The notes under the pieces: model-generated
What the model was told of the DNA's origin: nothing
Database searches by the model: none
The model's input: only the letters and a program-made list of their open reading frames with translations
Position numbers and translations under genes: made by a program
Shown here: positions 1-47,892 of the stretch, piece after piece
How the letters are laid out: every line of letters starts with the position of its first letter
Position numbering within the stretch: the first letter of the stretch is position 1
From: Bryobacterales bacterium
Lineage (GTDB): Bacteria > Acidobacteriota > Terriglobia > Bryobacterales > Bryobacteraceae
Assembly: GCA_003166475.1 (NCBI GenBank)
Contig: PMVV01000070.1
Coordinates: 11,293 to 59,184, forward strand
Length of the DNA stretch: 47,892 nucleotides
Direction of reading: 5' to 3'

Positions 1-26
1 GCTGCGGGCAGAATTGCCCGCCCTCC
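1..26. repeat. Hairpin-array repeat, partial at window edge
   Basis: Contains the inverted repeat GCGGGCA-GAAT-TGCCCGC followed by the end motif GCCCTCC. The same hairpin and end motif recur in the arrays at 15539-15624 and 25453-25537. It lies just beyond the 3' end of the glycosidase gene ending at 57, and the rest of the array is outside the window. Confidence 0.6.
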
Positions 27-56
27 GCCTGGTTTTCATTTCGCACGGGTCCCGAT

Positions 57-2411
57 TCACCCATTGAGGCTGACGCGATACAAGGCGTGGTTCTTGACCC
101 GGAAGGCAACCGTAGTGCCGACCGCCCGCACAGGCACATCGTGTCCCACTTCGTCGGCGACGCTAATCCCTCCAGTTTTCTCCGGCGTCGTGAAAATTGC
201 CAGGAACTCTCCCTTGGCCACCTGGCTATATCGCAGGTCAAAGCGCCGCCCGCGGAAATGCAGGTTGCGAAGCAGAAAGGATTTGCCTTCGCCGGTAAGA
301 TCGTCGGGGATATTCGGGCCCAGATCGAACTGGTCCCCTTCGCTCCACGCGATTTCGCGAAAGCCAAAGAGACTGCGAATAATGTGTGCGGGCAGCGTGG
401 CGCCCCAACCATAGCCCTCTCCGCCCGCCGCCCCTTTTTGCCCCCAGTATTCGCAACTCACTCCCGGCCAGCCGAGTTTCTTCTCCGGTTCGAGTTCACG
501 ACGGTCCATGGAGCGGTAGGCGCGATCCACTATTTCGAACAGGACTGTCGAAAGCGGCTCCCGCTGACCCGCTCGCCACATGGACTCCGCATAAGGCAGA
601 ACCAGAGAAGCCCACTCCAGCCAGTATTCCTGGTGGGGACTGTACTCCAGCATTGCCGGCGTCATGGCGCGCATTTGCCCGGAGGTAGCCACGCCGCACA
701 TAATCGGAGCCACCTGCGTCACCTCTTTGTGCCCCGGAATCACGATCGGCTTTCCCGACCGGCTATCCACATCGTAAAACCAGGCCTGGTAGAAGAGTTG
801 GCGCGTCTTGTCCGCGTACCGGGAGGACAGTTCCTCCCAACGAGGGATGTCGCCCGGGCGGCCAAGAAGGTTCGCGTACACCGCCATGGTACGCGCAGCG
901 TGGGACATGGCAGCTTGGATTTCGGCAACACGGATGAAGTCGATCGACTCTCCCCCGGTAGGTTGTTGGATCAGAAAACGGCCCGACGCGTCCATTCCCG
1001 ACTCCCAACTGCATTTGGCCCCAATCCAACCTTCGGGGTCGGAGCGGTGCTTGAGCGTCCAATCCAGATAGGCGGCCAGGTAGGGATAGAGCTCGCCCAG
1101 CCAAGCTTGGTCGCCAGTGCGCAGAAAGACAGACTCGATACAATAGAACGGATAGCACCATTGCACGGAGGTTCCACACTCGCTGCCGTCAGCCGCCACC
1201 ATATTCATGGTCCCGTCTTCGCGCATGCACGGGACGTTGGCTTCCACCGCGTCCTGGAACTGACCGAGTAAGACGGCCTGGGCGCTATCGGGGTCGGCAT
1301 AACCCAGAGTCCACATATCGATGGAAGTCTCGGCGAGGACATTACGCGGCGCCTGAATCTGCATAGCGTCCCAGGGGTGCTTGTAAACACCGATAGGCCT
1401 CCGAACCATCATGCGCAGCGTCTCAAAGTCATAAACCCAGGCGTTCTTCCAGTGTTCGGGGAAGTCGCCGTCCAAGCGGGGCGCCCGGCCCCAAAACCGG
1501 CCGTCCTCGGCAATTTTCTCCGCGTAAACGGACTCCGCCCGGAGCGCGGAGGCACCGATCTCCCGTTTCGCGAAGCGCTCATTCACCGCGCGACTGAGTA
1601 GAACATTGGCCGCCCACTTTGTCCCAGCGGGAATGCTCGCCCGCAAAGCTAGCGCAGAGTTCAACGCGTCCGGATAGTACGTTGTCGCGGCGGGCGTGGA
1701 TGTTCCCTTCCCAGCCATCCACGCCTTCAGGGCGGTATCGGTGGCGACAAGATGCGAGTCTACGGCATGGTCCACCTTGAGAACGAAAACCGGTCCTGCC
1801 GCAAATGACCGGAGTATGGCCTGCCGATCCTGCTCGTCGAAGGAGCCGGAGATCCCATCCCGGCCCCACCACGAGCATTCGCCCAGTTCCAATCGTTGCA
1901 GGGCAAAGGCGTGAACGTCCTGCGCCGAGTCAGTACCGTTCCGCACCGACAAGCTGCAGGCGAGGGTGTTCTCACTTACCAGGAAGAACCTGGCAGAGAT
2001 AGATAGACTTGAGACGGCAAGATCCAGTTCCAGGACGTTCTTGGAATGATGCGATGCGCCGATCTTGACTCCGGCGGCGCGGAAGTCATCCGCTTCAAAC
2101 AAGACCTTGTCGCCGATCCGAAAGCCCACACGGAGGATGGCGCGATAAACCGAATTCGTCTTGTAGCTGAAGTATCCGCCGGGCCCCGCGGGAAAATACC
2201 AGCCCATGCCTAACGGCGGAACCGACCGCAGAACTCCGCTGGGATGGAGGTCCCAGCAGTGGTAAGGGTTGTCCAGGTAGCCATACGGCGTGTAATTCCC
2301 GAGAGGGAAATGGCCGGAAGAAATCGCCGCCTCCGCGGCCGCCGCGCGCCAGGCCGTGGGCGCAACGACTCCCGCCATGGTCAGCTTCTTGGAGAATTCA
2401 CGTCGATTCAC
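57..2411 (-). CDS. Tat-exported six-hairpin (alpha/alpha)6 glycosidase-like protein
   Basis: This 784-residue protein starts with a Tat-type leader (NRREFSKKL, then a hydrophobic Ala-rich stretch ending near residue 28), so export in a folded state is likely. An N-terminal beta-sandwich-like part of about 300 residues is followed by an alpha-helical region with the pattern of an (alpha/alpha)6 toroid (roughly residues 320-690). That region is rich in Trp/Tyr/Glu motifs such as SWESGMD and EYWLEWASL, as in GH63/GH37/GH78-type enzymes. The exact family and substrate cannot be read from sequence alone. The start is a GTG whose first base is the last base of the TAG stop of the upstream gene, so translation is probably coupled. 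It is the last gene of a five-gene minus-strand operon. Confidence 0.75.
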   Translation of the reverse strand: MNRREFSKKLTMAGVVAPTAWRAAAAEAAISSGHFPLGNYTPYGYLDNPYHCWDLHPSGVLRSVPPLGMGWYFPAGPGGYFSYKTNSVYRAILRVGFRIGDKVLFEADDFRAAGVKIGASHHSKNVLELDLAVSSLSISARFFLVSENTLACSLSVRNGTDSAQDVHAFALQRLELGECSWWGRDGISGSFDEQDRQAILRSFAAGPVFVLKVDHAVDSHLVATDTALKAWMAGKGTSTPAATTYYPDALNSALALRASIPAGTKWAANVLLSRAVNERFAKREIGASALRAESVYAEKIAEDGRFWGRAPRLDGDFPEHWKNAWVYDFETLRMMVRRPIGVYKHPWDAMQIQAPRNVLAETSIDMWTLGYADPDSAQAVLLGQFQDAVEANVPCMREDGTMNMVAADGSECGTSVQWCYPFYCIESVFLRTGDQAWLGELYPYLAAYLDWTLKHRSDPEGWIGAKCSWESGMDASGRFLIQQPTGGESIDFIRVAEIQAAMSHAARTMAVYANLLGRPGDIPRWEELSSRYADKTRQLFYQAWFYDVDSRSGKPIVIPGHKEVTQVAPIMCGVATSGQMRAMTPAMLEYSPHQEYWLEWASLVLPYAESMWRAGQREPLSTVLFEIVDRAYRSMDRRELEPEKKLGWPGVSCEYWGQKGAAGGEGYGWGATLPAHIIRSLFGFREIAWSEGDQFDLGPNIPDDLTGEGKSFLLRNLHFRGRRFDLRYSQVAKGEFLAIFTTPEKTGGISVADEVGHDVPVRAVGTTVAFRVKNHALYRVSLNG

Positions 2412-5326
2412 TACTCTCCCCTAACTCTGGCGCGGACCGAGTACAGCGACGTGCGTGCAGGGATAAATAGGGTCCGCCGATCCTTTCCACCAAACGCCAC
2501 TTGTAGCGGCCGCTCCGGGACTTCAATGGTGTCGATCAACCGGCCGGAGGAGTTGTACACATAGATCTGGCCGGCCGCTATGTACACGTTGCCCTGCTCG
2601 TCCACTGTGACGCCCTCGCCTCCCTGCTCGGCGAAGACCTTTAGGTTTGAGAGGCTGCCGTCAGTACCCACCGTGGCTGACCAAGTCCGGAGGGCGGCCT
2701 CCTCGGTCAAGTAAAAAGGCTTTCCCGGAATCGCCGGCGACAGACCGAAGCTCCGCAGTAAGTCGGCGCTCTTGACGCCCCAACTCACTGCGCCATTGAC
2801 GAAATCCTGTCCTGCGGAGAGGAACGTGGTTTCATCCGGAGAAACGTATTGATAAGGCCTCGCGGCTGGTTCTCCGGTTTCGGGATTCACCCGCAAGCGC
2901 CAGTCCCCGACTGCCAGCACCGGAGTCATCCCTGGACGTGCTGCGGAAGGCGCCGGCTTCAGCAGCGCGATCTCTTCATCCGCTGAACCTGGCTTGAATA
3001 CGTAGACCGTCCCATTGCCACTGTAGGATGCCACCATCAGGTCGCCCGCTTTATCGAAGGCCAGGTTGACCGGATCGAGCGGGCTATCCCGCACCGTCGA
3101 AAGTTGGTGCGTGGCCGCCGACCACCGGTAGATGCGCTGCCAATGCGCGTCCACGAAGTAGAAATCGCCGGCGGGATCGACCGCTCCGCCTGAGATGTTG
3201 TAGAACCCGCCTGCCAGCCTCTCCACTTTCGCGCCGGGGGCCAGCACTGGTGAAAGCCGTTTCGGACGGGCCTGGGGCGCATTGCCGGAAACCGTGAGCC
3301 AGGCGAACTCGCGCTGCCGGACTTCGATCTGGTGCGTCTGGTCGTAAACCGCGGCGTCGAACGACACTTTGCTGTTGCTATAGCAGTGCACGTTACGGAA
3401 GCGGATATTCTTAGAGTTCGAAAGCTTGATGGCCCAGGGGAACGGCTGGAAGGTGGAGATCACCCGATAAGCATGGAAGTTCGCCAGCGTGATGTTACTG
3501 GACGCGTCGATTTCCAGCGGCAGTGCGAAACCGCCTTCTCCGCGCTCCTCCTCGGTCTGAAGAGCGTAGATCTGCCAGTTGGAGGCGTTGCGTAACTGGA
3601 CTTCGTGGCGGACGTGGTGCTCGCTCGACATCTCGTAGACGCGCCCCTCGGTGGAAGTGTTCGAGATCAGCATGCCCGCCTGGGCGAACGTGCTGGGCGT
3701 CCAGATATCGAAGAAAGTCCCGCCGCCGCCATCGGTCACCCACAGGCTGGGATACTGCGCATCCCACCGGCGATTCAAGTCCGGATCGGCTGTATGCGTA
3801 TTGTTGTAGGGATTCTCGCGGGTGCCGTCCAACTTGCTCGTGCCGTGTCCACCCAGAAACCGGACATCGTTCATCATCGAATCTTTACCGGCCATCCACT
3901 TCGCGGCGACTGCCCGTGGATTAATGCCGTTGGTGTAAAGACCGATGCCGATCATGATATTCGTGCCGCCCCTGGGTGCTTCGATCAACGCTTTTGGGGC
4001 GCCCACACCCTGATATGCGGGCGTCCGGTCGAGTAAGTCGATTTGTGTGCTGCCGGGATGCAGCCCGATCAAGACGGTGTCCGGCTTGAGCGCGATAGTG
4101 TCTGTCACTACGTACTTGCCCGAAGGCAGATAGATCGCCCGATTCCCGGCGATGGCATTCTGGAACACCGCGGTGTCGTCCGTGGAGCCATCGCCCTTCG
4201 CACCCAGTGCGCGAATGTTGACCCAGGTGTCGCGCGCCGGCAGGTCGGGAAGGTCGGATTCGACCGGATCCGGCAGAGCCTTCAACGGGGTGGTTTCAAA
4301 CACGTCCTTGATCTGCGGTACCGCGCCGATATCGGAGTAATTCGACCCGTGCGAGTAGACCTTCACTTCATAGGCGTTCGCCGGGGCAGCCACTCTCCTG
4401 CCGCTCTCGCGGAGCAACGCGAATATGGGCACGCGTTGGCAGACCACATTTTCCATGTTGATCTCGGTCAGCGCGCTCTTCTCCAGGCTGACGATGACGG
4501 CCGGGCCTGCAATGTCTTCCATGCGGGCGTTCTTCACCCAGAGTTCGTCGGGAAAGCCGGCATCGATCGCAATGGCCGCAGGAACGTTCTTGAAGTGCGG
4601 CCGGATCAGCGTGAGGCCCGCCGCGCGCTCGCGAATGGCGGCCTCCCGTTGGCCCTCGAAGGTCGCATCCACTACTGTGAATTGCCAGCCGGGCGAAGGC
4701 GTCCCCGTCCAGATGCCGTACCGGCCTCCGTGGAAGTTTACGTCTTCAAGCACATTCCCGCCTTCGTGTATGCCCGCCAGGCCGGAACCGATGCGCATGT
4801 CCATGTGGGCGAGGAAGCAGTGCTGCGCGTAGTGCGCGCGGACCCCGACCGCGCCGGCATTTCCGTCCCGGATCTCGAGGTCGATGTTGCTCAGAGCCGA
4901 GTAGAACGTACCGGGGTTGGCGTCGGGCGGTTGTGCGTTTGCGCCGGGCCGCCGGCCGGCAAAGAAAATCATGAGCTTCTCTTTGTCCGGATCCTGGTAG
5001 CCCGGAGTGTTCTCGCTCAGCACGAACACCGGACGCGCAGCCCCATAGCCAATCACGCGGACTCCGGGCCAGATATAGATCGTCTTAGTCAACCGGTAGC
5101 GGCCCTCGGGGACGAAGACGATTCCCTGGTTGGTTGTCTCTTGAACCTTGTCGATCGCCTGCTGGATCGCATCCGAGTCGTCGGCGATCCCGTCGCCATG
5201 CACTGAGAAGTTGTCGCGAGTTAGGTACACGGCTTTGGGATCGTCCAGGCGGATCGTGTAGTAAGAACTTCCCCACAGCGGCGCAGCCAGCCACAACGCG
5301 CCAAAAATGACAAGGATGTTTCGCAT
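2411..5326 (-). CDS. Secreted tandem beta-helix protein (GH55/pectate-lyase-3-like) fused to a beta-propeller
   Basis: About 971 residues. A Sec signal peptide (MRNILVIFGALWLAAPLWGS) is followed by two consecutive Pectate_lyase_3-type right-handed beta-helix modules. Each opens with the same signature, a gDG.aDDs/tDA.fQ.ai stretch followed by vpeGrY or lpsGkY, near residues 40 and 375. Two such modules in tandem is the architecture of GH55 exo-beta-1,3-glucanases. The last 280 residues or so look like an NHL/SMP-30-type beta-propeller (VDPAGDFYFVD, VDEQGNVYIA repeats), which is not part of ordinary GH55. The ATG at 5326 is preferred to the upstream GTG at 5350 because it puts the signal peptide at the N-terminus and lies 4 bases after the preceding stop. 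GH55 activity is inference; other polysaccharide lyase or hydrolase roles are possible. Confidence 0.72.
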   Translation of the reverse strand: MRNILVIFGALWLAAPLWGSSYYTIRLDDPKAVYLTRDNFSVHGDGIADDSDAIQQAIDKVQETTNQGIVFVPEGRYRLTKTIYIWPGVRVIGYGAARPVFVLSENTPGYQDPDKEKLMIFFAGRRPGANAQPPDANPGTFYSALSNIDLEIRDGNAGAVGVRAHYAQHCFLAHMDMRIGSGLAGIHEGGNVLEDVNFHGGRYGIWTGTPSPGWQFTVVDATFEGQREAAIRERAAGLTLIRPHFKNVPAAIAIDAGFPDELWVKNARMEDIAGPAVIVSLEKSALTEINMENVVCQRVPIFALLRESGRRVAAPANAYEVKVYSHGSNYSDIGAVPQIKDVFETTPLKALPDPVESDLPDLPARDTWVNIRALGAKGDGSTDDTAVFQNAIAGNRAIYLPSGKYVVTDTIALKPDTVLIGLHPGSTQIDLLDRTPAYQGVGAPKALIEAPRGGTNIMIGIGLYTNGINPRAVAAKWMAGKDSMMNDVRFLGGHGTSKLDGTRENPYNNTHTADPDLNRRWDAQYPSLWVTDGGGGTFFDIWTPSTFAQAGMLISNTSTEGRVYEMSSEHHVRHEVQLRNASNWQIYALQTEEERGEGGFALPLEIDASSNITLANFHAYRVISTFQPFPWAIKLSNSKNIRFRNVHCYSNSKVSFDAAVYDQTHQIEVRQREFAWLTVSGNAPQARPKRLSPVLAPGAKVERLAGGFYNISGGAVDPAGDFYFVDAHWQRIYRWSAATHQLSTVRDSPLDPVNLAFDKAGDLMVASYSGNGTVYVFKPGSADEEIALLKPAPSAARPGMTPVLAVGDWRLRVNPETGEPAARPYQYVSPDETTFLSAGQDFVNGAVSWGVKSADLLRSFGLSPAIPGKPFYLTEEAALRTWSATVGTDGSLSNLKVFAEQGGEGVTVDEQGNVYIAAGQIYVYNSSGRLIDTIEVPERPLQVAFGGKDRRTLFIPARTSLYSVRARVRGE

Positions 5327-5330
5327 CGTA

Positions 5331-6608
5331 TTATCCGGAGTGGCGTTCACCCCGATCGTAACCTACAGCACCTAAGCGCGCCGCGCTCACCCGCCGGACG
5401 GCCGCGGGGTGATTCCAGACTTCCGGCTTGATCCGCATGCCGAAGCCGCTTTCCTCGGGCACGCGTATGCATCCGCCCTCCGGCACGATAGGGTTCTCCA
5501 GCATGGCCGGCCAGTCGCGCTCGTATAACCGCTGGCAGCTCTCCTGGATACACACGTTGGGCGATGCGGTGGAAAGGTGTGTGCTGGCGTAGAACAGCAG
5601 CGGTCCGCCGGCCGTATGCGGCGCGATGGGCAGCTCGAATGCGTCCGCCATGGCGGCAATCTTGCGGGCCTCGGTCAAGCCTCCACACCAGGTCACGTCG
5701 AACATGACGTACTTGACCGTGCGCGATTCCAACAGTTGCTCGAATTGCAGCTTACCCGCCAGGCGCTCCCCGGCGATCAGCGGCAGGCTGGTGGCTGCCG
5801 CCAGCTCGTGATACTGGAGGTAGTTGCCGGGCATGAGCATGTCTTCGAGCCACATCGGCCGGTAGGGCTCCAGAGCGTGCGCAATGCGAATCGCGGAGGG
5901 GACGTTCCACTGCGCGTGGAACTCCACGGCGATATCGATTTCCGAACCGAAGGTGTCGCGCAGCTTGCGCACCGGCTGGAGCGCCTCGTCGATGTCCTGA
6001 GGGGTGATGAACTGGTTCCGGTTGCGCTTGGCCGCGCCGTCGAACGGCCAGATCTTGATGGCCTTGATGCCGCGCGTGTCGATCAGCTCGCGCATGATCT
6101 TTTCCGGTTCGCGGTTGAAATCGTACTTGTACGGGAAACAGGTGTTGTACAGGCGGACGCGGGGATTCGCTTTGCCCCCGATCAGCCGGTACACGGGCGC
6201 GCCGAGGTGCTTCCCGAGCAGGTCCCATAAGGCCAGGTCGATGGCGCTCAAGGCCCTGATTTCGGCGCCGCCGGCGATTTGGAAATCGAAGGCCCGGTAG
6301 AGATCGGCCCAAATCCGCTCGATATCGCGCGGGTCGCTGCCCAGCAGCGTACCGGCCACTGAGTGCACCACGGCCGCCTCGGCCGCATTGCGCGGATAGG
6401 TCTCTCCGATGCCCGAGATGCTGGCGTCGGTATCGATCTTCACCCACGTCCAGTGCGGCCAGAACGGGGCGTCGTCGCGGCTTTTCCAGTACACCGTTTC
6501 GATGCGTGTGATCTTCGACGGCGCGGCGGTCTGGGCGGCGGCGGCGTACGACGCGGCGAGCGGGGAAGCCAGCAGCCGCGAGACAAAAGACCTTCGGCTT
6601 AGCGGCAT
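5331..6608 (-). CDS. Tat-exported enolase-superfamily sugar-acid dehydratase (mandelate racemase/DgoD-like)
   Basis: A 425-residue enolase-superfamily protein with capping domain and modified TIM barrel. The N-terminus SRRSFVSRL plus an Ala-rich stretch is a Tat leader, unusual for this normally cytosolic family. Likely metal ligands are E229, E255 (in WLED) and E281 (in AGER), spaced 26 and 26 residues apart. H231 lies two residues after the first ligand and H331 lies 50 residues after the third. This spacing matches the known D-galactonate dehydratase DgoD arrangement (D183/E209/E235, H185, H285), so an acid-sugar dehydratase of that type is the best guess. The canonical KxK pair of the mandelate racemase subgroup is not present (K185 is followed by I-W). 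It sits mid-operon, 55 bases downstream of a paralog. Confidence 0.82.
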   Translation of the reverse strand: MPLSRRSFVSRLLASPLAASYAAAAQTAAPSKITRIETVYWKSRDDAPFWPHWTWVKIDTDASISGIGETYPRNAAEAAVVHSVAGTLLGSDPRDIERIWADLYRAFDFQIAGGAEIRALSAIDLALWDLLGKHLGAPVYRLIGGKANPRVRLYNTCFPYKYDFNREPEKIMRELIDTRGIKAIKIWPFDGAAKRNRNQFITPQDIDEALQPVRKLRDTFGSEIDIAVEFHAQWNVPSAIRIAHALEPYRPMWLEDMLMPGNYLQYHELAAATSLPLIAGERLAGKLQFEQLLESRTVKYVMFDVTWCGGLTEARKIAAMADAFELPIAPHTAGGPLLFYASTHLSTASPNVCIQESCQRLYERDWPAMLENPIVPEGGCIRVPEESGFGMRIKPEVWNHPAAVRRVSAARLGAVGYDRGERHSG

Positions 6609-6614
6609 GGCCAG

Positions 6615-6620
6615 ATTATA
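6615..6620 (-). promoter_or_regulatory. Possible -10 element (TATAAT) giving a leaderless mRNA
   Basis: On the minus strand a perfect TATAAT lies 6 bases before the ATG at 6608, in the 55-base gap between the two enolase-superfamily genes. A start site at the usual distance would fall at or beside the ATG, and there is no convincing Shine-Dalgarno sequence. No good -35 hexamer is visible, so this is tentative. Confidence 0.35.
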
Positions 6621-6663
6621 GCGGATGGCGCGGAGATTGAAGGGTCGTCACAGCCGGTTTCTC

Positions 6664-7896
6664 TCATGCCCAGTAGGCTTCGCCGTCCGCCAAATTCTGT
6701 TGCAGGAATTCGGGATTGATCTCCAGCCCCAGGCCCGGCCCGGTGGGCACCTGGAGCAGCCCCTTGCGCACCTCGGGCGGGCTGCCCGCAGCCATTTTCT
6801 CGATGTAATGGTTGGGCCGCCCGAGCTGACTTTCCGAACGATAGAAGTTCTGAATGGACGCGCCGAAATGGGCGTTGGCGCACGTCAGCACCAGCGAGCC
6901 GACGTTATGCAGCGCCACCGGCGTGCGGAAGAGGGCGGCATAGTCGGCGATCTTCCGGGTCCCGCTGAATCCGCCGGCGAATGCCAGATCCGGATGGATG
7001 ATGTCCACGGCCTGGTTGTCGACGAACGGTTTGAAGCCGCGCAACATTTCCAGTTTCTCCCCGGTGAGCAGCGGCACGCGCGTGGAGCGGCGCAGCGCCA
7101 TCCACGCCTCGGAAAACGGCGGGTTCAGCGCATCCTCGATGAACAGGGGATTCATCGGCTCCACGGCCTTGGCCACGGCGATCGCGCTGGGCGTATCCAA
7201 TTCGTTGTGGCAATGCACCGCGATGTCGATGTCGTCGCCCACCGCCTCGCGGCAATTGCCGTAGCCGCGTGCCACGTTGCGAAGTTGCGCGGTGGTCAGC
7301 GTGGGAGCAAAGCGCGCCACGGGCACCCCCAACACCCCATCGATGTTGTTCTTGAAGGCGGTGAAGCCTTCCGGCATTTCTTTGATGCGCTGTGCCCAGT
7401 CCCTGCAAGAGTCCTTGTCCAGCATGTTGAGGCCGATGCCGTGCGAGTACATCGGAATGGCGTCGCGAAACGGGCCGCCGAGCAGCGTATGCACCGGCGC
7501 GCCGATGATTTTCCCGGCCAGGTCCCACAGCGCGATGTCGATGCCGCTGATGGTGGGGATGTGCGCCATGTAGGTGTGCATCAGGGAGGTCATGTTCTGG
7601 AAGTGAACCTCGATGGCCAGGGGATCCTTGCCGATCAGCAGCGCCTTCATCGTTTCGATGCGGGCCCGCGCCATCGGTCCGGTGGCGCCCGCCTCGCCGT
7701 AGCCTGCCAGCCCGGAATCTGTATCGACGCGGATCAGGCAGTTACCGGCGATGTTCTTGATCGCCATGGCGCGGATGCCCGTAATCTTCACACGGTTCAG
7801 GTGGGGCGCCGCCAGCGCCCGGTGCCGGCTGAACAGGCCGGCCGAAGGCAGCGCCACGGCCGGGCGCAGCAGTTGACGGCGGGATAGGGTTCTCAT
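6664..7896 (-). CDS. Tat-exported enolase-superfamily protein with an unusual H-x-H first metal-ligand site
   Basis: 410 residues from the ATG at 7896, which overlaps the upstream TGA as ATGA. A longer reading from 8007 would put 37 poorly conserved residues before the leader. The N-terminus LSRRQLLRP followed by a hydrophobic stretch is Tat-like. The enolase-superfamily barrel shows H228-C-H230, E254 (in FIED), E280 (in TGEK) and H330 (in ALHNVG). Spacing is 26, 26 and 50 as in DgoD and in the downstream paralog, but the first metal-ligand position carries His instead of Asp/Glu. The nearest functional comparison is galactonate/gluconate-type dehydratase; the ligand change makes the reaction uncertain. 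It is translationally coupled to the Gfo/Idh/MocA gene. Confidence 0.8.
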   Translation of the reverse strand: MRTLSRRQLLRPAVALPSAGLFSRHRALAAPHLNRVKITGIRAMAIKNIAGNCLIRVDTDSGLAGYGEAGATGPMARARIETMKALLIGKDPLAIEVHFQNMTSLMHTYMAHIPTISGIDIALWDLAGKIIGAPVHTLLGGPFRDAIPMYSHGIGLNMLDKDSCRDWAQRIKEMPEGFTAFKNNIDGVLGVPVARFAPTLTTAQLRNVARGYGNCREAVGDDIDIAVHCHNELDTPSAIAVAKAVEPMNPLFIEDALNPPFSEAWMALRRSTRVPLLTGEKLEMLRGFKPFVDNQAVDIIHPDLAFAGGFSGTRKIADYAALFRTPVALHNVGSLVLTCANAHFGASIQNFYRSESQLGRPNHYIEKMAAGSPPEVRKGLLQVPTGPGLGLEINPEFLQQNLADGEAYWA

Positions 7897-9065
7897 AGAA
7901 CGGACGTCCTCCCCTTGCGGTAGGCCAGATTGCCCAAATGGGCCGCGCGTGCGGCAGCCACCGCCGATCTCACATCCGCATTCGGAGTCTTCCGGCTGCG
8001 CACGCAATCGAGGAAGTTCTTCACGTGGTCCACCGTTCCGTCTCCCAGCGAGCGCATGGCCATCACCGGCTCCGGGTACTGCGTCTTCTCAAAAGGCACC
8101 ACCCGTTCCGGGTATACTGCAAAGCCATCCCGGTTGATTTTCATCATCGCATTGCTGCCCCGGAAGACGATGTTGCCGCCCTCCAGCGAGCCCACCAGCG
8201 AGCCATTGTAGACTACATTGAATCCGGGATATTCGTACGCCGCATTGATGGTGTCGGGGCATTCGAAGGCCGGCAGCGCGTTCCGTCCGCCCATCGCCTG
8301 CGCCATTTTCGGCGAGTCCTGGCCCATGTACCACTGGATCACATCGCCGTAGTGACTGTACAAATCCGTCAGGTGACCGCCGCCGAAATCCCAGAACCAG
8401 CGCCATTCGGTGAAGCGCAGCGGATCGAATGGCTGCTCCGGCGCCGAGCCCAGGAACCGCTTCCAATCCAGCTTTTGGGCGTCTACCGGGGAAGCGCCGC
8501 GCGGCCGGCTCAGGTAATCCTGATACCACGACGCGAGTATCAACGTTATCTTTCCCAGTTTGCCGCTCGCGACCACTTCGCGGCCAGCCTGGAAATGCTC
8601 CCAACTCCGTTGTTGATAGCCCACCTGCACCACCTGCCGCGAACCGCTGACGGCTTTCTCCAGGCGCTCGCCTTCTGCGATGGTGTGGCTGACGGGCTTC
8701 TCGACATACACATCCTTGCCGGACTGGATCGCGTCCAACGTCATGGCAACGTGCCAGTGGTCCGGCGAGCCGACGATCACGGCATCCACGTCCTTGCGGT
8801 CGAGCACCGCACGGTAATCGACATAGTCCGCGCGGGCCGTGGGCGCAAGTTTTCCCTGCGCCGCCAGACGGCGCGGTTCATACACGTCGCAGAGCGCCAC
8901 GATCTCGGCCCCCGCTTTGCTCGCCAGGCCCAGCAGATAGGAACAGCGGCCCCCGGTGCCCAGTCCAGCGATGCGCACGCGTTCATTGGCGCCCAGGATT
9001 CGGCTGGTCGACAGCGCAGTCAAGATGGCGGAGTTGCGGAGGAAGTCGCGGCGGTTGTCGTGCAT
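7893..9065 (-). CDS. Tat-exported Gfo/Idh/MocA-family oxidoreductase
   Basis: A 390-residue protein with a Tat leader (NRRDFLRNS) followed directly by a Rossmann fold (VRIAGLGTGGRC) and the family signature EKPVSHT near residue 120, containing the Lys that contacts cofactor and substrate. The C-terminal alpha/beta domain carries a GGGHLTDLYSHYGD motif with the His/Asp residues expected at the active site. Exported members usually carry a tightly bound NAD(P), as in glucose-fructose oxidoreductase, and oxidise or reduce sugars or cyclitols. It is the first gene of the minus-strand operon running to 57. A GGAG-containing ribosome-binding site (TTAGGAGATC) lies about 10 bases before the ATG. Substrate unknown; oxidation of a sugar before the downstream dehydratases is inference. 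Confidence 0.88.
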   Translation of the reverse strand: MHDNRRDFLRNSAILTALSTSRILGANERVRIAGLGTGGRCSYLLGLASKAGAEIVALCDVYEPRRLAAQGKLAPTARADYVDYRAVLDRKDVDAVIVGSPDHWHVAMTLDAIQSGKDVYVEKPVSHTIAEGERLEKAVSGSRQVVQVGYQQRSWEHFQAGREVVASGKLGKITLILASWYQDYLSRPRGASPVDAQKLDWKRFLGSAPEQPFDPLRFTEWRWFWDFGGGHLTDLYSHYGDVIQWYMGQDSPKMAQAMGGRNALPAFECPDTINAAYEYPGFNVVYNGSLVGSLEGGNIVFRGSNAMMKINRDGFAVYPERVVPFEKTQYPEPVMAMRSLGDGTVDHVKNFLDCVRSRKTPNADVRSAVAAARAAHLGNLAYRKGRTSVL

Positions 9066-9175
9066 GGGTGATGATCTCCTAACGGAGCATGTTAACGCGA
9101 ATCCCAGCGAGCCACGTACGCGAGGCCTTTGTATTACAACTGCTCAGAATCTTCGCAGTCTGGCGCCGATTTTTC

Positions 9176-9290
9176 GTGGGGCAGGCCCCCGGCCTGCGGC
9201 GGCCTCTCAGGCCGCTTCTTTGGTTGCGGCTATGCTGCTCTTTGAGGCAGCTTGGCATGCTGCGGCCGATTGTCAATCGGCCAACTGCCG
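9176..9290 (+). repeat. Intergenic hairpin array between divergent genes
   Basis: Starts with the recurrent end motif GTGGGGC. It then holds several hairpins: GCAGGC/GCCTGC, GCGGCCT-CTC-AGGCCGC, a GCAGC/GCTGC element, and a near-perfect palindrome at 9264-9282 (GGCCGATTG-T-CAATCGGCC). It lies between the oxidoreductase and the fucosidase genes. The first two hairpins match the reverse complement of the array at 41738-41795. Confidence 0.75.
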
Positions 9291-9300
9291 CGCACGCGCA

Positions 9301-9330
9301 TTGCAATTGCGGCGTCGCGTGGAGTAGCAT
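9301..9330 (+). promoter_or_regulatory. Possible promoter of the fucosidase gene
   Basis: TTGCAA (9301-9306), an 18-base spacer and TAGCAT (9325-9330), 10 bases before the ATG at 9341. Each hexamer matches 4 of 6 sigma-70 positions. It would give a very short or absent 5' leader. Weak evidence. Confidence 0.25.
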
Positions 9331-9340
9331 TTTAAGCGGC

Positions 9341-10777
9341 ATGAGAAACCGCGCTACCATCCTGGCTCTCGCCGCCATCCTTTCTTCGATTGCGCCCGCT
9401 ATGGCGCAACCCGGCGCTGGGCCGTACGCGCCCACTACGGAATCGCTCCGCAAGCACAAGGTCCCCGTGTGGTTTGAAGACGCCAAGTTCGGCATCTTCG
9501 TACACTGGGGCGTCTTCGCCGTGCCCGCTTACCACGAATGGTACGTCGAGTTCATCAGTCCGAAAGCCGGCTTTGGTTTTCTGTTTGGCGGTCCGCCATA
9601 TAACGCGGCGCGCGGAAATCTGCCCGAAGATCTGTACAAAGCGCGCGTCCGCGAGGATGCCGTCCAATACCACATTGCGAACTGGGGAGCGGATTTCGCC
9701 TATGACGACTTTATCCCCATGTTCAAAGCGGAGAAGTTCGATCCCGCGGCGTGGGCCGATTTGTTCCGCGAAGCGGGCGCCCGGTACGTCGTGCTCACCG
9801 CGAAACATGGCGACGAGTTTGCGCTTTGGCCCACAAAATTTACGCGCCGCAACGCCATGGACATGGGACCGCATCGCGACCTGGCGGGCGACCTGGCAAA
9901 ATCGGTGCGCCAGGCCGGCTTGAAAATGGGCTTCTACCACAACACCACCTACACCTTCGCCGACCCGCGCTATCCCGGCAGAGACTGGGTCGATTACATG
10001 AATAACTCCATCAAGGAGCTAGTCGACCTCTACCATCCCAGCGTTCTGTGGGGCGACGTCACCGAAGGCCCGGTTAAGACGTGGGAAGGAAAACCGCTGC
10101 CCGCCGACTATTGGAATAGCAAGGAGCTGCTCGCCTACTTTTACAACCACTCCCCGGATCCGGCGGAGGTGGTTGCCAACGACCGCTGGGGCCGCGACAC
10201 GGATGGCAAGATGGTGGGCGACTACCAGACTCCGGAGCGCACCGCGGTCGGCAGCGTGTTGCGCGAGAAATGGGAAGAATGCGATTCGCTCGACCCAACC
10301 TCCTGGGGCTACAACCGTCGCTTGAAAGACGCGGAGTACATGACTCCGAACGAGGTCGTCGATTACCTGGTAGACATCGTGAGCAAGAACGGCAACCTGC
10401 TGCTCAATATCGGACCGAAGGCCGACGGCACCATTCCCGAGATCATGCAGAATACCCTCCGGCAGGTTGGCGAATGGCTGCGTGTGAATGGCGAGGCGAT
10501 CTACGGCACGCGTCCCTGGGCGACCTACAAAGACGGCGACGTCCGTTTCACGCGCAAAGGGAACACGCTCTACGCCATCGCGCTCGAATGGCCGGAAGAG
10601 GATCTCAGGCTCACTTCACTCGCGGGCAGGGCAGTAGAGAAAGTCGAGATGTTGGGTCTTGACCAAGCCATTGCATTCAAACAGGACAGCCGCGGCCTCG
10701 TGATCCAACCACCCGCCAAGCGCCCTTGCCGGTACGCTTACACGTTCAAGCTGCATATTAAGGGCGCAGTGCAGTAA
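9341..10777 (+). CDS. Secreted alpha-L-fucosidase, GH29 family
   Basis: 478 residues from the ATG at 9341, chosen because it places a Sec signal peptide (RATILALAAILSSIAPAMAQ) at the N-terminus. The open frame continues 84 codons upstream, but that part is intergenic hairpin repeat. GH29 hallmarks are present: WFEDAKFGIFVHWG near the start, YVVLTAKHGDEFALWPTKFT with the conserved His/Asp/Trp, the nucleophile region HPSVLWGD with D239, WEECDSLDPTSWGYNR and LLLNIGPKADGTIPE. The enzyme hydrolyses terminal alpha-L-fucose with retention, probably in the periplasm or outside the cell. It stands alone on the plus strand between two minus-strand units. Confidence 0.93.
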   Translation: MRNRATILALAAILSSIAPAMAQPGAGPYAPTTESLRKHKVPVWFEDAKFGIFVHWGVFAVPAYHEWYVEFISPKAGFGFLFGGPPYNAARGNLPEDLYKARVREDAVQYHIANWGADFAYDDFIPMFKAEKFDPAAWADLFREAGARYVVLTAKHGDEFALWPTKFTRRNAMDMGPHRDLAGDLAKSVRQAGLKMGFYHNTTYTFADPRYPGRDWVDYMNNSIKELVDLYHPSVLWGDVTEGPVKTWEGKPLPADYWNSKELLAYFYNHSPDPAEVVANDRWGRDTDGKMVGDYQTPERTAVGSVLREKWEECDSLDPTSWGYNRRLKDAEYMTPNEVVDYLVDIVSKNGNLLLNIGPKADGTIPEIMQNTLRQVGEWLRVNGEAIYGTRPWATYKDGDVRFTRKGNTLYAIALEWPEEDLRLTSLAGRAVEKVEMLGLDQAIAFKQDSRGLVIQPPAKRPCRYAYTFKLHIKGAVQ

Positions 10778-10792
10778 ACCCGATTCCCCTTG

Positions 10793-11440
10793 CTATGAGG
10801 CCATTCCGGCCTCCGGCAAGCGGAGAGCACGGCGCACCTCCGGACCGGACATGTTGGTGTTGTAAACGGGCGTTCCGACATCGAACTCGCGGGCGCGCGA
10901 TAACGGTCCGACCAAGACAGGGTCAAATCCGGCGTCGCGTACCAGGCCGGCGGCAATCTCGGCCGCGCCGCTATCATCCGCGGCCAGCGGCACCCCGACA
11001 CGCGGCGGAGTCCGATGCGCTTCCCGCGCCAGCGTCCGGTCCCAAACAGAATTGAATGCGCGGACCAGGCGGGCGCCCGGCAGCCAGAGCGCGGACCAAT
11101 GACCAGTTCCGAGGCCGGAGTCGAGCACCTGCTTGGCCACCTCGCCATCGCGCTCCGGATAAGGATTACCAGTCTCCATCACGATTTTCCCGGAGAGCTG
11201 CGAGCCGTAGCGATCTCCGAACGCCGGCAGCGATCCGTAGGGAATCGAAATCAGGAAGACTTCTCCGAAAGCCAACGCATGTTCGATGGAACCGCGCGAG
11301 GCGTTGGGCCCACTCTCGGCAACCAGCCGGTCGAGACTATCTGGATGGCGGGAGCTGAAACGAACCTGGTGGCCCGCTTCGGTCCACAGTTTCCCAAGCA
11401 CGCCGCCGATGCGGCCGGAACCGATGATTGCGATTTTCAT
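10793..11440 (-). CDS. Small NADP-binding reductase (F420-dependent NADP oxidoreductase-like, COG2085)
   Basis: A 215-residue protein beginning with a textbook Rossmann motif (MKIAIIGSGRIGGVLGKLW) and an SSRHP stretch after beta-2 typical of NADPH binding. Size and overall pattern match the predicted dinucleotide-binding proteins related to F420H2:NADP oxidoreductase. No signal peptide, so cytoplasmic. It is 9 bases from the aldo/keto reductase gene upstream on the same strand, suggesting a two-gene unit, and it converges with the fucosidase gene 15 bases away. A 6-bp hairpin (10797-10813) overlaps its last codons, without a T-run. Whether F420 is used cannot be judged. Confidence 0.75.
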   Translation of the reverse strand: MKIAIIGSGRIGGVLGKLWTEAGHQVRFSSRHPDSLDRLVAESGPNASRGSIEHALAFGEVFLISIPYGSLPAFGDRYGSQLSGKIVMETGNPYPERDGEVAKQVLDSGLGTGHWSALWLPGARLVRAFNSVWDRTLAREAHRTPPRVGVPLAADDSGAAEIAAGLVRDAGFDPVLVGPLSRAREFDVGTPVYNTNMSGPEVRRALRLPEAGMAS

Positions 11441-11449
11441 ACAATCAGC

Positions 11450-12451
11450 CTACCCCATCCACTGCGGATTCTTGGCCGTCCCGTCGAATACATCCGACGT
11501 CTTGAAACGCTCCAGCCGCCCCGTCGCCGCCACCTGTTTCGTCTTCGCCCGCAGCCCGCTAAGCTGCGCCTCGGTCAAAGGCTTGAACGTCCGCGCGGCC
11601 TCCAGCGCCTGCTCCAGCCGCTCCATGCTCTCGCACCCGTTGATCACCACCGTGGTCGGCAGGCTGAGCGCGTAATGCAGGCATTCGGTCGCGCTCACCA
11701 GCCCGCTGCGCGGGATCTCCCCCTCCGCCAGCGGCTTCATCCCCAGCACCGCGATCCCCTGCTCCACCAGCTTGGGCACCACGTTGTTTTCGAAGCTTCG
11801 GAAATGCGCATCCAGAACGTTCAGCGGCATCTGGCAGCTATCGAAATGGAACTTGTGCTCCGCCGCCATCTCCAGCATGCGCAGGTGCACGATCGGATCT
11901 TTGTGTCCGGTGAACCCGATGAACCGGATCTTGCCCGCTTGCCTGGCCTCCTCCAGCGCCTCCAGAGGTCCGCCTGCCGCGAAGAAGCGGTCGGGATCCT
12001 CCAGCCGGATGTTCTCGTGAAACTGCATCAGGTCGATATGGTCCGTTTGCAGCCGCTGTAGCGACTCATCGATCTGACGCGCCGCCGACGCCTTGGTGCG
12101 GCCGTCGAACTTGGTCATCAGGAAGACTTTCTCGCGGTACCCGTCTCGCAGCGCCTTGCCCATCACCACTTCGCTCTTCCCGCCGTTGTAATCCCAGCAG
12201 TTATCCATAAACGTGATCCCGCGGTCGATGGCGGTCCGCACGATGCGGATTCCGTCGTTCTCGTCCGCGGGCGTGCCCACGTGCGAGCCCCCCAGCCCGA
12301 TGGCCGAAACCCTGATGCCCGTACGTCCAAATGTGCGATAGATCATGTCGCTGCGCTCGCTCGCCGCCGCGGCCGCCGGAAGCGCCGCCAGCGACGCGCC
12401 GGCCAGCGCCCCCAAAACTTCCCGCCGGTTGCAACTGCTATCGGATCCCAT
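11450..12451 (-). CDS. Tat-exported aldo/keto reductase
   Basis: 333 residues from the ATG at 12451, supported by a strong GGAGG nine bases upstream. A longer frame starts at 12487 but would bury the leader. The N-terminus NRREVLGALAGASLAALPA is a Tat leader. The AKR fold follows: YRTFGRTGIRVSAIGLGG, the catalytic Asp/Tyr region DNCWDYNGGKSE, Lys in LMTKFDG and His in LMQFHENI. These supply the Asp-Tyr-Lys-His tetrad. An NAD(P)H-dependent carbonyl reduction or the reverse is expected; a periplasmic location means the cofactor must be carried out with the folded enzyme. It forms a unit with the reductase gene downstream. Confidence 0.87.
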   Translation of the reverse strand: MGSDSSCNRREVLGALAGASLAALPAAAAASERSDMIYRTFGRTGIRVSAIGLGGSHVGTPADENDGIRIVRTAIDRGITFMDNCWDYNGGKSEVVMGKALRDGYREKVFLMTKFDGRTKASAARQIDESLQRLQTDHIDLMQFHENIRLEDPDRFFAAGGPLEALEEARQAGKIRFIGFTGHKDPIVHLRMLEMAAEHKFHFDSCQMPLNVLDAHFRSFENNVVPKLVEQGIAVLGMKPLAEGEIPRSGLVSATECLHYALSLPTTVVINGCESMERLEQALEAARTFKPLTEAQLSGLRAKTKQVAATGRLERFKTSDVFDGTAKNPQWMG

Positions 12452-12487
12452 AACACTGCCTCCGCTCAAAAGATGGAACAGCCTCAT

Positions 12488-12493
12488 TTTATA
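12488..12493 (-). promoter_or_regulatory. Possible -10 element for the aldo/keto reductase unit
   Basis: On the minus strand TTGTTATAAAATG contains TATAAA. A start site about 7 bases downstream would give a leader of about 30 bases holding the GGAGG ribosome-binding site. The matching -35 (GAGTCA at 17 bases) is poor. Confidence 0.35.
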
Positions 12494-12523
12494 ACAACTG
12501 GGTATCCACTTGACTCGAAGTCG

Positions 12524-12618
12524 TGTAGGGCGGGCGCCCTCGCCCGCGCGGAGGCCCCTGCCTCCGCGTCCGGCAGCGGGACGGGGGCGTCCCGCGCGGT
12601 CCAGGGGGACCGCCCCAC
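12524..12618 (-). repeat. Intergenic array of four perfect GC-rich hairpins
   Basis: Four successive hairpins with perfect stems: GCGGGC/GCCCGC (12530-12547), GCGGAGGC-CCCT-GCCTCCGC (12548-12567), GCGGGACG-GGGG-CGTCCCGC (12576-12595) and GCGGTCC-AGGG-GGACCGC (12596-12613). The array ends in GCCCCAC, the reverse complement of the GTGGGGC end motif seen in other arrays. Every stem begins GCGG and ends CCGC while the inner pairs differ. It sits between divergent genes. Confidence 0.8.
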
Positions 12619-12668
12619 CAAGACGGAGTCATCGCAACAACATTCGGACGTGAAACAATAATTGGGAG

Positions 12669-14114
12669 ATGAACGCCTTCGACCTCGAAATTCTCATTAT
12701 CTGGATCGTCGCATTCGCAGAAGGTTTCTCCACGCTGGCCGTGGAGGTCATCGCGATTCGTTTGGCTATACCGGTGGCTGGATCGAGCATGACGCTTACC
12801 GGGGTGATGCTCGGCGTGGTCCTGTTCGCCCTGAGCGCCGGCTATTGGCACGGCGGGCAGTTGTCTGCCAGGTGGGAGAACTCGCGGACGCGAGCCGCTC
12901 TCACGCGTAATCTGCTGCTGAGCGGCGCCATCTATGTGGCGCTTTCATTTCCCGCTGAAGCTCTTCTGCTGGGAAAGCTCCTCGATGCCGGGTTGAGCCT
13001 GGCGCTGGGGATCGGCGTGGCGGCTACGGCGCTGTTCGCCGTGCCGGTGTATTTGGTGGCGCAGACGGTGCCGCTGTTGGCCGAGCTAACCAACACCGAA
13101 GGCAAAGCCGGCAAGGCTTCCGGTAAGGTGCTCTTTTACTCCACCCTCGGTTCGGTCGCCGGGGGAATCGTGACTCCCATCTTTCTTTTTCCGCATCTCG
13201 GCGTGCGCGGGTCGACTTACGTGGTGGGCGGGTTGCTGTTTGGCGCCTCCGCCCTGATGGCCGCGCGCTGGACCGGCCGCTGGAAGATTCTCGCCGCAGG
13301 CGCCCTCTTTCTCGCCGCGGTGCACTTTGCCGGCGTGGCGGCCAAACCGGCCAATGAGCAGTTTTCCTTTGACAGCGCACACCAGAATATTCGCATCGTG
13401 GTGGAGCGGGGCGCCGCGGGACGGCTGGAAAGAGTGATGTACTTGAACGGGGGACGCGCTTCTGGAATCTACTGCGATACCGGCCAGAGCTCGTTTGAAT
13501 ACGTCCGCGAGGCGGGCCGGATCTTAACCGCCGCCGGCAGCCCCTACGTGCTGGCCATCGGAGCGGCAGGCTTCACCTTCCCCCGAGACGCAGCGGCCTT
13601 GCCTTTCGTCCAGCGGGTGGATGCGGTGGATGTCGATCCGGTGGTGCGGGCGATCGCGGAGCAGCAGTTTCTGCGGCAGCCCCTCCCGGCCAAGATCCGG
13701 TTCTTTCCGCTCTCCGCGCGCTATGCGCTCCGGCGATTCCGGCAACAGGGCATGCGATACGGCTTCGCCTTGCTGGACGCCTACAGCGGCATGGGGGTAC
13801 CGGATGAACTGCTTACCGCCGACTTCTTTCGCGACGTCCACGCGGTGGCGGAGCGCGCGGCGGTCAACTTGATCCTGGATCGTGCGGCCGAGTCGGAATT
13901 TGCCAGCAACGTTTTGGCTTCTTTCCGGAAAGTGTTTGGACGCGTCTGGCTCAAAGATGTCAAACCGGGTGATGCAGATATGACCAATTTCCTGGTGACC
14001 AACTGGGAAATTCCCGGATCTGCCGAGTGGACAGGCACGGGGCGGATCTATACCGATGACCGGAATACCGCCGACCGGGACCACCTCGACATGATCTGGG
14101 GCGGCGCGGAATGA
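12669..14114 (+). CDS. Membrane protein fused to a spermidine-synthase-like methyltransferase fold
   Basis: 481 residues. Roughly residues 1-225 hold about six to seven hydrophobic segments (for example AIRLAIPVAGSSM and LGVVLFALSAGYW). A soluble domain follows that resembles polyamine aminopropyltransferases: YVLAIGAAGFTFPRD as the nucleotide-binding loop, DAVDVDPVVRAIAEQQF with the acidic residue for (decarboxylated) SAM, and LLDAYSGMGVPDEL at the catalytic Asp region. This fits the fused MFS/spermidine synthase group, whose substrates are mostly unknown. The ATG at 12669 is the only near-upstream start, but the GGGAG just before it is closer than usual. It overlaps nothing and is followed after 78 bases by a GH20-like gene. 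Confidence 0.78.
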   Translation: MNAFDLEILIIWIVAFAEGFSTLAVEVIAIRLAIPVAGSSMTLTGVMLGVVLFALSAGYWHGGQLSARWENSRTRAALTRNLLLSGAIYVALSFPAEALLLGKLLDAGLSLALGIGVAATALFAVPVYLVAQTVPLLAELTNTEGKAGKASGKVLFYSTLGSVAGGIVTPIFLFPHLGVRGSTYVVGGLLFGASALMAARWTGRWKILAAGALFLAAVHFAGVAAKPANEQFSFDSAHQNIRIVVERGAAGRLERVMYLNGGRASGIYCDTGQSSFEYVREAGRILTAAGSPYVLAIGAAGFTFPRDAAALPFVQRVDAVDVDPVVRAIAEQQFLRQPLPAKIRFFPLSARYALRRFRQQGMRYGFALLDAYSGMGVPDELLTADFFRDVHAVAERAAVNLILDRAAESEFASNVLASFRKVFGRVWLKDVKPGDADMTNFLVTNWEIPGSAEWTGTGRIYTDDRNTADRDHLDMIWGGAE

Positions 14115-14192
14115 ACCAGCCGCAGGATATGCCGGCCCCGTCCATCGCCTGGCGTTACACTGCGAGTTGGTTGGAGCCGGAACATTCAATTT

Positions 14193-15266
14193 ATGAAAAT
14201 CGATATCCGAACCGCCAGCGCAGTCTGGACCCTGACTGTCGCTTTGGGGCTGCACGCGGCCCCGCCCACGCTGCCCGTGCGTGGCTTGCACGTGATGGCG
14301 CCCAAGCCGGACGAGATGGACTTGGCGCTGCGCTTCATTCGCGAAGGGCTTGCGAAGGAGGGCGTGAACACGCTGGTGATGGAATTCGATTATCGCTACC
14401 AGTTCACGCGCAGGCCCGAAGTGATCGACCCGGACGCATTGTCGAAGGACGACGTCAAGAAGATCGCCGCAGCGTGCCGCCAGGCTGGCGTGCGGCTGAT
14501 TCCGCAGATCAACTGTCTCGGGCACCAGTCCTGGGCGGGCACCACGGCCGGGTTACTGCGCGCCCATCCGGAACTGGATGAAACGCCCGGCAAGTACCCG
14601 CAGAACAGCGGGATCTACTGCCGCAGTTATTGCCCGCTGCACCCCAAAGTACATGAGATCGTCTTCGACCTGATCGACGAACTGGCCGAGGTCACCGGGG
14701 CGGATGCCTTTCACGCCGGCATGGACGAAATCTTCTTGCTCGGCGAGGACGATTGCGAGCGCTGCAAAGGCAAGAACAAGGCGGAACTGTTGGCCGGCGA
14801 GGTGAAGGCCCTGCACGACCACCTGGCTCAATCCGGCCGCACGCTGTGGATCTGGGGCGATCGGTTCCTCGATGGAGCCACCACCGGCATGGGAAAGTGG
14901 GAAGCCAGCATGAACGGCACCCAGGATGCAATTCGCATGGTCCCGAAGGACATCGTCATCTGCGACTGGCATTATGAGAGGGTGCTGCCGTCGATCACCT
15001 ATTTCGCCATGGAGGGATTCCCCGTGGTGGCTTGCCCGTGGCGCAAGCCGAACGTGGCTCTGGGCCAGCTTGCCATGGTGCGCGATACACGGGCGCAGGC
15101 GACCAGCGAGATCGGAGATCGCATGCAAGGAGTGTTGCAGTCCACATGGGTTCCATTCGGACCTTTCGCTAGAGCGTATTTTGGGGAACGAACCGGGGAC
15201 ACCGAGGTCCACGAAGCGGTCCAAACCTTTCGGGCGTTGTTTGAAGAACTGCGCGCCAGCCAATGA
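14193..15266 (+). CDS. GH20-like secreted hydrolase, barrel only, three-cysteine type
   Basis: 357 residues with an N-terminal Sec-type signal (about residues 1-23), then a single TIM barrel without the usual GH20 N-terminal domain. The catalytic pair is D178-E179 inside HAGMDE, the classic H-x-G-x-D-E motif of beta-N-acetylhexosaminidases. Three cysteines frame it: C147 in CPLHP, exactly 31 residues before D178, and C188/C191 as CERC. The same arrangement recurs in the proteins at 23066 and 40061 in this window. Other barrel motifs include IPQINCLGHQSW and LWIWGDRF. A role in cleaving N-acetylhexosamine ends is likely but untested for this short form. Between two hairpin arrays and a divergent operon, it appears to be transcribed alone or with the gene upstream. 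Confidence 0.8.
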   Translation: MKIDIRTASAVWTLTVALGLHAAPPTLPVRGLHVMAPKPDEMDLALRFIREGLAKEGVNTLVMEFDYRYQFTRRPEVIDPDALSKDDVKKIAAACRQAGVRLIPQINCLGHQSWAGTTAGLLRAHPELDETPGKYPQNSGIYCRSYCPLHPKVHEIVFDLIDELAEVTGADAFHAGMDEIFLLGEDDCERCKGKNKAELLAGEVKALHDHLAQSGRTLWIWGDRFLDGATTGMGKWEASMNGTQDAIRMVPKDIVICDWHYERVLPSITYFAMEGFPVVACPWRKPNVALGQLAMVRDTRAQATSEIGDRMQGVLQSTWVPFGPFARAYFGERTGDTEVHEAVQTFRALFEELRASQ

Positions 15267-15322
15267 ACGGGCCAGCCCGCCGGGCGGTCCGGCAGTTGCA
15301 GGGACGCCTTCAGCAAGCTCCT

Positions 15323-15371
15323 GTGGGGCAGACCATCGTTTTTTGTGGTCTGCCCGCCTGCGGAGCAGGCG
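15323..15371 (+). repeat. Hairpin array with a TCGTTTTTTG loop
   Basis: Starts with GTGGGGC. A perfect 10-bp stem (15326-15335 with 15346-15355, GGGCAGACCA/TGGTCTGCCC) closes the 10-base loop TCGTTTTTTG. A second hairpin, GCCTGC-GGA-GCAGGC, follows at 15356-15370. The first hairpin is a relative of those at 22985-23014 and 23030-23057. Confidence 0.75.
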
Positions 15372-15538
15372 CTCGCAGTTCTCACCCGGAAGGTGAATCT
15401 GCGGAGCGGTTGAAAGTTGCTGCGCTCAAACGCCTCTCGGGCGACTCAAGGTCCAGAACTGCCGGATTTAGGTTTACAGATTGGCGGTGCGGCCAAGACG
15501 CCATATCCGCACCGGCTGACAAGTGAGTATGACGTTTG
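15372..15538. other. Non-coding stretch between convergent genes with one hairpin
   Basis: No convincing gene. An 8-bp inverted repeat (CGGTGCGG at 15485-15492 with CCGCACCG at 15507-15514, loop 14 bases) is the only structure seen. It may help end transcription between the convergent GH20-like and MFS genes, but there is no T-run. Confidence 0.4.
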
Positions 15539-15624
15539 AGGGGCGGGCAATCCTGCCCGCAGCCGGCTTTTAGTCGGCCAGGAGCCGCCTGAAAGGCGGC
15601 TGCGGCCATGATTGGCCGCCCCAC
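15539..15624 (-). repeat. Intergenic hairpin array, family with GGAGGGCGGGCAA start
   Basis: Consecutive hairpins GCGGGCA-ATCC-TGCCCGC, AGCCGGC/GTCGGCC, AGCCGCC/GGCGGCT and GCGGCCA-TGAT-TGGCCGC, ending in GCCCCAC. It is nearly identical to the array at 25453-25537 and close to 21221-21292. It lies between convergent genes. Confidence 0.8.
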
Positions 15625-15735
15625 GGTGCAACCGAACTGCCATTATTCTATGAGCGGCTATCTGTACGTCCGGTTACGCAATGCCTTGAAAGCGGCTTCT
15701 CCGCGAAAGCTGGAAATGGCGCAGCGTTCCTTCCT

Positions 15736-16998
15736 TCACGAATCTCTGCGATGACCGATGGTCTGGTTCCGGACGAGCGGCCGCGCCCAGAATCCGATGC
15801 CGAGAATCCAGCCGAAGGTGAGATAGAGCAACAGCAGGCCGGCGCGCAGCCCGAAATGGTCGCCGATCTGGCCGATCCAGAGCGGGACGATGGCGCCGCC
15901 AACGATCGCCGTGCAGAGGATCCCGGCGAAAGCGCCGTGTGAATGCGGCAGCGAGTTCAGCGCCAGGGACATGATGACCGGCCACATCACCGAAGCGAAA
16001 AAGCCAATCGCGGGAAAAGCAATCAGGGCAACCGCCGTATTGCCGAAGAGCGCCGCCGTCAGTGCGGCCATCGCACCCAACGAAGCGCCGATCAGCACCT
16101 TGCGGCTGTCCAGGAGTTTCAGCAGCGCGAGGCCCAGAGCACAGCCGATTGTGAGCAGGCCCCAGAACCAGGCCACTTCCATGGCGCCCTTGGTGTGCGG
16201 ATCGACGCGGTGATAGACGGAGAGAAACTCGGAGATCCAATTGGCCGTGCCTTGCTCCGAGCCAACGTAGGCGAAGACGCTGACGAAATAGAGGAGGACG
16301 ACGCGGTTTCCAAATAACCGGGCAGAGAGCCGCCACGAGCCGACGGTCTCCTCGCCGGTGCGCTGAACCGCTGGGAAGCGGAAGAGCGCCACCAGGATGA
16401 GCATGGTCACCGACAGAACCGCGAAGAGCCAATACAACGAGATCCACGGCCAACGCGCCGGCGTCACTGCGGCGAGCAGTGCCAAAGCGCCTGCCTTAAC
16501 GGCGCGCGGGTCCAGTGCGGCGACGAGGTACGCATAGACCTGCGGGCTGACGAACGAAGCCCCGCCGAACAGAAGCTGCGCCAGCGCGCAGTTGAAGGCG
16601 AAGTGCTCCTCGCCCCCGGCCACGCGCAGCAGCGGGTTGATGGCCACCTGCAAAACGGCCATGGCCACACCAATCAGAAAGACCGAAACCAGCGCAGAGG
16701 AGTAGCCCGGCACGCAGGCGACCAGCAACGAGCCGGCGAGGCTCAGCGCAAAAGCGCCCAGGATGACCGGTTTCTCTCCGTGGCGTTCCACCAGCAGTCC
16801 GGCCGGAATCGACATCACGCCGTAGGCGATGAAGAACGAGAAGGGCAGCAGCGCCGCCGCCGACAGGCTCAGCGAGAAGCCCTGAATGACATCCGGGATG
16901 ATCGGCCCCAGGATGTTGGTCAGCAGCGAGATGGCGATGAAGATCAGGAACACCAGCACCGCAACTTGCCGCGAGCGGCCCTGTGGGCGCGGACTCAT
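15736..16998 (-). CDS. MFS sugar permease, fucose/glucose/galactose:H+ symporter-like
   Basis: 420 residues with about 12 hydrophobic segments. Features of the FucP/FGHS-type sugar permeases are visible: SFFIAYGVMSIPAGLLVERHGEK between the second and third segments, and VLQVAINPLLRVAG followed by NCALAQLLFGGASFVSPQ in the middle of the N-half. Likely substrate is a hexose or amino sugar, imported across the inner membrane with protons or sodium. Its ATG overlaps the TGA of the upstream SIS gene (ATGA). It is the last gene of a four-gene operon with a clan-A glycosidase, a ROK kinase and the SIS protein, which points to uptake and phosphorylation of the released sugar. Confidence 0.85.
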   Translation of the reverse strand: MSPRPQGRSRQVAVLVFLIFIAISLLTNILGPIIPDVIQGFSLSLSAAALLPFSFFIAYGVMSIPAGLLVERHGEKPVILGAFALSLAGSLLVACVPGYSSALVSVFLIGVAMAVLQVAINPLLRVAGGEEHFAFNCALAQLLFGGASFVSPQVYAYLVAALDPRAVKAGALALLAAVTPARWPWISLYWLFAVLSVTMLILVALFRFPAVQRTGEETVGSWRLSARLFGNRVVLLYFVSVFAYVGSEQGTANWISEFLSVYHRVDPHTKGAMEVAWFWGLLTIGCALGLALLKLLDSRKVLIGASLGAMAALTAALFGNTAVALIAFPAIGFFASVMWPVIMSLALNSLPHSHGAFAGILCTAIVGGAIVPLWIGQIGDHFGLRAGLLLLYLTFGWILGIGFWARPLVRNQTIGHRRDS

Positions 16999-18086
16999 TC
17001 CACCTCCGTCACTTTGGCGGAGAGTTCAAACCGGCCAGGCTCGCGGCCCTTGATCGCCGCCAGGGCCAACGTCAACATCTGGACGGGCAGGATCTCCATC
17101 AGGGGCCTGATCCGCTCGGCGCATTCCGGGATGCGGAATACGCCCTCGGCCGATGTTGAGACCAGCGTTGAGACCAGCGCCGAGACCAGCGCGCTTCTCC
17201 CTCCGGCTTCCCGAACGTCGGCCACCAGCTTGCGGCTAAACGGGGCCGAGCGGGCGTCGCCTTCCAGCACCAGGACGAAGACCGCGTCGCTGAGCAACTC
17301 GAAGGGACCGTGGCGGAAAGCTGCCGCGCTGAGTCCCTCCGCGGGATAGTGCGTTGACTCCTTCAAAATCAGACCGCCGGTCCCGGCCGCCGCTACCGAG
17401 GCTCCACGCCCGGCCACGAAAATGTGTTCCACGCCTTCCAAAGCCGGCCGGAGTTCGGCCACGTGGGCGGGCCACCGGCCCAGATAGTCGCGCATCGGCT
17501 CAACGGCCGCGCGCGCCTGGTCCAGCAGCAGCGCGCGATCGGTCCCGCACAGCACATCGCCCAACCAGTCGAGCGCCAGCAAGGTTGTCAGATAAGTTTT
17601 GCAGGAGACCGTGGACTCGATGCCAGCGTGCATCAGAAGCGTCGCGGTGCTTTCAGTGGCCAGCGGCGAATCCGCGGTGTTGGTGACGCCGACGATCTCG
17701 GACTGGCCCCTGGCGCATTCCATCAGCCGAACGATCTCCGCACTGCGCCCCGACTGCGAAACGGCGATCACCAGGGTATCCGGGGTCAGCCAGTCCCTCT
17801 CGTAGTGGATCAATTCGCCGGCTTCGACCATCACGGGTGTCACGCCTTCTTTCAACAAGCGCAGGTAAAGTGGGCGGCACGCATAGTAGGAGGAGCCCAT
17901 GCCGGTGAGCACGACGCGCCGCCAGCGCCCGCCGCGCAGTCCGCCAGCCATACGATCCAGCCCACGCTCGTCCGCCAGCCCCGCGATGGTTCGCGCCACC
18001 GCCTCCGGCTGCTCGAGCAGATCGCGCAGGTAAGCGCAGTCGCGCCATTTCAAGGCAAGGTCCACTTCCGTTTCTCCTTTGTCCAT
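16995..18086 (-). CDS. Double SIS-domain sugar-phosphate isomerase/deaminase-like protein (GlmS C-half/AgaS type)
   Basis: 363 residues without signal peptide, with two SIS domains. The first shows GMGSSYYACRPLYLRLL and VSQSGRSAEIVRL, matching the phosphosugar-binding loops of GlmS-type proteins. The second shows FVAGRGASVAAAGTGGLILKE and AAAFRHGPFELL, matching the GlmS E-x..KHGP region. It lacks the glutaminase domain, so it resembles AgaS or FrlB-type deaminases/isomerases that act on imported phosphorylated amino sugars. Residues around 300-315 form a repeated LVS[AT] stretch caused by a 12-bp DNA repeat. It is one base after the ROK kinase gene and overlaps the MFS gene by ATGA. Conversion of an amino-sugar phosphate is the likely role. 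Confidence 0.82.
   Translation of the reverse strand: MDKGETEVDLALKWRDCAYLRDLLEQPEAVARTIAGLADERGLDRMAGGLRGGRWRRVVLTGMGSSYYACRPLYLRLLKEGVTPVMVEAGELIHYERDWLTPDTLVIAVSQSGRSAEIVRLMECARGQSEIVGVTNTADSPLATESTATLLMHAGIESTVSCKTYLTTLLALDWLGDVLCGTDRALLLDQARAAVEPMRDYLGRWPAHVAELRPALEGVEHIFVAGRGASVAAAGTGGLILKESTHYPAEGLSAAAFRHGPFELLSDAVFVLVLEGDARSAPFSRKLVADVREAGGRSALVSALVSTLVSTSAEGVFRIPECAERIRPLMEILPVQMLTLALAAIKGREPGRFELSAKVTEVE
17155..17190 (-). repeat. In-frame 12-bp tandem repeat, three copies
   Basis: Three direct copies on the plus strand, GTTGAGACCAGC twice and then GCCGAGACCAGC. They lie inside the SIS gene and encode a repeated Leu-Val-Ser-(Ala/Thr) unit. The 12-base length keeps the frame, so copy number could vary without breaking the protein. 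Confidence 0.8.
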
Positions 18087-18087
18087 C

Positions 18088-19008
18088 TCAGTTCAGACCC
18101 GCCCGGTGGAACCAGACGCAAGCCGCGCCTAGTAGACCGCTTTGCGCGCCCAGACCGGCCAGCACGATCGACGTGTTCTCCACCGGCACCTGTGTGCAGA
18201 TCCGCTTGACCACGTCCAACGCGGGAGCCAGCAAGAGGTCGGCGCTCCGCATCATGCCGCCGCCGAGCACGATGGTCTGCGGGCAGAATATAGTCACCAG
18301 GTTGGCGAGCCCCAACCCTAGGTAGTGCGCCTCGCGCCGCACGGCCTCGAGCGCCAGCGGATCGCCCTGGCGAGCAAGTTCGCAGATTGCCGCGGCATCC
18401 ATCGGCGCTTCGCACCGCGCACGCATCCACGACTCCATTGCGGGGCCGCTGGCCAGGACTTCCCAACAGCCGTTCGCCCCGCAGTAGCAGGCTGGCCCGC
18501 TGGCGTCGAGTACGTGATGGCCGATCTCCGGGTGCGCGCCGCCGACGCCGCGATAGAGCTTCCCGTCGAGAATCATCCCGACGCCGATGCCCGTGCTGAC
18601 GGTGACGTAGAGCAGGCTGCGGCTGCCGCGGCCCGCGCCCCACGCGGCTTCCCCCAACGCGGCGGCGTCGGCGTCGTTCTCCACCGCCACGCGGACGTCA
18701 AACAGACGCCCCAGATCGGCGGCCAGCGGAGATCCCCGCCAGCCCGGCAAGGTGCCCACCTCGCCATAGACGCCAGTCTCGGGGTCTATCGGGCCGGTGC
18801 TGCCGACTCCAATCCCATCCACACTCAGACCACACTCGTGGAGCAGACGGCGCAGAACGCCACTGGTGCGCGCGAGCCCTGCGGGATAACCCAACTCGGG
18901 AGCCGTCGGCGTCTCTCCCTGCACCAGGATGCAACCTCGCGCATCCACGATGCCTACGGCGATCTTGGTTCCGCCGACGTCAATGGCTGCGGCCACGGGC
19001 CCGCTCAT
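18088..19008 (-). CDS. ROK-family sugar kinase
   Basis: 306 residues from the ATG at 19008, which overlaps the TGA of the upstream glycosidase as ATGA. The frame stays open further upstream, but that part lies inside the neighbour. The N-terminal phosphate-binding motif DVGGTKIAVGIVD, the catalytic Asp in VENDADAAALGE and the ROK zinc site (EIGHH followed by CYCGANGCWE) are all present. It phosphorylates a hexose or N-acetylhexosamine in the cytoplasm with ATP. With the SIS protein and sugar permease it fits a GlcNAc- or glucose-type pathway. The DNA-binding domain of ROK repressors is absent, so it is a kinase and not a regulator. Confidence 0.9.
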   Translation of the reverse strand: MSGPVAAAIDVGGTKIAVGIVDARGCILVQGETPTAPELGYPAGLARTSGVLRRLLHECGLSVDGIGVGSTGPIDPETGVYGEVGTLPGWRGSPLAADLGRLFDVRVAVENDADAAALGEAAWGAGRGSRSLLYVTVSTGIGVGMILDGKLYRGVGGAHPEIGHHVLDASGPACYCGANGCWEVLASGPAMESWMRARCEAPMDAAAICELARQGDPLALEAVRREAHYLGLGLANLVTIFCPQTIVLGGGMMRSADLLLAPALDVVKRICTQVPVENTSIVLAGLGAQSGLLGAACVWFHRAGLN

Positions 19009-21149
19009 TGCGGCAACTCCCGATACTCCACGATCTCGCCGCCAAATGGAGCCATGCGAATCGCAAAAACCTTGCCGTGAAGTTCGAGTGGGGAATCGCC
19101 CTCCGGCTGGACCAGTTGAACGCTGCGCAAGGCCTTGAGGGCCGTGACTGTTACGCTTTGCGCGGCATCGCTGTGGTTGGTGAGCACGACGTAGCCCCGG
19201 CCTGGACCAGTCAACGCGGCGGCCTCCACCTCCGCGCGATCCGAACGGAACAGAGGCTCGACGCCGGCCCACTCCGCCAGCGCCCGGTATACACGATGGG
19301 TGCTGTCCCCATCGTCGAAGGCGGCCGGCACGCGCGAGAGGTACTTCTCAATCGGATAGGCGCAGGTCAACACCTTTCCTTTGCCGAGCGTGTGCGCAAT
19401 CAGCGCGGGATGTCCGCTTTGATCCGTGGCGATCACCTGGCCGTCCCGCGGCTCCAGCAACGCGCCCCAATCGCCAGTGGCGCCCCCACTGGCGAAGGCG
19501 AATTCGTCGCCGGGCTTCAGATCGCCGAACGGCGCTACGACTTTAATGCGGAGATCGTGCGCCGGAATGCGGTCGGCCAGCCGGGCTCCGAACAGTTCTT
19601 CCATCTCGGGGATGGCGCTTTCGCCGTTGAGGGAGACATAGAGCGCGCCGCCGCCGCGCACGTAATCCTTGGCGCGCTGCCAGAAGGTCGTGTGCACGTG
19701 GAGGAGGTTGCGCTTGGAGCTGGTGAGCGGGGACGGCAGCAGCAGCATAGGCAATCGGCTCCAATCGCTCGATTCGCGCGGGAAGCTGGCGCGCAATCCG
19801 GCGCGGCGCGCTAGCACGAAGCTGTTCAGCCAGGTCGCGGCCAGATCGGCGCTCAACTCGCCGTAGTCGGCTCCATCCTGGCCTGCCACCGAGCCAGGCT
19901 CCTGGTCGGAGACATAGGGCACGCCGCCATACTGCGGCAGACCCAGCCCGCGCAGTTCGCCGTAAGGCTTCGACCATTCGAAGGGCACCATGATGCCGGC
20001 CTCGGCGTGGGCGGGTTCGACACCGGTCAGATCCAGCCGGTCAAGGCGCCTGCTGAACCTGCGAAACTCCGTGCCGGCCGGGCGATCGTTGCCATCCCAG
20101 GTGGTCAGGCCGAACTGGGTTTCGTGCGGTGCACGCCTGTACGGAATGCGCTGGTACGTCTGGGGAGCCGCATCGGTAAAACACCAAAGCAGGAAGCCGT
20201 TTGCGCCGCCGCCCAGTGCAGAGTATAGGTTGGCGCGCAAATAGCGCGCGATGCGCTCGGGAGTCTGTTGCGCCGAGGAGGCGCCCATCTCCTGCACCAT
20301 GACGGGCTTGCCCGCGCCGCCGGAGAGTGCCGCTTGGAACGCGGCGGCGTAGGTGGTCCTCTCGGCAAGCAGCGGATCGGGAAACAGCTCCGGGTTGTAG
20401 ACGGGATAGGGATGCACGCTCAGGAAGTCGACCTCTCCCAGGATGTTGTCGGGGCGAAACGGGCCATGACCGATGTCCTGCGCATCGGTTCCCACGACGA
20501 TGGGATGCAGGGTGTCGCTACGCCGGATGGCGCCGGCGATCAGACGGGTCCAGTTGATGGCCATCGCGTCGGTGGTTTTGCCCGCGTTCCAGAACGGAGG
20601 CTCGTCGGTGAGGTCCCAGCTCTGGATGGCCGTCTCGTTCGCGTAACGGCGTCCAAATTCTGCGGCGAGGTTGGTTTCGAGGCGCAGCATTTCCGGATCC
20701 GCATGCGGGTGACGCCCGTTCCGCCACGGCACATCCCAGATCGCTTCGCCGACCTCGTTGCCGATGAACAGGCTGGGTTGCAGATAGATCTCGAAGCGCC
20801 GGGCCAGCTTGATCAGCGCATCGAGTTGAGCGAACGCAGCCGGGTTGTAATCCCCGGGACGAGGCTCGAACCAAGCCCACACCATGTCCAATCGGACGGT
20901 GTTCACGCCCAGTTCGCGCATCTTCCGGAAATCGGCCTCCACACTCGCCGCGTCCCATTCCATGGGCCACTGCATGGCCGCCTTGGCGGGCACCCAATTT
21001 ACGCCCGCGGGGATGAATGGCCGGCCGTTGCGCAGGAAGTAGTTGCCGCTCAGCCGCACCTGGGGCAGCGGCCCCTGCGATGCGGCTGGGGATGGCAGGA
21101 GCACCACCAGCGAACACCAGACAACTGCGAACCAAGAAAGTCTTCGCAT
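19005..21149 (-). CDS. Secreted clan-A glycoside hydrolase (GH5/GH42-like) with C-terminal amidotransferase-fold domain
   Basis: 714 residues with a Sec signal peptide (about residues 1-25). A TIM barrel spans roughly 35-370: an early VNTVRLDMVWAWFEP strand, the putative acid/base E183 in WDLTDEPPFW and the putative nucleophile E287 in VMVQEMGAS, the arrangement of clan GH-A retaining enzymes. Residues of about 400-640 look like the Rossmann-type trimerisation/amidotransferase-like domain found behind GH42-type barrels, followed by a small beta domain. The usual Asn before the acid/base is Asp here. It is the first gene of the operon with ROK kinase, SIS protein and MFS permease, so its product sugar is probably what that operon metabolises. 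Substrate not deducible. Confidence 0.8.
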   Translation of the reverse strand: MRRLSWFAVVWCSLVVLLPSPAASQGPLPQVRLSGNYFLRNGRPFIPAGVNWVPAKAAMQWPMEWDAASVEADFRKMRELGVNTVRLDMVWAWFEPRPGDYNPAAFAQLDALIKLARRFEIYLQPSLFIGNEVGEAIWDVPWRNGRHPHADPEMLRLETNLAAEFGRRYANETAIQSWDLTDEPPFWNAGKTTDAMAINWTRLIAGAIRRSDTLHPIVVGTDAQDIGHGPFRPDNILGEVDFLSVHPYPVYNPELFPDPLLAERTTYAAAFQAALSGGAGKPVMVQEMGASSAQQTPERIARYLRANLYSALGGGANGFLLWCFTDAAPQTYQRIPYRRAPHETQFGLTTWDGNDRPAGTEFRRFSRRLDRLDLTGVEPAHAEAGIMVPFEWSKPYGELRGLGLPQYGGVPYVSDQEPGSVAGQDGADYGELSADLAATWLNSFVLARRAGLRASFPRESSDWSRLPMLLLPSPLTSSKRNLLHVHTTFWQRAKDYVRGGGALYVSLNGESAIPEMEELFGARLADRIPAHDLRIKVVAPFGDLKPGDEFAFASGGATGDWGALLEPRDGQVIATDQSGHPALIAHTLGKGKVLTCAYPIEKYLSRVPAAFDDGDSTHRVYRALAEWAGVEPLFRSDRAEVEAAALTGPGRGYVVLTNHSDAAQSVTVTALKALRSVQLVQPEGDSPLELHGKVFAIRMAPFGGEIVEYRELPQ

Positions 21150-21220
21150 CTTTCTACTTCAACGCCGTGCGCGGCAGTGCGCAAGCGGGGCGGAAACCAA
21201 CTACGCTATCATCCCTCGCT

Positions 21221-21292
21221 TTTGCCCGCAGCCGGCTTTCAGCGGCCCGAGCCGCCTAAAAAGGCGGCTGCGGCCAAGATTGGCCGCCCTCC
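21221..21292 (-). repeat. Intergenic hairpin array between divergent genes
   Basis: Part of the same family as 15539-15624 and 25453-25537: TTTTGCCCGCAGCCGGC at the start, an AGCCGCC/GGCGGCT hairpin and GCGGCCA-AGAT-TGGCCGC, ending in GCCCTCC. It lies between the minus-strand glycosidase and the plus-strand orphan barrel gene. The GTGGGGC end motif is missing. Confidence 0.75.
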
Positions 21293-21419
21293 AAGGGCTA
21301 GGTTACTGTCACCGTATTACGCGAGACTCAAATGCGGCGTCATCCGCAGAGCGGCGTGTGTCAGGGCTTGCGCTCCGACATTGCATACTTGAGACTCTGT
21401 TACGGTAAAGTACTTGCAT

Positions 21420-22976
21420 ATGCGACGACGTGACCTGTTGAAAGCCGTCGCCGTCGCCTCGGCGGGTCGCGAGCTGCGAGCCGATGTGCCGACGCATCTG
21501 TGGGGCGGCTACGATTTCGGACCGGGGCCGCGAGTCACCGGCCGCCTCAACCAAGGCCCCTTCGGCATCGAGCAGGACGAGGGGTGGTTTACGATCGCGG
21601 CGACCACGGCTTCCGAGCGCGCAGTGCCGAACTTCGGTCTCGGCTTGGTCGGCTACACGTGGGAAGAGAGCGGAGCGTCTCTGGCGGTGCGCGCAGGGCG
21701 AGAGGCGCTTGAACGCCATGTGGAAAAAATGGCGAGCCTCCCGTTCGTCGACGTTCTGTACATCCGCTGCGACTGGCGCGATGTGCAAAAACGCCCGGGA
21801 CGATTGGACCTCTCTCCCGTATGGGATCTCACTCTGGACGCCGCCAAGCGGCACGGCCGCCGGGTTGCCTTTCGTGTGATGCTATCGAACACCGTCGGCC
21901 AGCCGCAGTACCTCGCCATGCCCGACTTTGTGCGCGACAAAGTTCCGGTCGTCGAAATCGGCGGCCTCCAAGAGTATGGCGCGTTCAAGTTCCGGGAACC
22001 GCGCTACGACCATCCGGAGTTTCAAAAAGCTTTTCGGGATCTGGTCGAACTGCTGGCTGCGAAGTTCGACGACAACCCCCTCATCGAATGGATCGACTTG
22101 ATGCAGTACGGCTTCTGGGGCGAATCGCATACCGGAGGATTGCCCAATCCGTTTCCGGACTATTTCACCGCTGAACGGACCATGGTGTCCATGACCCAAC
22201 TCCAGCTCGATTCCTTCCGCCGCGCGCAACTGGCCGTGAATACGCAGCCGGACATCAGCAATGTGGGGAACCGGGAAGTCGTCGATATGTGCGGGCGCGC
22301 GGGCGCGTGGCTGCGCACCGACAGCATACTGGTGGAGGAACCGGAACAGATCGAGTCATTCGCCAACCGGCCGGCATGGCTGGCGGCCATCCTGGAAGAT
22401 GGTTACTTCCGCAAGTACGACAGCGCCGCGCCCGGGTATCTGCCGCCGGATCGCGCGGGCGTAAACATGCTCGAGGTTTACATGCTGCACGTTCTCGACG
22501 TGGGTGGCAATTACTGGTCTCTGTGGACCGAGGCCGACAATCTGGCCCGCTATCACGAGCGCTTTCCGCGCGGCTTTACCCGGCTCAGCCAGCGCATTGG
22601 ATATCGCGTGAGGCCGTCTTGGATCTGGCAGCGCAAGCGATATGGGGCAAACGAGTTGGTGGTGGCCTTCGCCAATGACGGAGTGGCGGGAGTGCCGGGC
22701 GTCCTGCGGGTGCATGTGAAAACCCCTGATGGCAGGGCGATCGCCGGAGGCGCGCTCGACGCCGGCCATCCGTACGCAGGCAAGCTACGGCAAGCGGCCT
22801 TCCCGCTGCCCAGAGAACTGGAAGGCCACCCGGTGGATCTGGTCGCAGAGATCGAGACCAAGGGCGGAATTCGCCGCCCAGTGCGGTGGGCCTGTGAGCA
22901 GCCACTGGAGCCGGACGGCGCTTTGCGTGTCGATGTGAAAAAGCAGTCCGACCCGGACTGGCGCAAAGGGATTTGA
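21420..22976 (+). CDS. Tat-exported TIM-barrel protein of unknown function with G-F-W-G-E motif
   Basis: 518 residues from the ATG at 21420 (a TTG two codons earlier is possible). RRRDLLKAVAVASAG is Tat-like. The body looks like a glycosidase TIM barrel: YIRCDWRDVQKRPGRLDL, then RRVAFRVMLSN, and the candidate acid E235 in MQYGFWGESHTGG. A short beta domain closes the C-terminus. The three central motifs align with the protein at 29384-30733 (SVGYWGEGW with E188), so the two are paralogs related to the DUF4832 group. No characterised function is known to me. It is followed by a hairpin array and the GH20 gene on the same strand. Clan-A glycosidase activity is inference. Confidence 0.65.
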   Translation: MRRRDLLKAVAVASAGRELRADVPTHLWGGYDFGPGPRVTGRLNQGPFGIEQDEGWFTIAATTASERAVPNFGLGLVGYTWEESGASLAVRAGREALERHVEKMASLPFVDVLYIRCDWRDVQKRPGRLDLSPVWDLTLDAAKRHGRRVAFRVMLSNTVGQPQYLAMPDFVRDKVPVVEIGGLQEYGAFKFREPRYDHPEFQKAFRDLVELLAAKFDDNPLIEWIDLMQYGFWGESHTGGLPNPFPDYFTAERTMVSMTQLQLDSFRRAQLAVNTQPDISNVGNREVVDMCGRAGAWLRTDSILVEEPEQIESFANRPAWLAAILEDGYFRKYDSAAPGYLPPDRAGVNMLEVYMLHVLDVGGNYWSLWTEADNLARYHERFPRGFTRLSQRIGYRVRPSWIWQRKRYGANELVVAFANDGVAGVPGVLRVHVKTPDGRAIAGGALDAGHPYAGKLRQAAFPLPRELEGHPVDLVAEIETKGGIRRPVRWACEQPLEPDGALRVDVKKQSDPDWRKGI

Positions 22977-22980
22977 ACGC

Positions 22981-23058
22981 CGTGGCGCAGACGATCGTTG
23001 TTTGTCGTCTGCGCACTGTGGTCGAGCTCGGCAGGCCACGAAAAACGATGGCCTACCC
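22981..23058. repeat. Two hairpins with conserved loop and compensated stems
   Basis: The first has a perfect 10-bp stem GCGCAGACGA/TCGTCTGCGC (22985-22994 with 23005-23014) around loop TCGTTGTTTG. The second, in opposite orientation, has GGTAGGCCA/TGGCCTGCC (23057-23049 with 23038-23030 read on the minus strand, one G-U pair) around loop TCGTTTTTCG. Both match the hairpin at 15326-15355 in loop and size. They fill the gap before the GH20 start. Confidence 0.8.
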
Positions 23059-23065
23059 AACAGCT

Positions 23066-25405
23066 ATGAATAAACGTTCCATAGTGCTCCAACTTGTTGT
23101 CATGCTTGCAGCCGCGGGCCTGACGGTCCCGGCATTGGCCGCCGGGGTGCCGCCCATCTTCCCGGCGCCACGCGAATCGTCTGCTGTGGCTGGGGACTTC
23201 GTTCTGGACCAGACCAGCATCATCGCCATCCCGGCCTCTCCCTCGCCGCAGGACTTGTTCCTCGCGCGCCTGCTTGCCGAAGAACTCGGCGACCGCTTCG
23301 ACTTGCACCTGAAGATCGAGCGTCTGGAGCACCTTGAGCCTGCCAGGAAGCTGATCGTCATGGGAGCCTTCTCCAGCCCCTTGGTCGCCGAGTATTGCGC
23401 CGGCCATGCCCTGAAAGTGGATGCCCGCAATCCGGGGCCTGAGGGATACATCCTTCGTACGAGCCCGGAGATCGTCGTCGTGGCGGGCAGCGATGACCGT
23501 GGCGCATTTTACGGGTTGCAGTCGCTGCGCCAGTTGGCCGTGGAGCGCGCCGGGGCCGTGCACTTCGCCGGTTACGACATCCGCGACTGGCCCACAAAAC
23601 CCTTCCGCGGCTTCAAGCTCTACCTGCCGGGGCGCAGCAACATCCCCTTCTTCAAGCGCTTCGTCCGCGACAGTCTGGCGCTCTACAAATACAACACGCT
23701 GATCGTGGAAATGAACGCCTCCATGCGGCTCGAGCGGCACCCCGAACTCAACAGCGCCTGGGTTCGCTTCTCCCGCGAGACCAACTATTGGCGCCGCAAC
23801 TATCCACCCGGCGCGCCGCACGACATCGAAATCAACTCCTCGCACCAGGACACCGCCGATGGCGGCTTTCTTGAGAAAGACGAAGTCGCCGATTTGGCCC
23901 GCTATGTCCGGCAGTTCCACATCGAGTTCGTTCCGGAACTGCCGTCCTTCACGCACAGCTACTACCTTTTGTCGGCGCACCCCGAACTGTCCGAGGTGCC
24001 GGGCGAACTCTGGCCCGACACTTACTGCCCTTCTAATCCCGAGAGCTACAAGCTGCTGTTCGATGTGTACGACGAGTACATCGACCTGTTGAAGCCGCGC
24101 ATGGTGCATGCCGGGCACGACGAGTTGTTCCAGCCGGTCGGCCTTTGCCCCCTCTGCCGCGATAAAGACATTCGCGAACGCTACGGAGAAGACGTGCGCA
24201 AGATCCACGACTACCTTGCCGGCAAGGGCGTCAGGATGGCCATCTGGGGCGACATGCTGCTCGAAGGCGTGCGCGGCGTGGGACTTCAGAAGAAGAAGGC
24301 TCCCGACGGGTTCGCCTACAACGCCCCCGGCGGTATGACGCGCGAACAGGTCGCGAGGCTGATCCCGAAAGACATCCTGATCTTCAACTGGTTCTGGTCC
24401 GCCTCGCCTCCGGAATGGAACGCCAAACAAGCCGAGGGCTTCGAAGCGCAACTCGAAGGAATGGGATTTGAGGAAGTCTACGGCAACTTCACGCCGGGAA
24501 TGGAGAACTTCGGCGCGCGGATACGCCGCAATTCGATTCTCGGCGGCGCACCCTCGGCGTGGTTTGCGACCAACGAAACCGGCTTCGGCAAGGACCTGCT
24601 GGCAGACCTGCTGAGCTGCGCCCAAGCCCTGTGGCGCGGCGACGCAATCGATGGGCGGGATCTCTCCGCTCTCGTCCAGCAGATGGCGCCGGACATCCGC
24701 ATCCGTTTCCGCGGACAGCAGCCGCCCAGCCGGACCGAGCACACTATCGAGCCCGTCTCCATCGCCAACAGCTTCAACGCCAGTTTGACGGAAAAGACCC
24801 TCGGTGTGGATCTGACCGCGATGAACAACAGCACTGTCTCGCTCGGCAATATTCCGTTCGATCTCTCCGGCAGCGCGCACAAGTCGGTCGTCGTCGTGGG
24901 CACTGATGGCACAGGCAAGACCGGACTGCCGAAAGAGTCCGGTGACATCGCCATCGGCCTCGACGCCACCAGCCTGATCTTCCTCCACGCAGCCGCGCGG
25001 CCGGCGACAAACAAGGAATCCTACCGGCTCATCTACGACCCGGACGACACCGCCGACCTGCTCGGTTGGTATGAGGTGGTCTATGCCGATGGATTCGTCA
25101 CCACCATTCCCATCCGCTACGGCGTAAATATTCAGGAGTGGAACTGGGCTGCACGAACCTCGGCCAAGGACTACTGCTACGCCGGCGACCCCATTGCGCT
25201 GGGCGGCGCCGGCGATAAGGCCGTGACCTTCTTTGCCTACGAATGGACAAATCCACGCCTGGGCCAGACCATTGCAAGCGTACGACTCAAGGGCACCACT
25301 GGCTTCCGCGGCGGGGATGCCGATTTCATCAATGGCTTGGGCCCCGTCATCCCGAATAACGCTGTTTATCTGAAGGCCATCAGCGCAGTCAGGAAGCGGG
25401 GGTGA
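23066..25405 (+). CDS. Secreted beta-N-acetylhexosaminidase, GH20, three-cysteine type
   Basis: 779 residues from the ATG at 23066, which starts a Sec signal peptide (NKRSIVLQLVVMLAAAG). The open frame extends upstream only through the hairpin repeat. Residues of about 30-150 form the GH20b N-terminal domain (DRGAFYGLQSLRQL). The barrel begins at IRDWPTKPFRGFKLYLPGRS, with the catalytic D352-E353 in HAGHDE. C321 in CPSNP lies exactly 31 residues before D352, and C361/C364 form CPLC, as in the proteins at 14193 and 40061. A beta-rich C-terminal region (about 580-779) may bind carbohydrate. The enzyme removes terminal GlcNAc/GalNAc by substrate-assisted catalysis. Its product would suit the ROK/SIS/MFS operon on the opposite strand. 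Confidence 0.87.
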   Translation: MNKRSIVLQLVVMLAAAGLTVPALAAGVPPIFPAPRESSAVAGDFVLDQTSIIAIPASPSPQDLFLARLLAEELGDRFDLHLKIERLEHLEPARKLIVMGAFSSPLVAEYCAGHALKVDARNPGPEGYILRTSPEIVVVAGSDDRGAFYGLQSLRQLAVERAGAVHFAGYDIRDWPTKPFRGFKLYLPGRSNIPFFKRFVRDSLALYKYNTLIVEMNASMRLERHPELNSAWVRFSRETNYWRRNYPPGAPHDIEINSSHQDTADGGFLEKDEVADLARYVRQFHIEFVPELPSFTHSYYLLSAHPELSEVPGELWPDTYCPSNPESYKLLFDVYDEYIDLLKPRMVHAGHDELFQPVGLCPLCRDKDIRERYGEDVRKIHDYLAGKGVRMAIWGDMLLEGVRGVGLQKKKAPDGFAYNAPGGMTREQVARLIPKDILIFNWFWSASPPEWNAKQAEGFEAQLEGMGFEEVYGNFTPGMENFGARIRRNSILGGAPSAWFATNETGFGKDLLADLLSCAQALWRGDAIDGRDLSALVQQMAPDIRIRFRGQQPPSRTEHTIEPVSIANSFNASLTEKTLGVDLTAMNNSTVSLGNIPFDLSGSAHKSVVVVGTDGTGKTGLPKESGDIAIGLDATSLIFLHAAARPATNKESYRLIYDPDDTADLLGWYEVVYADGFVTTIPIRYGVNIQEWNWAARTSAKDYCYAGDPIALGGAGDKAVTFFAYEWTNPRLGQTIASVRLKGTTGFRGGDADFINGLGPVIPNNAVYLKAISAVRKRG

Positions 25406-25452
25406 GGGCAGAAGACAGAAGTCAGCCCAACCACCCGATTCCGCTGCCAATT

Positions 25453-25537
25453 GGAGGGCGGGCAATTTTGCCCGCAGCCGGCTTTTAGCCGGCTTGGCCG
25501 CCTGAAAGGCGGCTGCGGCCATGATTGGCCGCCCCAC
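25453..25537 (-). repeat. Intergenic hairpin array, full-length copy
   Basis: Starts GGAGGGC, then GCGGGCA-ATTT-TGCCCGC, GCCGGC-TTTTA-GCCGGC, GCCGCC/GGCGGC and GCGGCCA-TGAT-TGGCCGC, ending GCCCCAC. It is almost the same as the array at 15539-15624, 10 kb away. It lies between the GH20 and the amidohydrolase genes and could act as a terminator or processing site. Confidence 0.8.
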
Positions 25538-25637
25538 AACCAATTCATCCGGAATCAGCGGGATGGAAGGGGGTCACAGACCAGGAGTCAGAAGTACGGC
25601 GCCCTCGGGGAGGTTTCGATGCACGGTGAATGCGTGC

Positions 25638-25643
25638 TATAAA
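25638..25643 (+). promoter_or_regulatory. Possible -10 element before the amidohydrolase gene
   Basis: TATAAA lies 9 bases before the ATG at 25653, with no clear -35 and no Shine-Dalgarno sequence. It would give a leader of only two or three bases. Confidence 0.3.
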
Positions 25644-25652
25644 TCGGCCATC

Positions 25653-26858
25653 ATGAAGATCCCCAAAACCTCGCGCCGTACCTTTCTGGGCAGCACTGCC
25701 GGCGCGGCTGCCATCGCGACCCAGCCAGCCTGGCCGCAAGAATCCGCAAAGGCGCCGGCCAATCCCACCCTGGCGCTCGAAGATTTCGAGCCCAAGAGCA
25801 TGCTGGTGGTCCCCCAGCAGCCAACGCCGCGGGCGAAATACCCGGTGATTGACGTGCACACGCACGTGTCGTCGGTTTTCGCCAGGCGGCGGGTGGCGGG
25901 CTCGCCGGAGATGCAGAAGGCCTTCGGGCAAGTCGATGCGATCGCGGGCTGGATGGATACGCTCAACATTCGCACCATGGTCAACTTGACGGGCGGCTTC
26001 GGCGATCTTCTGAAACAGAACGTCAGAGACTTGCAAGAGCGCTACAAGGGCCGGTTCTTCAACTGCGTCGAACCTGCTTACGACCGCTTCCGCGAACCCA
26101 ACTTCCCGCAATGGCAGGCGGATGAAATCGCGCGGGGCAAACAGGCCGGCGCCGTGGGTGTCAAGGTTCTGAAGACGCTCGGACTGTACCTTCGCGAGAA
26201 CGTCAAAACAGGGCCGCTGGTCAAAATCGACGATCCGCGCTTCGACCCCATGTGGGACGCCGCGGGGCAATTGAACCTTCCCGTGTTCATTCACACCTCG
26301 GATCCGGACGCCTTCTTCACGCCCATCGATCGCTTCAACGAACGCTGGGAAGAGCTGGGCCATCATCCTGATTGGTCCTTCTATGGGAAGGACTATCCGC
26401 CGAAAGCAGAGTTGCTGGCGGCGCGCAATCGCGTGATCGCGCGGCATCCGAAGACTACGTTCGTGGGATTGCACGTTGCCAATCATCCCGAGAATCTCGA
26501 TGAGGTTTCCGGTTGGCTCGACGACTTCCCCAACCTGCACGTGGAGACGGCGGCCCGCTTGGGAGAACTCGGCCGCCAGCCACGGCGCGCGCGCGCTTTC
26601 TTTGAGAAATATCAGGACCGCATCATGTTTGGAACCGATGCGGCGCCGAGCGAGGCGGACACGCCGCAACAAGACTTGAAGCCGGCCATGTATCAGATCT
26701 ACTTCCGCTGGCTGGAGACGCTGGACGAATACTTCGACTACGCGCCCAGCATCAGGCCGCCGCAGGGGCGCTGGAGGATTTATGGGATCGGCCTGCCCGA
26801 CCCGATCTTGAAGAAGGTGTACCACGACAACGCCGCCCGCCTGCTCGGTTGGGGGTGA
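25653..26858 (+). CDS. Tat-exported amidohydrolase-2 family protein
   Basis: 401 residues from the ATG at 25653, supported by the Tat leader SRRTFLGSTAGAAAIA. The frame is open for 44 more codons upstream but without conserved features. The metal site of the amidohydrolase superfamily is visible: H69 and H71 in VIDVHTHVSS, a His in VFIHTSDP, a His in GLHVANHPE and the Asp in MFGTDAAPSE. Family members hydrolyse lactones or decarboxylate aromatic acids. In this sugar-acid setting, a sugar lactonase is an attractive but unproven role. It lies just after a hairpin array and before the low-GC AlbA-type gene. Confidence 0.8.
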   Translation: MKIPKTSRRTFLGSTAGAAAIATQPAWPQESAKAPANPTLALEDFEPKSMLVVPQQPTPRAKYPVIDVHTHVSSVFARRRVAGSPEMQKAFGQVDAIAGWMDTLNIRTMVNLTGGFGDLLKQNVRDLQERYKGRFFNCVEPAYDRFREPNFPQWQADEIARGKQAGAVGVKVLKTLGLYLRENVKTGPLVKIDDPRFDPMWDAAGQLNLPVFIHTSDPDAFFTPIDRFNERWEELGHHPDWSFYGKDYPPKAELLAARNRVIARHPKTTFVGLHVANHPENLDEVSGWLDDFPNLHVETAARLGELGRQPRRARAFFEKYQDRIMFGTDAAPSEADTPQQDLKPAMYQIYFRWLETLDEYFDYAPSIRPPQGRWRIYGIGLPDPILKKVYHDNAARLLGWG

Positions 26859-27094
26859 CGCAGTGTGCCAGATCCCTGGACTGCGGCGGGCTCTCAAGTC
26901 AAGGCCACCCGGCTCTGGCGCGCCGTGGGACGCTGTTTCAGGCCGAGGGTCTCATAAGGCAGAGACATTGCGCGTGGCCTGTCGGCGCGGTCCGCATAGT
27001 TGGTGATCTGCCGCCTGCGCCACCCAACCAAGACCTACCCGGGGTTACGGGTTGAGCGCTACCCTCAGCATCGAAACTCTGCCGGCTAGCCCCG
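26859..27094. other. Non-coding stretch with one copy of an 11-bp inverted repeat
   Basis: No gene seen. CGGGTTGAGCG at 27048-27058 recurs inverted at 29224-29234, so the two copies bracket the AlbA-type gene. A short ACCCG/CGGGT hairpin lies beside it at about 27037-27052. Confidence 0.4.
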
Positions 27095-29089
27095 CTATTG
27101 CGGGTGGCGTTTGACTGTTCCGGCCGAGCCCGCGGTGCCGGCGCGATGTCTTCGTTCTGGAGGCGCGGCGATGGTCCTCAAATGGTCCACAAAGTCAAGG
27201 TCCTTTTGGATGCCCTCGATCATCGCAGGGTCTGTTGTCAGGGAAAGGGCACGGCGCAGATCCTGCTCGGCCGACCCTAGGAATCTCCTGCAATCCTCCC
27301 AAGCTCGCCGCTTGGTTTGAGCAGGCAGATCCTTCCGCTTGCCGGTCTGGGTACAATGCTTCGCCTGTCCGATGAAAGCGTTCCCTCGAATTCGGAGGAT
27401 TGATGCGTTGTTCTTCAAGTCGGCATGCTCCTCCATTTGCGTTTTGAGGAACTTGAGCACAGATGAATCGTCACCGGATCTACTCAAGCCGATAGCGACT
27501 TGACGAACTTCGCGCTCGGCGATGCGCCCCTTGGATGCCTCGAGGTACAGTCGCCTCGCGAGGGAAAGGTCTTCGCGGGACGGTGTATCTGCGAGGGTTA
27601 GCGCGTCCGCCAGTTGAGTGAGGACCAGTGGCGGAAGGCTGCTAAGCTGACCTTCGTGTTTGGCGAGAAACTCACGTACGAGACCCGCCGAGTTCAATGC
27701 CCGCTGCACTTCGGCGAATAACTGAATGGTGCGTAGGTTCATTGAGTCTTGCGCAAGCAGGCCGAGGACAGCTTTCTGCGCACGCTCAAATTCGCCCAAG
27801 GATATCGCTTCTTCGATGGAGCGATGTTCTCGTGCTAGGGCGTGCCGAGGATGCGCGGGAAGTATGCAGACAACTCGCACCTCATTTACCTGGAATTGAG
27901 GAGGAGGGCAGCCCTCCTCCCGCATGGAGCGTAATATGGTTGGAATGCCTTGCCCCTCAGCCTGAGCCAGCTGAAGCCGGCTTAGGAACCAGGCAAGGCT
28001 TTGATTCCTCCACTTTGCTGGCGCGCGTCCCTGCCGGAGTTCCTCGACGGAAATGCCAGTCGGAACAGAACCCGGCGAAAGAACCTCGACCCGATCAGAG
28101 AACACGGTTATTCGCGCCGGCTCGACGATCTCGTAATCTCTGTGGGCCAGAGCATTGATTGTTGCTTCATGTAGCGCCTGCGGTGGATACTTCACGGCAT
28201 TCGGCGCTGCACGATTGGTCTTGTCGAATGCGACATAGGATTGGACATCAAGCAACTCAATCAAGCGGCGGGCTTGGTCTATTAAAGTACCAGCGAGTTC
28301 ACTTCGCTCCGCATGCGGTTCAGAACGGTCGACGCCGGGGTATACAGAGAACAGCGAGTAAGCACCGCTAATATGAGTCTGCACGTTGCGCCCGAACAGA
28401 AGCATTGCAAAATTGCGGGGTTTCAGGTTTCCCGTGAGGGCTTCTCGAACGCAAAGAGGTGGAACAAATGGACTCAAGGATTTACTTTCCGACACATATT
28501 CATCTATTCCTCGATCCGGATGAAACACACCCATGCGCTGGAGGGCATCCCGAAGCGCCAGCAAGTCAAGATCATTGATCGTCGCTGTGGCACAGACACG
28601 CCTATCCCACTCTTCCTGTACTCCTTTCCGAACTAGGAGCTCTCTAAGGATGCCATTCCTTGCTTCTCGCGTTTCTCGACTAATTCGGACATAGTATTTG
28701 CCTGCTTGCTCTCGTCGGCGAAATAGATGCGCTGAACGGGTTGACGGCATGATGAACACCAATACGCGCCGATCGGGGCTTTCCGCGGGTAGTTCTTCAA
28801 CGAGCGGAGCGATTGATGGCGATACACGATCTCTACAAGCCGTCAGGACCTTGCCTTCCACTTCCTTCAACCGCGCCGCAGACAGGCCAACGATGGCGAC
28901 TTGAGGAAATCCGTGCTCGTCCTTTTCCTCTCTGGCGCCGCAGGCCACGTATCCCCCACCAAGATTAGACCAATCATTGGCAAAGGCCGAGAGGGTCTCC
29001 GCGACGTCATCGGGATCGGCAACATTCTCTTTCCATTCGACTTGATCGCTCTCCCTCACAGAAAGCGTCTTGAGATCAAGCTGTTCCAT
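27095..29089 (-). CDS. AlbA_2/Schlafen-type putative DNA/RNA-binding ATPase-like regulator
   Basis: 664 residues from the ATG at 29089 (a TTG at 29110 is also possible). The N-terminal domain shows the AlbA_2/Schlafen signature ESDQVEWKENV and a glycine-rich ANDWSNLGGGYVACG. The middle part (about 290-420) resembles the C-terminal HATPase-like domain of COG2865 proteins (LHEATINALAHRDYE, GQGIPTILRSM). Residues beyond about 430 look like helical repeats. Such proteins are described as transcriptional regulators or as parts of defence systems; neither role is shown here. A sampled line of the gene has about 53% G+C against over 60% in the neighbours, and the gene has no link to sugar use, so it is probably an acquired insert. 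No signal peptide. Confidence 0.75.
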   Translation of the reverse strand: MEQLDLKTLSVRESDQVEWKENVADPDDVAETLSAFANDWSNLGGGYVACGAREEKDEHGFPQVAIVGLSAARLKEVEGKVLTACRDRVSPSIAPLVEELPAESPDRRVLVFIMPSTRSAHLFRRREQAGKYYVRISRETREARNGILRELLVRKGVQEEWDRRVCATATINDLDLLALRDALQRMGVFHPDRGIDEYVSESKSLSPFVPPLCVREALTGNLKPRNFAMLLFGRNVQTHISGAYSLFSVYPGVDRSEPHAERSELAGTLIDQARRLIELLDVQSYVAFDKTNRAAPNAVKYPPQALHEATINALAHRDYEIVEPARITVFSDRVEVLSPGSVPTGISVEELRQGRAPAKWRNQSLAWFLSRLQLAQAEGQGIPTILRSMREEGCPPPQFQVNEVRVVCILPAHPRHALAREHRSIEEAISLGEFERAQKAVLGLLAQDSMNLRTIQLFAEVQRALNSAGLVREFLAKHEGQLSSLPPLVLTQLADALTLADTPSREDLSLARRLYLEASKGRIAEREVRQVAIGLSRSGDDSSVLKFLKTQMEEHADLKNNASILRIRGNAFIGQAKHCTQTGKRKDLPAQTKRRAWEDCRRFLGSAEQDLRRALSLTTDPAMIEGIQKDLDFVDHLRTIAAPPERRHRAGTAGSAGTVKRHPQ

Positions 29090-29210
29090 TATGAAGTCCA
29101 CACATCGCAATATCGAATAACGAGGGGCCTTTCACTCCTAGTATGGCACTACTTTGGATCATGCTCGCCCCAACTTGAGCCGGCGGCACCCCGAGTTCAG
29201 GGCATGCCAC

Positions 29211-29234
29211 GTTGAGACCCAACCGCTCAACCCG
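29211..29234. repeat. Small hairpin carrying the second copy of an 11-bp inverted repeat
   Basis: GTTGAG (29211-29216) pairs with CTCAAC (29226-29231). CGCTCAACCCG at 29224-29234 is the reverse complement of 27048-27058. It lies upstream of the AlbA-type gene in a 290-base non-coding gap with no other visible feature. Confidence 0.4.
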
Positions 29235-29383
29235 AACTTCAGAACGGTTCGCCTTTCGCATCCGTGTTGGCGCTGCCTCGTCTATGCTTCCACTTGGTTG
29301 TGTCGCCTACACGCGGAAGCGCTGACCGCCGAAACCCTTCCGAAACCGCAGCGCTTATGGGCCGAGGACCTGCACCACAAATA

Positions 29384-30733
29384 TCACCGTGCCGCGATGG
29401 ATCCCAGGTCGTACCAACCATCCTGGCCGCGGCCTTCGATGCCCAGCCGGATGGCGGGTTGGCGGGTGCGCGGGTCCAATAGCGCCACGCGCAGACGGTA
29501 TTCGCCGGTTTTCAGGCGAGGCACGTCGATGTCTTCCTCCACCACCGCATCGCCCGGCAGCCACTTGCGCACATCGGCGGGGACGTCCACTGCTGCCTGC
29601 GCGCCGGCAGACGCAAACGCCAGGGCGAGCGAATAAGGGCGATATGCCGGGGCCACACCCGAGTTCACCCACCACATCTTGACGGGCGCGGCGCTGCCGC
29701 TTCTTACCGATCCGGGATACTCGATGCGCCGCAACTCCAGGCGGTATCCCATCTTCCGTTCGAACTCTTCGAAAGCTGCAGCGAACTCGGGCGGGATCGC
29801 GCTCGACTTGATGTTTACCGAAGTCACGTGCCAGCGCAGCGCCTCGCCGAGGATATACTGCACGTCCCAGCCCTGCTCTTTCCAGTAGCCTGGCACCCAG
29901 CAAGTCTCGAGCGATACCGGGCCGTGTTTCCATACATCCTGAATCCCTGTGCGCGCGATCTGCTCGGGATAGAAGTCCAGCATGTGGGCCCACTTCGGCC
30001 GCAGGTCGCCGAGGCAGTCGAGCCGCCAGCCAGCGCCGCGTCCGGTGCCATAAGCCAGCGCCTGCGGCTCATCGAAGTTCATCAGCAGCCGCGTTGCCGG
30101 AAAGGCATCGAACCAGATGTCGATCAGCTTCTTCTGATACGGGAAGGCCGGCATGAAGTCGCTCCAGCCTTCGCCCCAGTAGCCGACCGAGGAGATGTCC
30201 ACCGTATCCAGATCCGGATGGCCGTCAAAGCGCCGCCCGGCTTGCTTCACCAGATCGCCCCAGAACTTGAGATACAGCGGATCGCTGAAATCCGGCTCCC
30301 AGATTGGGGCGCCGGCGGCGTTGGCGCGCCTGGCGCCCGACTTCTGATACCACAACGGCAGCGGATGCTTCTGGTCGTAGGGCATCAGGCGTATCGCAAG
30401 CGTCTGGCCGTGCCGGTGGGCTTCCGCCAGCGCGTTCTCTATGATGTCCCATCGCACATGGCCCTGTTCCGGCTCCAGAGCTTCCCAGAACCAGCGGCAA
30501 TAGGCGATGGTCGAGGCGGGAAACTCCGGCTTCGCGGCGGCGGCCAGCGGACCCCTGGGCCCCTCTTCCGACCATTTCAGTGCGGAGTTCAGGGCATCGC
30601 CGTTGTAGCGCTGAAACGTCTGAATGCCCATCCCCGGATTCGCCAGCACATCGTGGATCAGCTTGGGATGCACCACCACAGTCTGCGCCGCCGCGGCGGA
30701 TGCGAACCAGAGAACCGTGCTGAGCTTTGGCAT
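29384..30733 (-). CDS. Secreted TIM-barrel protein, DUF4832-like, with G-Y-W-G-E motif
   Basis: 449 residues with a short Sec-type signal (residues 1-16). The barrel part (about 30-330) includes AYCRWFWEALEPEQGHVRWD, TLAIRLMPYD and the candidate catalytic E188 in SVGYWGEGW. A C-terminal Ig-like beta domain (about 345-449) is typical of DUF4832 proteins. The motifs align with the protein at 21420-22976, which I take as a paralog. The start lies 3 bases after the TAA of the beta-propeller gene, and GGAAGG overlapping that stop serves as the ribosome-binding site. Thus it is translated from the same mRNA as the propeller and the sulfatase-like protein. A glycosidase role is plausible; none is established. 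Confidence 0.7.
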   Translation of the reverse strand: MPKLSTVLWFASAAAAQTVVVHPKLIHDVLANPGMGIQTFQRYNGDALNSALKWSEEGPRGPLAAAAKPEFPASTIAYCRWFWEALEPEQGHVRWDIIENALAEAHRHGQTLAIRLMPYDQKHPLPLWYQKSGARRANAAGAPIWEPDFSDPLYLKFWGDLVKQAGRRFDGHPDLDTVDISSVGYWGEGWSDFMPAFPYQKKLIDIWFDAFPATRLLMNFDEPQALAYGTGRGAGWRLDCLGDLRPKWAHMLDFYPEQIARTGIQDVWKHGPVSLETCWVPGYWKEQGWDVQYILGEALRWHVTSVNIKSSAIPPEFAAAFEEFERKMGYRLELRRIEYPGSVRSGSAAPVKMWWVNSGVAPAYRPYSLALAFASAGAQAAVDVPADVRKWLPGDAVVEEDIDVPRLKTGEYRLRVALLDPRTRQPAIRLGIEGRGQDGWYDLGSIAAR

Positions 30734-30736
30734 GGC

Positions 30737-32989
30737 TTACCTTCCCGGCTGCGGCGTTCCTGGTTGCAACTGCGGTGTCATGATATCGACTGGCTGATCC
30801 GCGCCGTCCACCCGACCGTTCCACACGCTCCCGCCAAAAGTCGCGATGTAAACCTTCGCCGGATCTTCCGGGTCGGGAATCACGCGGTGGCCCCACTTGA
30901 AGTTGAAGCCCGGGATGCGCGTCCAGTGCTCGCCGCGATCAGTCGAGCGCCACGCCGAGGATTCGAATCCTGCCGCATAAAGCAGGTCGGGCTTGCGCGG
31001 ATCGATGGTCACATCATAGACGTGGCGGTCGCGATCAAGCACCGCTCGCCAGCTCATTCCACCATCGGCGGTGAGGTAAATACCTCCGCCCTCGCCGTGC
31101 GTACCGGTGGCGCGCGCCCACGCGGCGAGATACATCCGCCGCGGATCGCGCGGATCGATGGCCAGCCCGTTCGGCCCGTTGACGCCAGCCGGCAGCGGCA
31201 CAGGTGACCACGTTTCCGCGCCATCCAAGGATTTGTAGAGGGCGCCATCGCCGGCATCGCCAATGCTGCCATTCTCGCTGCGGCGGGCCAGCAACACATA
31301 CAGAGTTCCGTCCGCGGCCTGCGCCAGCCGCCACGCGAACGGATCCTTCTGCGTGATGCCGGTGTTCTTCGCCTGCCAGGTCTGGCCGCCGTCGGCGCTC
31401 TTATAGACGCCGCGGCCGAATGCCGCCACATACAGCACGCGCGCGTTTTTGGGGCTCCGCCGGTCCAGCAGGATGTGCGTGGGCGCAGTCTCCGGCATGC
31501 CGGTATTCGAGATCTTCCACGTGCGGCCGCCGTCTTCGCTGCGGCACACACCGCCCTTGTACGACAACACGGACGCGCGCCGCCACATCTTGGGCCGCGG
31601 CAGATCGTGCGTGTAGCTCATGACGCCCCACATGCGCCCGCGGACATCCGGATCGAATTCGACCCAGTAGGTCGTATTGGTCCATTCACGCGGCACGCCG
31701 TCCACCGAGCGCGTCCAGGAGCGGCCGCTGTCTTCGCTGCGGAAGAGTCCAATATCCGTGTAGGTAATGAACCAGCGCTTGGGATCGAACGGATCGAAAT
31801 GAATGCCGTAGTTGGTAGTCACGTCGAGACCCGTGGTAGTCCAATCTCCGCCCGGCGCGCGCCTGCTGTATACCCCGTCCCAAGTTGCGCCACCGTCGAC
31901 AGTGCGCATGGTTCGGCCGAAATCCGTTCCGTAGCACATCTTCGGATCCTGATCGGCGACACCCAGCGCCAGCGGATTCTCACCCCAATCGGATCCCAGG
32001 CTCTCGGTGATCCAGGCGTCGTGCACGTTCGGCGCGGCCTTGTCCGCCTCTTTCCAGACTAGGCTCCACGTGCTGCCCGTGTCGTTGGTGCGGGCCACGC
32101 CGAGCCAAGTCCTGCCGTCGAGTTTCAGTTGCCCGTATGAGAGATAAGCCGTTTCCGGATGGTTCAGGCTGGTAGCCACGGCTCGCATTGCAGCTCTGCC
32201 CGGCAGTTGGATCGCGATCCACGACGCGCCGCCATCCCGCGAGACGAATGCACCCCGCTCCGATACGCCATAAAACAGCGGAGCGCCAGTCGCCGGAAAC
32301 CCGCCCGAGATATCCGTGAAAGTGATACCTGCCGTCGCCGGATGCGTCGCTACCTGGCCGCCAAGCACTTCCGCCACGCCATGCGGGCCGGCGCTGAAAA
32401 CCGTTCCCCCACGCGCCCAGATGCGCCGTGGAGCTTCCGGCAAGCGCGCCTGCTCGCGCCACGTTGCGCCGGAATCGTGTGATACGAACAATGCCGCGCT
32501 CCGCCCCTGGCGGCCCGCTGCGAAGAGCGTTCGCGAGTCCTTCGGGTCGATTGCCAGCGCCACGATTTCTCCCAGCGGGTCAGGCGTCGCGATAATCTGC
32601 TCGTCGGCATGATCGGAGTTCATCTGGACAGCCTGAATCGCCGTAGGTTTGGGCCAGACCAAGCCCCAGGATTCCCCGTCATCCGTGCTGCGCCACAATC
32701 CGTGGACTCCCGCATAGATCGTTTTGGCCTGTCCCGGATCGAACACGAAGAATCGTACCGTCCCCCGCAAATTGAACATGCGCCACGAACTGCCGCCATC
32801 GTGTGTGATGTAGGCGCCGGTCATATCGCACGACACCAGCACGGTCCGGGAGTCGTGCGGGCTGATGGTGGGATTGAACATGGCGCCGCCTCCACCGGGT
32901 CCGATCACGCGGAAGTCGCCGGGACGGGCGGCTGTGGCCGTCGAAGCCAGGGTCAGGAGCGCCACGGCGAGCGCCTTGATGCGGGTCAT
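30737..32989 (-). CDS. Secreted Asp-box beta-propeller protein (sialidase/GH74-like)
   Basis: 750 residues from the ATG at 32989, where a Sec signal peptide begins (TRIKALAVALLTLASTATA). The frame reaches 33160, but only through the upstream gene. Twelve Asp-box motifs of the S-x-D-x-G-x-x-W type are visible (for example THDGGSSW, SRDGGASW, SEDGGRTW, SADGGQTW and STDRGEHW). They are spread along the whole length, indicating one or two multi-bladed propellers such as in sialidases, GH74 xyloglucanases or VPS10-like proteins. The sialidase arginine triad cannot be assigned confidently, so sialidase activity is not claimed. It lies 31 bases after the sulfatase-like gene and 3 bases before the DUF4832-like gene, in one operon. 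Confidence 0.78.
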   Translation of the reverse strand: MTRIKALAVALLTLASTATAARPGDFRVIGPGGGGAMFNPTISPHDSRTVLVSCDMTGAYITHDGGSSWRMFNLRGTVRFFVFDPGQAKTIYAGVHGLWRSTDDGESWGLVWPKPTAIQAVQMNSDHADEQIIATPDPLGEIVALAIDPKDSRTLFAAGRQGRSAALFVSHDSGATWREQARLPEAPRRIWARGGTVFSAGPHGVAEVLGGQVATHPATAGITFTDISGGFPATGAPLFYGVSERGAFVSRDGGASWIAIQLPGRAAMRAVATSLNHPETAYLSYGQLKLDGRTWLGVARTNDTGSTWSLVWKEADKAAPNVHDAWITESLGSDWGENPLALGVADQDPKMCYGTDFGRTMRTVDGGATWDGVYSRRAPGGDWTTTGLDVTTNYGIHFDPFDPKRWFITYTDIGLFRSEDSGRSWTRSVDGVPREWTNTTYWVEFDPDVRGRMWGVMSYTHDLPRPKMWRRASVLSYKGGVCRSEDGGRTWKISNTGMPETAPTHILLDRRSPKNARVLYVAAFGRGVYKSADGGQTWQAKNTGITQKDPFAWRLAQAADGTLYVLLARRSENGSIGDAGDGALYKSLDGAETWSPVPLPAGVNGPNGLAIDPRDPRRMYLAAWARATGTHGEGGGIYLTADGGMSWRAVLDRDRHVYDVTIDPRKPDLLYAAGFESSAWRSTDRGEHWTRIPGFNFKWGHRVIPDPEDPAKVYIATFGGSVWNGRVDGADQPVDIMTPQLQPGTPQPGR

Positions 32990-33020
32990 AACTTGTTTCT
33001 TGGCATGAGCGGCAACCGGC

Positions 33021-33860
33021 TTATCGAATCTTGCCTTCCACAAACGGCACCTCCCACACTTTTTCGTGATGGATGGGACCGTGTCCGAAATATCCATCCT
33101 CACCGAACAACTCTCCGTGGTCCGCCGTAATCGTGATGTAGGTGTTCTTGGGAACCACATCGAACAACTCCTCCACTACCTTGTCCAGATAACCGACGGC
33201 CCGGACCTGACGCTTCCGAAGCTCTTCCATCTTGGCATCGTCGAAAAACTTTTCTTTGCTCTTCCTCAGCTTGCCGCCAACCACCAGGTCGTCAAGGTGC
33301 TTGAATACTCCGTGCACGCCACTGATGCGCGGCCATTCGTCCTCGGGCTCGTCCGGCAAGGCGTAAGGGTAGTGCGTCTCGCCGACATTCAACAGGTAAA
33401 ACGAAGGCCGGTCGGCGGAGAACTTGAGCTGCCTCACCATCGCGCGCATGTCGTTATGTTGGTCCATCAGCTTGTAGCTGTCGAATCCCTGGTTCAGCAC
33501 TGTCTTGGGATTGAGCACGGGCAGGGAAACCATGGCATGCGTGCGGTATCCCAGGGTCTCGTTCAGGAATACCGGCAAGTAGAGGCGCGGCACGAGGGAC
33601 CTGAACTGAATGTCACGGCAGCCCAGACGCTCGTTGAATTGCAGGAAATCCTTCTTATAGTATTCCGACGCGTACACGTGCTTCGGGCTCAGGTGGGGCA
33701 TCAGTCCGATGAGCAGATTGTAGTGCGAAGGCGAAGTCCAGGACGCGTACGACCAGCGGCGCTCGACCTTGCCGAGCTTCTTCATTGTCTTCGGCCGGGC
33801 GCGCATAAACGAGTCGTAGCGGCAACTGTCGAAGACCACCAGGATGTAGTTATTTGGCAT
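33021..33860 (-). CDS. Short sulfatase-fold hydrolase with Thr at the nucleophile position
   Basis: 279 residues, no signal peptide. The alkaline phosphatase/sulfatase metal site is visible: D11 in ILVVFDSCRYD and D247-H248 in TADHGELFGEDGYFGHG near the C-terminus. At the catalytic position, true sulfatases have C/S-x-P-x-R; here the segment is T42-S-P-S-H46, with Thr for Cys and His for Arg. It is therefore not a formylglycine sulfatase. Thr is the nucleophile in phosphoethanolamine and lipoteichoic-acid transferases of this superfamily, so a phospho-transfer or phosphodiesterase role is possible. It is shorter than the 450-550 residues usual for sulfatases. It is first in the three-gene minus-strand operon. 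Confidence 0.72.
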   Translation of the reverse strand: MPNNYILVVFDSCRYDSFMRARPKTMKKLGKVERRWSYASWTSPSHYNLLIGLMPHLSPKHVYASEYYKKDFLQFNERLGCRDIQFRSLVPRLYLPVFLNETLGYRTHAMVSLPVLNPKTVLNQGFDSYKLMDQHNDMRAMVRQLKFSADRPSFYLLNVGETHYPYALPDEPEDEWPRISGVHGVFKHLDDLVVGGKLRKSKEKFFDDAKMEELRKRQVRAVGYLDKVVEELFDVVPKNTYITITADHGELFGEDGYFGHGPIHHEKVWEVPFVEGKIR

Positions 33861-34485
33861 AATCTATGCAAACGCCATCCGGCCTATTTGCTTCTCGTTC
33901 GTAGGGCGCTTTCCGCGCCTCCGCCCGGCTGGCAGGCCATCGGCCGCGGCCGGAAAACGCGCGAGCGCCAGATGGACTTGCGCCGGTGCGCGCAATGCGA
34001 ACGCGCTGAGCAACCCACATGCGGCTTGCATGGCCCGAGTATATCGCATAGGCGCCAGCCCGGGAAGGAAACTGCCCGGCCCGGAGCGTGCGCGGATGGA
34101 CAAGGCGCTCGCCCCGGGGTGACCAAAGTAGACGGCCATCTGTCGAACCAGACCACCGGGCTGTGTGGCGGCGGGTGAATGCCAAGCCAGGGTTGCGATC
34201 CTTCCACGGAGCGTGCCGGACAGTCCGAAAACCGGGGGCGCCACACGAATTCCGTCAAGTATACCGGAAAAATACCGGAAAACCTGTTATTGTTCATTGT
34301 GATGGGAAGCCCTGGCAGTCCGCGGCGGAACCCCCCGAATTTCGGGAGCGCAGTTGAGGGTACCGCCACGTAGAGCCGATGGTGCACAACGGCCAGGAAC
34401 TGCTCAGCAGCGGAATCGGAGATCGCTTAGGTGAGCGGAACGCCCGTCCGTATCCATCGGTAGTTCGGGCGAAGGGAGATTAATT
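33861..34485. other. 625-base regulatory gap between divergent genes
   Basis: No gene is convincing here; open frames on both strands lack conserved features. The part near the TonB receptor holds a tandem 11-bp repeat (34261-34282), an imperfect CCGAAAACCGG relative near 34225, a small CCCGAA/TTCGGG palindrome near 34333 and a good GGGAG ribosome-binding site just before 34486. This is probably the control region of the receptor operon. Confidence 0.5.
34261..34282 (+). promoter_or_regulatory. Tandem 11-bp direct repeat, possible regulator binding site
   Basis: ATACCGGAAAA occurs twice with no gap (34261-34271 and 34272-34282), so equivalent bases fall about one helical turn apart. It lies about 200 bases upstream of the TonB receptor start. 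Phased direct repeats are typical of operator pairs; the protein that would bind is unknown. Confidence 0.5.
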
Positions 34486-37400
34486 ATGAAGCGTAGACTG
34501 TACTCGCTTTCGGTGCTTTTGATTGCGCTCCTGTGCTTGGCCGCTTCGGCTTTCGCACAGGGCGATCGCGGCAGCATCACAGGCCAAATCACGGACGCCA
34601 CCGGCGCTGTGGTTCCCAATGTAGAAGTAACGGCCACGCATTTGACAACCAACACTGTTTCCAAGGCCGTCAGCACGTCGTCCGGCGTGTACCACATTGA
34701 ATACTTGCAGCCCGGCGATTACAGGATCTCGGCCGGCTTGTCGGGATTCAAGACCGCGGTCGTGGGGCCGGTGACGGTCTCCGTGGCGTCGGTTGTGACG
34801 GCGGACATAAAATTGCAACTGGGCGCCGCCACCGAGAGCATCACCGTGAGCGCCGATGCCCCCAGGTTGGAATCGTCCAGCTCGGAACTCGGCTACAGCG
34901 TCTCCGCCACGGATTACCACGAGTGGGCGATCAGCAGCGACGACGACGGCCAACGCCAGATTGGAAACTTCATCTTCAATGTTCTGCCAGGGACCGCCGG
35001 CGATACGTACCTGGGTAGCATCAACGGCTCACCCACCGGCTCGCACGAGGTCTACATCGAAGGCATCTCGATCGGGCGCGCCGACATCTCCGGCAGCTCG
35101 TCCGAGTTCCAACCCAGCGTGGACGCCATCAGCGAATTCCGCCTGCAAACCGGAAGTCTGAATGCATCCTACGGCGGCGGCTTGACCGCGGTTGCGAACT
35201 ACAACGTCAAGTCCGGCACCAATGAACTGCACGGCACCGCCTACGAGTATTTCATCAACGACGACCTGGACGCCAACACCTTCGATAACAATGCTTTGGG
35301 CGCCGCGAAGTCGCCGTTCAAGCAAAACAGCTTCGGCACCGCCGTAGGGGGCCCACTCTGGGTGCCAAAGGTGTATAACGGCAAGAACCGGAGCTTCTGG
35401 TTTTTCAGTTACGAAGGCGACCGCAAGCGCAATGGCCAGATTAGCGGGTATCGGACGGTGCCTACCGCGGCCTTCAAGACGGGCGATTTCTCGGCGCTGC
35501 CCCAGGCGATCTTCGACCCCAGCAGCACCGTCCAAAATCCGGATGGCAGCGCTTCGCGCACTCCTTTTCCCGGAAACATCATTCCTTCGACCGACATCAG
35601 CACCGTCTCGGCGAATATGATCAAGCTGGCGCCGACCCCGGACCCGACTCTGCCGGGCTTTGTCAACAACCTCCGCGGAATTAGCAACCAACCGGTATTC
35701 GACCTGAACACCTACACCGGGAAATTCGACCAGACCATCACCGATAAGCAGAAGTTGTCGTTCTACTGGAGCGACAACGCCCGGATTCGTTATAACGGCG
35801 GCGGCAAGGGATATGCGCCGGTGCCGGGAGACGGCAGCTCGACTTTTGCCTTGCAGTCCGTTTACGGCACGATGATCCGTCTCGGGTATGACTGGACCAT
35901 CACTCCGACCCTGCTCAACCACTTCGCCGGCGGCTACAACAACTTCGACAACGACCACGTATCCTCCTCGTACGGCCAGAATTGGCCGACCAAGCTCAGC
36001 CTGAACGGTGTCCAGGATCTCACGTTCCCGGACGTCACTTTCAGCGGGACAACCGCGCAAGGCGGCTCCATCACCCAGATGGGGAACAACACTTACGGTG
36101 ACTCGCCGAACGGCAGCTACATCTTTGCCAACGACACCACCTGGATACACGGCGCCCACGCGATCAAGTGGGGCGTTGAGGTCCGGAAGTACTTCTACGT
36201 TGAGCCCTGGAACTCGGGCGCCTCGGGCAGCTTCAGCTTCCGTGCCGCCGAGACTGCCGACCCGAACAATCTGGGCACTACCGGCTATTCATTTGCCAGT
36301 TTCATGTTGGGTGACGTGGGCAGTGCCAGTCTGCCCGTGCAGTACATCAAGACCACCAAGACCGATACCTGGAACCCCGCCTTTTACGTGGCCGACGACT
36401 GGAAGGTGAGCAAACGTCTCACGCTCAATCTCGGCTTGCGCTGGGACATCGTAGGAGGGGAATTTGAAACTCACGGCATCTCCTCAACCTTCAGCCCCAC
36501 CACGGCCAATCCTGGCGCCGGAGGCTACCCCGGGGCGTTGACTTTCCTGAGCGATACGGGCCGCAAGTCCTGGCAGAATACTTATTACGGCGAGTTCGGC
36601 CCGCGTGCCGGGTTCGCTTATGCACTCAGCCAGAAATTCGTGTTGCGTGGCGGCTACGGTCTGATGTATTCGCCGCCGATTGCCAATTCCTTTGGAGAGG
36701 CCACCGTCGACGGCTACAACGGCAACAACGCCTTCGCTCCCACAGTCATGAATTCGGTGTTTAACTGGGATGGCGGCTATCCGGCTTATTCGTTTGCGCT
36801 GCCGGATAAGGATCCGACGCTGGATAACGGAAGCTCTATCTCATACACCGGCCGAAACTCGGCCAAGCAACCCTACGCGCAAAACTACACCTTTGGCATT
36901 CAGTACCTGCTCAAGCAATCGACGGTCATCCAGGCCAACTACGTCGGCGACCGGGGCAGCCGGTTGAGCGCGGGCAACTTCGCGAACATGAACCAGCTCA
37001 ATCCGAACTACCTGTCCCTGGGCGATACGCTGCTGAACAACTGCGGGCCGACATCCTGCGCCCCAAATATCCCGCTGCCCTACGCCGGCTTTTCTGGCAC
37101 CGTCGCACAAGCCCTGCTGCCCTATCCGCAATACGCGGGCGGCGGGGTGGTCAATCACTTCGCCTATGTCGGGAAATCCAGCTACAACGCGCTGCAAGTG
37201 ATGGCCACGCACCGCCTCAACAAAGGGCTCGGGTTCGTGATCAGCTATGCGTTCCAGAAGACCCTCACTAACACCGATAGCGCCAACATCTACTACGGCG
37301 GAACTTCCCAGGACGTTTATAACCGGGGGCTGGAGAAATCGGTGGCGGCCTTCGACCATCCCCAGCAATTGCGTCTGACCTGGATTTACGAGTTACCCTT

Positions 37401-37956
37401 CGGCAAAGGCCGGCCGTTGCTGAACAGGGGCGGGGCGGTGAACCAAATTATCGGCGGCTGGACCGTTACGGCCAACCAGCAGTACTATTCCGGCGATCCG
37501 CTTTCGGTCGGCACGAGTATCGATACCAGCTCGTATATGTTCAATGGCACCATACGAGCCGACGTGGTGCCCGGTCAGCCGCTGAAACAAGTCAGCGGGA
37601 ATCTCGACTATGCCACCGGAACCGGCATGCAGTACCTCAACCCGAACGCCTTCGTAAACCCACCGACGACGGCGAATGGCGTAGTGTTAGCGCTGGGCAA
37701 CTCTCCGCGCTACTTCGGAAGCCTGAGAGGCCCTTACTATGCAACGGAGAACTTTGGCATATTCAAACGCTTCCCGTTCGGCGAGGGCAGGTATATCGAG
37801 TTCCGGTGCGACGCGTTTAATGCCTTCAATCGAGCCGGGCTCGGCAACCCCGATACCACAGTCGGCGACCCGCAGTTCGGCCAGATCCTGAGTCCCCAGC
37901 AGGATGCCCTGAATGGCCCGCGAGAGATTCAATTGGCACTGCGCGTGACGTTCTAA
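34486..37956 (+). CDS. TonB-dependent receptor with N-terminal carboxypeptidase-regulatory-like domain
   Basis: 1156 residues. The signal peptide (about 1-25) is followed by a carboxypeptidase-regulatory-like beta domain (about 29-115; GSITGQITDATGAVVPNVEV). A plug-like region comes next (to about 245) and then a long beta-barrel rich in aromatic and Asn residues, ending in the terminal Phe of outer membrane proteins (ALRVTF). The GPLWVPKVYNGKNRSFWFFSY-type segment is typical of the Oar-like receptors that are very numerous in acidobacteria. It likely imports oligosaccharide or another large substrate with TonB energy; specificity cannot be read. The start is supported by GGGAG eight bases upstream. 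A strong terminator follows the stop, so it may form its own transcript. Confidence 0.9.
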   Translation: MKRRLYSLSVLLIALLCLAASAFAQGDRGSITGQITDATGAVVPNVEVTATHLTTNTVSKAVSTSSGVYHIEYLQPGDYRISAGLSGFKTAVVGPVTVSVASVVTADIKLQLGAATESITVSADAPRLESSSSELGYSVSATDYHEWAISSDDDGQRQIGNFIFNVLPGTAGDTYLGSINGSPTGSHEVYIEGISIGRADISGSSSEFQPSVDAISEFRLQTGSLNASYGGGLTAVANYNVKSGTNELHGTAYEYFINDDLDANTFDNNALGAAKSPFKQNSFGTAVGGPLWVPKVYNGKNRSFWFFSYEGDRKRNGQISGYRTVPTAAFKTGDFSALPQAIFDPSSTVQNPDGSASRTPFPGNIIPSTDISTVSANMIKLAPTPDPTLPGFVNNLRGISNQPVFDLNTYTGKFDQTITDKQKLSFYWSDNARIRYNGGGKGYAPVPGDGSSTFALQSVYGTMIRLGYDWTITPTLLNHFAGGYNNFDNDHVSSSYGQNWPTKLSLNGVQDLTFPDVTFSGTTAQGGSITQMGNNTYGDSPNGSYIFANDTTWIHGAHAIKWGVEVRKYFYVEPWNSGASGSFSFRAAETADPNNLGTTGYSFASFMLGDVGSASLPVQYIKTTKTDTWNPAFYVADDWKVSKRLTLNLGLRWDIVGGEFETHGISSTFSPTTANPGAGGYPGALTFLSDTGRKSWQNTYYGEFGPRAGFAYALSQKFVLRGGYGLMYSPPIANSFGEATVDGYNGNNAFAPTVMNSVFNWDGGYPAYSFALPDKDPTLDNGSSISYTGRNSAKQPYAQNYTFGIQYLLKQSTVIQANYVGDRGSRLSAGNFANMNQLNPNYLSLGDTLLNNCGPTSCAPNIPLPYAGFSGTVAQALLPYPQYAGGGVVNHFAYVGKSSYNALQVMATHRLNKGLGFVISYAFQKTLTNTDSANIYYGGTSQDVYNRGLEKSVAAFDHPQQLRLTWIYELPFGKGRPLLNRGGAVNQIIGGWTVTANQQYYSGDPLSVGTSIDTSSYMFNGTIRADVVPGQPLKQVSGNLDYATGTGMQYLNPNAFVNPPTTANGVVLALGNSPRYFGSLRGPYYATENFGIFKRFPFGEGRYIEFRCDAFNAFNRAGLGNPDTTVGDPQFGQILSPQQDALNGPREIQLALRVTF

Positions 37957-37976
37957 TTGCGCGTCAAATGCGTTGA

Positions 37977-38018
37977 GCGGAGCGCGTCCCCACAGGGGCG
38001 CGTTCCGCCTTTTCTTTT
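37977..38018 (+). terminator. Strong intrinsic terminator after the TonB receptor
   Basis: A 14-bp stem, GCGGAGCGCG-(T)-CCCC with GGGGCGCGTTCCGC (37977-37991 with 37995-38008), has one bulged T, one G-T pair and an ACA loop. It is followed directly by CTTTTCTTTT. It separates the receptor from the sulfatase-like gene 22 bases further on. Confidence 0.88.
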
Positions 38019-38039
38019 CGGATGTATCCTTAGGTATCC

Positions 38040-40064
38040 ATGTCTCGCCGTGTGTCCCTTCGCCTGAGTGCGCTGTTGTGCTCTTTGTGCGCTCTCGGCG
38101 CGATGGTCTCCTGCCAACGCCCACGCGAACCGGCTCCCCAGTCCTGGCACCCGTACAACGTCTTGGTGATCACCATCGACACGCTTCGTCCCGATCATTT
38201 GCATTGTTATGGCTACGACAAGATTCAAACCCCCACTCTGGACGGCATCGCGCATAACGGTGTACTGTTCGAGAACGGCGTGACCCAGACCCCGCTAACT
38301 CCGCCTTCGCATGCCAGCATCTTCACCGGGCTCAACCCTCCCAACCACAAAGTGCGGGATACCGGAGGATTCATCCTGTCTCCGTCCACGCCGACTCTCG
38401 CCAGCCTTCTGCAGGAGAAGGGTTGGGACACGGCTGCCTTCGTCAGCTCGGCAGTGCTGAAAAAGCGGTTTGGATTCGATCGCGGTTTCGCCGTTTACGA
38501 CGACCAGATGCCGCGGCCGGGTAATCGACAGGAATTCCTGGAGGACGCCGAACGCCGCGCCGGCGACACAGTGGACCGGGCCGTCGCGTGGCTGGACGGC
38601 CGGAGCGACAAGCCCTTTTTCCTGTGGGTGCACCTCTACGACCCGCACACTCCCTACGATCCGCCGTCTCCCTTCCGCGAGCAGTACAAGGACCGCCCTT
38701 ACGACGGCGAGATCGCCTACGCCGATCGCGAACTGGGACGCCTGATGGAGAGCCTCGGGCGCAAATCGCCGCCGGAAAAGACAATCGTGGCCGTGCTCTC
38801 GGACCACGGTGAGAGCCTGGGCGAACACGGGGAATTCTCCCATGGGGTGTTCCTTTACGATGCGACGCTGCGCATTGCGTTCCTGCTCTCCGGCCCGAGA
38901 GTTCCGTCCGGGTTACGGGTGACGCCGCAAGCCCGGACCATCGATCTCCTGCCCACCATCCTGGAGTTGATGGGCAGTCCGCCGCCGGCGGGTGTCGATG
39001 GCGCCAGCCTCGTCCCGCTATTCAGCGGCAAGGACGCCGGCACGGCCGTTTCGTACGCCGAAACGCTGTTTCCAAAAATCAATATGGGATGGGCCGAGTT
39101 GCGCGCCATCCGCACCAATCAATGGAAGTATATTCGGGCGCCGCGGCCGGAGCTTTACGATCTCAGCCGGGATCCGAAGGAAACCAACAACGTCCTGGCG
39201 GAGCATCCCTACGAGGTTCGCAAACTGGAAGCGCAACTTGTCGCGGCCAGCCGCGCGGCGGGTTCGGAGAAGGTCGAGACGACCCCCATGGATGAGCGCA
39301 CGCTGGCGCAATTGAAATCCCTGGGGTACACGTCGGGCTTTACCTCGCGCTCTTACAGTCTGAACGGCCAGGGGGCCGATCCCAAGGATCGCGTGGGCAT
39401 CCTGAAGCTGATGGACGCCGCCGAGCAACCGCAATCCGGGCTCTCCGCACCGCGCCGGATCGAGTTACTGCAGCAGGCGGTTCGCATGGATCCCTCCAAC
39501 CCGCTGCTGTACCATTCTCTGGGCGCGAAATTGGAGAAGTCGGGCCGGTTTGACGACGCCATGAAGCTGTACCGGGCGGCGCTCAAAAACGGCGTCGACA
39601 ACGGGCGGCTGCGCTCGCGCCTGGGCGATTTGCTGGTGCGCGCAGGAAAGAAAGCGGAAGCGATCCCCGAATACGAGCAGTCGGTCCGGATGAATCCCGC
39701 CGACGTGGCGACCGAAGCCAATCTGGGCACGGCTTACCTGGAGCTGGGGCGGCTGGCTGATGCGGAGCGTGTCCTGAAGGGCATCGTGGCCATTGAACCG
39801 TCCAACGCCGCCGCGCAGAACGGGCTCGGCGTGCTCGAAATCCAACGCAACAATGGGACCGCCGCACGCGGCTATTTCGAAAAGGCGGTAGAACTCGATC
39901 CGGACCTGGTGGAGGCGTATCTGAATCTGGGCCTGCTTTACAAGATGGTGGGCGAGAACGCGCGGGCGCGCACCAGCTTCGAACAGTTTTTGGCGAAAGC
40001 GCCGCCCCGGCAATATCAGGCCGAGATCCCCAAGGTGCGCGAGGCGTTAGCCGAGCTGAAATGA
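38040..40064 (+). CDS. Sulfatase-fold lipoprotein fused to TPR repeats, Thr-type active site
   Basis: 674 residues. A lipoprotein signal ends at C25 (AMVSC). The sulfatase/alkaline phosphatase fold spans about 38-420: D47 in VLVITIDTLRPDH, the catalytic segment T87-P-P-S-H91, and the DHGESLGEHGEFSHG metal motif. As in the protein at 33021, Thr replaces the formylglycine Cys and His replaces the following Arg, so it should not be called a true sulfatase. Residues of about 470-670 hold about five TPR units (YHSLGAKLEKSGRFDDAM, TEANLGTAYLELGRLADA), suggesting protein contacts. Its stop overlaps the start of the next gene (ATGATGA). Membrane-anchored phosphoesterase or phosphotransferase is one possibility. 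Confidence 0.82.
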   Translation: MSRRVSLRLSALLCSLCALGAMVSCQRPREPAPQSWHPYNVLVITIDTLRPDHLHCYGYDKIQTPTLDGIAHNGVLFENGVTQTPLTPPSHASIFTGLNPPNHKVRDTGGFILSPSTPTLASLLQEKGWDTAAFVSSAVLKKRFGFDRGFAVYDDQMPRPGNRQEFLEDAERRAGDTVDRAVAWLDGRSDKPFFLWVHLYDPHTPYDPPSPFREQYKDRPYDGEIAYADRELGRLMESLGRKSPPEKTIVAVLSDHGESLGEHGEFSHGVFLYDATLRIAFLLSGPRVPSGLRVTPQARTIDLLPTILELMGSPPPAGVDGASLVPLFSGKDAGTAVSYAETLFPKINMGWAELRAIRTNQWKYIRAPRPELYDLSRDPKETNNVLAEHPYEVRKLEAQLVAASRAAGSEKVETTPMDERTLAQLKSLGYTSGFTSRSYSLNGQGADPKDRVGILKLMDAAEQPQSGLSAPRRIELLQQAVRMDPSNPLLYHSLGAKLEKSGRFDDAMKLYRAALKNGVDNGRLRSRLGDLLVRAGKKAEAIPEYEQSVRMNPADVATEANLGTAYLELGRLADAERVLKGIVAIEPSNAAAQNGLGVLEIQRNNGTAARGYFEKAVELDPDLVEAYLNLGLLYKMVGENARARTSFEQFLAKAPPRQYQAEIPKVREALAELK

Positions 40065-41734
40065 TGAAAAGAATTCTCGCTATTCTTGCGCTGCTGGCCA
40101 TTGGCGGCGCGCTGTTCGCCTGGGCCGGCAAGAAGATCTATCCCGACCGCTGGGTCTATGTGAGCCGGTCCTTTGGTTCGGACCGCGATGTGGAAGACAT
40201 ACGGAATATCGCACGCACCGCGTCGGAGCACGGTCTGACCGGCATCGTTTTGGCGGGCATGGACCGGATCAGCCTGGGCACGCCCGCATACTATGACCGG
40301 CTGAAGCAGGTGAAGGAAATAGCAGACAGCGATCGTCTCGAGATCGTCCCAATGGGATTCGGCACCGGCTACGGTGGCGCGATCCTGAGCCACGACAAGA
40401 ATCTGGCCGAGGGCATGCTCGTGAAAGGCGCGCTATTCGTGGCCGGCCAAACCGAGGCACGCTTCCACGCCGATTCGCCCGCGCGGCTGCTCAATGGCGG
40501 CTTTGAAGAATTCAGCGGCAACACCATCAAGCACTTTTCGACCCAGGACCAGCCGGGCGTAAAAACATTTGTGGACACCCATGTTTTCCACTCGGGAAAG
40601 GCGTCCTTGCGAATCGAAAACTTCGGCGGCGCCCAAGAAGAGAACGTGCGCCTGGCGCAGCAGATCCGGGTCACGCCGAACCGGTGCTATCGCGTCCGGG
40701 CCTGGGTGAAGACGGAAGGCGCGGCGCCGGCATCGCTGTTCAGTATCAAGGCCTATACGGCGGACCATCGCGACCTGAGCCCTTTCGAGCCGCGCCTCGG
40801 CGCCACATCGGATTGGACGCAGGTCTCGACGGCGTTCAATAGCTGGTATGCCGACCGCATCGATCTGAACGTCGGCGTTTTCGAAGGGCTCGCAGGCAAG
40901 GTCTGGGTTGACGACGTGGAACTGGAAGAAGTTGGCCTGACGAATGTAATCCGCCGCGACGGCGCACCACTGGAGGTGCGCGACGACAAGACCCAAACCG
41001 TGTACCAGGACGGCCGCGACTTCGCTGCGATATCGGATCCCTTACTGGATTTCAAATGGACCCACGAGATGCCAGTCATTCACCTGCTGCCGGGCGGTCG
41101 AATTCGGAGCGGCACGCGGCTGCGAGTGGACTATTATCACGGCACCACCATTTACAACGACCAGGTTTCGGCATGTCCCTCCGAACCGAAGGTTTACGAG
41201 ATCTGGAAACAGCAGTTTCCGCTCATCGAAAAGTACTTCGCGCCCAAGCGCTACTTTCTTTCCGTGGATGAGGTCCGGTTGTTCAACCGCTGCGACCGGT
41301 GCCGGCGGCGGCACATGGCAGCCGCGGCCATCTTGGGAGACACGATTACAAGTTTGTATGGCCAGATACGCGCCGTCAATCCCACGGCCGAGGTGCTGGT
41401 GTGGTCCGATATGTTCGACCCAAATCACAACTCCAAGTCACAGTATTACCTGGTGGACGGCGCATTGACCGACACCTGGGAATACCTGCCCAAGGATGTC
41501 GGAGTAGTTTGCTGGTACTACGAAAAGCGGCGCGAAAGCCTGGAATTCTTTTCGTCGCGCGGATTCAAAACCATTGCGGGCGCGTACTATGACGCCGACG
41601 ACTTAAAGAACCCCGAAGGCTGGCTGGAGGCCCTGGACGCCGTTCCGGGGGCGGCCGGCATCATGTACACTACTTGGTCGGACAAATACGAGCTGTTGCC
41701 AGGATTTGGCGATCTGGTTTCGCGGCGGCGGTGA
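40061..41734 (+). CDS. GH20-like protein with carbohydrate-binding domain inserted in the barrel
   Basis: 557 residues with an N-terminal membrane segment or uncleaved signal (about 4-22). The barrel starts at about 30 and is interrupted after the third strand (LEIVPMGFGTGYGG, aligning with IPQINCLGHQSW of the protein at 14193). A CBM4/9-like sandwich follows (about 143-291; LLNGGFEEF to VWVDDVELEEV), then another beta stretch (to about 365), and then the barrel resumes. The catalytic pair D403-E404 is kept in FLSVDEV, but the H-x-G of H-x-G-x-D-E is lost. C372 in CPSEP is exactly 31 residues before D403, and C411/C414 form CDRC. The start overlaps the TPR-lipoprotein stop. Catalysis by this form is uncertain. 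Confidence 0.65.
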   Translation: MMKRILAILALLAIGGALFAWAGKKIYPDRWVYVSRSFGSDRDVEDIRNIARTASEHGLTGIVLAGMDRISLGTPAYYDRLKQVKEIADSDRLEIVPMGFGTGYGGAILSHDKNLAEGMLVKGALFVAGQTEARFHADSPARLLNGGFEEFSGNTIKHFSTQDQPGVKTFVDTHVFHSGKASLRIENFGGAQEENVRLAQQIRVTPNRCYRVRAWVKTEGAAPASLFSIKAYTADHRDLSPFEPRLGATSDWTQVSTAFNSWYADRIDLNVGVFEGLAGKVWVDDVELEEVGLTNVIRRDGAPLEVRDDKTQTVYQDGRDFAAISDPLLDFKWTHEMPVIHLLPGGRIRSGTRLRVDYYHGTTIYNDQVSACPSEPKVYEIWKQQFPLIEKYFAPKRYFLSVDEVRLFNRCDRCRRRHMAAAAILGDTITSLYGQIRAVNPTAEVLVWSDMFDPNHNSKSQYYLVDGALTDTWEYLPKDVGVVCWYYEKRRESLEFFSSRGFKTIAGAYYDADDLKNPEGWLEALDAVPGAAGIMYTTWSDKYELLPGFGDLVSRRR

Positions 41735-41737
41735 GAT

Positions 41738-41795
41738 GCGCGCTGGCGCGCGCTGGCGGCCTGAGAGGCCGCCGCAGGCTGAGAGCCTGCCCCAC
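41738..41795 (-). repeat. Intergenic hairpin array between GH20-like and GH2 genes
   Basis: GCGCGC-type repeat, then GGCGGCCT-GAG-AGGCCGCC and GCAGGCT-GAG-AGCCTGC, ending in GCCCCAC. Read on the minus strand it matches the first part of the array at 9176-9290. It fills almost all of the gap between the two genes. Confidence 0.78.
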
Positions 41796-41806
41796 AAATG
41801 GGATCC

Positions 41807-44203
41807 ATGAAGCACGTACTTGTGTTAGTCGCGATGGTCACTGGCTGTCTGATGAGCGCTGAGACGCCTGGTAGAACCCGGGAGAACTTCAATTCCGGAT
41901 GGCTGTTTCAGCGGCAATCGCATGGCACCGGCGAACTCGGATCGTTTGAGCGCGAGAATGGTCTGGCCGGCGATATCGAGCCGCGTTTCCGGGATGCGAT
42001 GAATCCCGCCTACGACGATTCCCAATGGCAGCCGGTGAGTCTGCCGCATACCTGGAACGCGCATGACGCGGCCGGCGAAAAACCCGGATACTGGCGCGGT
42101 ATCGGCTGGTACCGGAAACACTTTCGGATGGACGAGTGGTCCACGGACAAAAGGGCTTTCCTGGAGTTCGAGGGCGCCAACCAAGTGGCCGAGTTCTGGC
42201 TCAACGGCGCTTACCTGGGCCGGCACAATGGCGGTTATACCGGCTTTGAATTCGACATCACAGATCACCTGCGGCCCGCGGCGGACAATGTTCTCACCGC
42301 GAAGGTGGACAATCTGTTTCATGACACCATCCCGCCCACGGTGAAAACAGATTACTGCTTTTACGGCGGGATCTACAGGAATGTCTGGCTACGCATCACC
42401 GATCCGATCTACGTCTCAAGCGTCGTTTGGAAGACTCCGTCGGTGAGCCGCGAATCCGCCGAATTAGCGCTGACCGCGGAGGTTAGAAACACCACGCCCC
42501 AGGCCCGGCAGTTGACCGTGGTGCACGAGATCGTCGATCCGCAGGGTCGCGTGGTTCGCTCGATCTCCGCGCCGGTAGCGCTGGCCGCGAACACGACGGC
42601 ATCCGTCGCCGCGGTTGATACTGTGGAACGGCCGCTGTTGTGGTCTCCCGATTCGCCGAGCCTATATGGCATTCGGACAACCCTTCGCGACGGCTCCGCC
42701 ACGATCGATGCCGTCCGGAATCCGCTCGGGTTCCGCTGGTTCAAGTTCGACCCGCAGCGAGGCTTCTTCCTGAACGGCCAGCGCGTCCAGATTCAGGGTA
42801 CGAACTGGCACCAGTCCTACCCGGGAATGGGGAACGCGCTTCCGAATTCACGGCACGTTAAGGATATGGAGCTGATCCGGGAGATGGGCGCGAACTTTTG
42901 GCGGACCTCGCATTATCCGCACGCTCCGGCCACGATGGAGGCGTCGGACCGGCTGGGCCTGATGGTTTGGGAAGAACTGCCGGTCAACAAGGAAATCGGA
43001 GACCCCGACGAGTACATCGGCAATGTGTCCCGGATGGCGGAGGAGATGATCGCCCGTGACCGCAATCATCCCTCGGTCGTCTTGTGGGGAATTGCGGGCG
43101 AGGTGAATGCATCCAGGCAGGTCTCCCTTAAGGTGGTGGATGCGGTTGTCCGGCTCTATCGCAAGCTCGATCCCACACGGCCGGTGGTCATGCATGAACC
43201 GCGCGGAGAGGAGATCGAAGCGCTGGTGGACGTGGTTGGCCTGGGCGTGGGCAAAGAGACCGACGCGAAACACAGGGCGCACCCGGACCGGAGTTTCATG
43301 GTCGGCGAGTACAGCGTTGCGCTGAGCGGCCGCGGCATCTACGGCATGGGTCCGGACAGTGAAGATCTGGCCTGCGAACGGCACGAAGCGTACCTGGCGG
43401 AGCTGAACCGAAGGACGTGGATGGCCGGCGGATGCATCTGGCACCAATTCGATTTCGAAGGGGAGACATACGACAGCGTGATTCCCCACGTGAACGCCTT
43501 CGGCATGGCCGACACCTGGCGAATTCGGAAGGATGTGTTCTATTTCTACCAGAGCCAATGGACCACCAAGCCGATGGTGCATATCGTAGGACACTGGACA
43601 GGGCCGGGAGAAGCAGGCAAGCCGCGCGACGTGCGCGATGTGAAAGTCTACAGCAACGCGCCGCAGGTGGAGCTCTTCTTAAACGGGAAGTCGCTGGGCG
43701 TGAAGAGTCGCGAAGCGGGCCGCGATCTGGCCAATTCGCCGCGCGTGTGGCAAGTCGTCTATGAGCCGGGCGCCATCAAGGCGGTGGCCCGATCCGGCGG
43801 AATCGAAGTCACCGATGCGCGAACCACGCCCGGCGCGCCGTACCAGATCGTCCTGGAATCGGATCTCTCAAAGCTGGTTTCGGGCGACCCGGAGAGCCTG
43901 GCCTATTTGACGGCGACGGTTGCGGACAGGAGCGGCAACATCGTTCCCACCGCGCACGATCCGGTCAGTTTCACCCTTTATGGACCGGGCGAACTGCTGG
44001 AACAGACCTGGCCCGGGCATCCAACCGGGCTGACATGGAACGTCGTCGCGGGCATGACCCGCATCGCATTCCGCGGGTCGACGCGATCCGGGACGGCCGT
44101 GATCAGCGCTTATTCCCCGGGACTGAAGATGGGCCGCATCCAACTGGATGTGGCTGGTCCCGGCAAGCCCAACGAAATGGACTACAAGGAGTTTGCGAAG
44201 TGA
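41807..44203 (+). CDS. GH2-family beta-galactosidase-like enzyme
   Basis: 798 residues from the ATG at 41807, preceded by GGGATCC; the ATG at 41798 lies against the hairpin array. A Sec signal covers about 1-19. The three GH2 N-terminal domains are recognisable: the sugar-binding jelly roll with LPHTWN and EFEGANQVAEFWLNG, the Ig-like domain and the TIM barrel with TSHYPHAPATMEASDRLGL. The putative acid/base is E432 in VVLWGIAGEVN, with Gly where GH2 enzymes normally have Asn. The putative nucleophile is E501 in FMVGEYSV. A C-terminal Ig-like domain (SNAPQVELFLNGKSLG) follows, as in many Bacteroidetes and acidobacterial GH2 enzymes. Beta-galactosidase is the most likely activity; beta-glucuronidase or mannosidase are alternatives. 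Confidence 0.88.
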   Translation: MKHVLVLVAMVTGCLMSAETPGRTRENFNSGWLFQRQSHGTGELGSFERENGLAGDIEPRFRDAMNPAYDDSQWQPVSLPHTWNAHDAAGEKPGYWRGIGWYRKHFRMDEWSTDKRAFLEFEGANQVAEFWLNGAYLGRHNGGYTGFEFDITDHLRPAADNVLTAKVDNLFHDTIPPTVKTDYCFYGGIYRNVWLRITDPIYVSSVVWKTPSVSRESAELALTAEVRNTTPQARQLTVVHEIVDPQGRVVRSISAPVALAANTTASVAAVDTVERPLLWSPDSPSLYGIRTTLRDGSATIDAVRNPLGFRWFKFDPQRGFFLNGQRVQIQGTNWHQSYPGMGNALPNSRHVKDMELIREMGANFWRTSHYPHAPATMEASDRLGLMVWEELPVNKEIGDPDEYIGNVSRMAEEMIARDRNHPSVVLWGIAGEVNASRQVSLKVVDAVVRLYRKLDPTRPVVMHEPRGEEIEALVDVVGLGVGKETDAKHRAHPDRSFMVGEYSVALSGRGIYGMGPDSEDLACERHEAYLAELNRRTWMAGGCIWHQFDFEGETYDSVIPHVNAFGMADTWRIRKDVFYFYQSQWTTKPMVHIVGHWTGPGEAGKPRDVRDVKVYSNAPQVELFLNGKSLGVKSREAGRDLANSPRVWQVVYEPGAIKAVARSGGIEVTDARTTPGAPYQIVLESDLSKLVSGDPESLAYLTATVADRSGNIVPTAHDPVSFTLYGPGELLEQTWPGHPTGLTWNVVAGMTRIAFRGSTRSGTAVISAYSPGLKMGRIQLDVAGPGKPNEMDYKEFAK

Positions 44204-44246
44204 GTGTCAGTCACTCTGGCATAATTAGCGGCGGACACAGCATCCC

Positions 44247-45404
44247 ATGACGCCCCGCCAACGCCTGCTTTGCGCCCTCCGGCGCGAGATCCCGGATCGT
44301 CTGCCGGTAACCACGCATCACGTGATGCCGGCTTTCCTCGAATCGCATTTGGGCGGTATCTCCGCCGACGAGTTCTTCGATCGCTTCGGCCTGGACGCCA
44401 TCCGCTGGACCGTGCCGCACATGCCGGACACCGATGCCGGTGAGTACCCCGATCCGCTGCAGGGCGAGATCGGTTTCCTGGAGAGCCGGCGCGTGTCGTC
44501 TCCGCAGTGGCGCGTCGAGTTCGAAGACTGCTCCGAGGGCGCGCGGCGCCTCACGCGCTATCGCTTCATGACGCCGCGGCGCGAGTTGAGCATGACGATC
44601 GAGGGCGCCGGGTACACGGTCTGGGTCCGCGAGCCGTTGATCCGGCAAAGGTCGGACATCGAGGTGATCGGCGACTTCGCTGCTGCGCCGAAGTGCGACG
44701 TCGCGGAGGTCAATCGAGCGGCCGAGGCGATGGGTGAGCGCGGCATCGTGCGCGGCCATATCTGCTGCTTCGACGTGTTCGGTCAACCGGGTTGCTGGCA
44801 GGATGCCTGTTGCCTGGCGGGCACCGAAGCGATGATCCTGGCTACCCACGACGACCCACAATGGGTACACGAATTCCTCGGGGTTCTGCAGCGCCGCAAG
44901 CGCGTGTTCGTACGGTCGCTGAAGGGCGCGCGTTACGACATTCTCGAACTGGGCGGCGGCGACGCCTCGTCCACGGTGATCTCGCCGCGCATCTTCGACC
45001 GCTTCGTGGCGCCGTACGATTGCGAACTGATCGAAGAGGCCCACCGCGCCGGGCAGCGGATCGTCTATCACACCTGCGGGGGCATGATGCCGCTGCTGGA
45101 ACGCATAGCCGCCATGCAGCCCGACGCCATGGAAACCTTCACGCCCCGGGGCATGGGCGGCGATACCGACCTGGCCGAAACCAAGCGCCGCATCGGGGAC
45201 CGCGTCTGCATGATCGGCGGGTTCGACCAGTTTCACTTTCTCAAAGGCTGCACGCCCGAGGAAACGCGACGCGAAGTCCGCCGCTGCTTCGAACAGGCTG
45301 GTGCCGGCGGCGGCTATATTCTGAGCCCCTCGGATCATTTCTTCGAAGCCGATCTGCCTCTGTTGGAGGCGTTCGCCGGCGAGGCGCGGAAATGCGTGTA
45401 CTGA
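44247..45404 (+). CDS. Uroporphyrinogen decarboxylase-family protein (methyltransferase-like)
   Basis: 385 residues, no signal peptide. The UroD fold is recognisable from the start (TPRQRLLCALRREIPDRLP, a typical opening of non-heme UroD relatives) and from HTCGGMMPLLERIAAMQPDA with DLAETKRRIGDRVCMIGGFD. The HTC segment matches the zinc-binding His/Cys of corrinoid/thiol methyltransferases such as MtaA and CmuA. It is therefore unlikely to be the heme-pathway HemE, which lacks this. It lies 43 bases after the GH2 gene, in the same direction, so it may belong to the same transcript. Its role in a glycan locus is not known; methyl transfer from a methylated sugar or aglycone is speculation. Confidence 0.83.
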   Translation: MTPRQRLLCALRREIPDRLPVTTHHVMPAFLESHLGGISADEFFDRFGLDAIRWTVPHMPDTDAGEYPDPLQGEIGFLESRRVSSPQWRVEFEDCSEGARRLTRYRFMTPRRELSMTIEGAGYTVWVREPLIRQRSDIEVIGDFAAAPKCDVAEVNRAAEAMGERGIVRGHICCFDVFGQPGCWQDACCLAGTEAMILATHDDPQWVHEFLGVLQRRKRVFVRSLKGARYDILELGGGDASSTVISPRIFDRFVAPYDCELIEEAHRAGQRIVYHTCGGMMPLLERIAAMQPDAMETFTPRGMGGDTDLAETKRRIGDRVCMIGGFDQFHFLKGCTPEETRREVRRCFEQAGAGGGYILSPSDHFFEADLPLLEAFAGEARKCVY

Positions 45405-45410
45405 GCACCG

Positions 45411-46790
45411 TCATTTGGCGGGAGCGGCGCTTTCTACTGCCTCTAATCGCATCCAAGCCCTTTCGATTTCCTCCAAAGTCTTGTTCTTGGTTTCCGGAAC
45501 CCATAGCCAGGTGACGGCGGCCTGCGCGATGGCCATCACCGCCAGAAACCCGAACGTCACGGCCTTGCCGATCTGGTTGAACGCGTACGGGAAGAAGAGC
45601 ACGACCACGGCGTTGGCGATCCACTGTGTGAGTACGGGGACGGCCATCGCCGTGCCGCGGATGTTGTTCGGAAAGATCTCCGAGACGAGGGTCCAAAAAA
45701 CCGGGCCGATGCACGACGCGAAGAACGCCAGATAACCAAGGATCAGGATGAGCACGACCGTGCCCTGGAAGCGGCCGGCAGCCACGGCCATGGCGAGCAG
45801 CGTGAGGGCGGCTGCCATGCCCAGCGAGCCGATAATATAGAGCGGCTTTCGCCCGTAGCGGTCGATCACCCAGAACGACACCAGCGTGAATACGAGATTA
45901 TTGAGCCCCACGATGAAAGTGGAAAACAGCGCGGCATTGAGCTTCCAGCCGGCGGCGCGCAGGATGGCAGGCGCGTAGTCGATGATGGTGTTAATCCCGG
46001 AAACGTGTACCAGGATGGCCAGGACAAAGCCGACCGCCACCGCGCGCCGGATTCCGGGCCGCAGCAGATCGAGCCATGCATGGCGCTTCTGCGCCAGGCT
46101 GGCACGGATTTCGACAGCTTCCAGTTCGGCGCTCGTGCGCCCCGCGATGCGCTCCAGAATCGCCAAGCCCTCGCGTTCCCGGCCAGCCAGAAACAGGTAG
46201 CGCGGCGTCTCTGGCGCGCGCAATAACAGCGCGAAGAAAATCACCGAGGGGATCACCCCGGTCATGAACATCCACCGCCAGTTGGCCGCGCCGGCGTTAC
46301 GCAGCAGGTAATTGATGCAATACGACATCAGGATGCCGACGACGATGGACAACTGATATAGCGTCCCCATGCGCCCCCGTAGCGATGGCGGCGAAACCTC
46401 CGCCACATACATGGGCGAAAGAATGGACGCACCTCCCACCGCCAGCCCGCCGATGAAGCGCGCCAGCACGAAAGTGGCGAAGCTCGGCGCAACGCCGGTG
46501 CCGATGGAAGTGACGGAGAACAGCGCCGCCACCCACAACAGAATACTCCGCCTGCCATACCGGTTGGTGAGCCGCCCGGCTACTGTGGAGCCGATCACGC
46601 AGCCGAACAGGAGCGAACTGAAAGCCCAACCCAGGCTCAAGTCGTTCAACTGAAAACGCTGGGTCAGGAACGGGCCGGCGCCCGTGATGATGGCGATGTC
46701 GAAGCCGAACAGCAGTCCTCCCAACGCCGCCGTGGCAGCCAGAAAGATCAGGTAACCGAGATTGATTTTTCCGTTCACAACGTCTCCCAT
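45411..46790 (-). CDS. MFS sugar-porter family transporter (XylE/GLUT-like)
   Basis: 459 residues with 12 hydrophobic segments. Sugar-porter signatures are clear: GGLLFGFDIAIITGA in segment 1, RLTNRYGRRSILL between segments 2 and 3, AEVSPPSLRGRMGTLYQL before segment 5, WVIDRYGRKPLYIIGS after segment 8 and WVPETKNKTLEEIE at the end (the PETKG motif). It imports a monosaccharide with protons. The start is supported by GGAG five bases upstream. It converges with the UroD-family gene with 6 bases between them. A TACAAT element (46800-46805, minus strand) could be its -10. Confidence 0.92.
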   Translation of the reverse strand: MGDVVNGKINLGYLIFLAATAALGGLLFGFDIAIITGAGPFLTQRFQLNDLSLGWAFSSLLFGCVIGSTVAGRLTNRYGRRSILLWVAALFSVTSIGTGVAPSFATFVLARFIGGLAVGGASILSPMYVAEVSPPSLRGRMGTLYQLSIVVGILMSYCINYLLRNAGAANWRWMFMTGVIPSVIFFALLLRAPETPRYLFLAGREREGLAILERIAGRTSAELEAVEIRASLAQKRHAWLDLLRPGIRRAVAVGFVLAILVHVSGINTIIDYAPAILRAAGWKLNAALFSTFIVGLNNLVFTLVSFWVIDRYGRKPLYIIGSLGMAAALTLLAMAVAAGRFQGTVVLILILGYLAFFASCIGPVFWTLVSEIFPNNIRGTAMAVPVLTQWIANAVVVLFFPYAFNQIGKAVTFGFLAVMAIAQAAVTWLWVPETKNKTLEEIERAWMRLEAVESAAPAK

Positions 46791-46800
46791 CGGTACTCCA

Positions 46801-46829
46801 TTGTAGTGGCATTGCCGGCGCGCTAAGAT
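46801..46829 (+). promoter_or_regulatory. Possible sigma-70-type promoter for the ABC permease
   Basis: TTGTAG (46801-46806), a 17-base spacer and TAAGAT (46824-46829), 41 bases before the GTG start at 46871. GCCGGCGC (46814-46821) and GCGCCGGC (46850-46857) form an 8-bp inverted repeat around the -10. The -35 overlaps the possible -10 (TACAAT) of the divergent MFS gene, so the two may compete. Confidence 0.4.
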
Positions 46830-46870
46830 CTCCTAACCTAACGGTTCGAGCGCCGGCTCGTCCAAGGGGA

Positions 46871-47794
46871 GTGCTGCAAGATCTTCGGTTCTTCTTCCGC
46901 GAGTTCCGCAAGAAGCCCGGCCTCGCTCTCACTGCCATTGTTTCGCTCGCCTTGGGCATCGGCGCAACCACCGCTGTTTTCAGCGTGATCTACGGCCTGT
47001 TGGCCAATCCATTCCCCTACAAGGGCGCCGGCCGCATGATCAACCTGGTGGTGATAAACGAAAGTGGAGACGACTCGTGGGTTGGAGTCACTGGGCCGCA
47101 ACTTGCCGTACTGCGGCAGGCAAAGTGTGTCGAGAGCGTGGCCGCAAGCTGGGGGACTTGGAATCTCACAACCACGGACGAAGAGCTGCCCCAGGATGTT
47201 CCGTCCATTCAACTCTCGGGTAACGCAGGCATTTATTTCGGCGTACCAGCTCTTCTGGGCCGCACCTTGATCCCGTCAGACGCTCCGGAGGGGCGGGACC
47301 CGGAGCCGGTTGTGGTTCTCAGTTACCTGTTTTGGCAGCGGCATTTCAACTCAGATCCTTCAGTGATCGGACGTACTCTGCAGCTCGTCCACAAGAACTA
47401 TACGATTGTGGGAGTCCTGCCGTCGCGCTTCACTTGGAATGACGCGGATGTCTACCTCCCGCTGAAGATCACCAGCGACCCGGGCATTACCCTCGCCCCG
47501 CTTATCAGGCTTAAGCCTGGAGTCACCCGCGCCGCCGCGAACGCCGAGTTGCAGCCCTTGATTGAGCAGTTTGCCAAGCAAGCTCCCAGTCATTATCCGA
47601 AGAAGTTTCGGGTGCGGGTGAAGGGCATCAATGACCAATACGTGGAACACCTGGGTCAATCGCTCTTCCTGATATTCGGCGCCGTCGCGCTGCTGCTCCT
47701 CATCGGATGCGCCAACGTGTCGATCCTGCTGCTGGCCCGTGGCACGGCGAGTATGTTTACCACGACAGCAAGGCACACGTCGGGGTTGGTTTGA
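46871..47794 (+). pseudogene. Truncated ABC-type permease (MacB-like, acidobacterial orphan-permease type)
   Basis: 307 residues from a GTG start next to AAGGGGA. The beginning is typical of acidobacterial duplicated orphan permeases: MLQDLRFFFREFRKKPG, then the first membrane segment LALTAIVSLALGIGATTAVFS, and a MacB periplasmic core (about 50-255; VLSYLFWQRHFNSDPSVIGRTL). The second membrane segment LIFGAVALLLLIGCANVSILLLARGTA is intact. Normal proteins continue for about 500 more residues with R/E-rich helix and a second half. Here the match stops after ARGTA (47746) and an unrelated tail SMFTTTARHTSGLV leads to a stop. This looks like a gene cut by an insertion, deletion or assembly join. 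It has no ATPase partner nearby. Confidence 0.75.
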
Positions 47795-47892
47795 GGGGTC
47801 GCGCTGGATGAGTTTTTGCGTGCCGGCGGTCAGAGGGGTGTAGCGAGTCCGGGACTAAGAGTGGGCAATCCAAATTCAAGGTGACGGTTCGA
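47747..47892. other. Unassigned sequence after the permease break point
   Basis: The final 146 bases do not match the permease pattern on any frame. A short AGTCC-G-GGACT palindrome lies near 47847. It may be the end of an inserted mobile element continuing beyond the window, but no transposase or terminal repeat can be seen. Confidence 0.35.

Follow-up and report, generated by a model that had tools for sequence, protein, structure and literature searches.

Three proteins encoded by a stretch of DNA from a Bryobacterales bacterium, 47,892 nucleotides long and referred to here as the window, carry three cysteines around a catalytic Asp-Glu pair of the type found in the GH20 glycoside hydrolases. 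An earlier note on this DNA proposed that these cysteines form a zinc site or a disulfide close to the active site, that such a site had not been noted in classical GH20 enzymes and that the cysteines may delineate a separate subfamily. The question raised by this locus is what the three cysteines are: the signature of a particular lineage, or an element of the GH20 catalytic domain with a role of its own.

Three cysteines around the catalytic pair

The proteins, designated P1, P2 and P3, and the residues of interest are as follows.

14193..15266, + strand: P1, exported GH20 protein with a single catalytic barrel, 357 aa (PF00728 E 4e-12; near 8bal and 9fyl/9fym)
14619-14621, + strand: P1 C143, a fourth Cys close by, kept in the P1 family
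14631..14633, + strand: P1 C147, 31 residues before D178
14724..14729, + strand: P1 catalytic pair D178-E179, aligned with the GH20 D-E of 8bal and 9fyl
14754..14765, + strand: P1 C188-x-x-C191
23066..25405, + strand: P2, exported protein combining GH20b and GH20 domains with an undefined C-terminal part, 779 aa (PF02838 E 1e-17; PF00728 E 1e-11)
24026..24028, + strand: P2 C321
24119..24124, + strand: P2 catalytic pair D352-E353
24146..24157, + strand: P2 C361-x-x-C364
40061..41734, + strand: P3, exported protein with a predicted GH20 fold and a CBM4_9-like module inside the barrel (about residues 128-300), 557 aa (AlphaFold model, VIA-align, PF02018)
41174..41176, + strand: P3 C372
41267..41272, + strand: P3 catalytic pair D403-E404, unchanged in 29 relatives
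41291..41302, + strand: P3 C411-x-x-C414

Rereading of the sequences bore out the motif as first described, including its residue numbers. In each protein, a Cys that begins a C-P-x-x-P lies exactly 31 residues before the catalytic Asp, and a CxxC starts 9 (P1), 8 (P2) or 7 (P3) residues past the Glu. The adjacent Asp-Glu after strand 4, which characterizes GH20, is present in all three. P1 and P2 score above the PF00728 gathering cut-off of 22.3 bits in a Pfam search (46.5 and 45.2 bits, respectively). Among solved GH20 enzymes, P1 is a near homologue of 8bal (E 3.7e-83) and 9fym (E 2.5e-75), which the structure list gives as Niako3494 and, for 9fyl/9fym, Treponema denticola lacto-N-biosidase; the triad and C143 are all conserved in these enzymes. 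They consist of a single domain, whereas P2 adds a GH20b domain and a C-terminal part and P3 an inserted CBM. The reading of P2 was taken to begin at the ATG at 23066. Its predicted model has a mean pLDDT of 65.5 and is poor past about residue 445; it was for this reason used solely to read the succession of helices and strands, with no fold search. Residues 540-779 of P2, approximately, combine a poor model with no Pfam match. Two other proteins of about 500 aa without Pfam match (window 12669-14114 and 21414-22976) are each encoded immediately upstream of a GH20 gene.

When all six frames of the window were scanned with a looser version of the motif, the sites of P1, P2 and P3 were the only ones retrieved. 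When the cysteines of each protein were placed at random in 200,000 trials, the motif fell at the catalytic position 7 times for P1, never for P2 and once for P3, and the probability that chance produced this placement is negligible. The common spacing of 31 residues results instead from common descent, since the motif stretches are homologous: hhalign matched the profile of P3 to that of P2/P1 (98.2%, E 3.7e-14), and the cysteines coincide in this alignment. This distance belongs to the fold, that is, to the distance spanned by helix 3 and strand 4, rather than to the cysteines, because enzymes devoid of the triad retain the position 31 residues before the Asp and fill it with D or N. The CPxxP context is not general, as most P3 relatives read CMSEP or a CLTDP-like sequence. 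The loop differs in length and the CxxC of P3 was consequently misplaced by a single global alignment; the CxxC was therefore scored by its offset from the Glu.

Occurrence of the triad in GH20 enzymes

The idea that classical GH20 enzymes are devoid of the motif is contradicted by several of them. The source genome contains two further GH20 genes. The first, L001, encodes a textbook GH20 enzyme (PF00728 E 2e-116) with a full triad, Cys 31 residues before the Asp and CxxC 9 past the Glu, in a region reading NAFCPGN...HIGGDECFKGFWKACAKC; the second, L002, is equally classical, has a D at -31 and lacks the CxxC. The triad is also found at matching spacing in the solved enzymes BT0459 (6q63), Niako3494 (8bal) and T. 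denticola lacto-N-biosidase (9fyl/9fym). Neither the -31 Cys nor the CxxC is present in 7cbn and 3rcn. BT0459 is a classical beta-hexosaminidase from Bacteroides in which the -31 Cys, the D-E pair and a CxxC 9 residues past the Glu align in register with those of the window proteins (DDVLCAGND...HVGGDECPKVRWEKCPKC). It differs from them by a fourth Cys, in PELxC, and by the classical HxGGDE, where the window proteins have HAGMDE, HAGHDE and LSVDE.

A sample of 58 GH20 genes was retrieved with PF00728 from the phylum of the window and 30 genomes belonging to other lineages. The full triad was observed in 23 of these genes, the -31 Cys alone in 10, neither element in 25 and a CxxC without the -31 Cys in none. 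The triad is present in 16/48 of the sampled enzymes with the classical H-x-G-[GA]-D-E, and such shares are only rough because the samples consist of best-scoring matches. In a wider set, the corresponding counts were 116 full triads, 11 cases of the -31 Cys alone, 30 sequences with neither and 4 with a CxxC lacking the -31 Cys; all four of the latter have an Asp at -31. Over both sets, a CxxC was thus found only together with Cys or Asp at -31. The earlier note had added that its proposal would fall if the cysteines were ordinary residues conserved in all GH20 members; the outcome comes close to this, although they are conserved in many members, not in all.

Candidate roles of the cysteines

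In the model of P3, C372 is located just ahead of a helix (376-393) followed by a strand (397-400), and C411 ahead of a helix at 412-416; the order of helices and strands in the P2 model matches that of P3. On these models, the cysteines sit at the barrel top, adjoining the catalytic pair. The triad is best read, with a probability estimated at 0.68, as an old structural element that bacterial GH20 catalytic domains may or may not carry and that forms a putative structural metal site. The -31 Cys would occupy the loop after barrel strand 3, immediately ahead of helix 3, and the CxxC the loop after strand 4, immediately beyond the catalytic Asp-Glu. These two loops would meet at the barrel top, where the three thiols and a fourth ligand could hold a metal ion, most likely zinc. 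The fourth ligand would vary by subfamily, being the PELxC Cys in classical enzymes and Cys143 in proteins of the P1 type. The metal would stiffen the loops around the active site and leave the chemistry to the usual substrate-assisted Asp-Glu mechanism of GH20; it would play no catalytic part itself, because many active GH20 enzymes lack the triad.

This proposal draws on the pattern of substitutions in the P3 family, where 85 of 94 members carry the triad. In this set, Asp occupies -31 in three members and replaces the first Cys of the CxxC in three, and two members lose all three cysteines. Across the family, Asp stands for the -31 Cys in L094, L129, L132 and L164, and within the CxxC in L101, L102 and L104, the other two cysteines being kept in every case; the joint loss concerns L119 and L121. 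Swaps from Cys to Asp at two positions, together with joint loss, are more in keeping with metal ligands than with a disulfide. The fourth Cys, in PELxC, is carried by 16 of the 17 classical enzymes with a full triad, and the P1 family has C143, so that the origin of the fourth ligand may differ from group to group. A search by column conservation found no fourth ligand common to all four groups, nor one in P2 or P3. At least three cysteines are conserved in a coupled fashion with substitutions of the metal type, even if the test on phylogenetically independent pairs is small: among 7 such pairs on well supported branches, both traits changed jointly in 2 to 4 (p about 0.25, not significant). 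The linkage between the CxxC and the -31 Cys is partly phylogenetic. Metal data for Am2136 (PMC9673926) were considered as a match and rejected, since they concern another binding region. The open-licence literature searched yielded no account of a cysteine or zinc site for 8bal, 9fyl or 6q63, an absence which says little. The records consulted likewise showed no metal, which counts against this reading.

Disulfides are common in exported proteins, which counts against a metal, and P1, P2 and P3 all have signal-peptide-like N-termini as judged from their sequences. The cysteines could accordingly form a disulfide, either between the -31 Cys and one Cys of the CxxC or inside the CxxC, tying the strand-3 and strand-4 loops as in human HEXB. 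In this enzyme, the disulfide Cys309-Cys360 brackets the catalytic Asp354-Glu355 and is the only disulfide that the compared eukaryotic enzymes have in common (PMC2492878). Judged by residue numbering, the cysteines before and after its Asp-Glu tie the two loops seen here, and the tying of these loops is therefore a known theme. HEXB nevertheless differs in having two cysteines, at -45 and E+5, engaged in a proven disulfide, and not a -31 Cys with a CxxC. Six classical enzymes retain just two of the cysteines, PELxC and -31, with no CxxC, and would also fit a disulfide between those two. However, the conserved cysteines are odd in number in P2 and P3, and a disulfide accommodates poorly the single swaps to Asp at -31 (4 sequences) and in the CxxC (3 sequences) in which the two remaining cysteines persist. 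A disulfide is on balance an unlikely reading, albeit one to be taken seriously. The initial suggestion of a metal site or a disulfide near the active site is thus likely to hold in its general form, given the barrel-top position, the linkage between CxxC and -31 and the analogy with HEXB; its restriction to non-classical enzymes is what had to be abandoned.

It is very unlikely that the motif sets apart a GH20 subfamily of its own, comprising P1, P2 and P3. A quick tree was built from 113 GH20 catalytic regions. The triad label undergoes 13 changes on this tree, at least 7 of them forced by well supported branches, counts which are only indicative because the alignment includes the columns of the trait itself, some branches are long and the deep split is weak. 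P1, P2 and P3 each belong to a separate, well supported clade, with L001 on the opposite side of the tree. The three families do share one weakly supported side (SH-aLRT 76), and P1 and P2 match 9fyl/8bal better than other solved GH20 enzymes. Nevertheless, L001, BT0459 and other classical H-x-GGDE enzymes carry the triad, and members without it are found within the P1 and P3 clades (L048, L119, L121). The triad is an ordinary recurrent element of bacterial GH20 and not a clade marker; it should not serve to define a GH20 clade, and the subfamily claim is corrected here. As for a role of the metal or the thiols in catalysis or redox control, it is scarcely credible, as nothing but the location beside the catalytic pair speaks for it, whereas the triad is often lost with this pair intact (25/58 genes) and well studied enzymes such as 3rcn and 7cbn do without it. 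If the structural metal is real, GH20 assays performed with EDTA or heavy metals should allow for it, as should attempts to engineer BT0459 and other classical enzymes.

The P3 family and the gene neighbourhood

The catalytic part of P3 escapes the current Pfam and NCBIfam models. Its sole domain match is CBM4_9 (PF02018 E 4e-8, residues 143-260), with no catalytic match in Pfam or NCBIfam, and PF00728 fails to match 29 out of 29 family members; PF02018 matches 16 of the 29 relatives. Using phmmer, the C-terminal part of P3 was nevertheless related to 9fyl (E 1.5e-6). The AlphaFold model of P3 has a mean pLDDT of 91.9, and its nearest solved folds by VIA-align are 8bal and 9fyl/9fym (Z 26.9-28.3), the superposition with 9fyl giving a Z of 28.3 and an rmsd of 2.6 over 277 residues; all 50 matches listed are GH20. 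On the evidence of this model, P3 is a (beta/alpha)8 barrel protein belonging to GH20 by its fold. The CBM-like module (about residues 128-300) is placed between the early and the later barrel strands in the sequence; it matches CBM4_9, yet sits within the barrel sequence and not at an end.

One scan, with search patterns that excluded the triad, detected 557 relatives of P3. The family, to which relatives L094-L121 and L123-L202 belong, extends over Acidobacteriota, Planctomycetota, Verrucomicrobiota, Armatimonadota and further phyla, and the catalytic D-E is invariant in the 29 relatives compared. A broader proposal can be put forward only tentatively, its chances being somewhat less than even: P3 would represent a large undescribed family of GH20-fold glycoside hydrolases, spread over several phyla, with a CBM4_9-like insert in the barrel and a nearly universal cysteine cluster, and this cluster would constitute a structural metal site that is common in GH20 but has gone unreported. 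Because Pfam and NCBIfam miss the catalytic part of P3 in hundreds of genomes, counts of hexosaminidases in soil and sediment bacteria may be too low.

The start of the P3 gene overlaps the stop of an upstream sulfatase gene. Between positions 34486 and 44203 of the window, genes for a TonB-type outer-membrane protein, a sulfatase with TPR repeats, P3 and a GH2 protein follow one another in one direction, an arrangement resembling a polysaccharide-use locus. A functional link of P3 with the sulfatase, the GH2 protein or the TonB receptor was considered and rejected, as these are neighbours in 8, 1 and 5 of 80 relatives, respectively, and the association is not conserved. Other carbohydrate enzymes of the window are GH42-like (19008-21149), an alpha-L-fucosidase (9089-10777), pectate-lyase-like (2414-5350) and MGH1-like (60-2411). 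Adjacent genes encode SIS-domain and ROK-family proteins (16998-19272) and an MFS transporter (15739-16998), a combination which suggests amino-sugar uptake and use. A protein with a Schlafen AlbA_2 domain (27098-29110) is also encoded amid these sugar genes.
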